Part shown: piece after piece, positions 1-64,000 of the stretch
How positions within the stretch are numbered: the first letter of the stretch is position 1
Layout of the letters: each line of letters starts with the position of its first letter
Source: Owenia fusiformis
Lineage: Eukaryota > Annelida > Polychaeta > Sabellida > Oweniidae
Length of the DNA: 64,000 bases
Direction: 5' to 3'
Assembly (NCBI GenBank): GCA_903813345.2
Contig: CAIIXF020000003.1
Span: 8,809,912 to 8,873,911, forward strand
The notes under the pieces: generated by a model
Databases searched by the model: none
What the model saw: only the letters and a program-made list of their open reading frames with translations
What the model was told of the DNA's origin: nothing
Program-made: the position numbers and the translations under genes

Positions 1-115
1 ATGTCATCGGCGCATAATTAGATCACGTGATTCAGTTTAATCGGGTGCTTCCAAATTGCTTATAGCAGGGGGAAGAAGGAGGTACGGATTCTGGATACCT
101 GCTTAGGAGGATGGA
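1..115 (-). repeat. Dispersed repeat R1, inverted partial copy
   Basis: The block containing the CATAATTAGATCACGTGATT type sequence and CCTGCTTAGGAGGATG is the reverse complement of sequence at 5961-6125 and 14008-14260. Three copies of one non-coding family in this window suggest a short mobile element. Confidence 0.6.
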
Positions 116-826
116 TCATCTTGACACTTTTAAACATGATAATTGCATGAAATGATAACATAAATAAATAAATAAAATATACTCTGCAAAATAACTGCAG
201 AATTAGTACATTATTTTCCTACATAATCAGCACATAATAGAAAGGTTTCACACAACTATTTCTATGTAAAATGTATCCGCAACCGCTTCTCGTTTTAACT
301 GAATTGTAACTATGCATTAATCTGGTGAATGCATTCCAGATTTTAGATACGTTGGGCTAGAAATGTTTTGTGAAACCTACCTAATTTTTGCTCAATCAGA
401 CACACAGTAAGTGCAAAATTTGTGTTCATGAATCAAATCAGGTTATGTACATAATTAGAATATGTACATAATTAGAATATGTACATAATCAGAATATGTA
501 CATATTTAGAATATGTACATGTTAAGCCTCGTATGATAACCATTTACAATTGATGAATTGACTTGGTTATTTCTTAAAGATCTTTGAATATAAAAGTCAG
601 AATTTAAAACATTTACATTTTAAAACCTGCCGGAAAAGTCAATATAGTGTTATCATCTTCATAACAGAATTCTGGGCCATCATAGATCACAAAGACATTT
701 CTGCGCTCTAGAGATATTAATGCAACTGGATTGTCTGAGATTTTTCTCACATTTTAGAGTATGAGCTTCCTTATTCCGTCCTTGTTCCACTGTTTTGCAC
801 AATTTTTTTTATAAAAAACTAAAAAG
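116..826. other. AT-rich non-coding DNA downstream of ITFG1
   Basis: No coding signal seen. A short array of TATGTACATAATTAGAA-like units lies at about 445-520. The ITFG1 3' UTR probably extends into this stretch, but no clear AATAAA was seen on the minus strand. Confidence 0.4.
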
Positions 827-925
827 TTGTATTCTCCATTGAAAAACTTAAAAAGTTGTATTCTCCATTTAGAAACTTAAAAAGTTGTATTCTCCATTAA
901 GAAACTTAAAAAGTTGTATTCTTCA
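827..925. repeat. 33-bp tandem repeat in the ITFG1 3' UTR, about 3-4 copies
   Basis: AAAAAGTTGTATTCTCCATT units repeat with about 32-33 bp spacing, and the last unit ends within 10 bp of the ITFG1 stop codon (931-933). Confidence 0.8.
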
Positions 926-930
926 CTCTC

Positions 931-3900
931 CTACATAGCATCAAAGTGAAACCTATGCGAGTCTTGTCTCTTTTCTTTTTTATCATCTCTCTGAAAATAT
1001 AACAAGAATGTTTTTTTTGACTGTTGATAGATGTCATGCAATCCAAACAGAATTTCCACCTGATGCCAAGGGTTTGTGTGGGAAATCAAAGCTCATATGT
1101 AAACCAATTATTATGAAATATGTTTCCCTTACGTCAAAGTCTGATCACTAAGGTAAAACAAATTTGAAAAAACAGTGTCAAATGACACTCTATACTGGCA
1201 AATAAGTCACTACTGATCCGCCATCTTTTTGGAACTGCATATTGATTGAAAAACTTACATTATTGTACAGTACAGAGTGTCATTTGATTCTGTTTTTCAA
1301 ATCTGGGGCATTGTTTGACTCTACAATATATATCACCATATCGATCAAAGAATGTGTCTACTTTGAAATTTAAATAAAGAAATCATATAAAACAAAGATT
1401 TGGTGAAGATTGTCCGACAATGCCCTGTGTTCCAACAATGCCCCCATGTACTCTGTATACCTACCTTTTCTTTCCAGTGTAAAATTGCGACTAGACCAGC
1501 GATAAATCCACATGTCCCCAATAATGCGGCAACAGTCAGTAAAACCAATCTACTGGGAGTTACAAATAGTTTCATTTTCCACCTGTAAAATGTAAAAAAA
1601 TACAGTAAAACCTGTGAAATGGAAAACCTCTGTAAGTGGAACATTTTCATAAGTGGAACACTTTTCATTGGCCCATGACCACTGACTCAATGTAACATGA
1701 ACTGTGTAATTGAATTGTCTAACTTTTAGAGATCTAAAAGGTGTTCCACTTTCACAGGTTTACTATACAAAGTCTGACAATCATAGTTTTATTAGTGACT
1801 CAATTATATCAATCATATTTTCATCTTTGTTTCACCACAATTTCATTCACAAAACTACCTCAACAAAGAAACATATTTTCTGTTTAAAATTATCAACAAC
1901 ATATTGAAACAAAATGGAATTTAATGGCATGTTTTCCCTTTTAAACACTGGTATAATAAATAATTCATGGAACACAAATGGGAGCTCAAAATCATTCCCA
2001 TGGTCTTAACTGATTATTGATTACATGTGCTACACAAGATCAGGCCCTGTTCTAGCTTGAACGAAGCTTCAAAATTATGAGTCAGTATGGTACTCGTTAC
2101 GAGGCCTGTAAAAGGTTGTACATCCTTATACGGGCTCCGATGTTAATTGCCTGTGTAATTCAGAGCATCCTATTGGTGGAGCACATTTCAAAGTAACATG
2201 AACTACCACATATAGTTTTGCCAGATATATGAATATCAAAATCCCGGGATCAAAATAAGCACATGAGAGCAGGACTCTTGCTAAGGATTTGATAGCAGCT
2301 TGATAAAACGACATGACAGGCCATTTACAGCCCTAATCAGCACAGTATGGTACATTAAGAGTATGGTATCACTGGTACCATTTGAGTATGGCGCTGAACA
2401 GTGTTCACGTTAGAGTACTGTTTAAGTCTACGGTACCGTACAGTACCATAGCCAAAGCGGTACTTATACAGTACTGTTTGAAATTGCCTGTGTGCAATAT
2501 TATTTTACTATACTTAATGAAAAAATCTATTTGCCATACCAAAAGTAAAATCAGGCAAAGACCAGTGGATGGGTCCTTAGCTCAAACTTTGCTTGGGAGC
2601 TTTGTATGATCATACTCACCAAGATGGTGTTTCTATTGGGTATGGCACGATGGTAATTTGAGAATTTGGTATCACTGATGTCCAAGATCTTTTCCTAATA
2701 TTCTGAAAAACAAAGCAGCATTTTATGTTGCTTAATAAAATTACGTTAATATGCAAAATGTCACCACCTACCATTTGTTACAGACACTGAACACCAATCA
2801 CCAAATGCAAATCTCCAGAAAAAAGTTGGAGATTGAAACAATATGTCACCACTTCCAGTGATGACAGAATAACTGATCTTAAACTCACTATTATTGACAT
2901 TTTATGCACATAATTCTCATAATAATTTTGTTTTCTCCCAAGCCAACTTGAGGATGTTAAATTGCCACCAAAATTCAGCCAGCAAGAGCCACATTTCTGA
3001 ACATGTGGTACCCTAAATTGATATTTGTCTAAAAATGTCCTACCATATTCTTACAAGGCATTAATATGCAAAATGTCACCACCTGCCATTGGTTACAGAC
3101 ACCAACTTCTGAATGCCGACCACTGATTGCCACATGAATTAATTCAAGATTTGGTAAATAAATCGTGTTCAATTTTGAACACTTAATTTTTAAAGTCTGC
3201 TCTGAAAGAAAAGTCTTACCTTATCTTTAGGTCTTGGTACGCCAACATGAAGATTGTCTATAAAGTTTGGAGTTTGCCCTAATCCAAATACTGTGAAGGG
3301 TAACTGTAGCGCAAAATGGGCGGCTTGTGGCATCTGACCCGCTGAAATAGTTCAATAAAATGGAATTTTAAATGATTCTTTCATTTCATATTGAATCCAG
3401 ATGCTCACTTAATAGTAATTTAGGATATTTTTGATACATGCAGAGTATGAACTTTTACTTTATTGCTGCACAAAAAGACATTGAATTATTTTTAAGAGAG
3501 AATCAGATCTAGTGAACAGGCCAACAAAAAGTTGTTTCAGTTTTAGAATATTTCTGGCCCATGTCAGTCCTTGTCATGTCTATTTTCTAAAAATCCCCAA
3601 AGTACACACTTTATTTCAGGAAAACTAAAGATTTTTACAATAATGTATTATTTTCTATAAGAATGGTTACTAGACCATTCTAATTATTGCGAGAAACTAG
3701 ACATTTTTCACCCATTTTTGAGATTTGAATCCATAATACCTTCACCAATTTATAACATATCATGAATCTTTTGGGAGATATTATATTTGAGATTGTAAAG
3801 AAAAGATTAATAGGTCAATTTTCACCCCTATAGATCTGATTTCGCCTTTAAAGCAGATATGAAATGGTATTTTTAACCTAAAGGAATCAATATAATTTTT

Positions 3901-6900
3901 TGATAGATGTATTTGGACATGTTTTCTCATCAGTAGTGTGAAAACTATTTCACTCTAACGATCGTTATAGCTGCTTAATAAGCAATATTCGAATTGGTTG
4001 TGACGTTATTGGCCCCCACGTGATCTCTCTCTGGTCCCCACGTGGCCCGTTTTGGTCCCATTAGATCATGACGTCATAATGCCAAAATGTTTTGTTATTT
4101 GTTTACACAACAATCCTATGGTTGCCGTGACGTTGTGATTACTATGGAAAAAATAAACCAAAGCTATATTTTGTATATGACGTTACTAATCACGTGGGGG
4201 CCAATTTGATTTATCAGTTAGTTTTATTTCGTTATCTATGACCGTTAGCAGTTATCTAACATTTATTTTATAATGGCTATCGCAAGAACTCTACGGTGGG
4301 CTTACAATGGAGAAAACCGCATTTTTGTAGCTGCAAGTTGAGAAAAGCTATTTCAGTTGTCCTTTAATAATTGAATGATTACATATTTAAAATGGCAACA
4401 GGAGCCCAGCGATTTAAATGTTCTTCAAAAAATCACAGAACTTTGTATTCAGAAACAAGGATATCCAGATTCTGGTCTTGAGGATACACCTCATTATACA
4501 AAATATACTTGTTTACTTGACTTAAAAAGCATAGAGTATCATAAATTACCACAGCTTATTTGTGGTCTGCCTTCAGCTGTTGTAGTCCTGTATTGTATAA
4601 ATGGGCCAGGCTGATTCACCCCATAAGGCTGAAAAACAAAAAAGCATGTCACAATTGAGCATTGTTCCCTTGCGACAGGTCATTGTAAGTGCCATATCCC
4701 ACTTTCTAATCTAAAGACAAAATAAAGCTGGAATAAAAGGGTTAAAATCTAATTCTTGGATGTAAAAGGTCACACCTCGTAGTTGACTTTGAAAATCATG
4801 ATAGGTTTTAGAGAAACATGTATTTCTATACATATGTGCTGTGCTGTGCTGTGCCCATTTGTTATTTTATGCTGTATGTATTTATCTTTTGAGCTTAATA
4901 AATTATAGAAATGTCACGGAACAAAACAAATCGGAACAATTCGGAACATTTTGCTTTCTACCAAATAATATTAAGATAAAAGAAATAATAAACTAAAAAT
5001 ACCATATTTTTTTTAAAATTCATGAAAATGTGTACATGTATCACAATATAAATATATTATATATACAATACTATATATTGTATTTATATATACAAAATAA
5101 GCCAATACAAATACATTTACAATAAACTGAAAATACAATAGCCATCACCATAATAAGGCACCTGATTAAACAAATACAAACATGCTGGACATTAAACAGC
5201 CCCTCAAAATATAAAATTTAAAAACTTATTCTAAAGACCCACTTTTTGTCCTTCCTGAAAATGTACCTTTTAAACACACCTGTTTATCTTATATACTTAA
5301 AAAATTAAGAAAGCGATTAAAAAAGGACTAACACACACATATACATGTACATACAGTTTCCCTCTAACTGAACGTTACTGTGCATATAAGCGCCACCTTT
5401 TGGTTTTCATGCAATTTAAAATACCTTTTCTGATTTTGTCTTTAAAAGTTTATTCCAAAATGGTACTGCGGCACCACTTCCCTGTGTTTGTTAAATCATA
5501 AAATGAAATGAAATAAGATATTTAAACATTTTCTCGATTAATGGTTGAATAACAAGGTTGTTAAAAGAGATACTAAGCTTCTACTGTATAAATGGTTATT
5601 TTGCCTAATCATTTAATTTGCCTAATTGCCTAATTTTTTGACAGGTTTGGAAAATTAAATGTCAGAAACATTATCTTCATAATGTTATCCAATGGTAATT
5701 GTGTCTGGTCATTAGGAAAATCAAAATTAGGAAAATGATAAAATTTGACCATATACTGGACTAACTAAAGAGTGGTTACAAAGACACCATCATATACAAC
5801 TCCATAAGATAGCCACCTCATTATGCACCACTCCAGATTTCCACGAGCATGACATAATTTGAAAACAGACAATCGGCCTCGTGAAGACTCATTGATTTGT
5901 ACTCATTAGAGTGATCAGAGCAATGATTTTTAGGATTAGGCAATTTATGATCTATAATAATACATCCTCCTAAGCAGGTGTACAGAATCCGTACCTCCAT
6001 CTTTCGCCCTGCTATTACCAATTTGGAAGTGCCCAATTAAACTGAATCACATGATCTAATTATGCGCAATGATGTATACATGTACATGAAGAAAGAAGAT
6101 ATTCTGGATTTTGAAGCCCTGTGATCGGACGATGTAATAATATGGTTTATACGTTTGGTACAATATACTGACCATTTTTCCATTGGAACAATCACTCTTA
6201 CTACTATTTTCATCAATATTTTTCAAAAATACTCGTAAATCAAAATGAATGACTGACAGCTGACAGACATACAGGGTGATCAGATTAGAATTTAAGGGAA
6301 CAGACAATTGATTGATCCAATTTGATTGGTATTTGAGACAATTTCTAATGAAAAAGTGCTTACCATTTTGCCATTTGGACAGTCACTATCACATAAGCCA
6401 CTCAAAACTGAAAATCAGAAAAGCACAATTCAGTGAAATAAATAGATTAAAGCTGTCAATGTGAAGGAAATTTAAAACATAAGTCATATAAGCCCAGAAA
6501 AATACAGAGTACAATTTTAAAATAAATACTGTGATGTAAAAATTACTACAACTACATGTAATTTTCTGGTCTATAATGGTGTAAATATACATGTATGTCT
6601 ACTTACATGTTTTGAGGCTTGTTCATCATAATATATTTGTCACAAAGATCTTCTGTGATTTATGGCAAATATATACGTAGACCTTAAGATGTTCTTCCGC
6701 CAATTGACTAAGACCTTATTCCACAAATTTTAACAATGATCAAAAACAATGGTCAGCACTGTCCTATACAAATCTGGTCTTCATCCCATAAATAGTATAT
6801 TAAATGGTATTATAAAGTTCCATACCATATAGAAAATGGGTAGGTGGATGTATTTCAAACCACTTACCCATTATTTTTACAAAGCATGCATCTGCGTTGA

Positions 6901-9900
6901 AGTTGTTTTTGTATGCATGGGTCACAGTGGTTCCCGTAGCATCTACACTGCTAAGCATCACATCTAAGACTCCCTGTGGAAAATTAGATATGTAAATCAT
7001 GAAGTTGTTCTGGTACATATAGATCACAGTGGTACCAGTACTGTAGCATCCACACTACTAGCAATCCAAATATGTATAACATTAATTCCTTAATGGTGGG
7101 GATGGAGGAGGGGGTGTTGAATCGTGGGGATGAGGGTGTTGGTGCTTTTGCTTAGATGAACCTCCCATTTCAGCTAAACTTATTTAAATCTTGATTCAAA
7201 AAGTTTCGCCATGCAAATTAATAAAACTATTATTGTATTCAACCACAAATAAATGCCCAAACACCCGCAATATTAGAGAATTTTAAAGAAAATGGATTCA
7301 CTTAGAATGACTCAAACTGAAGTTGATGATCTTTGTCATCATTACGTCATCATCAACTTCAGTTAGAGTCTTTCTAAGTGAAGCCATTTTCTTTAAAATT
7401 CTCCAATATCGTGGTTGTTTGAGCATTTATTTGTCATTATTTACCATTGTAGCTTTATAAATTTGCACGGGGAAACATTTGAAATCCAGATTCAACTTAG
7501 TTTAGCTGATATCGGAGGTTTATCGAAAACGAAAGAATTTCGGCAACTATCTTGAATGAAGCTAATGCAGTTAGAGTCATCCAGCTGTGGAACAGTGATA
7601 AGGAAACAGTGGCTACCCGGCTACTGCACCTCATCTTGAATATTTAGCAACCATGTTCACCAACCATCAAGAACAATTAGACCATGGATGATTTAGTCCA
7701 TCAGAATTCAGGGCATATTGCATAGCTATAACATTCTAGGTCTAGCTGTACAAAATTAATAGCTTTGGAGTCAAGTTTTGGAGACAAATTTCTCATAAAA
7801 ATGTGCAGTTAAAGCTTCAGTCACATTTGTTCTACTGCAGGCATACGGGAGAAAATAGCTTAAAAAATTGATTTAGAAAATCTACATCATACTACTGAGC
7901 CCTATATTTTATGCTGCATATTTCTCGATTCTTGAAATTCAATGCTGCTGTATGATTGTCATCAAATGTGGCTGAAGCATTAGCCTCATAAAACAGTGTA
8001 CTTACATCCCCATAAACGTCATAGAAGGCTGCGAGAATAACATTGTTTACATTCTGTATTCCAGTTCCCCATAAGATCCCAAATGTACGTCCTACATTTT
8101 GACACAATTTGTTCCCGCATGGGATATTCTGTAGCAAGACTGCATTCTGCCGCCTTTTTCTGTTGAGAAAGTAAAAAGTACATGTTTTTGTTAAAAGTGT
8201 GTGTTTTCTAAAAAGTGCATGTTGTTGTCTTATAAAATTAATAATTTAATATACCATGAAACAAAAACACTTTATTGAACATAATCATGAATAAAAAAAC
8301 AAACTTAACCTAGGTTTTAATTCCCTTGCTCATGTTAACTTTGAAGCCTTTCTTGTGTTAACATTGAAGTCTTGCTTATGTTAACATTGAAGCCTTGCTT
8401 GTGTTAACATAGAAGCCTTGCTCGTGATTTCCTGTCTTATAAGTCTCATTGGTCTAGACTTCATGTTTTCCATTGAAATAATGAATTGATTTGTTATTAA
8501 AATAATCAGAATACTCTATAAATGTAAGAACTCAACTCACCCGTCCTCTTCTGTATAAAGTATTGCCAGAGCATCGGGAAACCCGTCCAAGTTATAGTCC
8601 CCTGTGTGGAGGGCGATTGGTAGAAGAGGCCTAGTCACAGGGTTTGATTTTGGTGGAACAAATCCCCAAGTGCCGCCATTTGTGAAGTTCGCCAGTAAGA
8701 GAGACCACTGAAATTGAGAAATTGAAGTTAAGGTTGAGCAGCCATTGATCTCCACAGTTTTTTTTCTCAAGGTGCAAAATTCTCATTTTCACAATTCATA
8801 CCAAAGTTGGTCTAAATATGCCAATTTTTCATGATTTCTCTCATTTTCAAGTGGGTGCAACCTTATTTTCAAAATCTCATGTGGGTGCTGCACCCACTTG
8901 CATTAATACTGGAGAGATCACTACTGCATAAGGTGTTTGTTTAATCAAAACGACATCACAAAAGGAATATTATCTCAAATGATGAATCAGTTATCTCAAA
9001 TTAAATGTTTTATACACAAAGATGTGTTCGCAAGTGTTCCTACGAGAAATGTTATTACAACATTAAGGAATGATTTTCTTAAAAGGGTGTTGACTACACC
9101 TAAGGATATTTTTGCTTTTGATTTAAAAAATCTGATATCACAGTTGTTGATTTGTTCAAAAGATAAAGGTTTTCCTTTAAGACAATATCAATTGAAATGC
9201 TACAAGTAAAGAAAGTTGCTCAGATATTGTGTTTTTTACAAAACAACTTTTTATTTTTTTTATAAAACATGCTGTTGGTAGCCTGCTTAAAACAAGCCCA
9301 GCTACACATTTAACACATTTAACTGCATTGATATATAAGGCCATAAGAAGTAGATTCTTTGTTTTGCGTCCTGGCAAAATCCAAATCATGCAAGGGTACA
9401 AGGAAAACAAACACAAATTCAGGAAAAAACACAAAATTGTTTGCTGAGATATGTATACATTTTATAGGCATAAAAAGGGATGACATAAAGGTTCATTTCG
9501 TCTGATTCTGATTGAATGAAATGCGATGGCACTTTCAGACCCTTGTGCTTGCTATTTGGATGTGTTTGTTTTTTCTGATTTACTCAAAATTGTGCAAGCA
9601 AGGGGACACAAAGCAAAGAATCTACTTCTTATGGCCTAATAATAAGAAGAATAAATTACTATTTGCCCCACCTACCTTATCATTTGAATAAACATAGATG
9701 GAGCTGTCCATGCAGGCATCATCTAAACATAGCGGGACAATCTGGTCTATTACACCATCTTGATCTACAACGAGATTTAACAAAAATATTCAAAATGGCC
9801 CTACAATTTATCATGCCCAAATGCGTATCAGATTTTAGCTCTTCGGTGTGCTCATGCACCTGTAAAAATTTGAAAAAGTTGAACGGATAAGTGGTTTTCC

Positions 9901-12900
9901 TGGAATTTTCTTGATAAGATTGATGTGACACTGATTTTGTGCATATTCCGAAGAATGTAAATCTTACCAATGTCCACGTAAGATGACTGCCCCATGTGTT
10001 TTATTCCATTAATAGGTGGTGTTATAGTCCCATTAAATGTCAAAGCGCCATCTATATTAACCCACTTTTCATAATGATAATTATCCACACCATCACGGTC
10101 AATCATGAGATCTGAAAATGAAAAATAACATACAGGGTGTTCAGGAAATAAAGTGAATAATGTCATAACTTTTTTATTTATTCATGGATTTCAATAAAAT
10201 TTGCAGGGATTATAGATCAAACATATTTAAACTTACTTTTGGAGTTTCAGCTACAAGTGATTTGATTTGTCATTTCTGTGGTTGGTATAGCAACGCGAGT
10301 AGCGCTAAGGCGGGGCACATGGAATAACTGCAGTAGTTTCTGTTTAACAATTAGCTTGGTGCAATTCCATGATAAAATTCTTCTATTGTTTTGTTTTATG
10401 ATATAAAAGTCAAATAAATGCTTTTATAATGATATTCAATGGGATCTTTATGACTTAATGCAGGCATTACATAGAAAGTGGCCCAGGATGCAATTTCTCT
10501 TCCACTTGGACAATTCCCCCTCTCATACTGCTGCCATAATCACTAAAAATTGAGCAGCTGAGATTAGAACAACTCAAGCATCCACCTTATTCACCCAACC
10601 TAGCGCCACATGATTTATACTTCTTTGCTAAATCAAAACGGGACTTAAGAGGACATACTTTTGAGAATACTCATGCCATACATTCACATAATTAAACAGA
10701 CTTCCGGAAAAGAGTCCCGGGGAATGAGTCAAGGAGAATTCTGTGAAGTATTTGAAGAAGGTTCAAGAGGCAAAGAGTTTGTGTCTAGAATGGAGGAAAT
10801 TATGTAGAATAAATTGATAAATTGACAAAGAATTTCTAGCTTTTAGTTATAACTATGTTTAAGCATCCATTTTAAGTCATAAACATGATAGAATCTCTTT
10901 TTAAAACATTTGAAACATGCTAATATGCTGCAGTTATTCAACCTGCCCCGCCTTAGCGCTTCTCACGTTGCTATGACAACCACTGAATCAACCAATCAAA
11001 TCACCTGAAGCTGAAACTCTATCAATACGTAAAAAAAGGTTAAAACCATAATGTCTGAAACTTTCAATGCAATCCATGAACAAATAAAAAAGTAATGACA
11101 TTATTCTCTTTATTTGCTGAACACCCTGTACAGTAAACTTGTCAAATATGACCAACACTGCCACCAACCAAGAGCATGTGTTCACGTTTCAAGGTTTTTC
11201 AAATATACATGTCTATGAGAGATAACAAAATGTATGTTGTTAAAGCTGACTTTCTAAGTCATTCCCTGAAATGTAGGTTCATTAACTCTGTTGGTAGTCT
11301 CTCAAACACCTTGAATTTCTCCCTGAACCTAAACAATTCACTCTATTTTTCTAATACTGATTGCCCTTGTTTTCTGGAATTTGTAAGAAATTGAGTGTCT
11401 TTAAATTGCATGCCTGTTTACTTTTTATTTTATTCCTTTTTTATTTACTTCTATTTTACTCTTCTTTTTGATTTTAAGACTTAGCCACAACTACTCAATA
11501 TGTTTTACATATTTCTTACCTGCAGTGAAATCGCCATCAAGGTCTATAAAAGCATTTGAATGCGGTTTGCGAATTGGCATACTGATATTCGCGACATGAA
11601 CTGTGGGAAGCCATTGCTTTGTAAAGTTTCTTGAACTGGAACTGAAAATATCAAAATCTTAAAAAATATATCCAAACACACAGGCTGGTATCGAAATATT
11701 TGTCCGCTGTGTCGGAGCATGCTATTTTTCATAAAAACACTAAGAATACTTCACGATTTATTTTTTAACTCATATGTTTCGTTATACCATACAAAATTAC
11801 TTACTCCATGCAATGGATATATCATTTGCGGGTAACTTTCACTTCTGTTTGAAGTCCAATTACGCTGGGAAGAAAAGCTATTGAAAATGGCGCCGGAGTA
11901 TCATACTTCAAAATGTACCATTTCTTGTTTAACTTTCTAATGGCACGATATAGTGACACGATAATATTTACACATGGTTTCAGCATAACTATGAAGGTAT
12001 AAATGAGATGTTGATGTATTTGGCCTTTTTAATTCTTTTATAAAAAATAATGTTTAATTTTTATGTCCACTGTGACGGAGCAGTTGCAAATGTAAACTGT
12101 GAAAATGCTCCGTCACAGCGGACAAAAAATATTAATATTATTTTTTATAAAAAACATTAAAAAGACCCAATGCATTAATATATCATTAATACATTCAGAG
12201 TTATGTTGAAAACATATGTTAATATTATCGTGTCACTATATCATGCCATTAAAAAGTTAAATAAAAAAGAAATGGTACATTTTAGAGTTTGATACTCTGG
12301 CGCCGTTTTCAATAGATTTTACTCTTAGCGTTATTGGACTTCAAACAGAAGTGAAGGATACACGCAAATGATATATCCATTGCATGGAGTAAGTAATTAT
12401 CTTTGATATAACGAAACATATGAGTTAAAAAATATATCGTGAAGCATTCTTAGTGTTTTTATGAAAAATAGCATGCTCCGTCACAGCGGACAAATCTTTC
12501 GATACCAGCCTGTGAAACACAGAGCTAACAATAATAGACCGCTTTTGATTCAAAGCTGGACTGGTATGGGGTCAGGGTTGATTTATCCCCTTCACTTATC
12601 CAGTTTTGCAAAGAAAATTTTCTACTGACCAACTAAGATTATCTCAAACTTACCTCATCAAAGGATTTGAATTTGGATTTGAATTTGAATTTCACCTGTT
12701 ATTACTTTTCCCATGAAAAAATCAAATCAAAGTTACTTATCAAAGCAGATAAAACAGCTGATTTTTAAAATGTGAATAGTTCAAACAATAGCAGCAATGG
12801 AAGCATTAGAAGTAGTATATAATCACCTAGATTTCCAAACATAGCGGTTGCCTATTTTTGTCTCTGCCAGAAAATCTGGTATGAGATCTGCATTAAAACT

Positions 12901-15900
12901 AAAATTACAAATGAGAAATACATTAAAACTAAAATTACAAATGAGAGATACATTATCACTGAAATTACAAATGAGAAACGCATAAGGAAATTACAAATGA
13001 GAAACACATTATGAAATTACAAATGAAAAACACATTATGAAATTACAAATAAGAAACACATTATGAAATTACAAATGAGAAACGCATAATGAAATGACAA
13101 TGCATTGAACTTGAAATACACTGAAACTGGATCTTAAAATTAGAAATTCATTTGATTTATTTTCACAAATTACATATTAAATGAGAAATGCAATTAAAAG
13201 TATAAACACACTACGCTATTATTCCATTCTCAGGAAGATGTATTGTTATACTGGACCCAGGATAATTGCAAAATCCAGAACCTCATGTAGAATATTCTAA
13301 ATAGCACTCAAAAATCAACTTATTAATTACTTGATAATTATTTACTTACTGAAATATTTACTTATCAAATATTTACTTACTCGAGAATTGTAGGATGGTC
13401 AGTTATATTCTCAGCTACAACCAATGGATCTAAAATCAAAATTCGGCACTTAATATAGATCGGTATATCACAAATAAGTACCAGCTTGCAGGATACCTTT
13501 TCAATACAATCACAAATAAGTACCAGCTTGCGGGATATCTTATCAATACATGAATATCACAAATAAGTACCAGTTTGTTGGATATCTCATCAATACATGT
13601 CTATCATGAATAAGTACCAGCTTTCATGATATCTTATCAGTATGTAACAAACAAGTACCAGTTTGCAGGATATCTTATCAATATGTGTATTTCATAAATA
13701 AGTACCAGTTTGAGGGATATCTTATCAATACATAAATATCATGAATGAGTACCTGTCCAGCTTTTATGATATCTTATCAGTATGTCACAAACAAGTAACT
13801 AGCCTTGCCCAAGTCGGTCTCTTTTACTTATCTTGATTTCTAATAATTCAAGATCAGATAAGTAGAAAAATACCGACTTGAGCAAGGCTAACAAGTACCA
13901 GTTTGCAAGATATCTTATCAATACATGTATATCACATATAAGTACCAGTTCGCGGGATATCTTATCAATACATAAGTATCATGAATGAGTACCAGCTTGC
14001 AAGATTTACATCCTCCTAAGCAGGTGTCCAGAATCCGTGCCTCCTTCTTCCCCCTGCTATAACCAATTTGAAGCGCCCGATTTAACTGAATCAAGTGATC
14101 TAATTATGCGCAATGGCTTATACATGATTTCTGTCGCAGTGTTGCGACAGCCAATCAGATTGCGAGTTCTTAATCGGAGAAATACCAACTGCTTATCGCA
14201 GGGGGTAAAAAGAAAGAATATATTCTGGATTTTGAAGCCCTGTGCTCAGAGGTTGGATATCTTACTGAACTAAAATTTTTGTTCATCAAGGAGAAATCCA
14301 TTCAGTACCATATGTTGCCTCAATTTAATGCATATTTGCAAATCTTAAATGAAAGTGAAAAAAGAGACAATGCTTTCTTATTTCCTTTACAAAAAAAACA
14401 TAAAAATAATATGATTGAATGCTTTGTTTTATAAATGAATTGATTTACTATAGTCAGCTTGAACTAATAGGAACTGCCAATGAAAGAAATACTGTATATA
14501 ATTATTTAATAATCTAAAATAAATACCTTTATCCACAGCATGAGTACGGGAGTTACCCCAGTAAACAAGAACCTGGAGAGGGTCATGGATCTCAACACTA
14601 CCCACGCCTGAGTGGCACGTCACAAGGACGTCCATCTGTGAGTCTCCGTCATAATCACCAGGGAATACTCCAGTTATATGTGTTCCGTTAACCCCAGTAG
14701 AAGTGTAGTCTATGAGAGTTGCTGGTGAATATACAGTCTCTACTTGAGCAAATAGAATTTGTAGTTTTTGACCTGAAATAGAGTTGCTGTGATATTAGTT
14801 TGTTTGATCCAAGTTGGTTGGTTGTTGATTAATATACAGTACATTATAATTATCTACTCTCATTTGTCAAATCAGGATTTAAATAGGAAGAAATCCAGAT
14901 TTGTTAGTGTCCAACAATTGCCTGGATGGCATTGCCTCTCTGTACAGCTGCTTTAAGATTGAAGTGTCCTGAATATTAATATACCCGTGACCTCCCCAGG
15001 ACTTTTTCCTAAGTGGGTGAAATATTCTCATTTTCACAATTCAGACCAAAATTGGTCAAAATATGCCAATTTTTCATGGATTTTCTCACTTTCAAGTGGA
15101 TACAAATGGATTTTCAGGTGGATGCAAGGTTATTGCATCCTACCACCCCCACTATACAATCTAAAGTGGTCGTAAGTTTCGATAAGGTGCAAGGCTGTTT
15201 TCAAAATCTCAGGTGGGTGTTGCGCCCACTTGCTTTATGCTGGGGAGACTACTGATTATTGCAATTTGAGACAGCCGCTAGGTTTTTACTTACATGTAGG
15301 GAGAATGTTACTGGTAGTCTTAGGGATTGATAGACATAATAAATATGTGCGTAGCGAGCGAGGTTTTGGAATATGTATAGGTACATGTCAAGGTTTTCAC
15401 TGTTTTTTTTGAGGTCTCCTCTGCCAAAGGCAGCGCAAAGTAGGAGCGTAGCGACTACTTTGCGGTAGACCTCGAACCATTGATCACGTTTGCTCCTGTA
15501 ATTATTCACTTCTTCACCTCTTTAAAATGTGATTTCAATCAGTTGATCAAATTTTCGGGCTTTGACCTCAAATTCAAATATTAATATTTATAAGAAAAAA
15601 TACTAACTCATTATTATATTTTTAAAAAAGTCTTTCGAATAAAGTGAAATGAAGCCAAAATCAGCTAAAATTATGCAATGTCGTAAAATGGCGTTACTGG
15701 ATGCAATCACCTGTGACGTCAGACATGTATTGCCACATCAACAACTAAACAAACAATTAATATAGACTTCGCTGATTGGTTTAAAGATTCTTTGCATCAT
15801 TTGTGACGTCATAAACAGGTTACCCAACCAACAACTAAACAAATAACAAATAGGCATATACACTGTAGGTCTTGAATCAGTTATAAACAGGATAATCAAC

Positions 15901-16962
15901 AGATATATGATAGGGTCAGGACTTTTTTTGACTTGGAGACCTCAACTGGAGGAGTTTGCTGCATTTTCTTGTTTAGCACTATTTAGTCTATTTGCGTGCA
16001 AAAACCAGAATGAGGAGATGGTGTTGTGAAATGGGTGATGTGACAGAAAGTAGCATAGACTGTATTCTACATACTCTACATGTACATGTTTAAAGTCAGC
16101 GATTTGTTGTTGTTGGTTGATGGTTGAAGACCCTCACAAAAGCATATACATGTATGACTCAGAGTCATATAATTAGTCATATAAATCTGACCATGGGCTT
16201 TCAACTAGATGATCTGACCCTCGTATTAGTATGTATCCAACAGACTGACTAGAAGTCAGTCTGTTATGATGTACTACTTTCCTGGGGAAATTGCAGTGAA
16301 ATTTTTTGCACAAAATTATCAATTAGAGGAACCATTTTTTAAATAAAATAACCATTACAAAATTTTAATTAAATAGTAAGGTACAATTAAATGCAATAAA
16401 AAGTAACACAGCATATTGTCAAGTGGAAATAAAGCTAGTTGAAGTAACAAATTGCAAATTAATTTTACCCAATCGGCCATTTTGAATAGCACTTCCTATG
16501 TTAACAAATATCTATAATTACCAAACTTTAACATAGGTGCCTTATAGTCTGAATATAATTCAGACTAAATAGGATATAGTCTAACCCTCGTATGATGTTA
16601 TTTGTTGTTATTTTTTCTGATTTGGATATTTATTTTTTCTTATTTTCTTGCATACGAGCACCGTATATGCAAAGAAAATGATAAAAAATAAATATCCAAT
16701 AAGAACTAGGAATATCGAAGAACAGCATATAACGGTCGGATTTATATGACTACATATAAAATCCCCCTCCATTCTTTATTTTACCTTTTTCTGAGAGTAC
16801 AAAAATATCAGTCTGTTTGTCAGAGTTAAAGTCTCCAAACGCCGATATCAATCCTTCCTTCGTGACCCCAAGTATAGATCCTGATATATCGACAAAGCTT
16901 GTGGTACAAAGTCGACAACAAAGGCATAGAATCACGGAAAATATAGACGTAACATTATTCAT
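931..16962 (-). CDS. ITFG1: ITFG1 / LINKIN (T-cell immunomodulatory protein), complete 16-exon gene
   Basis: Coding exons in transcript order: 16785-16962, 14527-14772, 13381-13429, 12827-12898, 11520-11641, 9968-10111, 9676-9764, 8541-8707, 8006-8159, 6868-6973, 6364-6407, 4550-4628, 3220-3341, 2620-2702, 1465-1582, 931-990. All junctions are AG/GT with matching phases; total 1833 nt = 610 aa plus TAG (human about 612). The chosen ATG gives a signal peptide (IFSVILCLCC); upstream in-frame ATGs would bury it. Seven Asp-rich FG-GAP/calcium motifs lie near residues 44-52, 99-107, 158-166, 215-223, 269-277, 337-345 and 403-411. A YGVNQPGPF motif follows. A membrane helix spans about 564-586 and the short cytosolic tail ends HRFHFDAM, as in vertebrates. 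The family is a type I membrane, beta-propeller-like protein (LINKIN) implicated in cell adhesion. Head to head with PHKB. Introns 4 and 5 hold transposons; exons 4, 10 and 11 have partial tandem copies. Confidence 0.95.
1600..1765. repeat. Dispersed repeat R3 (ACAGTAAAACCTG...CAGGTTTACT), MITE-like
   Basis: Terminal inverted pieces ACAGTAAAACCTGTGAAA and its complement near 1750 enclose AAGTGGAACA motifs. Related copies lie at 18585-18750 and 33587-33745, and looser relatives at 28505-28715 and 22480-22560. The family sits in introns of both genes. Confidence 0.65.
4009..4204. mobile_element. TIR element with TTGGCCCCCACGTGAT ends
   Basis: TTGGCCCCCACGTGAT at 4009-4024 is matched by its exact inverse complement at 4189-4204, with a second CACGTGG near 4040. 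No clear target duplication and no coding capacity. It lies in ITFG1 intron 12. Confidence 0.5.
5961..6125 (+). repeat. Dispersed repeat R1, second copy
   Basis: CATCCTCCTAAGCAGGTGT, then CCCTGCTAT and AATTATGCGCAATG match 14008-14113, and a following TATTCTGGATTTTGAAGCCC block matches 14218-14240. This copy lies in ITFG1 intron 11. Confidence 0.65.
6170..6204 (-). repeat. Degenerate copy of ITFG1 exon 11 3' end plus donor
   Basis: On the minus strand this reads SDCSNGKM followed by GTCAGT. It parallels the real exon 11 end (6364-6393), SDCPNGKM followed by GTAAGC. The exon-like part has no strong upstream acceptor, so it is probably a decayed duplication rather than an alternative exon. Confidence 0.6.
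7001..7066 (-). repeat. Degenerate copy of the middle of ITFG1 exon 10
   Basis: Plus-strand text AAGTTGTTCTGGTACATATA and ATCACAGTGG...GTAGCATCCACACTACTAGCA closely matches 6900-6957 inside exon 10 (AAGTTGTTTTTGTATGCATG, GTCACAGTGG...GTAGCATCTACACTGCTAAGCA). Small indels break the frame, so it is a pseudo-copy about 100 bp from the original. Confidence 0.65.
7168..7515. repeat. Foldback inverted repeat, about 350 bp
   Basis: AATTTTAAAGAAAATGG (about 7278) pairs with CCATTTTCTTTAAAATT (about 7385), and pairing continues imperfectly outwards through CAAATAAATG/CATTTATTTG and AGCTAAACTTA/TTAGTTTAGCT, with TGAAGTTGATGAT/ATCATCAACTTCA at the centre. Non-coding; ITFG1 intron 9. Confidence 0.7.
8330..8425. 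repeat. Short tandem repeat of TTAACATTGAAGCCTTGCTT, about 3-4 copies
   Basis: Imperfect units of about 27-29 bp in ITFG1 intron 8. No coding sense. Confidence 0.65.
8765..8925 (+). repeat. Dispersed repeat R2 (AAGTGGGTGCAA family)
   Basis: Shares ATGCCAATTTTTCATGATTT, CTCATTTTCAAGTGGGTGCA and GCACCCACTTGC with 14996-15255 and 28915-29115, in the same order. Three non-coding copies in introns of both genes indicate a transposed repeat. Confidence 0.7.
9337..9639. mobile_element. Non-autonomous TIR element, about 300 bp
   Basis: AGGCCATAAGAAGTAGATTC at 9338 is mirrored by the inverse complement ending at about 9637; TTTGTTTTGCGTCC and GGACACAAAG also pair loosely. No transposase reading frame. 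No clean target duplication was seen. Lies between ITFG1 exons 7 and 8. Confidence 0.6.
10133..11128 (+). mobile_element. Degenerate mariner-type transposon with long TIRs
   Basis: Ends CAGGGTGTTCAG / CTGAACACCCTG are flanked by TA on both sides (10131-10132, 11129-11130), the Tc1/mariner target duplication. The inverted ends stay similar for about 200 bp (for example AATAATGTCATAACTTTTTT and the CCCCGCCTTAGCGCT motif). Inside, about 10495-10665, broken frames read LDNSPSHTAA (mariner DNAxxHTA motif) and HPPYSPNLAPHDLYFFAKSK followed by RDLRGHTFE, the C-terminal catalytic region of a mariner transposase. The coding part is shortened, has stops and frameshifts, and is dead. ITFG1 intron 5. Confidence 0.85.
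11679..12514. mobile_element. 836-bp foldback element with 5-bp target duplication (AAACA)
   Basis: The arms are inverse complements over nearly the full length: CACAGGCTGGTATCGAAA at 11679 and TTTCGATACCAGCCTGTG ending 12514, with matching TCCGCTGTGNCGGAGCATGC, CTCCATGCAATGGATATATC and AATGGTACATTT-type blocks, meeting near 12100. AAACA flanks both sides (11674-11678 and 12515-12519). No protein is encoded. The arms differ by small changes, so it is not brand new. A diverged relative of the right arm is at 51258-51412. Confidence 0.85.
12891..13090. repeat. Tandem repeat overlapping the acceptor of ITFG1 exon 4
   Basis: Units of about 25-31 bp containing AAATTACAAATGAGAAA repeat about seven times. 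The first begins inside exon 4: CATTAAAACTAAAATTACAA at 12891 (exon start plus acceptor on the minus strand) recurs at about 12922, so the TTTTAG acceptor and first exon bases are duplicated. Confidence 0.75.
13467..14000. repeat. Minisatellite, about 45-bp unit, about 10 copies
   Basis: AAATAAGTACCAGCTTGCAG and GGATATCTTATCAATACA recur about every 43-47 bp with moderate divergence. Interrupted by the insertion at 13798-13889. ITFG1 intron 2. Confidence 0.85.
13798..13889. mobile_element. 92-bp hairpin element with 8-bp target duplication
   Basis: TAGCCTTGCCCAAGTCGGT and ACCGACTTGAGCAAGGCTA pair as near-perfect inverted ends. AACAAGTA flanks both sides (13790-13797, 13890-13897), a duplicated piece of the host minisatellite. 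An 8-bp duplication is typical of hAT-type insertion; the family is inference. Confidence 0.8.
14008..14260 (+). repeat. Dispersed repeat R1, longest copy
   Basis: Contains CATCCTCCTAAGCAGGTGT, then CCCCCTGCTATAACCAATTT, later mirrored by AACTGCTTATCGCAGGGGG, so the element is partly self-complementary. Copies at 1-115 (inverted) and 5961-6125. Confidence 0.7.
14996..15255 (+). repeat. Dispersed repeat R2, second copy
   Basis: Same ordered blocks as 8765-8925 and 28915-29115 (TTCTCATTTTCACAATTCAG, ATATGCCAATTTTTCATG, CTCAGGTGGGTG), with an extra internal stretch around 15110-15180. Confidence 0.7.
16600..16720. repeat. Inverted repeat hairpin in ITFG1 intron 1
   Basis: GGATATTTATTTTTTCTTATTTTCTTGCATA pairs with TATGCAAAGAAAATGATAAAAAATAAATATCC; CATACGAG near the loop pairs with CTCGTATG upstream. 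Probably a short foldback element. Confidence 0.6.
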
Positions 16963-17297
16963 CTTTTTCCTGGTGGGCGATAATAGGTAATTTGAAAAGT
17001 CGTGCCGTAAATCAGTCGTGCTTTTATATCTTTTTCGTAGAAATTTCTTTCCACTTTTAAAGTAGCTTTTCATCAAATTACAGCTGAGATTTTGCTCAAG
17101 TTTTACCCCTACAAGGATAAGAGACTTTGGTGAACATGCAAAACCGAATACCAGACGAAATGCATCCATAGTTGATCTAAAAAACGTGTTTGAATCGTTA
17201 AAAAACAAAAATGAAAAAAATAACGACATCTCATTCTCAAGGAAATAATTCCAAGTCAAAGGTCAAGACAACCAGATATGATAGTCGACTGGGAAGA
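16963..17297. promoter_or_regulatory. Shared divergent promoter region of ITFG1 and PHKB
   Basis: Only 335 bp separate the ATG of ITFG1 (minus, 16962) from the ATG of PHKB (plus, 17298), so both 5' UTRs and core promoters must lie here or in unseen 5' non-coding exons. No TATA box in a convincing place was seen on either strand. The region is less AT-rich than the surrounding introns. Start sites cannot be fixed from sequence alone. Confidence 0.6.
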
Positions 17298-20200
17298 ATG
17301 GACGCTGGGAACCAGGAGTTTAATTATCAAGAAATAGTGGATAAACTGCATAAATATTACTTGATAGGTGAGTAAATATTCATTTGACTCTTTTCATCCA
17401 ACAACAGCGTGATCAGCAAATGTATTGCTCAAGCACAGTGTGAAGTTACAGGCCATAAATTCCAGTAAAGTTCATTTGAACAATTATCTTGAGCACCTGG
17501 GACTATAAGTCAATGTCAAACATTCACAAAGGAAATCTCTGAGAGTGAGGTGAACCTGGCTTTATAGTCACCTTTGAATCATTAAAGTCTAGTTATCTGT
17601 TTTATATTTTTCAAGGACACCTCGCCCTTGAACTCACATTCACAGCATAGATTTGTGCAGAGATGGTGCTCCTGTATCTTGTTTATAAGGAGGGGGGGGG
17701 GCAAAGATACAACTACTAATACATGTACTGTACAAACATGTATGAACATGGCCTGATACATACATTACATGTACATGTATTACTGGTGATATAGAAGCTA
17801 ACAGGGGGCGGGTAGACATTTCAAATCAGGAAAAACTTTTTGGACCCGTCAAACCAAAAATTGGGCCCAAATTTTGCAAATTTAATGCCAATTTTTTTTT
17901 GATAATTTGGCTTTAAAAAGGTCCAAAAAGGCCAAGTTTTACCTAACATGGCCCATTTTTTGAGTCTGTACAAAGTTTTTTGGCTGAAAAATTTTTGGGG
18001 TACTAAAAGTTTTTTTGGCCCACCCTTGTGTGTACATGACACAGTATTTTTTGGGAATCCCAAATCTATTCACTACCATCACAGTGTGCCAATGTTGTAT
18101 ATTTCAGTGAAAAAACACATCCTATCTCACCAGAGCCCAACCCTTGGGCTATTTGCTGCGGATCTTGCTTCAGAGGAGAGACACATTGGTCATATACGGG
18201 ACAGTCTTTGGGCTGCGAATTCAGTGTGGGCCTTACACCAAGCATACAAGTAATGTGAACATTTTATTCCTATTTTTTTTTTAATTTTAAAGGGGCAACA
18301 AGGACTGTAGAGAGAAAATTTATAATTTTTCACTTTTTCTGAGCTATCAGAGCAACATTTTGCTTAACATCTTCATTGACATGCCTATTTTCTTAAAATA
18401 TATGGATAAACTATCAATTTAAGCATACAAGTTATGTGAACATGTTATTCCTATTTTTTTAATTTTAATTACTTTATAAAAAATCAACCTTACAGTGCAA
18501 GACCTAGGTACCCCAAGGGTCTGTCATTATCGCACTGTAGAAAATCAAATTAAAGTGACTAATGTTATGCAAAATTTATACACAGTAACAGTAACACACA
18601 TAAAGTGGAACACCTCCATGGGTGGAACACTTCTATGTCCCTTACCCAATTTATTTAATGTAAAATGAACTTCTGTAAGTGGAACTAATATGTGGAACAC
18701 CATTTTGAAGTACTCAGGAGTTCCACTTACTGCAGGATTACTTTAATTTGATGTGAATGAATAAAATACAATTATTTTGTTTCGACCTTTTATATAAATA
18801 TAACAGGAACCATTGATCTAGTTTGAAGTCTATGAATATTAATATGTTACATTGGCACAATGTTAAAATTTATATTATTTATATGAAATTATAACTTTTT
18901 GTAAAACCTAATTGAATATGATAAAAGTATAAATAACAACTATATTTGTTACTTGGATTATAAAGGATTTGAAAACCATTTTTATTTTATTTCAGACGTA
19001 TTGATGATGATAGGGGCCGCACATATGAATTGGGGCAATGCACCGTGAAATGTATGAGAGGCGTCTTGTACTGTTGGATGCAACAATCGGAAAAGGTAAA
19101 GTATCATTTTTTATTTCATCAACATTTTATTGACCCGTTTGTTGTGTGATTTGATTGTATTTCATGCAAAGTTCCCCAAATAAATGTTGAATTTGAGATA
19201 TGAGAATTAGAGCCAAGATTTTTGTATAAAATGAATCAAAATTTTCCAACCTAAAATAAGATGCAATATTGTCCTCAGCTTGCAGGGCTGGTGGCAGACA
19301 GTCATGTCTCACTGTGCTTGTCTTCTTTATAACTGCTTGATGGATTGATTAGAAATTATAAGGGATTTCAATAAAAGTCTCGAACTGATTATTTCTTGGC
19401 ATGCATGCTAGAAAAATTTTCAGGTGACCAATTTTAATTTTTAGGCACAGTATTGTTATTAATCTACCATGATCATAGATTTTTTGTATTTTGAATAATT
19501 GTTTTTGGGTTATTGTGATGTTATTGTCCTACATGTACACAAATTAGATCACCCTAAAATAGATTTCTATTTTATTCCACCACTTCCCTTTTTATATTCC
19601 CTTTATTATCCTGTTGCATTATGTTTATTCAAATAGCTTAAAATGGAGCAAGTGAAGTCGCTGCATACGATTTGTTATTTTTTAAAAATGTAAATAATAT
19701 TTTATTTAATTTTGAAAGAATCCAATGAATACAAAATGAACCCTGAAACAAACTGTTATTATTTTTTGCAGAAGAAATCTTCACAAAGTTGTAAATCAAA
19801 ACTGAAATTGATTTTTATAACTTTAGTCTTAAGGTTTATAACTTATTTACGTTATAATTTTATTTTTTAAAAGTGCCTCTATTAAAATCAAATATGACAC
19901 AAAATATTTTTCATAACATTTGAAAATACAAAAATTAAAAAACTGAAATCTCCAATTTTATTTCCAATTTAGCTTTCCGCATATCTCAGATCACGAGAAA
20001 CCTACCATAAAGAACTGCAGGTATCCCTTTAAAATATTGTTAGTATTATGTTTTCAGATGTATATTTTTTATTTTAGGCTGCAATTACTTTTACAACCAT
20101 TAATGTATCAATTTTATACATTGTACCCTGCTTTACAGCTTATTCTTCTATTTGTAGGGTTTCTAAAAATGTAGTTTCTAAAAAATGTAGGGTTTCTAAA

Positions 20201-23200
20201 AATTGTAGGGTTTCTAAAAATGTAGGATTGATAGAAACAATAAAACTCTCAAGATAAAAAATATTTCTGGAATCCAACTGGGAAATGAATCTTGAATCCG
20301 ATACGTTTCAGCAATATTACTGTTTAGATTTGGCTTTACATTAACGATACTGTGCTCTAAATCCAAAAAAGAGGCTATTATGCAAGGAGGATTGGCTCCC
20401 AGAATGCAACACCGATATTCTGCAAAACAATCACCTAGCGATAGCTTTGTTGGAGAGTATCGGGTCATTCTCCATGCAGTCGTACAAATTATACAGACAC
20501 GAATAGCAAATGACGCATGCGTGGAGATTAAAGAATATCGAGTTGGAACCCTGGCTTCCAATCCTCCTTGGCTATTATGTTTCTGGATCAATTATATTTT
20601 TCCCAAAATTAATCTATGTTGCATGATATTGTGACGTAATTTATTAGTCATACCCGTACTGACCTTTGTTATAGGAAAATGGCAGATTGGGAGGGGGGGG
20701 GGAGAAATGTTTTTTTGTATTTACTCTCACATTGATTGGAAATTTAATTGTGCACATACTTGATATACATTGTACATTGTATTTATTTCACACATTTATT
20801 ACACATATTTGTTTAACATAGTTTATTCTACACACTTATAGAAAATAATTTATTTCTCCAATAAAAGTGCTAAAAAATTCAATATTTTTCCAAGCCCAGG
20901 AGTATCGTTAGCAAATTACAGAAATATAAAAAAGACTGAGGAAATAATATATGAGAACTAAGAAATTCCCAAGTAATTTCTCAGCAATAGATAAGCCAAA
21001 TTCTTTGAAACTTTACTTGAGACACTTTAGGGTATCTTCAGTTGTTCTATGAATGTGTAAGAGATTGCTTATAAATTATGTATGTATGTATAATAATTTA
21101 TTTCTGTCTCATATGAAAAGTACATCCAGCCATTGCCGGCTTATGAGAGAGACATTAAACAATGTTTTACAGAGTGAGTTTTTGTTGAAATAAAGACAGT
21201 ATGTTACAATTATCAATATCAATGTAAAAGTCACTTATTAATCCATTTCCAAGCAAAAATACTTTTCAGTATTTATTTTAACAATATCACCTCCAATGAA
21301 TTTTGAGAATGAATGGATTTTGGATATTTTGAACTTTCTTGGCATGCTATTTTGAATTTCTCCTCCATTATTTTGAAATTTCTTCTTCTTTCTTTCTACT
21401 TCATTCACATTACAGATACTTGATCTTTTTTTTATATTTTTAGAACTTGCTTCTGATGCTCTTCGGCTACTTTATACACATTTTCAGTGAATTTGGTTAA
21501 TCGATTGCTGAGGAATTAAATACTTATAAAAAGTGTCTCACTTTTTATGGGACACCCCATATATTCATTTGAAAACAAAGTTAAATGAATTGGTATTGTT
21601 TGTTTGTCCTGTGCATGGTACACATAGGAATAGATGTGCATGCACCCCACCCTACTTCATAATTAATACTATTATTACATAAATATTGTAACCTGGTTAC
21701 GATATTTATTAATTTTCCAGATCAAAACCTTAATTTCAGGCAAAAATGTGTAGACAAAAATGTGAAAAAATGTTTAAATGACATTACCAAGAAGTTCTTA
21801 CATATTGTTATATAGCCAATAGTTTTTTGTGACCAAAATTTTCTGCATTCATGTTAATATCATCTTTTAGCATCTGCAGCAAATGGCTACACTTGTGTAT
21901 TTTGATTTCACAAATTTTTTCTCGAATCCAAAATATTTTTAATTAGTTTTGCTGAGATGTACAGTAGTATGCATGTACATGTTGTAATACATGTTTTCAT
22001 AAAAAAGTTTATGTTCTTTATTTTCAGCCTGAGAAGTTCAAGAACGTTCAATCTCCCAAGAATGCTCTTCATTGTAAATTTGACCTGGTTACCGGGGAAA
22101 CGCTCACTAGGGACGATGAATATGAGCATTTACAGGTAAGATCTCACATTTTAAATGCAAAAAAGAAATAAAGTACATATACGAATGTAAGCAGGGCTCA
22201 AAAAGCAAGGAAGTATGAGAAAGGCATTAGTGCTAAAAATTTTTTATTCATTGTTCTTTGGCAATGGCCAGAATAAAATTTGAAGTAATATATTTGACAT
22301 AGATCATGAAAGCGAATTAGGTCTTTTTACGATTCTAATATGATAAACAGACAAGAAACACAACTTATTGCATTTAAGAATACTAGCAGTCATACATACT
22401 CCAATATAGACCAGTAAATCAATTGTTCTAGCTATTGTGACGTCACGTATCATATTAGAATTCTGGATAAATTACCCTCTCTGTAGTGAACACCTACAAA
22501 CACTGAACATTTTTTTCTTCAGAAAGAAATGTTTAATATACACAGGTTTCACTGTATATGAATGAAAGAAATGCTTTAAATTATGAGAAAAAGCAGACAA
22601 TTTAACAATGTTCACAAAGGTTTATCTTTTCATGCTGCATACTAAAATATCCTTAAATTGTATATAATTTTTATATGTCATAAAAATCTTAACTTGAAAA
22701 TAAGTAAATAAATTTTCATTTATTTTTATTTCAGTTGGACATTGTTGCTCTATTCCTTCTGTTCATGGTTGAAATGATCACATCTGGATTACAGGTAATC
22801 ATATTATGTTGGGGAGGGGGGGGGGGGGGGGTACTGGTCAAATTTTTGTACAGGGGGGTGCCATTGAGACTCAAAATATCTAACCACATCTCGGAATTTT
22901 TTCTCTAAAAATGGACCCACATCAAGGGTTTTTCTCTCAAAAATAGACCCACTTCATGGTAATTTTTAAAAAACAAGACCCACTTCCGGCGATTTGTTTC
23001 AAAAACAGTACCCAGTTTTAGGATTTTTCAAAAAGTAGACCCAGCTCTAGGGATTTTTTCATCAAAATGGGACCCATATCTAGGGGTTTTTCTTCAAAAT
23101 GGGACCCACATCTAGGGATTTTTTGGCAAAAAGTGACCCACTTTAGCAGCACCTTAATTTTGCAAAATGAAATATTTTCAAACCTCTTTTCATCAAAGCT

Positions 23201-26200
23201 GCAGACATTATGTTCAAAGTACTAATTCAGGGATGTTATCAGAATCTTGAATTAGGCCAGTAAAAATTAATTGAGCTAAAGGAGGAATTTTCAGATTTAT
23301 TTTTTCCTGGCCTAATTTTAGATTCTGGTTACATCCCTGACTAAGACAACAAGACATTCATTCATTACAAGTTATTTTGACTTCAGTATTGAGTTCATTA
23401 TAATTTTGCTTTTTCAGTATATGTCTATTAAGCCTTCAAGCATGCAATGTTCAAGCACATTGCATGTACATTTATATGGAAGTTTGAATAAACTGACTAA
23501 TATGGAGTATAAAATGAAGTGAATACTGAATTATTTGTTTGTTTTTCAGATTATCTACACAACAGATGAAGTCAACTTCATACAAAATCTGGTGTTCTAT
23601 GTTGAAAGGGCATATAGGACCCCTGACTTCGGAATGTGGGAGAGAGGAAGCAAGTACAACAATGGATCAAATGAACTACATGCAAGGTAAATACAGTATG
23701 CATAATAACTAACCTTACACCATACATATAGGACCCCTGACTTTGGAATGTGGGAGAGAGGTAGCAAGTACAACAATGGATCAAATGAACTACATGCAAG
23801 GTAAATACAGTATGCATAATAACTAACCTTACACCATACATATAGAACCCCTGACTTTGGAATGTGGGAGAGAGGTAGCAAGTACAACAATGGATCAAAT
23901 GAACTACATGCAAGGTAAATACAGTATGCATAATAACTAACCTTACAATACATATAGGACCCCTGCCTTTGGAATGTGGGAGAGAGGAAGCAAGTACAAC
24001 AATGGATCAAATGAACTAAATGCAAGGTAAATACAGTATGCATAATAACTAACCTTACACCATACATATAGGACCCCTGACTTTGGAATGTGGGAGAGAG
24101 GAAGCAAGTACAACAATGGATCAAATGAACTACATGCAAGGTAATTACAGTATGCATAATAACTAACCTTACACCATACATATAGGACCCCTGACTTTGG
24201 AATGTGGGAGAGAGGAAGCAAGTATAACAATGGATCCAATGAACTACATGCAAGGTAAATACAGTATGCATAATAAATAACCTTACACCAAACATATAGG
24301 ACCCCTGACTTTGGAATGTGGGAGAGAGGAAGCAAGTATAACAATGGATCCAATGAACTACATGCAAGGTAAATACAGTATGCATAATAAATAACCTTAC
24401 ACCAAACATATAGGACCCCTGACTTTGGAATGGAGGAGAGAGGAAGCAAGTACAACAATGGATCAAATGAACTACATGCAAGGTAAATACAGTATGCATA
24501 ATAACTAACCTTACATCATACATATAGGACCCCTGACTTTGGAATGTGGGAGAGAGGAAGCAAGTACAACAATGGATCAAATGAACTACATGCAAGGTAA
24601 ATACAGTATGCATAATAAATAACCTTACACCAAACATATAGGACCCCTGACTTTGGAATGTGGGAGAGAGGAAGCAAGTACAACAATGGATCAAATGAAC
24701 TACATGCAAGGTACATACAGTATGCATAATAACTAACCTTACATCATACATATAGGACCCCTGACTTTGGAATGTGGGAGAGAGGAAGCAAGTACAACAA
24801 TGGATCAAATGAACTACATGCAAGGTAAATACAGTATGCATAATAACTAACCTTACACCATACATATAGGACCCCTGACTTTGGAATGTGGGAGAGAGGA
24901 AGCAAGTACAACAATGGATCAAATGAACTACATGCAAGGTAAATACAGTATGCATAATAACTAACCTTACATCATACATATAGGACCCCTGACTTTGGAA
25001 TGTGGGAGAGAGGAAGCAAGTACAACAATGGATCAAATGAACTACATGCAAGGTACATACAGTATGCATAATAACTAACCTTACATCATACATATAGGAC
25101 CCCTGACTTTGGAATGTGGGAGAGAGGAAGCAAGTACAACAATGGATCAAATGAACTACATGCAAGGTAAATACAGTATGCATAATAACTAACCTTACAT
25201 CATACATATAGGACCCCTGACTTTGGAATGTGGGAGAGAGGAAGCAAGTACAACAATGGATCAAATGAACTACATGCAAGGTACATACAGTATGCATAAT
25301 AACTAACCTTACATCATACATATAGGACCCCTGACTTTGGAATGTGGGAGAGAGGAAGCAAGTACAACAATGGATCAAATGAACTACATGCAAGGTACAT
25401 ACAGTATGCATAATAAGTAACCTTACATCATACATATAGGACCCCTGACTTTGGAATGTGGGAGAGAGGAAGCAAGTACAACAATGGATCAAATGAACTA
25501 CATGCAAGGTACATACAGTATGCATAATAAATAACCTTACACCAAACATATAGGACCCCTGACTTTGGAATGTGGGAGAGAGGAAGCAAGTACAACAATG
25601 GATCAAATGAACTACATGCAAGGTAAATACAGTATGCATTATATCTAACCTTACACCATACATATAGGACCCCTGACTTTGGAATGTGGGAGAGAGGAAG
25701 CAAGTACAACAATGGATCAAATGAACTTCATGCAAGGTAAATACAGTATGCATAATAACTAACCTTACACCAAACATATAGGACCCCTGACTTTGGAATG
25801 TGGGAGAGAGGAAGCAAGTACAACAATGGATCAAATGAACTACATGCAAGGTAAATACAGTATGCATAATAACTAACCTTACACCAAACATATAGGACCC
25901 CTGACTTTGGAATGTGGGAGAGAGGAAGCAAGTACAACAATGGATCAAATGAACTACATGCAAGGTAAATACAGTATGCATAATAACTAACCTTACACCA
26001 TACATATAGGACCCCTGACTTTGGAATGTGGGAGAGAGGAAGCAAGTATAACAATGGATCAAATGAACTACATGCAAAGTAAATACAGTATGCATAATAA
26101 CTAACCTTACACCATACATATAGGACCCCTGACTTTGGAATGTGGGAGAGAGGAAGCAAGTATAACAATGGATCAAATGAACTACATGCAAGGTAAATAC

Positions 26201-29200
26201 AGTATGCATAATAACTAACCTTACATCATACATATAGGACCCCTGACTTTGGAATGTGGGAGAGAGGAAGCAAGTACAACAATGGATCAAATGAATTACA
26301 TGCAAGGTAAATATAGTGTGCATAATAACTAACCTTACACCATACATATAGGACCCCTGACTTTGGAATGGAGGAGAGAGGAAGCAAGTACAACAATGGA
26401 TAAAATGAACTACATGCAAGGTAAATACAGTATGCATAATAACTAACCTTACATCATACATATAGGACCCCTGACTTTGGAATGTGGGAGAGAGGAAGCA
26501 AGTACAACAATGGATCAAATGAATTACATGCAAGGTTAATACAGTATGCATAATAACTAGCCTTACACCACGCAAAAAAGATGCAAAATATATACAGTAT
26601 GTGTAATAGCTTACCTTACACCATACCATATTTGAGGGTTGCCCCATGTGTATTCAACAATTTGCTCTAACTTCCTTAGATATCCTTCAGTTTAGCTAAT
26701 ATTTTGTATACATCAAATGTACTAAGAATTCGTGGCAAATAAACCAGAAAGCATCTGTGAAAAACTGTAAAGAATATACTATTAGGGGAATAGTCATATG
26801 GACCCATGCTCCCTATGCCATTTAAATTAAAAAATTTTAAAGAGTTGCTCCATGTTATATACAAATATAATATATACTGAGGTTTTAATTTATATCTATT
26901 TTGAATTCAAAAGGGTGTCTTTAATCTCCTAGTTATTTTTTAGCTCAATTGGAATGGCAAAAGCAGCATTGGAGGCGATCAATGGTTTCAACTTATTTGG
27001 TGAACAAGGTGCAGCATGGTCTGTTATTTATGTGGATATCGATGCGCATAACAGAAATCGGACAATTTTTGATACATTGCTTCCCAGGGAATCTGCTTCC
27101 AAGGTAAGATGGAGTTTGAAAAAGTTTAACTTTCCACATGTGTTCTCTAACGTCCGCGCAATATTTTTTCACTTTTACTTCAGATTACGCTTTGGATTAG
27201 ACTTTTAATGCTTTCTAATAATTGTCAAGTGATTTCTATAAGAAACGTTTTCATAAAAAGACACACTACTATTTAGTGGTTTGCTCACCCTTTGAGATAT
27301 ATGGAATTGGCTTACCATTGTATGGACTTTTCTCCCCTATAAGTGGAATTGTTTGACCAATTGTGTAAACATTGTCTGACATTAAGCTGAATTGTCTGAC
27401 CGCTGTATTGAATTGTTCCCCTATAAGTGGAATTGTATGCCATTTGTCTAGAATTATTCACTGTATGTTCGAAAAAATTCACTCATTATCTGATCAGTTA
27501 TAGACTATTGCTAAAACCAAAATATTATCAAAAACAGGAGTTTTTAAAGAAGACCCAGCTCAATGTGAAATATTTTTTTTAAATTTATGATTTTTTTGGT
27601 CTTACTCTTAAATAGCATACAGATGCCTCTCTCATCCCAACCATAAGTTGGCCATGTTTTTCAATCCACGAAGAAGCACTAAAACACCAAACACTTGATA
27701 AAGCACACAGGAAGTTGAAAGGAAAATATGGCTACAAACGATTCCTAAGGGATGGATATAAGACAGTCCATGAAGATAAAAATAGAAAATATTACCGCCC
27801 AGCAGAAATCAAGGTGAGATTTTTATTAAAAATTAGTGCGGCTTAAGGCTAGAGATTGGATATAACAACATTATAAGTCACATAAGTACTAAATTCTAAA
27901 GATATAAAAAATAATTTAAAAGCTATTCCATTGTAGATGCGAGAGTTTGCAATATTAGGATCAATCATGCAGAGCTATCTTTGAGCTAATTGGTCAATTT
28001 TTATGGAAATTGTCACGTCTCACCTGTTTTTATTAGACCAAAAAATAATATATATAATCGATGTAAGGTTAGTTAGTACTGGTACTGTAGTTGATTTTTC
28101 CGTTTTTTTCAGATGTTTGACTGCATAGAATGTGAATGGCCTCTGTTTATCATCTACCTTATCATTGATAGTAAGTATGGTAGTTTGGAAATATATGTTA
28201 CCCGCACAATCAAAGTACAGAACTGTTCACATGTTCTTTTGTGTAGATATTGAAGCGAGAAAAAATAACTCACATTGACACCCGCTTTAGAGGTTTAGAG
28301 ATCGTAAGTTAGGGCATGCACACTCTTTACCAAGGTAATCTTTCATTTTTATACATACAAGAACACAATTTAAGGTGAAACATATTACTATTAATTACAT
28401 AAAAAAGAAACTAATGATAACAAGACTTTAGTACTTCTGATAACATGTGTAAACAAAAATGTTGATTATGTGATGAATAAAGTTTATTACAAGATAACAT
28501 ATACTTTAAAACCTGTCTTACTGAACACCGCTCTAGTGAACACCTGTCTCTAGTGGACACCTGTCTCTAGTGAACACCTGTCTCTAGTTGACACCCTTCC
28601 TCTGCACATACTCTACTAAAGTCTGTATAAATTATCCTCTCTGTAGTGAACACCTATAAACACTGAACTTTTTTTCTCATCAAAAAATGTTCGATATACA
28701 CTACTAAGTTTTACTGCACATTCCTGATTAGAATACACGTATGTACTTTAGGTGTGTACAAGAATGACGTTGAGATGGTTGAGGAATACTCTAATGATCT
28801 TGAGAGTCTGCTGAAGTATACAAGTGAAGGTAAAGATATGTTCACCTTTAATATATTGATGATTACTTTAAAGCTACATTCAGTGGATAAAAAATGGTAA
28901 TCAAGTAACACAGTGTTCTCCACAGCATTTTTTCTCAAGTGGGTGCAAAATTGTCATTTTTGACAATTCAGACCAAAATTGGTCAAGATATGCCAATTTT
29001 TCATGATTTTTCTCATTTTCAAGTTGGTGCAAATGGATTTTCAGGTGGGTGCAAGTCTGTTTTTAAAATCTCAGGTGGCTGCTGCACCCACTTGCTTTAA
29101 TAATAGGGAGATCACTGTAACACCTTGTATTATTTGTTTGTTTTCTGGATAAGTTAATCGTCTAATGATATAAAGGTCAAGGTCATTATCAGAAAGAATT

Positions 29201-32200
29201 TTTTATTTCATATGTATTTATTTGGAATATTTGTGCAATAGTACTACTGATTAGTTTTTAGGCAAGCTGGTTAAATGTTAGTGCAGCCAATTTGGATTTT
29301 CCATTCCGAAAACTATTCTATTCAAGTTTGCAATTCTGTTCACTCTGTGTCTTGTTTATTTTGTATGTATTTTACAGGAATTTTTGTGCCAAAGTACTAC
29401 TATGTTACAAAGGACAAGGTTGATCTAGAAAGAGCTCAACCAGGAAGCCAGCAGAGGGTGGCAAGCATGGAGGGGGAGGATGGAGAATTCTTTCTGTGGG
29501 GGCAGGCTGTATATATCATATCACAACTTCTAGGTATGTAAAATACTATCATAAGAGGGTGGCTAGCATGGAGGGGGAAGATGGAGAATTCTTACTGTGG
29601 GGGCAGGCTGTGTATATCATATCACAACTTCTAGGTATGTAAAATTCTATCAGCAAAGGGTGGCTAGCATGGAAGGGGAGGATGGAGAATTCTTTCTCTG
29701 GGGACAGGCTGTATATATCATATCACAACTTCTAGGTATGTAAAATACTATCAGCAAAGGGTGGCTAGCATGGAGGGGGAAGATGGAGAATTCTTTCTGT
29801 GGGGGCAGGCTGTATATATAGATCATATCACAACTTCTGGGTATGTAAAATACTATCATAAGAGGGTGGCTAGCATGGAGGGGGAAGATGGAGAATTCTT
29901 TCTGTGGGGGCAGGCTGTATATATATATCATATCACAACTTCTGGGTATGTAAAATAATATCATAAGAGGGTGGCTAGCATGGAGGGGGAAGATGGAGAA
30001 TTTTTTCTGTGGGGGCAGGCTGTATATATATATATCATATCACAACTTCTAGGTATGTAAAATACTATCATAAGAGGGTGGCTAGCATGGAAGGGGAAGA
30101 TGGAGAATTCTTTCTGTGGGGGCAGGCTGTATATATATCATATCACAACTTCTAGGTATGTAAAATACTATCATAAGAGGGTGGCTAGCATGGAGGGGGA
30201 AGATGGGGAATTCTTTCTCTTGGGGCAGGCTGTATATATCATATCACAACTTTTAGGTATGTAAAATACTATCATAAGAGAGTGGCAAGCATGGAGGGGG
30301 AAGATTGAGAATTCTTTCTGTGGGGGCAGGCTGTATATATCATATCACAACTTCTAGGTATGTAAAATACTATCATAAGAAGGGTGGCTAGCATGGAGGG
30401 GGAAGATGGGGAATTCTTTCTCTTGGGGCAGGCTGTATATATCATATCACAACTTCTAGGTATGTAAAATACTATCATAAGAGGGTGGCAAGCATGGAGG
30501 GGAAAGATGGAGAATTCTTTCTGTGGGGGCAGGCTGTATATATCATATCACAACTTCTAGGTATGTAAAATACTATCATAAGAAGGGTGGCTAGCATGGA
30601 GGGGGAGTATGGAGAATTCTTTCTGTGGGGGCAGGCTGTATATATCATATCACAACTTTTAGGTATGTAAAATACTATCATGAGAGGGGGGCAAGCATGG
30701 AGGGGGAAGATGGGGAATTCTTTCTCTTGGGGCAGGCTGTATATATCATATCACAACTTTTAGGTATGTAAAATACTATCATAAGAGGGTGGCTAGCATG
30801 GAGGGGGAGTATGGAGAATTCTTTCTGTGGGGGCAGGCTGTATATATCATATCACAACTTTTAGGCATGTAAAATACTATCATAAGAGGGTGGCTAGCAT
30901 TGAAGGGGAAGTGGAGAATTCTTTCTGTGGGGGCAGGCTGTTTATATCATATCACAACTTCTAGGTATGTAAAATACTATCATAAGAGGGTGGCTAGCAT
31001 GGAGGGGGAGGATGTGGGATTCTTTTTTGGGGGGCAGGCTGTGTATATCATATCATAACTTCTAGGTATGTGTATGCGTCTCTATCCAGGGTCAGAATTT
31101 TTTTAGTAGTGGAAAGGCTGAAATTATATGGCAGTTTTGCTCAACATCTAGGTATATGTATGTGTAATACCACACTTTATTTGGGGGGGGGGCAGATATT
31201 TTATCATAGCGGAAGAGGAAATGTTCAACTTTTTTATTGGCATTATTGCCAAGACATTTGAAATTCAGATGTTTATCTCATCTATGTGTTCCATGGTACA
31301 TGTTCAATAGAGTTTTATGTAAATTGGATGATGGATGATCATTGTTTTTGTTTTTTAGAAAATTATAAATTCCTGATTATTGATCCTAAACTTTGTTATA
31401 TATTCGTCTTCTTAATTCCTTGTATATTTTTATTTTAGTTGATGGTCTTTTACACATAAATGAGTTAGACCCAATCAAACGGTACTTGCCCGCAGCTGAG
31501 AGGCCAAAACGAAACACCCGCTACTCCTCATTTCAAGTAAGTCACAAAAACAGAAAACCTCATACTTACATTCTTCCATCATTATCTTTCAAAATTTGAA
31601 AAGTGTCGATCTGCAATATATAATTTTTCTCTACAATTTAGGATGCTGATTTCATGCCTTTTTTTGCTGAATTTCCTGGAAATTCATCTTTTCATTCATT
31701 TTGTTCTTATTGTTAAACACACTCTATGATGGATGATATAATTGTTAGATGATATATATTGAATTGTGATAAGCCATGAAAAAAATGTCTAAATTGGAAA
31801 GTCTGTACATAACGACATGGAACCTGACAATTTCATGCTTTTATATAAGCTTTAAAGCAGGGTTATTGAACCGATTGATTGAATACACAACCCTTAGTAC
31901 AGAGTCCCATTGCTGCACCATCCAACCCTTCATGCAGAGTCCCATTGCTGCACCATCCAACCCTTAGTGCAGAGTCCCATTGCTGCACCATCCAACCCTT
32001 AGTGCAGAGTCTCATTGCTGCACCATCCAACCCTTAGTACAGAGTCCCATTGCTGCACCACCCAACCCTTAGTACAGAGTCCCATTGCTGCACCATCCAA
32101 CCCTTCATGCAGAGTCCCATTGCTGCACCATCCAACCCTTAGTGCAGAGTCCCATTGCTGCACCATCCAACCCTTAGTGCAGAGTCCCATTGCTGCACCA

Positions 32201-35200
32201 TCCAACCCTTCGTGCAGAGTTCCATTGCTGCACCATCCAACCCTTAGTACAGAGTCCCATTGATGCACCATCCAACCCTTAGTACAGAGTCCCATTGATG
32301 CACCATCCAACCCTTCATGCAGAGTCCCATTGCTGCACCACCCAACCATTAGTACAGAGTCCCATTGATGCACCATCCAACCCTTAGTACAGAGTCCCAT
32401 TGATGCACCATCCAACCATTAGTGCAGAGTCCCATTGCTGCACCATCCAACCCTTAATACAGAGTCCTATTGCTGCACCATCCAACCATTAGTACAGAGT
32501 CCCATTGCTGCACCATCCAACCCTTAATACAGAGTCCCATTGCTGCACCATCCAACCCTTAGTACAGAGTCCCATTGCTGCACCATCCAACCCTTAATAC
32601 AGAGTCCCATTGCTGCACCATCCAACCATTAGTACAGAGTCCCATTGCTGCACCATCCAACCCTTAGTACAAACAATCCAAATGTACATGTAGTATACTA
32701 GCAAACAGTACCATGAAACTCTTTTTTACTTTAAAGGAGCAATGGGTGTTATTTTTAATTCAAAATTAAAACTGACACTTCACATATATACCAAAAAATC
32801 ACTAGACATGGCTCATTAAGCTTTTTAGCAACTATGGGTAGATAATGGAGGAAAATAACAATTAAGATAATGCTTAACAACTACAGTACCCGTAACTGAT
32901 GATTGTTTAGATATATTGTACATGATTAGTTAGAATGTGATTAGTTAGTAGTTTCAAGTTGATTATTGTTGGCGAAAATTTACATAAAATTAACCCAAAA
33001 TGCATTTCAGAAAGGATCGGGGGTAAGACTATGTTTTCTTGTTGTTTTGCAACATTTGTAGTGTCTTTCAGCTTGTAGATTTTCCTAGTAATTTAGAGAT
33101 GGTTGGGTGGAATTCTGGTTTCTTTGAATTGCATGATCAAAAGAGGTTCATAACCATGATTACCTACTGTACCAGTTCCCTCAGTCCACCTCTATTCAAA
33201 TTAATTTGCAAAAAAATTCCAAGAATCATCTTGACAAAAATGAAGCACCTTCTCATTTGCTAAGCCACCTTTTAATTTAATCCACCTTTTGATTCAATTT
33301 ATTTTCCAAAAATGTACTTCTTGAGATATAAACAGATGTCAGATATTTAGAAGTAATTTGCATCAATAAACATTGTTTTAACAGATCATTTTATGAATTT
33401 TTCATTCATCTCGAGAAGTATAAGCCGGGGCCAGGACCCATGGCATAAATATGCATCTCAAAAGATAATGCGTGAAGACTTCTTGGAATTTCTTCTGTCC
33501 TATTAAATTCTAAAATGAATCAGAATACTTAATGGTATCATTTGTATTGGATTTTAATCAAAACACAGATTAATCAGGTACATAATACAGTAAAACTTGG
33601 ACAGTGGAACACCTCTGTAAGTGGAACACCCCCATTTGTTGAACACTTGAAAGCACCATTTCACATAAACCTATATTAACTAAATGTAAATGGTACCTTT
33701 TTCTAAGGTACCAAAGGAGTTCCACTTCTCCCAGGTTTAACTGTACCACTAAATACTAAAAATGACATATCAACAAAGCAAGGTAGAACACAAGAGTGTA
33801 GCCAGGGTTTGAACTAGTTGAGGCTCATTTTAGATACAGAGAATATAATGCTTTTTAATAACTAATTATTAAGTGGACATTATTTCGCAGTTTTAGTTGA
33901 AGTCTTGAATTTTATACATATTTTCAGTAAAATTTTGGTGGGGCACTTGCCTTGCTTGCTTGATGCCTGACTACTCATGGAGTAGATAACACTGTTGTCT
34001 ATGTTCTTTTATTTCTTGCTAAAGCATTGTGGGTAAATGGTTTTCAGCACTCTCTTTTGCTTCTTTTTAATTGGCCTAGTTCTGGAACACAATGATGATT
34101 AACTTAAGGGACAAGTTATTCGATATAGACATCAATATAGAAAAATGTACATTGAGTTCTCAAACTTGCCTCAATTATTCAACATTGTATCACTTATTCA
34201 AAATTGCCCGACTTATTCAAATTTACTTCACTTATTCAAAATTACCTCACTTATTCAAATTTACCTCATTTGTTTTTGGTTATGCCCTTGTTTATCTATT
34301 GCTTTAGGCACACAATTGTTTGAGTAATAACCAATTTGGTTTAGAAGTCCAAAATAAGATCCAGTTCAAATTGAATTGTATGAGCCTTTTTTTACCAAAC
34401 TTTATTCAATAATAAGATATTTGCTTTTATAAAATCTACTGCTGTCTTCAAATGAATCATGTTGTGTAGGATTTGATTTAAAGCTTTTAAGACTCCTTTG
34501 GCATACATATTCAAAAATGTTGACACTTAATCTAATGCTTTACTAATTGTAATGGTGTGACTTTTACCATCTCTTCAATCAATAATTGTGACTTGTGCTT
34601 CATCATTAATTGTATTGGAATACTGTAAAATACATTAAAGGTCTATGTGCAGTATGGCAAGTGATTTTAGACAGTTATATCTTTCACCATGCGTATGTTC
34701 TGGGCATAAATACTGTTACAGTGGTTTTTAATAAAACAACATGTTTTGTTTCAAGTGAAGTACCCATGATGAGAAAAATATCAATCGAACATTTCGAAAA
34801 ATTATTAATAGGGACCCCATGTCAACAATTTTTTTAAATTGTTGAACCTATTTACTCAAAAGAGGAGAGAATCTCCTTATTCTGATTTTTAGCTCAAATG
34901 GTGAGCTTTTGCAATCGCTAACTTGTCCGTCTGTCTGTCCGTCCGTCCGTCCGTCTGTCTGCCCGTCTGTCCGTCAACAATAGTGGCACGTTTTAAAACC
35001 TCTGTCGATAGGATTCCTGTTTTAAGTTATTTCTGTTCAACATCAATACAGAAAACTCCCCTATGACTCCTGGTTCAAAAGCTCGCCTATTTTCAAAATG
35101 GCCGCCATTTTTGTCTCCGAAATTCACTTTTGACTGGCACGTTTTAAAACCTCTGTCGATAGGATTCCTGTTTTAAGTTATTTCTGCTCAACATCAATAC

Positions 35201-38200
35201 AGAAAACTCCCCTATGACTCCTGGCTCAAATGCTCGCCTATTTTCAAAATGGCCGCCATTTTTGTCTCGCGAAATTTACTTTTGACCTATTTCCTAGCTT
35301 TACAAATAATTTCAAGTGTCCTACATTGTAAAAATCCATGTCAATGTAAAGAGAAGATGTATGAAATAATTTTGTTACGAAAAATCAGCAAAAAATGATA
35401 TCCATTTTTTTTATTTTCAGCCATTTTAGTTAACATTGATTTGTCCATCTGTCTCGCAAAATCCACTTTTGGACCATTTGCCTTAAACCCTCTGTCGATA
35501 GGATTCCTGTTTTAAGTTAATTTTGTTCAACATCAATACAAAAAACTCTCCTATGACTCTTGGTTCAAAAGCTCGCCTATTTTCAAAATGGTCACCATTC
35601 TTGTCTCGCGAAATTCACTTTTGGCCCATTTCCTAGCTTTACAAATAATTTCAGCTGTCCTGCATTGTAAAAAGCCATGTCACTGTAAAGAGTAGTTGTA
35701 TGAAATAATTTTGTTACAAAAAATCGGCAAAATATTATATCAGTTTTTTTTATTATTTTCAGCCATTTTAGTTAACATTGATTCGTCCATCTGTCTCTCA
35801 GTCAGTCCAAAAAAGTGGCAAGTTTTAAACCTCTGTCAACACTTTTTAAATCCTCTGTAGATAGGATTCCCGATTTAAAATAATTTTGTTCAACATCAAT
35901 AAAGAAAAAAAACCTGTGACTCCTGCTTCAAAATCTCGCCTAGTTTCAAAATGGCCACCATTTTTGTCTCGGGGAATTCACTTTTGGCCCATTTCCTAGC
36001 TTTACAAATAAGTTCAGGTGTCCTGCATTGTAAAAAGCCATGTCTTTGTAAAGAGTAGTTGTATGAAATAATTTTGTCACAAAAATCTGCAAAAAATTAT
36101 ACCCGTCTTTTTATTTTCACTTTTGAGCAGCACCATGTGAGCCCAGTACCCATGGTACTAATTTTATTATTGCTTGAAAAGATGATTCAAAAAGGGCTCT
36201 AAAACTTCTTCAAAAGTAGAATGGTATTGAAAGTCTAGTTTTGAAGATATCAATTTTCGATGACCAAAATTATGCTGAAAACAATGGATAGCACGAGTTT
36301 TCCCTATGGGAAATAACATGGGATATGTGGTTTTTACGAAGGCCCCCCACGAAGTGGGCGGAGCCATTCGTTCTATGGACCGACTGTCGACCAGTCACGT
36401 GACCAAAAGTCCGCCATTATTACCTTATATGGCAAATCATCAAAGCAACGATCACGACGTCATATGTTGTGTTTGTGATGAAGATATGACGTAATATAAC
36501 ATAAACTATGACATCAGTTACTTATTGCCCTATCAACTAAATAGACAAGAAAGCTAAACGTCACACATCACAGTGTTTATTATATTTTAATTTGTGACGT
36601 CATTAACATGTTACCTAGCAAACAGAAAACAAGCTGTAAAATGTAGTTTGTTCATTGTCTTTCTCTGTGGTATTTCCATAAAAAGTGGATCAGTTTTGTC
36701 AAAATAGCATTATGGCCTTCGTATTTTTCTAGTGTCATTTTCACTTGATTTTCTTGTTATTAACTTTAACACATTTCAATACTAATCCCCCTTTCAGAAG
36801 TTGTTAATATAGTGTAGAAGAAACTTTCTATATGGTTAAATCGAGAAAAACAAGATCCTCTATTTAGAAAATAAGCCTAACATTTTTTAAAAAGTGCCCA
36901 GATTGGGTACTAAACCATAATATTTCAGAGAGTTGGATTGATATCTTAATATCACGAGAACTTCATTTGAAAGAAAACATATTGATTTTATGAAAACCAC
37001 TGTATTTATTGCCAGAAAGTACTCATGGTGAAAGATATGACTGTCTAAAATCACTTGCAATACTGCACATGGACCTTTGTGTACATCTTGAATTCATGTA
37101 AATTTGTGTGTGTGTGAAATCACGATTTCATTATGTTGCGAATTTAAAATTATTACATTGTGAAAAAAACATTTCACAATTCACAATTGTTAACTTCTAC
37201 TGAAAAACTATTGAAATACCTAACAGAGTAACTTGTTCTACCACACTACTTGTAATGGTGTAAATTGTTCTGGTGTGACCCATACTACCGTTCCAATTGT
37301 ACTTATACTGCAACACTAATTGTAATGCCTAATGGTGTAGCTTGTTTTGACACACTAATTGTAATGTTGTAACTTGTACAGCAATACTTATGATAATGGT
37401 GTGACTTATTGCCACACTTATTGTAATTGTTTAGCTTATACTGCCACACTAATTGGTATGGTCCGACTTTTACACGGTGTATAACCCAAACGCTCCTACA
37501 TGCACGACGAAGCGTTTCATTACTGAAATTAAACAAAGAAACGCTCCGGAGTAGGAAAACTGGCTGGCGGGAATGATGAGTCGTCTGACAATTTCCCCAA
37601 TAATGGGAATAAGAGGTATGAGTTACATATTTCGAGTATACCATTCGATGGGTGTGATATTCATGTTGTACTTGGCTGGCTGTTGACGTTTGAAGCAATT
37701 AGGAAGAGCTGTACAAAGCAGTATAGTTATCAAAATCCAAAAACGTATTTGTCATTCTACCGGTCAAAACCCCTTTTGTCGATACATGTGATTAGTTGAG
37801 CCAGGATTAGAGCACCAACGTATATTTTAGTCAAATTCCAATGCTTCAACGCACCATACATTATCGTAATAGTGATTTGATGACCGAAAATCCAGTCTTA
37901 AAAACGATGACATTCTCATATTCAAGAAACGCTCCGATCTGGTTAACACAGTGAGCTGGAAACGCTCCGGTAGTCTAGATCTGTTTAGGAAATATATAGC
38001 TTGCCTTTCCTTTTCAGGAAGAGAAAGAAAAGATCTATTATACCCCTTGGCATCAAAAGAAGAAACATTAATTCACGTATTAATTTTCGTTTTTTTCTAT
38101 AGTTTTATGATTTAGCACACACGTAGGCATGACATCATCTAATGTAGGCTTAAATCAGCTAGTTGCACGTTTAGCACCACTAGGTTCAGATGTTTCAATT

Positions 38201-41200
38201 TGCCTAACAAGTACAACACGTTTTTGAGAGAAAGATTCGATTCGGAACTCTTCTCTAATAATCTGAAAATGATATCAAAACAAAATGGTAAGAGCGTTTC
38301 TAAAATTGTGTTCTAAATCGACGGAGCATTTCGAGGAAAACAAGCGATTTCTTGAGAGCAAGTAATGGATTTGGACTGGGATTTTAGTAAATGAGAATAT
38401 ACGAGTTCTTGATCTACTACATTAACAGAAAGATTAACGTTTTCTGAGAAATACTAGTTTAATTCGTAATTTGTGGTCAAATCGTCATCTTCAGATTCGT
38501 TCGATCTACACTACGGAGCTTTGATCAAGCAAATAACAGTTTACCACCAGAAGTTGAATAAATAAGATCTTTGCTCACGGAATTGTTCATCGAATGGTAC
38601 ATAATATTTCACCATAACATATGATATGTAAGAGAAACGAGAGAAACAATACTGACGGTCATAGTGGAATCTTCATTAGCCGCCATTTTATTTCGCTCCG
38701 GAGCGTTTTCGCGTAAATAAAACGCTCCGTCGTGCATGTAGGAGCGTTTGGGTTAAACACCGTGTTTTACTGCCTAACTAGTTATGGCAGTCTGGCTAAA
38801 TTGTAATCATATTTACTATATTCTTAAATTGCATTAATGCATAGCCAGATATGAGGCTCTTTTAATTTGCCTCATTTAGATATGAGGCTCTTTTAATTTG
38901 CCTCATTTAGATATGAGGCTCTTTTAATTTGCCTCATTTAGATATGAGGCTCTTTTAATTTGCCTCATTTAGATATGAGGCTCTTTTAATTTGCCTCATT
39001 TAGTTTAGATCCTGGCTTTGACAATAATACAATAATGACAATACAATAATACAATAATGACTGAAAAATATGTGGATTTGTTTTTTTTAGAAGTGAGGCA
39101 GATAAGTGATTTAGGATCAATTCGCTATTCATTTTAGAACTTGTATTAGACTCTCCCTCTTTGCAACCTATCCACACAGATCTAAGCTAACACTTTACTT
39201 GTTTGTTCAAACTGAAAGGTATACAAATCAATGACATTGTTTTTTAAGAATTCAAATAAATATTTATCTCTCGTTTGATTTATTTTTAGAGCTCACCAAC
39301 AGATCTAGTAATCCAGGTTGTTTTGATAGCGGAGAGTACGCGTCTTCAACAAATGCTTGCGACATATGGGATTCAGACCCAAACTCCTCACCAGGTGGAG
39401 CCCATTGAAATATGGTCCCCAAATAATATGACAAAAGCTTATGAGTACCTAGGAGTGAATAAAAAGCTTGGTCTGACTGGTCGACCTGCTCGACCAATCG
39501 GTGGACTGGGAACAGCTAAGGTAATTTGCATAAAGTTTCAGTTGAGAATAACAAGCATTTACTTGTAACCCATAAGGGACAGTCCGAAAATCAGCATAAA
39601 ATACTTCAAGCCACTTCTAAAAATGATAAAATTTTGATTTTATTTCATTTTTCTGAAGATTTTTACATGCATGCGCAAACTGCAATGAAAGAAAAACAAA
39701 ATCTGGATGTATAGGAGGGTCCTGGGAACACAGAGTTACATTAGAGACAGGAGATTCAAAAGTGTTAATTAGGAAATAAATGTGATTTTACCAAAGTGGT
39801 TTATGCTAGTAAAAAGACACTAAAAACTTTTGAGGACATTTTAGTACCTTTTCTACATGTACTTTCATCCAGAAAATGTAAAAACCTTGAAAGCAGGAGA
39901 ATCTAACATTTTTAAACTATCTTTAAACATCTTTAGACTAAATATCATCACACATTTTATTTGCAGATATATAGAGCCTCGGGCATGACGATAGTATGTT
40001 ATCCTCTACTGTTTGAAGTCTCCGATTTCTACCTTTCTCAGGATATTGCTCTTGTCATTGATGATGTCAAGGTAATATGGCCGTTAGAATAGATGTCAAG
40101 ATAACATTAAGCCCTTGTCATAGATGATGTCAAGCTAATATACATGGTTGCCCTTAACATGTCATTAATGTTGTCAAAATAAAAATAGATGTCAGCATTT
40201 GTAATGTTTAAATAAAATGATGCATCTTAATTGTATAAATAAAGTGACATTGTGTAACCATAGTGATTGTTATCAGCATTATGTTAATTATTAGAAAATT
40301 AGGCTAATCTATTGTTTTTCAGAATGACTTGGCATTTCTCGCCAAATGCTGGAGGTTATCAGGGCGCCCTCTATTTGTGATGTTGATCAGAGAAGACAAC
40401 ATCCGAGGTCCAAATGTGAAGCAATTATTGAATCTCTTAGCTCAATTTAAAATGGGAGAAGTCGATGGAGTTAAAGTCAGATTGGGGAGGTTACAGGTTA
40501 GGAAAAAGTTTTTATTGTTTTTTTTGAAAATTTTTTATATTGTTGAAATTTCATGCTGGGGAGCGTGAGTCTGTCTCTGTATGGGGATGGGGACATAAAA
40601 AGGGGCTTTGTGTAAAAGTAAAGTGTCCTTTTCATAATCATTGTATGACAACCGCAGTGTTATATACAGGGTGAATTTGCCTGTTATTTCATATGTTTCA
40701 ACTGTTTTGCTGATCTGCAGACCACTTACTTTTTATAATGACAATCAAATAAATTTGCTGAAAATATCGACTTAATTGTTTGAGAAATATTGAAATGGCA
40801 GAACTTAATTTACAGAATTTAATGATCACCCTATATAAGCACTACAAGTTTGCTTATTTCACATGATGCATGTACAATTTGACTGTTAAGTCAATAAAGT
40901 TTAAGTAGACAGTATGTATGTTTTATTGACTCTCTGATGTCATCATTACAATGACATCACTACAAACTACAATCTACAAATGTACCAATCTGGTAAAAAT
41001 TTACTTGCATACAGTCCAAATGATGAAGTATTGAAATAAGTAATATTTAGTATCAAAACAGGGAAATATGGATTTAGCACTCTATAGTGTATAATACTGC
41101 AGAGAGCAATGCACTTGTAAACCAGTCCATTAGAACATGGTGAACTTATATTTTTAGGAATTGATATCAAGTGGTTGCGTTGAACACCTGGACTTCCTCA

Positions 41201-44200
41201 GCCATTCATGGCAGCCTGAAATGGAGTATGAATTTCAGAGGTTCTTGGAGCTTGACAGGAAATCCTCATTTAGAAGCCTTACGGATATACCAAAAATCTC
41301 GATGATTGAAATAGAAGACAAACCACATATTGACTTAAATGTAATTGGTTTTAAATATTTTGTTCAATGAATAATTCATTATTTTCTATTTGATTTTTTC
41401 ATATACTGTAGTGGTCATATTTTCTATGCAAAAGTTGGTATATATTGGTCAATTGGTTTTGAAGTGGCTATATGATGATTAATATGCCTTTCTAAGATAA
41501 TTGCTTTTTTATATTCTTCTGTTATTATTGAATATTTTTAGTTTTTACACTTTAATTTGTATTTATAGTGTTGCATCACATATTTTATTAAAGGCTCCAT
41601 ATAAACTCCACATAAAAATCAGTTATATAGTCTTCAGCTTATAGTCATCAAACTTTGTTATCAAACTTTGCATGGGACCTTTAAATAAAAAAAGTATATT
41701 CACAGGAATTACGGCGGAAGTCAACATGGGAACTTGCAGAAATGGTGCGTCATACTGATAGCGTTTCTTCCCAGAGTCAACTTCTACACGTTCTGCTTGA
41801 CCGCGAGGGTCCAGAATATAGAATAGATGACTCTGTGGTGGAGGAAAGACTTGAGAAGTTATTACGAAGGGCTGGATCACATCAACAGTGGTAGGTACAC
41901 ATGTACCTGGAATTATGCTCAAAGAATAAAGGTTTAGAATAAAACCTCATTTTCACCTTCAATTTAATTCAATTAAAAAAAAAAATCCATAACAGAGCAT
42001 CAAATTAGTACGTATATCCATCATGAATAAGGTGCTTTTTGATATGACTTTCAGATTCTCAGGAATTGACTTCTAATTTTTAACATTTTTAAATCACCAA
42101 TTTCTCCACATAACAATGCCTACAAAATTTACCACAAATACAGTTACAATTATTCATTTATGCCATCCCATATTGATCTATTAAAGCCTTTAAATTGTTC
42201 ATATTTTTATTACAATTATTTATATATGCCATCCCATATTGATCTATTAAAGCCTTTAAATTGTTCATATTTTTATTACAATTATTTATATATGCCATCC
42301 CATATTGATCTATTAAAGCCTTTAAATTGTTCATATTTTTAGGAATGTGACAAGATTTTCTGCTGAAACTTTGGGGAAACTTCTCATATATGCCATCCAA
42401 TATTGATCTATTAAAGCCCTTAAATTGTTCATATTTTTATTACAATTATTTATATATGCCATCCCATATTGATCTATTAAAGCCCTTAAATTGATCATAT
42501 TTATAGGTACGTGACAAGATTCTGTGCCGCAACTCTGGGAAAACTTGTTGACAGTTTGGCTCCATCTATAACAGCGATTCTAGTCAGAGGGAAACAGGTA
42601 GCAAAATATTTATAATTCTGAAATAAAACACCCCTTGGTCGGCATTTTTTCGAAATCAATCAGTTTTCACTATTTTGAGCACTTTCAAGTAATTTTGGGT
42701 CTTAATTGTCATATTCTATCCCCCTCCTTGAATTTTTTAAATATTAGAATCATTTGGCAAAAGCTGGCTACAGGCAGGAAGTTCGCAATAATTTCTGGAT
42801 GTTTTACTAATACTTTTTAGCAAGGTAGTAAATTCTGTTATGGTTGGCTCACATAGTAAATCTATGTGATTGACTAGATGATCACCCCTGGTCTGTACCT
42901 CAGTCCCTCCTTAACTACATGTATTCCTTTTGTTATATGATAATTTAATTTGATTTTTTCATTTTATATTAGTTACTTAAAGTCACACCATTTTCTTAAA
43001 ATAAGCATTTTAGTCGAACTTCCCCTCCCCTCCCACCACTCCATTGAATCAGTCTCTCTGTCCACCAATATACAACTGTACACCCCAAAAATGCAATCTG
43101 ATTCTCAACGCCGTTTCGGTGCTGTTTCAGCACCAAATGGACTGACTAGTCCAGTGGCAAATTTTGGTGTCAAAAGGTTACTGTGCCGGAACGGTGTCAA
43201 ACGGTGCTGGAACAGCGCCAAATTTTTTTCGATGCTGAAAAGGTGCCAAATTATATTGGCTGTGTATATGGATTGAATTTTGCATGGTTTACATTTTATT
43301 TTCATTAACTGACCAAACACATAATATATTTTACAGATCACACTTGGTGTTTTTGGGCACGAAGAGGAAGTTGTCGACAAACCCCTCTCCCCTCAGGAAA
43401 TCCAAGACATCCTGTTTACAAAATGTTTACCCTATGACATCATACAAGCTGTCTTGCAGCAGGAGATGATTTTGAATATAGGGAAATTTATTAGCACATC
43501 ACCTGATCTTTTTAAAGGAATGCTGAAGATAAGAATCGGGTAAAATATATATATATTTTTTTTTCGGGTAAAATATTATGGAAATATTTTTACAATAATT
43601 ATTTTCCAATAATTTCTAATTTTCCATTCTCAACAAGTAGGGCTCAGGATCATTTTTGTTAACTAAAAACTAAAAATGTATGGCTCTTACTGTACAGAAA
43701 GGAACTATATTCTCAGAAACAAAGCAGTTTTACAAGATGGAACTACAGTGTAATTGTATGAATTGTATTTTAAGGTTCGACTACTGCCCTTAAAAACTCA
43801 AAATTTTATTTTTTAATCATAATTTTGAAGTTTGAGAAACAAAACAAGATTACACTTAACAATAAACAACTTAGAAAACCATAAATTAATAATCATGTCC
43901 ATTTTAGCTGGATAATTCACGCGATGAAGCTGGAACTGAACTACTGGGAGGAAGGAGGCGAAAGAATGCTTTACTCCAAATCCCCGCACACAATTAAGAA
44001 ACTGCTCATGAAAGTCTTACAGTGCAATATTGAAGATATTGATCAGAGGTGAATATATGTTATATATCATAGTCTTGAGATATGAATGAATAAACTAGGT
44101 TATCCTACACTTAGTGTACTAAATGTATAATAACATGAAAAAATAAATTTGATATTTATTGGCAAAATGAATATCCGGAGGATATCGTAACGATATACTC

Positions 44201-47200
44201 CGGGTGGAGGATTTTGTGACGATATTCTCCGGAAAACCCAATATGTGGAGGATATTGTGACGATATACTCAGCTTGTTGATTTCCCGCCAAATTGACTCT
44301 ATTTGGAATGAAATTCATTTTACAATGATATTATACATTCAGTACACTCCTTGTAAGTGTATGATAATAAGAACATCCTATAACAGGTTCCAGTGAAGTT
44401 TGACATTCTTCCAGTTTGACAAAAGTATTAAACAAAACTGTTTTATGGGTGTTTTTACTCATGACATATTTATTCATTGCATCTTCTTAAATATATTCAG
44501 GTACAAATGTTTCAGAGGGAAGCAAGTTGTCTGAATTCAGACAGAAACATTCCTTAGCTAAACATATAGTGTATCTTATACTTGAATATTATGTGTCTGA
44601 ATTCAGACACCGGCTTTCTAATCATTAAGAAACCTAGATTTTCCCTGTCTGAATTCAGACACAACTTGATAATAGTAAGATGAATTTGTTTATCTTTAGT
44701 GTCTGAATTCAGACACAGACTTTTCCATATTAGAAAACATATGCTGATTCCAACTGTCTGAATTCAGACACAATTTGATAATGGTGAAGGTGAATTTGTT
44801 TAACTTATGTGTTGTGTCTGAATTCAGACATTGGAAATCAGTATCAATTTTCTCAGATTGAAGTCTTGTCTGAATTCAGACACATAAACAAATTCATCTC
44901 ACTATAATGGGATTTTGTCTGAATTCAGACATAAGCTTTTCCATGTTAAAAAACTGATTCAACCGTCTGAATTCAGACATGGACTGATCATAGTGAGGTA
45001 AACACTTATTAAGTTATGCAATGTTGCTTATGGCCACATTATCCATACTTTTTTGACAGAAATGGACATAATATACTCTAATTCACATCATAGTAATTAG
45101 AAAATAACAAATTATTTTTCTATATGCTTCTCAGTGACAGAATTCATGGTTTAATCTACTGTACATCATTACAAAATGTATATGTTCAACCTTAGGTTCA
45201 TCAAATTATATGTCTAACTTCTTCAATAATATACAGGGTGTCAAATAAGTCCCGTCCCCCCTGCTACAGCTAAAACCTTAACAGACGGTACCTAGTGTGA
45301 TATACCATTGGAGGATCATCCAAAGTTATGTTAACTCACCAACTCTCAAGTATTTTGGATGAAATTTACCTATATTTTTATGATGTCTTTTATAGTTAAC
45401 GTGCCCTCCTTTAAGTAGCTTTTTTGCGTCAAAATGACAAGGATATGACCTCAGAAATACGTCAAAAAGTTAATTTTTTCGCATTCCACTTGTTACAAAA
45501 AGGTTTTCACCACTTTCCTTGTACCTCTATTTTTTACACATCTAACCCTATCCAGAAATTGGTCAAATTTATCGCCATAAACATATTTAGTCATATTTTG
45601 GTCCCTTGACCTTTCTTATACCCGATTCTTAAAATCCTGCCAAATACGCCGAATTGCCACGTTTCTAGGCATATGGTCACCTCAATTGATACAATGTAAA
45701 GATTTGTGGGATTGATTGACATGTGTCATATATATGCCAAACAACGTAACTTTGGAAGACCTTTCCAATGATATATCACACTTGGTACCAAATATCTTGG
45801 TTTTAGCTGTAGAGGGGGGGGGACGGGACTTATTTGACACCCTGTATTTCAGCACATATTTCTGAGTACACTCAGTACATACAAAAAATTCACACTTTGT
45901 GAACTTAAGGGAAAGATTTACAAATTCGAATTCATTTGAATTTTCATTTATTTGATCCTTTTAACTCAGAGATGTTAAAGTACATTCTGCATCACATGAT
46001 TGAAACTGATTTAAAATTGATGATCTATTTACAATCAACATCTGCTGTTAAGTATTATGATACTAGTAAATATATAGAAAATATAAAAGGTATAATATAC
46101 AATGTACAATCCAAGGGAAAAGTGAACCATGTCATTTTCACTTCATTTGATAGATATTTGACAATTTCTAGCTGTCAAAATACGAGATTATAGAATTTAT
46201 CTGTGTCTCGAATTGTGATGGAAGGGTGGCAATGTATTCTTAATTTTGTTGTAAGTTGATCTTATTTCTGATTTGTTGTGGGATTCTTCCCTGTCAACAG
46301 TTATGGTACAGTAGATGCCATTGGATATAAAGTTTGATATCCTGTTAAAAGTAAATTTTAATGTCCAATTTCCACAACCATACCAAATTTCACTGCTTCA
46401 CCAGGACTCATTCTATATCCTACTATGTATTCCACCTCAAATCTTCTGTCTTATTTGGATGGCTCTCCGGTTCCCCCTGATTTAATGGGCATTTGCCAGT
46501 TACAACCTGAAATAGTATAGATTATACAGTTTTATCTATGTTACCATGAAGACTCAAATTGACTGATGGACAGACACAAGCAGACAGACACTCCTAATGA
46601 TAAAGAAAAATAACATAACCGGGAAAATAACACCCATGAAATTTCATATGGAGTGTAATGGAATATAATAATTTGAGTGGAATATACCTTTTTGACCATT
46701 ATTGTGTTTTGATTCAATGTAATGCTCATACCTTTTCTGCAGACCTCGACTTTGTTCGCTCTATAATACTGTTCAGATTAATCGCTTTCTTTTTTGGCTC
46801 ATGTGTACGTCCTTCTGATATAGCCATGAGAGTTTGACAGGATTTTCTGAAATATTAATTATCAGTCTATCAATATCAAGTAAGAATAAGTGAATTAATT
46901 GAGTAGAATTTAAAACAAACACTTATTTTTAAAACTAAATTTATATTGGCCATGTTTCAAATGTTGGTACCTTAGTCGCCATCTCATTACTATTTACCAA
47001 GTAAGTTTTGCATTGTGTTTTCTACCACAAGCACATGCATCTAGGAGTGTATTGTAATGTTATTTGTAAATAAGATTTTATCTGTACATGTAAGCATATA
47101 AGCTTAATTGGGAGCCAATCCTCCTTGGCTGTCACTCTAGCATTTAAATGAAGAGATGTATATTATTTAGGGTCTGTGTAATAAACAGATGACTGGGTAA

Positions 47201-50200
47201 CCGGTGACTCAGGGTGCCTAATGTGTCTAGCAAGGTTACCCACTTTCAAAGCTGGACATTTTCCCCTAATATAGGCCTAGTAGCAAACTGACATGATAAC
47301 TCCAGCCTCCTAAGTGTAAACTATACTGTTCGATATTCAAACATTATCTTTTCATCAAAAACCTACAAGAGACTGAGCACTTTTTGAATAAAAATGTTTT
47401 AATAATATCAGAATACCTGGTTATACACAATATCAACTGAATAAATGAACACGAAATTGACTGAATTAGGAAATCCCGGGGAGTTAACATTTTACACTCA
47501 TGTCCAATATCTAATTATATAAAGATTCATACTTTAAAAAAACCATTCTGATACTCATGGCATCTTTCTGTTTCACCTGAAACATGCTCTGATATTATGA
47601 GGCATATTCTGTGATCTGAGCACATCAGATGGGAAGAGTTATAACTGTCAATAAGTGTCATAGTTATCATGAAATCATGAAATTATCATGAAATTACCTA
47701 ATGTCAATACAGAACATAATAGGCATTGTATTTAACAGCAGATATTAGCACAGACACATGTTCATAAGTTTAAAGACCCCAATCAAATGAAATATGAGAT
47801 GGGATGAAAGATCTCAAAAATCCTCAATTCTTGGCTCTCCTGGATCGCCAAATCAAGGTATTATATCATGGCATCTCAGGGCTGAGAAGATTTGAGATGT
47901 CATGGTTTATCATGACGGTGAAAACCCAAAGTGAACTTAATTATAATAGATCAAGTAAACAAATCTGGAAGATGTGCGCACGCTTATAAATGTTAATTGA
48001 CATTTTTAGCTGTCAATTAATGTGTGACTTGATTTATTGCCTGAGTGATTGACATGATATTGGTGATTGTTTGTTTTGCTGGTTGGTTGGTTTACTGGTA
48101 TAGATGAGATGTTGGTTGCTTGGACTGTTAATTTGCTCATTTAAAGGCATAAAATCAAATCCTAGCCCTGCTAAGAATGTTACCCAGTCACCTGGCAACC
48201 TGGTTATCCAGTCACCCCGATTTTACACAAAACCTTTAATTTACCTCTCTTCTAAATTATTTTTACATCCTACTCTGGACTTAAAATTATGATAAAGTGA
48301 CTTACCAAATTCACAATTCCCTGTTGATGTATCTGCCATGCTGTAAATTAGCATGTTCCAGTAATCCAGTGTTTATCTGTTGAATTCAGATCTCTTTCTT
48401 CAAAATGTTCATAATTTCTAATATTGTCTGTTAAACCTGTTTCCGCCAAAAATTTGAATGGGTGTAACTCAAATCCCTTCTTTCATTGGATAGTGTAACG
48501 TTTGGGTGAGTCTAATATTTTAAAAAGGGTACACAGTGATTCAATGGACTGATCTGAAAGCCCATTCCCTAAGTGCTACTAACTATATATGTATGCAATA
48601 TACACCACAAAAGTAACATGAACATCTTCAAACATATTAATTTTCATTGGACAATTGATTATACAGTATACAAAAGGAAAATAATAAAAGCGTGACAGTT
48701 GGTGCTAGGTGTTGGTGCTAATCCTAGGTGCTGGAAATTTGAAGAAATTTGATGATAGCAGTGGTAAGTTATTTTTATTAAGATAGTTTTAAATACTTTT
48801 TCAAAAATTACATTTAATTTAAGAAAATCCAAACTTATCTTAAATATAAAAAAAGAGATATTGAAGATTAGAAATAATGCGGATTAATGTGAGCTTCCCT
48901 CCTTAAACCAACTAGAACTTTTAAACCAATGAATCACAGCCCCTTCGATGAATGATATTAGTTTATTTAAAACTTATGAATTTGAAAATTTTAGATGAAT
49001 AAATCACTGGCCCTTTGGAGGGAAATAATAGTGCAATGATGGTGGTCTTTCCTAACATGGACTCAACCACCAATGATAGGGTAGAATTACTGTTGCTCCC
49101 AAATGTTGATTATATAAAGCTATTTATAATTTACATTGTTTTTTGTAGGAACAAAGCCCTACATACAAACATAAAATATATTGATTGTGAAGAAGAGTCT
49201 GCTACCAACATATTGATATAGGTGAGTAATTAATTCTAACATATTTTGTTTGCCTTGTTTTCTTTAAAACAATTTTCCTGGAATTTTGAAACAATATTCA
49301 ACATTTTCCTTTTCTTCCTGGGCCCACATAGTTTGTATTAAAGGATAGTACCTTGTGAAATTGACTTCTAATTTTTTATTCACTAAGTTCTAGTTCATTG
49401 TTTCATCTGTACTTTGTTGCATTAGCGCCATATGATGTAGATACTTTGTTTTAACTCCTGCTTTAAAGACCTAATAACACAATGGCATAAGGAAAACAAA
49501 CATTAATACTAACTTGTTTGCTATTACTATTTAATTGATATAATTAATTCAACCTTAATGATTATTAACAAATCAATTATATTTGAATTTCAATCTCAGT
49601 GAGGTCATTTCCAAAAATATTAAAGCAGGTAGATTTTATGATTAAGTAAATGGGTCTTCACATGCAGTATTACTCTGAACAAATTTGTCAATAAATTCAG
49701 AGTTAACCCTCACAAAAAGATAAAAACAGATTATTAAATAAAGGAAAAGGAAAGCATCAGAAATTAACGAAACAGAATAATTACTTAAAATATAAACCTA
49801 AAAGTTAATTCATCACTTTTGTTTATTTTTAATGAATATTTGTTGAACATCTTTTAAGGGCAAATTCTGTGAAATTGAGATGCATAACCACAAATTGCAC
49901 AAGCATTCATACTCATCCATTTCTATAGCATAACATCTTTACATAAAAGCTAGGCTTTTCAATAGGTTGAAATCACTCAGTTGTGAACCATATAGTAAAA
50001 TCAACTTCTAGATTGAGTTTCCTGATTTAAGTTTGGAGAAATCCGATGAAGTTGAATTTGGTTATATTGCTTCAAAAATTTCAAAACTCATACCATTTTG
50101 TTCATAAAAATGTGAGCAATACAAAGAGAATGGCAGTGTTTGGAAATAAATATATCACAAACCTTTTTTTAAATAAATGGTTACATCATTTCTCATTAAA

Positions 50201-53200
50201 ATTCTCCCAGATTCCTATTCTGAAGTCCAATAAACATGACAGTTACCACTTAAATGGATCAAACTTTCCAATAACTGATTTTGACATTATCTATTATAAT
50301 GAGTTGATCTAATGTTATAGAATGGACTGAGTTGGTACTGTCTCCTAAAATAAATAAAATACCACCCTTTATTACCAAGTGATAGACCACCCTTAAGTAG
50401 TTTCTCCAAAATGGGAATATTAACTGTATAAAAACTGATTTGATTGTGAATTTATTTTTAATAAAATGTGTCAAATACAGAAGCCAGGCTAGTTTAACCT
50501 TGTTAGAATAAAGCATGTTTCAAATGCAATTCAGGGCCAAGCTTGATCACTAAACATTAAAATGAATAAGAAATGAATAGGCTAATATGACTGAAGGTAT
50601 ACACTGGTGTATGTGCCCTCTCCCAAGTAAAATAAACATAAGCATTGTGTAATGTTGTGATAAGGGGAGAGAGGGTTATATCATACTAAGTAAGCTTTAG
50701 AGAACTGATTGATCTATTTCATTGCATGAAAACCAGTGTTTCCTAAGTGACATTTTTGTGGTTTTGAGAAAATGGGTTTAAAGTTGAAACATGAACCATT
50801 TATATTACAAAGCTGATTTTATACTATCTCATATTATTGTGAGGTTTATGTATATGATTTCAAAACTATTATAAAGGAAATTGTGGCAGAAGATTTTTCA
50901 GCTTTCAAACTGATCTTGCAGTTTGAAAAATAAAAGTCATCATTGAATTCCTTTCCAAGTTTATAATGTTGAAGTTTTCAATCAACTGTTTTAATTATAA
51001 TTAATGATTTAATTAATGCCATATATCACAGCCATTGTTTTTTAGTACATTGTTTTTGTCATTATACCATTATACTGTAGTAAAACATTATTGCAAAATT
51101 AGCATATACTGATTAGTTGTTGAACGGGTTGACTCAGAATTTTAATGCATAGTAGGCCTGTTTGTAAGTTGTATGTGATGGAACCTTTGTATACATTTTT
51201 TACAACCTACATGCATCGTTTATTCCAAAAATACACTTATGTTATACATTAATTAAACAATGCAAATAATATACCCATTGCATGGAATAGATTATTTTCT
51301 TTTGTATAACAAAACATTTGAGTTAAAAAATAATTTGTGAAGTTTTCTAAATGTTTTTATGAAAAATCGCATTCTCCCCTAAGCTGGACAAATCTTTGAC
51401 CACCTGTGACTTTCCAACCATATTTCATAACGACCAGCCTGATAGGCAATGTAAAATTACTTTAAATATCAAGTAGTTACATGTATTTCCTAAAATGACA
51501 GGGTTGCAGCTTTTTTGACCACCCTGTACAGCAAAGCTGGTCCGACATGAAATAAAAAGTCTGTGTGGAGGTGTATATTACTTAAATAATAATATGGTTT
51601 TCTTTTGTTTAATTCCAGGTGATGTTTGAGACCAAAAAAACTGGCAAAACGGTTTATGTTGACTATTTCAAAAGCAACAACATGTATGCATGTCAATACA
51701 ATGATTGCCATTGTGCAAGTTCATTAGTTGCACAATATAACACTGAAAAAGCAAGCAAGATCAAAGATCATTAATTGAGCCATTAGAGCCAAGTACAACA
51801 AAAAAGACACCAATCTCGAAAAAGAAGCTTTAAGATGAAGTTGGGGAAGATGACATCTCACTATATAGGAATGTACATTGTCACTGTTAAGTCAAAGCCA
51901 GTGATATGGTGAGATCAACTGATGTGCCAAATGACAAAGCCACTGTAAACTCCTTGAAGATGAATTTGAAAAAATGTGAAGATGTACCAGCACTGACTGT
52001 AAATGTCAATATATAGACTTGATTAATATGACCCTAATTTACCTCAGAATTTTTTAGAAATCATTAAATCAGAACTTGGGCAAGTATAATGATGAAGCTA
52101 ATAGATTATAATGTATTATGAAAGAACTAGACTATTACTCATATTTACACGCCTTACCATTGACAACGTGCAGTGACAAAATATACCGTTGTACACTTTA
52201 TATTGTACAGTGTCACTAGAAACTGATTTGAAGTAAAACCGGTGATGCAGGTGTGATGTAGGTTTTCAAAAATTAATATTGGGAATACATGCACTTGAAG
52301 AAAAATATTTCATGTTTAATTGCGACATTCAGCTTTCGGATCATGTTAAAAGATTTAAAACCACTGCTTGATTTTTTCGTAGTTAATCTACCCACAATGG
52401 AAAATGTTGGGTTTTTCACATTTCCTTTGATCATTCCCCTGTCGCAAAAGACTGTAAATTATTTTTATGAGAATATGTTTCTCTAAACTACACAATTTAA
52501 GATAAGAGAAGATTTGATAAATATTATGTATTTGGTGTAATTTTAAAAAATCAGAAGAGTAGTTGTCAACTCCACTGTAGGGTGTCAGTGTAAATGAAAT
52601 TCACAAGATGTAATGCAATAATTCAATTGCAAAATCGAGGTTTTAATGAGTAACAAGTTATGTTCAGCGAACATGTTCAATTATCCCTAATACAGATGTT
52701 CTAAAGTTAAGGTAAATTTAATTTTTAAATTTTGTTGAATGTTATTTCATTTTATAAAAGTGGTGATTAATCTGTGACCATGGGGTGTTGGTCTCTAGCC
52801 TCTTGATCATTTGGCATCTGAACTTTAACGTAATAAGAAACACTTTTATGTTGAAGATGACTTTTTAAAATCCTCTTTATGCTATATCTAGAAGTGTGGA
52901 GGTTCAATACTATAGTTCAATCATGTTTACTGTGATTGTTAAGTTTCAGTTTTAAATGAATCTGATCCCCCTGCCCGTAAGTGTTATTAAAAATATGTTG
53001 TCAGGGTTAACTGTGAATTTAGATATGAAAGTTCATTTGGACAACATACATCAAGATGACAACGTACATTTGTATTTTTTGATTTTTATTATTTTAGCTA
53101 AAACATGAATATTTATTAAATCTTCAACTGACCTTAATTGTGTAACTTAGGGAAACATATTCTCATAATAATAATTGACACTCTGAGGTGACAGGGAGAA

Positions 53201-56200
53201 AAATGATCAAAGTAAATGTAAAAAACCCAACATTTTCCAACTGATCATTGTTTATGGGAAGATTTGCTATGACAAAAAATCGAGCTGCTCAAAAATCTTT
53301 TAACGTAATCAGAAAGTTAATGGTCTTCCCAATCGAATACACACGAAATCAAACATGAAATTCTTTATGCATTCGATCCTCAGATTAATTTTTAAAACCT
53401 ACATCACACCTACATCTTAGTTTTTGCTTCATATCAGTTAGAATAGTGACACTGTCCATTGAAAGTGTACGGCTGTAAATTTTCTCACTGTACATTGTCA
53501 ATGGTCAGGTGTGATTTAAAATTAAAAAAGTTAAAATGATAAATCTTCTGCCGGTTGTACCATCAATTACAGTATTTTCTAATGAAGTATTTTATGTAAT
53601 GCTAAAGATTACTTGATCTGTATGTGACGAACTACTTTTTGAAAATATCTTGTCATAAAATTTACAATTGTACTTAAATAGAATTGCAATTAAAACATTA
53701 TATAGACATCTTGATTGCAATCAGATGAAAATTTCTGTTGACAAACTTATGGATGGAAGAGAAATTGCTTCAACACAGGATTGTTGACCTAATGAATTTG
53801 AATTCAAACATCAATTTCGATTAAAAAACAAAAGTGAAAACAATAATTTCTGAATCCTTACCTGTAATGTCACTAGAATATCTGAATTCAGGCACCTTAT
53901 TTCAGTTTTATAGAATGTTGTTTGAATTCAGGCACCTTATCCAAGCTTACCAAAGTGTCTGAATTCAGACACCTTATTTCAGTTTTATAGAATGTTGTCT
54001 GAATTCAGGCACCTTATCCAAGCTTAGCAAAGTGTCTGAATTCAGACACCTTATTTCAGTTTTATGGAATGATGTCTGAATTCAGGCACCTCATTCAAGC
54101 TTAGTAAAGTGTCTGAATTCAGACACCTTATTTCTGTTTTATAGAATGTTGTCTGAATTCAGGCACCTTATCCAAGCTTAGCAAAGTGTCTGAATTCAGA
54201 CATCTTATTTCAGTTTTATAGGACGTTGTCTGAATTCAGGCACCTCATCCAAGCTTAGCAAAGTGTCTGAATTCAGACACCTTATTTTAGTTTAAGAGAA
54301 TCTTGTCTGAATTCATGCACCGGAATCTCAGATATAATTCTTTTTTCTAATTAAAAATATGTGGGCATGTCTGAATTCAGACACATATTTTCCTATATTA
54401 AGAGCTACATCAAGTAAAACATCTGCCTGAATTCAGACACTTCATATATCTACACAAAAAGCTTGTAAATATGTTGCTGATGTCTGTACACAACATAGAT
54501 ATACGGTACCTAGAAATATATATCTTCATATTTATACTTTGGTCGTTGTTTATAATCTTTTCTCATACAAAAATCTTCTCCAACACTTCAAGAATACATT
54601 AATTGTCAAATATATTTCTTAATTTATATTAATAATTCAAACATTTGTCACCTATGGAATTGCCAAAGTACACTGGAACCTGTTCTATGATTTTTTTCAG
54701 AATATTTTAATCTTCTCGGTGATATTGATATTCGCTTCGCTCTCTCCTGCAGATATCAATATCACCTCGTAGATAAAAATGATATTCCTCAAAATCATAG
54801 GATATCCTATAAATATCCTTTGAATTTCAAGGGATATCATTTTTATCCACAAGTAGATATAAACCATCTCCTCGAGTGGGCTGATCAATGAGAGAGTGGA
54901 ATTGGGCAAAATCCATGAGTGGATGAAAATGATAGTCTATTTGGATATCATTTTAATCCAACAGTTTTCAAAATATTTCTATATTACATATTTTAAGAAT
55001 ACCCCACATAAAACTTCACAATAAACTCAATTTTAAAAACTTAATACATTCTAAATAGCAAAGAATTACTCAGACTGAACAATTTGATTAAAGTGGTTGC
55101 ATACACACATTTCAATCTTTTTAATAAGCTCATAATGGTTGGAACTCCATTCTGACGGTAATATAATCAGGTATTTGACATACATATAGGCGATAAATTC
55201 AAAACTAATGAACTACAGTAGTATCTAATTTCTATGCGGTTAAGATTTGTGATTTCCAAATTAAATTCTAACCAATGTGTCATTACATGTACAGTATGTG
55301 TTTTATAGGTCCCCGATCTGGAGGAGGCAGCTTGATGGGGCCCTGAATAGGGTTCCCCCAGGCTTCTATGATAAAGTGTGGGAGATACTCGAGCGGACAC
55401 CGGGTGGTCTAAAAGTTGCGGGATATCATCTCCCACAGGTACTTCTTCGTGTGAAGATCTAAGTCAATCCTGCGTGCGTATTGTCGGTCGGCATTACGCA
55501 TGAAAAAATTAGGGAATGGGGTTCTGTCTCTGTCTGCATTTTGGATCATAGTTTGAGATAAGGGTGCTGCCGTAAAATATTTTGAGAGAAGTTGAACGTA
55601 AAAGTGTATTATTATGACCCTAGGGGATTTCTGTCTATTCCTTTATTTGTTTTTCCTGCCACCAAAGTGCGATTGGTTTCCTTGCACCTTTTTCAGTTTT
55701 TGAATTTCCAAAAAGGAATGCTGTTGTCATCTTGAGCTAATTGGCGTCTTGCTTTAATCTTGCCCTATTGTACAGAGCTACTAGAATTCCGTTTTTTCCT
55801 GCATCGCAGCAGAAAAATGCAGAATTTTAATTTGGTTAAATGCAGAATATTGAATTTCTGTTGATGGAGAATTTTTACAGAATTCCACATGTTGGCTTGC
55901 AGAATTTTGCATTTTGTAATTTTGATTTTTTCTTGCAGAATTTTGCATTTTGTAATTTTAATTTTTTCTTCCAGAAATTTGCATTTTGTGATTTTAGTAG
56001 CTTTTTGAATTTCTATTTTGCCTTTCAGCAACCCACCCTCTCAGATATGACGATGTACGAACTTAACTTTTCACTGTAAATGTGTTTTTGCCTTTCAGCA
56101 ACCAACCCTCTCAGATATGACGATGTACGAACTTAACTTTTCACTGTAAATGTGTTTTTGCCTTTCAGCAACCAACCCTCTCAGATATGACGATGTACGA

Positions 56201-57078
56201 ACTTAACTTTTCACTGTAAATGTGTTTTTGCCTTTCAGCAACCAACCCTCTCAGATATGACGATGTATGAACTTAACTTTTCACTGTTGGTCGAACAAAT
56301 GCTGAGCAAAATCATCGAACCCGCCTACAGACAACTCATGGTTGAGGCGTTCATGGTCGTGTCAACCATCTTGGAACGCAATCCGGAGCTGGAATTCCAA
56401 CGACCTGTCAATATGGATGTTGTAAGTTTGGTTCTTATAGGTAGACGAGCAGAATGTGCTACAATTTGATTCTTATTACAGTATGTTGAATATATTTCTA
56501 TATATTTATAATTATTTAAAAAGAATACAATTTACAAGTTACAACATAAGTTGTTTTCGTTTCAAAACATATCCAGAGCGCTTCATCCCCGGGGATTCAT
56601 CAAGAATTTCAAATAATCATTAAATCATTACATTAATCATTGTATTTTGCAAAATTGCATTTGTCACTTTGGTATTTATTAGCTGCAAATGCAATTCATT
56701 TTAAGAATTCTCTCCAAAATTACCCAAATTACATGTAGAAGGTTTTCCCATGGTTTTCCTTATATTGGAAAATGATGAAAATATGGATTTATAATGCATT
56801 ATTATATTTACCCATTACATTCCAGTATTTCTATATGGCTACAATTTCATATTTTTCAGTTGATTAAAGAAGCTTTCCAGTATTTTAAAAATGACAGCCA
56901 ACCAACTGTTGAAGAAAAAGAAAAGCAAGACAAACAGGAAAACAATATGGCGTCATTTTTCAACACGCCATCTGTCGGACGTTTGGGAACAACAAGTTAT
57001 ATTGCAAAAGCTGTTGTAAACCATCTCCTCCAGGGAGATGTAAGGCATACATATGGAGAATCGTGTTCCATTTCTTGA
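17298..57078 (+). CDS. PHKB: Phosphorylase b kinase regulatory subunit beta, complete 23-exon gene
   Basis: Exons: 17298-17367, 18108-18249, 18996-19095, 22028-22135, 22735-22794, 23550-23686, 26944-27103, 27616-27813, 28113-28170, 28752-28829, 29378-29533, 31439-31536, 39290-39520, 39967-40071, 40323-40496, 41158-41340, 41706-41890, 42507-42597, 43337-43539, 43908-44048, 55309-55438, 56239-56421, 56860-57078. All junctions are AG/GT and in phase; 3210 nt = 1069 aa plus stop (human about 1093). It is a scaffold/regulatory subunit of the glycogen-mobilising (alpha beta gamma delta)4 phosphorylase kinase. Beta-specific blocks are present: [76 protein letters not shown]. The N-terminal half is the glucoamylase-like (GH15-type) domain. 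The C-terminus is CSIS, a CaaX box like vertebrate CLIS, consistent with the known farnesylation of the subunit. Introns 6, 11 and 21 carry exon-edge tandem arrays. Intron 20 is about 11 kb. Confidence 0.96.
18585..18750. repeat. Dispersed repeat R3, second copy
   Basis: AAAGTGGAACACCTCCATGG, GGTGGAACACTTC and GAGTTCCACTTACTGCAGG follow the order seen at 1600-1765 and 33587-33745. PHKB intron 2. Confidence 0.6.
19973..20020 (+). CDS. Candidate 48-nt cassette exon of PHKB
   Basis: An open 16-codon block ([16 protein letters not shown]) is preceded by TTTCCAATTTAG and followed by GTATCC. It is phase 0 at both ends and lies inside the phase-0 intron 3 (19095/22028), so inclusion would add 16 residues in frame after QQSEK. 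I do not recognise the peptide in vertebrate PHKB, and a chance AG...GT pair in a 2.9-kb intron is possible. Confidence 0.3.
20383..20570. mobile_element. 188-bp TIR element with 9-bp target duplication (GCTATTATG)
   Basis: CAAGGAGGATTGG at the left end and CCAATCCTCCTTG at the right end are exact inverse complements, with looser pairing inward (ACCGATATTCTGC / AAAGAATATCGAG). GCTATTATG flanks at 20374-20382 and 20571-20579. A 9-bp duplication suits Mutator-type insertion. Related end sequence recurs at about 47113-47130. No coding capacity. PHKB intron 3. Confidence 0.8.
22235..22420 (+). repeat. Dispersed repeat R4, first copy
   Basis: CTTTGGCAATGGCCAGAATA, ATATTTGACATAGATCATGA and ATATGATAAACAGACAAGAA match 63710-63825 in order. 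Non-coding; PHKB intron 4. Confidence 0.7.
22810..23145. repeat. Poly-G tract and degenerate tandem repeat of ATGGGACCCACATCTAGGG units
   Basis: A run of G near 22812-22830 is followed by about seven diverged units of about 35-42 bp, each with a variant of GACCCACTT/ATCTAGGGATTTTT. Fills much of PHKB intron 5 upstream of exon 6. Confidence 0.7.
23618..26573 (+). repeat. 114-bp tandem array made from PHKB exon 6 tail plus donor, 26 copies
   Basis: The last 69 nt of exon 6 (from 23618, residues 183-205) plus 45 nt of intron start are repeated head to tail. Unit starts run 23618, 23732 and so on to 26466; the 2848-bp span equals 25 periods of 114 bp minus one 2-bp deletion near 23945. Each unit reads ...ACTAACC(N)nCATATAG, GACCCCTGACTTTGGAATG..., CATGCAAG, GTAAATACAG. 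The exon-like 69 nt is open in nearly every copy; one stop was seen (TAA at 26401-26403). Near-identity means recent growth or strong homogenisation. Because 114 is divisible by 3, the antisense strand carries a long but meaningless open frame. Confidence 0.95.
28505..28715. repeat. Diverged TGAACACCTG repeat (R3-like)
   Basis: Units of AGTGAACACCTGTCTCT repeat four times, followed by ACTCTACTAAAG and CTCTGTAGTGAACACCTA. A shorter relative is at 22480-22560. Upstream of PHKB exon 10. Confidence 0.55.
28915..29115 (+). repeat. Dispersed repeat R2, third copy
   Basis: TTTTTTCTCAAGTGGGTGCA, ATATGCCAATTTTTCATGAT and GCACCCACTTGCTTTAATA match the other two copies in order. PHKB intron 10. Confidence 0.7.
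29452..31075 (+). repeat. About 101-bp tandem array made from PHKB exon 11 tail plus donor, 16 copies
   Basis: The end of exon 11 (GAGGGTGGCAAGCATGG to CAACTTCTAG) plus the intron start GTATGTAAAATACTATCATA is repeated in tandem. GC(A/T)AGCAT anchors lie at 29461, 29562, 29663, 29764, 29869, 29974, 30081, 30184, 30285, 30387, 30488, 30590, 30691, 30792, 30893 and 30993. Spacing is 100-107 bp, varying mostly by TA steps in TATATATA. Every copy keeps an AG|GTATG-like donor except one with GCATG (about 30865). The period is not a multiple of 3, so units could not be read through in frame. Confidence 0.95.
31886..32678. repeat. 35-bp minisatellite, about 22 copies
   Basis: CAGAGTCCCATTGCTGCACC plus ATCCAACCCTTAGTA recurs every 35 bp with few changes. 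Repeats without stops create open frames on both strands that have no independent support. PHKB intron 12. Confidence 0.92.
32690..34885. other. Non-coding part of PHKB intron 12
   Basis: AT-rich. Apart from an R3 repeat copy at 33587-33745 and a short ACTTATTCAAAATT(G/T)C tandem at about 34170-34265, nothing recognisable was seen. Confidence 0.45.
33587..33745. repeat. Dispersed repeat R3, third copy
   Basis: Begins ACAGTAAAACTTGGACAG and ends CCAGGTTTAACTGTAC, enclosing AGTGGAACACC and GAGTTCCACTTCTC as in the other copies. Confidence 0.65.
34890..36135. repeat. (CCGT)n-headed dispersed repeat with four internal near-copies
   Basis: A CCGTCCGTCTGTCTG tract at about 34926-34975 is followed by a block, TCTGTCGATAGGATTCCTGT ... 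TTTCAAAATGGCCGCCATTT, that recurs at about 34998, 35145, 35490 and (diverged) 35850. Non-coding; resembles other (CCGT)n-associated repeats such as 61536-62244. Confidence 0.7.
37473..38764. mobile_element. 1.3-kb TIR element, CACGGTG ends, 5-bp target duplication (TTTTA)
   Basis: Left end CACGGTGTATAACCCAAACG and right end (inverse) CACGGTGTTTAACCCAAACG continue as matching GCTCCTACATGCACGAC. TTTTA flanks both ends (37468-37472, 38765-38769). The motif AAACGCTCCG recurs inside in both orientations (about 37540, 37927, 37958, 38691, 38720), like subterminal transposase sites. No transposase frame was found, so it is non-autonomous. Ends starting CAC with a heptamer-like CACGGTG and a 5-bp duplication are features of Transib/RAG-type elements; this assignment is inference. 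PHKB intron 12. Confidence 0.8.
38847..39003. repeat. 31-bp tandem repeat, 5 copies
   Basis: AGATATGAGGCTCTTTTAAT plus TTGCCTCATTT repeats five times almost without change. ATGAGGC and GCCTCAT within the unit are inverted, so each unit can form a hairpin. Ends about 290 bp before PHKB exon 13. Confidence 0.9.
40111..40140 (+). repeat. Decayed copy of PHKB exon 14 end plus donor
   Basis: CCTTGTCATAGATGATGTCA AGCTAATA here matches the exon 14 end CTTGTCATTGATGATGTCAAG plus GTAATA at 40051-40077. The donor GT has become CT. A further trace, AGATGTCAAG, lies at about 40091. Confidence 0.7.
40667..40832. mobile_element. Possible small CAGGGTGA...CACCCT element
   Basis: CAGGGTGA at the left and TCACCCT at the right are flanked by TA-rich sequence (TATATA/ATATA). 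Inverted similarity does not extend much further, so this is a weak MITE call. Confidence 0.35.
42150..42500 (+). repeat. 66-bp tandem repeat containing a copy of the PHKB exon 18 start
   Basis: ATGCCATCCCATATTGATCT starts at about 42160, 42226, 42292, 42390 and 42456. The longer fourth interval holds TTTTTAG plus a degraded exon 18 start (42342-42385, [14 protein letters not shown] versus real [14 protein letters not shown]). The real exon 18 follows at 42507. The acceptor and first 14 codons were therefore duplicated upstream with the repeat. Confidence 0.85.
44530..44980. repeat. Nine copies of palindrome TGTCTGAATTCAGACA with variable spacers
   Basis: The core TCTGAATTCAGA begins at about 44530, 44596, 44649, 44702, 44757, 44817, 44869, 44918 and 44966, spaced 48-66 bp. 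The palindrome is conserved while most spacers differ, apart from recurring AACTTGATAATAGTGA/CTTTTCCAT pieces. A second cluster is at 53881-54440. PHKB intron 20. Confidence 0.9.
45234..45844. mobile_element. 611-bp TA-flanked MITE
   Basis: Ends CAGGGTGTCAAATAAGTCCC and its inverse complement (GGGACTTATTTGACACCCTG) continue into CAGCTAAAACC/GGTTTTAGCTG and ATATACCATTGGA/TCCAATGATATATC. TA flanks both sides, as for Tc1/mariner. No transposase. PHKB intron 20. Confidence 0.85.
46200..51250. other. Non-coding part of PHKB intron 20
   Basis: AT-rich. I see no exon with protein-family support. A (T)n-AG...AG|GTGAGT segment at 49150-49220 looks exon-like but contains stops in all three frames. A Mutator-like end fragment lies at about 47113-47130. 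Confidence 0.45.
51258..51412. repeat. Diverged relative of the 11679-12514 foldback element, right arm
   Basis: CATTGCATGGAATAGATTAT, AACAAAACATTTGAGTTAAA, TTTTTATGAAAAATCGCAT and GGACAAATCTTTGACC follow the order of 12376-12505. Only one arm is visible. Confidence 0.65.
51617..52016 (+). pseudogene. Possible decayed coding fragment with a CxxxxCxC motif
   Basis: After TTTAATTCCAG an open stretch of about 51 codons reads [17 protein letters not shown] then [18 protein letters not shown], ending TAA at about 51773. Further downstream, in other frames, coding-like text such as [20 protein letters not shown] appears, broken by stops. I do not recognise a family. It adjoins the large inverted repeat at 52150-53520 and could be a transposon remnant. 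It could equally be chance. Confidence 0.25.
52150..53520. repeat. Large foldback inverted repeat, about 1.4 kb
   Basis: Left-arm blocks (ACCATTGACAACGTGCAGTG, GGTGTGATGTAGGTTTT, CCAACATTTTCC complement near 52395, AGAATATGTTTCTCTAAA near 52470) reappear inverted in order on the right (GGAAACATATTCTCA about 53150, CCCAACATTTTCCAACTGAT about 53226, AAAACCTACATCACACCTAC about 53394, ACATTGTCAATGG about 53493). Arms are about 80% alike by eye. No reading frame is conserved. Confidence 0.75.
53881..54440. repeat. About 14 copies of TCTGAATTCAG(A/G)CA in a 38/39-bp ladder
   Basis: Copies alternate TCTGAATTCAGACACCTTAT TTCAG... and TCTGAATTCAGGCACCTTAT CCAAGC..., making a dimer of about 75 bp, then three looser copies at 54306, 54370 and 54426. 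Same palindrome core as 44530-44980. Confidence 0.9.
55838..55995. repeat. Tandem TTGCAGAATTTTGCATTTTG units
   Basis: About four to five units of 35-40 bp with TGCAGAATTTTGCATTTTGT AATTTT. Non-coding; PHKB intron 21, just before the exon 22 acceptor array. Confidence 0.75.
56021..56285 (+). repeat. 70-bp tandem array of the PHKB exon 22 acceptor plus exon start, 4 copies
   Basis: TTGCCTTTCAG followed by the first 48 nt of exon 22 ([16 protein letters not shown]) starts at 56029, 56099, 56169 and 56239. The first three copies run into TAA directly after L; only the fourth continues as the true exon. All four have an equally good polypyrimidine tract and AG. Copies are almost identical (ACCCACCC versus ACCAACCC in the first). 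Confidence 0.95.
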
Positions 57079-57084
57079 ATTGGA

Positions 57085-57090
57085 AATAAA
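57085..57090 (+). terminator. Polyadenylation signal AATAAA, PHKB (proximal)
   Basis: AATAAA lies only 7 nt after the PHKB stop codon. Use of this site would give a very short 3' UTR. A second AATAAA lies at 57830-57835. Confidence 0.4.
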
Positions 57091-58175
57091 GACACGTTGT
57101 TGTGTTTTAGAACAATGAAGAGTTACAAAGAGTGGAGTTTAAAGCCATTAACAAAGTATTCAGTTATTTTGTTTACACGCGAAATTGTACGGAAATGATA
57201 AGAACATCAGGAAATTTATTATCATTTACTCGTATTCAATTTTGAGCCATACATGTACATGTAAGATTTCATATTTTTGAAAATTTGATTAAAATATCTG
57301 ATGTATATTAGGACTGGGCCTCTTGTCATTGCTAGGCTTCTTTTAATACGGATCAGCAGTCACTTGCTATTTTCACCATCCCATTGAACGAATTGCGAAG
57401 TTTATCCATTTCACCTAGTGTCAACTCAAATACGCGTTGAAGGAAAACACTTTCCAATATGGCCTCATAATATTATTATAGTGTGTATTGTTTTTGTGGA
57501 CGGTGTTCGGCCGTTGTTGTCGGCGTTTAGCGGCCAGTGTCTGTACCAACTGACAGGTGGTAACATTTCGCATGTTAATGCCATGTTTGTAAAAAATGTT
57601 ATCTTTGGTGAGGCATGAGTCGCATTTGCTCCGATTCATCGGCCGGCGCCCGGCAGATTGAGTATTTTGTTCAAAATTGTATTCAGTGAACAAAGCATTC
57701 AATCTAAAGGGCGCCTTTGCATAAGAGAACATCAAGAAAATATATTAAAAAATTAAACACTGCCTTGTGATAATCTCTCATGCTTATTATAACAATGTAT
57801 AATATAATTGTTAGAGTCTGTAATATGACAATAAAAAATAAAATATAAAACAATGTATATCTTTTTATGATATTCTCAGAGTACAATTAATTGTATTATC
57901 TTCTATGGAGACTAATGCTGGATTTATACAATACCAGCTATTTTCTCTATACAATGAGCATATTATATGGGTGTGAATGAAAATGTAATTGTTAAAGTCA
58001 CTCATTTTTCCTCATCGGGTTTTATAGTCATTCAAAGAAAATAAATGAGAAATCAAGTATTTAATAAGTTCTTATTTGTTAACATTGTCCTGCCAATCAG
58101 TCCAACAAGTGTAATAACGATTCATTGGAATGCAAAGCTAGAAGTCTGAAGAGGCAAGCATTTAACTAATGGGGT
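57091..58175. other. Intergenic, PHKB to sulfotransferase (tail to tail)
   Basis: No gene seen. It probably contains both 3' UTRs. CATCCCATTGAACGAATTGC at about 57378 resembles the end of the (CCGT)n element at 61536. Confidence 0.4.
57830..57835 (+). terminator. Polyadenylation signal AATAAA, PHKB (distal candidate)
   Basis: An AATAAA in AT-rich sequence about 750 nt after the PHKB stop and before the converging sulfotransferase gene. It is an alternative to the proximal signal. Confidence 0.35.
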
Positions 58176-58181
58176 TTTATT
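58176..58181 (-). terminator. Polyadenylation signal (AATAAA on minus strand), sulfotransferase gene
   Basis: TTTATT on the plus strand reads AATAAA on the minus strand about 140 nt beyond the sulfotransferase stop codon, a normal 3' UTR distance. Confidence 0.45.
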
Positions 58182-58319
58182 TAACAATGCAATTTTGTTG
58201 CAATCAAGACTGAATTGTTTAACATTGTGCTGAGCTAACAGTTCCAGCTAATGACCAATATGTAAGCACTCAACTTGTTCATTTTACACATTGTAAAGAT
58301 TGTTTGTTTAATGCACCCT

Positions 58320-59810
58320 TTATCCAACATTCATTCCTTTAACTTTACTGTTAAACAACTGTACCGCAAACTTGTAAATATCATAATCCGAAGCTAGAAC
58401 ATCAACTATAGTATCACGGATTCCTTTTGGAAGTTTGTCCTTGCCTTTTCTACGATTCCCAGCGTTACTTATTTTTGTGTTGTTTTTTAGGTAATCGTGA
58501 ATTCCACCAAAGTATTGTGGAATAAGTTTTGAGAAGACTGTAAGGGATTCACTGAGCTGTTCCAATATACCCACACAAACGTATTCCTTTTCAATGATAT
58601 TCTTTGCTCTGTTGATGAACTTCACATCTTTCGGATCGATGTCAGGAGTGTACGAATTGAACCATTGAACATATGTAGGTGCGACGCATGTTTGATTTTT
58701 ACCCTCCCGCTTTATACACTGCGATAGAGTTTCATTTATAATGCTTTCACTTAGGTTGCGTCGGATTGCCTCGGACGGTTGCCGAATAAAGTAAAATCGC
58801 GATATCGCTCTCTCTACTGGATCCCGTAACATATCAATTAGAAGCGGTTGTCTAATCCCACGTTTCGTGAAATTAAAGTAACCTATATGGCGTACGAAAG
58901 CTAGGTTCTTTACAGACGTATCCTTCTCATTTTGAAAAGTCCTCAGGAAGGTCTCTTCTGCTTTTGAATGCTCGCTTATTTCATGGGCAATTTCTACATA
59001 TTTATAATGATAAACCTGGAAATCATTTCTGTCTTGGATCATTTTTAAGTAATCTAGTATGGTTGTCGAGCCACATTTCGGCATTCGAGTATAAAATAGC
59101 GTGTTTGGCGTTTTTCCTTTGAAAAGACGAGATCCGCCGTTTTTGGTTGTCAAATTCAAGGTAGAATTTCTAGGAGTTGGCTCTTTTGCTTTTTGAGGTT
59201 GAAATCTAAACCCACCGTTGTTGGTTGTCAAATTCAAGGTTGAATCTTCGGTAGTTGGCTCTTCACTTTTTTGAGTTTGAAATTTAGATCCACGTTTGTT
59301 GGCTGTCAAATTCGAGGTTGAATCTTCGGTAGTTGGCTCTTCACTTTTTTGAGTTTGAAATTTAGATCCACGTTTGCTGGCTGTCAAATTCGAGGTTGAA
59401 TCTTCGGTAGTTGGCTCTTCACTTTTTTGAGTTTGAAATTTAGATCCACGTTTGTTGGCTGTCAAATTCGAGGTTGAATCTTCGGTAGTTGGCTCTTCAC
59501 TTTTTTGAGTTTGAAATTTAGATCCACGTTTGTTGGCTGTCAAATTCGAGTTTGAATCTTCGGTAGTTGGCTCTTCACTTTTTTGAGTTTGAAATTTAGA
59601 TCCACGTTTGTTGGCTGTCAAATTCGAGGTTCTAATTTCTGTAGTAAGGTCGTTCCTTTTTTGAGGTTGAATGTTGTATTCAGTTTTAAGTCCGTTTAGA
59701 CGTAAGTCGTGTATGTTGTACATCAAAAGTCCAATCGGGATATAAAGCAAAAATACACGCGCAAGCTTCCAGGTAAGCTGCTGCTTTCCATGTCCATTTT
59801 TAACACCCAT
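58320..59810 (-). CDS. Golgi 2-O-sulfotransferase (HS2ST/UST family) with repeated glycosylated stem
   Basis: A single uninterrupted 496-codon frame. It has a short basic cytosolic tail and a membrane anchor near residues 16-33 (LARVFLLYIPIGLLMYNI), giving type II Golgi topology. The stem at 61-230 is built from seven 26-residue repeats. The catalytic domain has PKCGSTT (244-250, PAPS 5'-phosphosulfate loop), FVRHIGYFNF (306-314, with a likely catalytic-base His308) and RDPVERAISRFYF (329-341, 3'-phosphate site). This order and spacing resembles uronyl 2-sulfotransferase and heparan-sulfate 2-O-sulfotransferase, which sulfate the 2-O of uronic acids in glycosaminoglycans. The RHIGYFNF stretch is closer to UST (RHVHFLNF). 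The exact acceptor sugar cannot be told. Lack of introns next to intron-rich genes suggests a retrocopy or a lineage-expanded intronless paralogue. It converges tail to tail with PHKB; a minus-strand AATAAA lies about 140 nt past the stop. Confidence 0.88.
   Translation of the reverse strand: MGVKNGHGKQQLTWKLARVFLLYIPIGLLMYNIHDLRLNGLKTEYNIQPQKRNDLTTEIRTSNLTANKRGSKFQTQKSEEPTTEDSNSNLTANKRGSKFQTQKSEEPTTEDSTSNLTANKRGSKFQTQKSEEPTTEDSTSNLTASKRGSKFQTQKSEEPTTEDSTSNLTANKRGSKFQTQKSEEPTTEDSTLNLTTNNGGFRFQPQKAKEPTPRNSTLNLTTKNGGSRLFKGKTPNTLFYTRMPKCGSTTILDYLKMIQDRNDFQVYHYKYVEIAHEISEHSKAEETFLRTFQNEKDTSVKNLAFVRHIGYFNFTKRGIRQPLLIDMLRDPVERAISRFYFIRQPSEAIRRNLSESIINETLSQCIKREGKNQTCVAPTYVQWFNSYTPDIDPKDVKFINRAKNIIEKEYVCVGILEQLSESLTVFSKLIPQYFGGIHDYLKNNTKISNAGNRRKGKDKLPKGIRDTIVDVLASDYDIYKFAVQLFNSKVKGMNVG
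59121..59630 (-). repeat. 78-bp coding tandem repeat in the sulfotransferase stem, 7 units
   Basis: Seven units of exactly 26 codons (residues 61 to about 230). N-L-T sequons lie at N63, N89, N115, N141, N167, N193 and N219. Units 1-5 are nearly identical (SNLTANKRGSKFQTQKSEEP then TTED); units 6-7 are diverged (NLTTNNGG, NLTTKNGG). Confidence 0.95.
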
Positions 59811-60768
59811 TTTTATTGTTTAGCGACGGTCTTGTTTTTGTCACTGAAGGAATACCAATTGCAATTTTTGATTTCAAATTTATACGTTTCTTTAATACTC
59901 TTTGTGCATTCTCAATATCTGAGAAAATTACGAAAGATTTATTTACTCTTTGCGCTCGAAACACTAAGCTCGATAACAAACTTTCCGAATACTAGTTTAA
60001 TAAATTGGCTTCCGATATTTACTTTAAGATTTAGGCTCAAACCTTTAGGAAATTGTATATCCAGATTACCTGTATGAAAGTAGACAGCCGATGAATTTAT
60101 TAAATACCGGTTTGGTATGGTATTAAGCTTTTACCCGTACATAGTAGCGGAGTGGAAATTATTAAATGAGTGGTATCGATATGGAGAACTGAATTCAACA
60201 ATGTTTTCTCTTAAACCAATAATTGAAAACATTCTGTAAAAACACGGTATTTTATATAATGTTGACTGATTGACAACAATTTAATGCGAAATTTATTGAG
60301 AAATATTTTATATAACTGTTTTTGTTAAATTTTTTCATTTTTTAGTGCAATTGTTTTTGCTCCTTTCTACCAATTCTTGAGAATGAAATAAAATGTCTTT
60401 CCGAATCTTGTTGGAACAAATTAGCATATACAACATGTTTTTAGACCTCTCAATGTTATATTTATACAAAGGAATTCTTGGTTGATTTTAAAATTTAAAA
60501 ATATTCAAAAAATTAAAACAAAATCCCCCCAAAATAGATAAAAATCAAGATAAACCTTTTATTTCATTTAATAAGATACATTTTTAAAATCAACCAAAAT
60601 TTCCTTTGTACAATTACAATATTGGGAGACCTAAAATTGTTGTGTTTATGTCGTTTTGTTCCGATGAGGTTCGGAAAGATGTTTCATTTCACTCTGGAAA
60701 CATGATACCAAGAACAAAAAAGTGTTTGATGTGTTTTCTAAAACAATATAGATGAAAGTATATATATA
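59811..60768. other. Upstream region of the sulfotransferase gene, AT-rich
   Basis: No further gene seen. The sulfotransferase promoter should lie in the first few hundred bases (minus strand). No clear motif was picked out. Confidence 0.4.
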
Positions 60769-61337
60769 CAGGGTGGGCCAAAAACGCCACTTTTTTGCAG
60801 TTACATAGTGCCAGGGTTTTTTAGTAATAATATAATGTAACAAGCCCTTCAACTTGAATTATATTTGATCTAAAAGAGGAGTTCAATTGGTCCGCCACCC
60901 TATTTGATGATAGATTTTAGTTTTAGTCGCCTTGCTGATAAAGCAGTATCAATGAAATGTTAGCTATATTTTTTTCAACGTGTCTTAATTGCCAGCTTTA
61001 GTTGAGCAATTTTTTAGATCGGGTGCCTTCATACCATCTCCTGGAGACCTTCCCATACCCTATACTCACTGGGGTTTGCATTAGGGCTATTAGCTTGGCC
61101 GTCATCAGGGCGTATCAGTTCAGGAACATTTTGCAAATTATGCTTATTTCTCATGGTACACCACATGTTTAAGTGAGACGCTGGTGACATATTTTATTCA
61201 AGTAAACGTGTATAATTCATGATCCATGGCTAGATAACAACCTCAAGTTTCATTTGGTATGCAAATTATGATTTTGTATCAAAAATTAAAAAAGTTAAAG
61301 CATTTTGAAAAAAGTGGCGTTTTTTTGGCCCACCCTG
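60769..61337. mobile_element. 569-bp TA-flanked MITE with CAGGGTGGGCCAAAAA ends
   Basis: CAGGGTGGGCCAAAAACGCC and its inverse complement GGCGTTTTTTTGGCCCACCCTG (one T longer) bound the element, then ACTTTTTT/AAAAAAGT. TA flanks each end (60767-60768, 61338-61339). No transposase frame. Tc1/mariner-type by ends and TA duplication. Confidence 0.85.
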
Positions 61338-61535
61338 TATATTTCAAATTATATTGTTACCATTCAAAAGATGACCATTAAATTGACGATGAGTTTTTTA
61401 GATTTTTTGTATGACTGGTCTAAGAGAAACGTGTGTACAAAAAGTTCTCCATATCGATACCACTCCTTTATTTTGATTTTACTCATTCAATTATTTGTTA
61501 TTATTTACTATACCCCTGATGATGACGTTTTTATT

Positions 61536-62244
61536 ATCCCATCGAACGAAGTTCGGAGGGATATAGGGAACGCCTCCGTCCGTCCGTCCGTCCGTCTGTC
61601 CGTCCGTCCGTCCGTACGTCCGTCCGTCCGTCCGTCCGGGCAATAACTCAAATACCGTTGGCCCGATTTGGTTTATATTTTGTACACATATACCCTATGG
61701 GGGTAGAAGTTCTGCTCGAAAGCCGATTTTCAAAATGGCCGCTCATTTCAAAATGGCGGCCATTTTAGTGTTGAATTTACAGTAATTTAGGTGCAATATG
61801 TAAAACTGTAATAGCAATATGTTTTAGATGTAAAAAAATTATATAGGACATTAATAAAGCTAGAAATGTAGATATTAAAGAAGCAAATGGCAGCCATCTT
61901 GAAAAATGGCGGCCTTTACTCGTTATTTTACGATTTTTGCTGTAACTCGAAAAGTAGTGGAGCGATTTTGTTCATATTTGGTATGTGAATACTATAAACA
62001 TTGCGCACTGTCTAAAGACACTTTTGGTAGAAGGTGGCCATTTTATAAAATGGCCGCCATTTTGAAAAATGGCCGCCATTTTAACCTATTTTACTATAAC
62101 TCGAAAAGTAGTAGAGCGATTTTGTTCATATTTGGTATGTGAATACTATAAGGATGGCACACTGTCTAATGACACTTTTGGTAGAAGGCGGCCATTTTTG
62201 CTATATACTTTGTAAAAATGCCATCCATGGCTGTTCGATGGGAT
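61536..62244. mobile_element. (CCGT)n-containing dispersed element
   Basis: ATCCCATCGAAC at the left and GTTCGATGGGAT at the right form inverted ends. Inside are a CCGT tract (about 61575-61637), ATGGCGGCCATTTT hairpin motifs, and a block of about 165-bp spacing (ACTCGAAAAGTAGTGGAGCG at 61936, 62100) repeated twice. Non-coding. Confidence 0.7.
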
Positions 62245-62811
62245 TCGCTACGCTTTTGCGTTGCCGTTGTTCTGGTTATTTTTGTATAATACGTTAAATA
62301 AAATGAAGTTACAATCAGTGTATTTATGTTAATATATCCAGAAATTGTAATATTAAATCGAACATCACCTAAAAAGAAACCCCTGGATGAACTGCATTAT
62401 TTCAGCTGATATTCCGCTTGAAACGTAGTGGATCTTAATATCTATAAGTGGGACTCCCTTTATAGAAGCTTTGAACTAAATTTGCACTTCTTAATGCTGA
62501 ACCAGATAGCTTATACATACATTTCAAAAAATAGGAATGTCAAAGAAGGTGTTAAGCCAAATATTGACCTGATAGCCCAGAATTTTTTTTAAAAATCTAA
62601 TTTTCTCTCGACAGTCCTTGTTGCCCCTTTAAGGAATTAAGCCCTGGTTTCGGTGCAAAGTGGAATGATCATTCCTGTCAGGCGTTGTTTCTTGAAATAA
62701 ACACTCGTTGCTGCGCATCTCGTGCAAATTACGGAAAGCAACACCTTCAAGGAGTGGCCATTCTACATTGCAGAGTCCAGGGCTTAAATCCTTAAATATT
62801 CGTCGATATAA

Positions 62812-63577
62812 TCATACTTGCTGTGTTAATGATGTATGCTCAATTTCGACATTCGTTTCTCTGTCCGGATCGGATTTGTAGAACTGATTCAAAATGTCAA
62901 ATTTTCTTGCCAAGAATCTCTTTGTGAACATCATTTTTGTGGCGTAGGAGAATACAACTGTGGTCAAGATGCCGGCGATTATACTCAGGCTTCGGACGGG
63001 AAATATATCATCTCTGGTGTCATATGGCGGATAAGGAATGAAAGAGACGAGATTTAACGAAGGAGTTCCTTTTCCGAAGATGAGTACTAATCCCAAAACA
63101 GAGCCTAATAAGGCTCCGTACCCATTGGCAACGTCAACGTACATACTGCATATAAATTGAGGAAATACAACCACAATAACGATCTCTGTGCTAACATAAT
63201 ACAATCCAATGACAGTGTTTTCTCCATATATTGAAATTACTGACGAGACAACACCCAATACAAGCATCGTTATACGCCGTACCCACATTATTTACCGCGC
63301 TGATGCCTGAAACAAACATATTGGGATAAACTTGTTGAATATTGACCACAACACAAGTCAGAGCACAAGCAGAGTGCGCCAAGGGTTCACTTTAGTGAAC
63401 TTGTCAGTTGAGAAAATGAAAGGAATTACATATTTTGTACTAATAAAATTATATTTGGTAAAAAAGGTACCTTTTTATGAATGATAATTACATAGACGTT
63501 TTGTGTAAACATTCCACTGGATCCCAATATGATGGAGTCTACGGATGACATCATTGCAGCCGTCAAGGAGCATAAGG
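62812..63577 (-). pseudogene. SLC5A7-like (high-affinity choline transporter family) 3' end, in-frame stop; partial
   Basis: Two exons are visible: 63471-63577 (acceptor AAG, donor GTACCT) and 62812-63306 (acceptor TTTCAG, stop at 62812-62814). The first encodes LTAAMMSSVDSIILGSSGMF followed by TQNVY, the conserved sodium:solute symporter stretch before a membrane helix. The second encodes several further helices (ITMLVLGVVSSVISIYG, IVVVFPQFICSMYVDVANGY, IIAGILTTVVFSYATKMMF) and a short tail. Joining in phase 0 gives HKK|ASAR-stop-IMWVRRI, aligning with the choline-transporter segment ASDKEIVWVMRI, so TAA (63292-63294) stands where a Glu codon is expected. The rest of the frame is clean. It may be a young pseudogene, a null allele or a sequencing error. 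Upstream exons would lie beyond the right edge. Choline-transporter identity is moderately sure; another SLC5 paralogue is possible. Confidence 0.75.
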
Positions 63578-63684
63578 CTTGATATGAATGTACAAAACAA
63601 AGCATTATTTAAGGAATAAACACCGAAATTTTATGATCTATGGCGTAGCATATGACCGGATTTTGAATTCTCTTCTTTGTTAAA

Positions 63685-63830
63685 AGACCGAAATCGTTTA
63701 GCGATTGAGGTCTTTGGCAATGACCAGAATAAAATTTGTGGTCATATATTTGACATAAATTATAAAATCGAGGTCTTTGTTACGATTTTAATATGATAAA
63801 CAGACAAGAAACACAACTATTTCCATTTAT
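63685..63830 (+). repeat. Dispersed repeat R4, second copy
   Basis: CTTTGGCAATGACCAGAATA, ATATTTGACATAAATTATAA and ATATGATAAACAGACAAGAA match 22235-22420 in order. It lies in the intron upstream of the choline-transporter-like exons. Confidence 0.7.
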
Positions 63831-64000
63831 GAATTTTAGCGATGATCATACGTCAATTATATTTGATACGACGATAGTGCTGGGGAGACAACGTTTACAT
63901 TAATTTAAAAAGGACATTCCCGACCATTCTGCCTTTAAAAACCCGTGAAACTCTAGCTTAGCTTGTATCCGCGAATGACTAGTAACAGCTACCGGCAAGC

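Follow-up and report, generated by a model that had tools for sequence, protein, structure and literature searches.

Minisatellites that span exon-intron junctions were found in several genes of the annelid Owenia fusiformis; in the genes sampled, the junction itself was no hot spot for them, yet the long arrays were biased toward donors. With slightly better than even confidence, we ascribe these repeats to minisatellites of the "mirage" type, which would be born at random, be tolerated by virtue of an intact outer copy and grow mainly behind donors.

The window, i.e., the whole stretch of 64,000 nt that was analyzed (contig C3, positions 8809912-8873911), belongs to a 498-Mb assembly of 525 contigs. 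The erythrocruorin-linker domain PF16915, which is typical of annelids, was matched at three places in this assembly; the GFP family gave no match, a weak negative because the control did not register either, and COX1 gave none. Twelve contigs are of chromosome size, with lengths seen from 62.2 Mb down to 36.7 Mb (C12), and C13 measures 0.66 Mb; a published account gives the genome as 505.8 Mb with 12 chromosome-scale scaffolds (PMC9977687). Gene models were obtained by splice-aware alignment of the DNA to human protein guides, and the two neighboring genes modeled in the window have 74 splice junctions together:

17253..57078, plus strand: PHKB gene, 23 coding exons in the model, N-terminal end left out, no internal stop
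934..16890, minus strand: ITFG1 gene, 16 coding exons in the model, N-terminal end left out, no internal stop

The spliced PHKB product matched human PHKB chain 8jfk_B with 1260 bits over query residues 27-1084. The ITFG1 model is based on the protein guide, and its acceptors of exons 5 and 9 are weak.

Repeats at the junctions of PHKB and ITFG1

A junction was counted as spanned under an 8-bp rule, with the blastn rule supplying the main figures. Strong direct duplications crossed 6/74 junctions in the window, namely those at PHKB exons 2, 6, 11 (both ends), 18, and 22:

18240..18468, plus strand: single duplication at the donor of PHKB exon 2; offset 181, ~10 exonic bp, copy still with GT
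23611..26570, plus strand: array at the donor of PHKB exon 6 (exon 23550-23686); 114-bp unit x 26.0, 76 bp of the unit exonic
29199..29401, plus strand: old single duplication at the acceptor of PHKB exon 11; offset -153, AG gone from the copy
29453..31071, plus strand: array at the donor of PHKB exon 11 (exon 29378-29533); 101-bp unit x 15.9, 81 bp exonic
42222..42546, plus strand: duplication at the acceptor of PHKB exon 18; 164-bp unit x 2.0
56016..56287, plus strand: array at the acceptor of PHKB exon 22; 70-bp unit x 3.9, 49 bp exonic, AG in 3/3 spare copies

Four more cases in the window were weak or marginal:

40048..40141, plus strand: old single duplication at the donor of PHKB exon 14; offset 63, copy with CT where the donor GT was
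12902..13100, minus strand: array adjoining the acceptor of ITFG1 exon 4; 26 bp x 7.3, 8 exonic bp matched, marginal
6898..7060, minus strand: ITFG1 exon 10; 56 exonic bp that recur as a decayed copy ~107 bp upstream, with the acceptor between the two
6168..6387, minus strand: old single duplication (weak) at the donor of ITFG1 exon 11; offset 191, score 33, copy still with GT

The donor alignments at PHKB exon 14 and ITFG1 exon 11 extend just 5-7 bp into the intron, so that both miss the 8-bp rule; the former reached a local score of 47, compared with a null maximum of 28. The copy at ITFG1 exon 10 scored 42 (maximum of 27 in 500 shuffles), but local alignment gave no copy of either junction of that exon, the acceptor's own copy being unrecognizable. 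The preliminary description of this DNA had listed eight junction cases (PHKB exons 6, 11, 14, 18, and 22; ITFG1 exons 4, 10, and 11) with units of 30-114 bp. A real duplication was found behind each of the eight, but it was strong and junction-spanning in only four (PHKB exons 6, 11, 18, and 22); with exon numbers taken as matching, the duplications at the donor of PHKB exon 2 and at the acceptor of PHKB exon 11 were missing from the list, and the units or offsets actually run from 26 to 191 bp.

Two other repeats were seen in the window. In ITFG1 intron 4, an inverted repeat carries an identical peptide string on opposite strands (window positions ~11679-11750 and 12443-12514). At 59130-59671, a 78-bp x 6.9 tandem repeat encodes a 26-residue unit over and over and lies in an ORF of 499 codons (58320-59819, minus strand) for a putative sulfotransferase, as judged by eye.

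Junction rates and long arrays in sampled genes

The comparison sample consisted of 20 further genes from this genome, with 472 junctions, which were picked because their proteins are conserved and without regard to repeats. It comprised nine chaperonin genes (sample 2), CLTC, VCP, two EEF2, PYG, ATP1A, and HSP90 (sample 3), then AP2B1, and last GRP94, a SERCA-like gene, and EFTUD2. Many gene models start with incomplete first exons. Partial models were obtained for the SERCA-like gene (2 stops) and GRP94 (1 stop), and 24 junctions of each stay in the count; exon 18 of the AP2B1 model sits within an array and was left out of the final count along with both of its junctions. As the null, each array was collapsed to one unit and the frequency with which a random unit catches a junction was determined.

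The preliminary description had held that junctions are hit more often than chance allows. This was borne out in the window, which was selected for the repeat feature itself: 6/74 junctions were spanned vs. 2.5 expected (P 0.04), and 4/22 arrays lay on junctions vs. 1.5 expected. It was not borne out in the 20 other genes, where 11/472 junctions were spanned vs. 14.3 expected; the proposed check on the junction-overlap rate, run on these 20 genes and not genome-wide, therefore gave a rate no higher than random. At least one case was present in 7/20 genes; arrays whose unit spans a junction were seen in CCT1, CCT2, CCT3, CCT4, CLTC, AP2B1, and the SERCA-like gene. The window and the 20 genes differed in rate (Fisher P 0.018). 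A general excess at junctions is thus not supported in the sample, and PHKB with its window is a rich spot. Counted by arrays, 11/75 outside the window lay on junctions vs. 7.6 expected (P 0.11), with 1/17 vs. 1.1 in sample 3 alone and 1/6 in the last three genes.

Raw coverage was also tried as a test, and by a 40-mer rule 8/74 junctions in the window were duplicated vs. 17% of all positions. Because long arrays inflate coverage, this test was dropped and the collapsed-gene null was used. Under that null, the 40-mer rule, which covered the window and the chaperonin genes, gave 8/74 vs. 2.2 and 10/170 vs. 6.8, respectively; the blastn rule, by which the later genes were scored, gave 7/170 vs. 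6.6 in the chaperonin genes. The PHKB exon 23 acceptor, PYG exon 16 acceptor, and CCT8 exon 8 donor come from the local-alignment test alone and stand outside the main rate.

A narrower form of the junction claim stands: arrays of at least 10 copies concentrate on junctions and, in the sample, always on donors. Outside the window, 5/9 such arrays were on junctions vs. 0.59 expected (P 6e-5), and 7/12 vs. 0.85 with the window included; for arrays of fewer than 10 copies outside the window, the count was 6/66 vs. 7.0. The 10-copy cut was first noticed in the window and the chaperonin genes and was then fixed before the remaining genes were fetched. Among the genes taken afterward, 2/5 long arrays were on junctions vs. 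0.31 expected (P 0.03); sample 3 contributed 0/1, the last three genes were without any, and both junction arrays are in AP2B1, where one of the two was already visible in a search listing before the gene was fetched. The seven long junction arrays, all at donors, are those of PHKB exons 6 and 11, CCT2 exons 2, 5, and 11, and AP2B1 exons 5 and 16. They come from just these three genes, the three of sample 2 all being in CCT2.

Donor and acceptor sides are both affected, as had been proposed, with 11 donor and 4 acceptor arrays in the window and the 20 genes. Copy number ranged from 1.9 to 49.2 in the former vs. 1.9 to 4.2 in the latter (Mann-Whitney P 0.04), a post hoc contrast in a small sample with 4 acceptor arrays. 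The three genes fetched after the contrast was written down yielded a single junction array, at a donor and of 1.9 copies. The array at ITFG1 exon 4 (acceptor edge, 7.3 copies, outside the 8-bp rule) counts against the contrast.

Further repeats and exon duplications were met in the sampled genes. The AP2B1 introns (L031-L033) contain very long arrays of short units, one with 128.5 copies of a 33-bp unit and a 48-bp family whose longest member reaches 50.6 copies, and CCT3 intron 5 (L004) contains two arrays of ~350-bp period in opposite orientation that are 88% alike over 938 bp. The Na/K-ATPase alpha gene (C10:26077305-26083731) has six tandem versions of one exon (~residues 129-170), all different, which resemble a mutually exclusive set. 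Two adjoining versions of an exon occur in VCP/p97 (C1:2677966-2678557, ~residues 399-453), possibly mutually exclusive, and in glycogen phosphorylase (C8:17291165-17291826, ~residues 365-413).

Anatomy and turnover of the copies

In the 14 arrays compared with gene models, the copy that runs on into the remainder of the exon was the outer one, i.e., the first at donors and the last at acceptors. Spare donors kept GT in 25/25 copies at PHKB exon 6 and 12/15 at PHKB exon 11, in 11/15, 19/19, and 46/48 at CCT2 exons 2, 5, and 11, in 8/8 at CLTC exon 18, in 1/1 at CCT1 exon 8, in 22/22 and 11/11 in the AP2B1 arrays, and in 0/2 at CCT3 exon 9. Spare acceptors in the four acceptor arrays kept AG in 3/3, 1/1, 3/3, and 1/1 copies. 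Among the old single copies, the sites are dead at the donor of PHKB exon 14 and at the acceptor of PHKB exon 11, and GT is kept at PHKB exon 2 and ITFG1 exon 11.

Splicing from the next donor would bring a stop into the reading frame in 11/11 donor arrays, no more than 16 codons past the first donor and, in PHKB exon 6, immediately past it. In the acceptor arrays, the extension contains a stop in 2/4; CCT4 exon 10 is frame-shifted without a stop there, and in CCT2 exon 9 (L009:5646-6045; 96 bp x 4.2) the spares are open and in frame. The latter would add 32 residues apiece and are a candidate for protein length variation. From the gene models and their open frames, we infer that the outer site alone is used. 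This anatomy agrees with the earlier suggestion that repeat birth may be tolerated since a duplicated junction keeps an intact splice path.

Alleles of the coding copy reappear in inner spares at PHKB exon 11 and at CCT2 exons 5 and 11, a pattern that unequal exchange would give, or that may be retained old variation. One allele of the coding copy at PHKB exon 6 is absent from all 25 spares. When seven arrays were aligned with gaps, 31/60 exonic variants in the spares were synonymous (p 5e-6) vs. an expectation of ~24% (22-27% per array) that gives transitions double the probability of each transversion, although the spares would see hardly any translation. In two arrays analyzed afterward, 1/6 variants were synonymous, and stops accounted for 6/66 alleles in the nine arrays. 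A possible, though not established, reading of the synonymous excess is that the coding copy re-seeds the spares. A lower variability of the exonic than of the intronic part of the spares (p 0.018 in ungapped alignment) was rejected as an alignment effect because it disappeared when gaps were allowed (p 0.11, 0.21, 0.17).

Origin and significance of the junction arrays

Under the reading that we favor, short tandem duplications would arise at roughly random positions in genes, and some would straddle a splice junction at the rate seen in the sample. Junction repeats would persist because the copy joined to the rest of the exon, the first at a donor and the last at an acceptor, stays intact and is presumably the one spliced. 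Behind a donor, the spares would amount to extra intron, as the unit starts inside the exon and does not include the acceptor of that exon, and splicing from the next donor would lead to a stop. Donor arrays could then grow to tens of copies, probably by unequal exchange. The upstream acceptor is read first in splicing, and spares placed before an acceptor would supply AGs that the spliceosome meets first, which may be why such arrays are short or decaying.

The preliminary description had also raised the possibility that junctions are actively struck, with splicing-coupled breaks, R-loops, or replication slippage seeding the duplications. The count in the window (6/74 vs. 2.5) and the clustering of long arrays on donors would fit this proposal. 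Seeding is disfavored, however, because it should show in births and not in long arrays alone, and outside the window neither the arrays of fewer than 10 copies (6/66 vs. 7.0) nor the junctions themselves (11/472 vs. 14.3) depart upward from random placement. Breakage or slippage seeded at junctions is thus unsupported by the 20-gene rate, and we consider it improbable. A larger share of our doubt goes to pure chance, under which minisatellites fall at random in a repeat-rich genome and the pattern of the long arrays is a small-sample effect in three genes. The totals of 11/75 arrays vs. 7.6 outside the window (P 0.11) and 1/17 vs. 1.1 in sample 3 are in line with chance, as is the fact that PHKB, CCT2, and AP2B1 are the sole sources of long junction arrays; the long arrays themselves (5/9 vs. 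0.59 outside the window, and 2/5 vs. 0.31 after the cut was fixed) argue against it, and on balance we think it rather unlikely.

The 31/60 synonymous variants in seven arrays, vs. ~24% expected, might be taken to mean that the spares are functional, either as selected alternative exon ends or as splicing decoys. Re-seeding from the coding copy would yield an equal synonymous bias, though, and the later arrays (1/6 synonymous), the stops among the alleles (6/66), and the stop reached from the next donor in 11/11 arrays all speak against function, to which we give very little credence. Misassembly that invented or inflated the arrays is hardly credible, even with a single assembly as the basis: the copies of one array are not identical, blocks of copies share variants, old copies are single and diverged, and six chromosome-size contigs (C1, C3, C8, C10, C11, and C12) carry junction arrays.

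A bolder view can be put forward tentatively, which we judge less likely than not. Donor junctions may be one-way nurseries for intronic DNA, in which the spares of a caught donor are hidden and expand freely while the acceptor side is kept short by the sequence in which acceptors are read. In this annelid, exon ends would then rank among the main origins of long minisatellites and drive intron growth, with coding sequence re-seeded into the arrays by exchange.

Mirages were named in amphioxus, where they were described in the Adh3, globin, troponin C, and PGBD5 genes and where regular splicing was reported from Adh3 data and globin RT-PCR (PMC3087553; PMC3902484). There, the unit is ~10 to 160 bp and includes an exon-intron boundary, be it the 5' or the 3' one; many, not all, spares keep AG/GT, and the authentic exon end is intact at the edge of the array. 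The same was found here, in that the unit spans the boundary of a coding gene, both exon ends are involved, and many but not all spares keep the dinucleotide. On their sequence anatomy, the annelid arrays can be filed as mirages in another phylum. They differ from the amphioxus cases as described there in their host, in reaching up to 49 copies, in having a rate set against a null, and in the donor-acceptor contrast; moreover, splicing and length instability were reported in amphioxus, whereas the annelid arrays are known from the DNA of one assembly.

A tandem duplication crossing an intron-exon boundary has also been described as the route of intron gain in potato RdRp (PMC4974935); there a new intron was made, whereas the gene models here show no sign of one and an existing intron is lengthened. 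Ordinary intronic minisatellites resemble the junction arrays in array structure, copy number, and homogenization, and several neighbor them in the same genes, but the unit of a junction array carries coding sequence and a splice site. Among the matches listed from the open-access literature (titles and starts of abstracts), none described junction-spanning arrays in annelids or a donor bias.

Mirages, which among the matches listed were found reported only in amphioxus, are now seen in a distant phylum, and they may be common wherever introns hold many minisatellites. If the donor bias is true genome-wide, it would bear on intron growth and on the unequal tolerance of duplicated donors and acceptors, as well as on how exon ends may turn into new introns.
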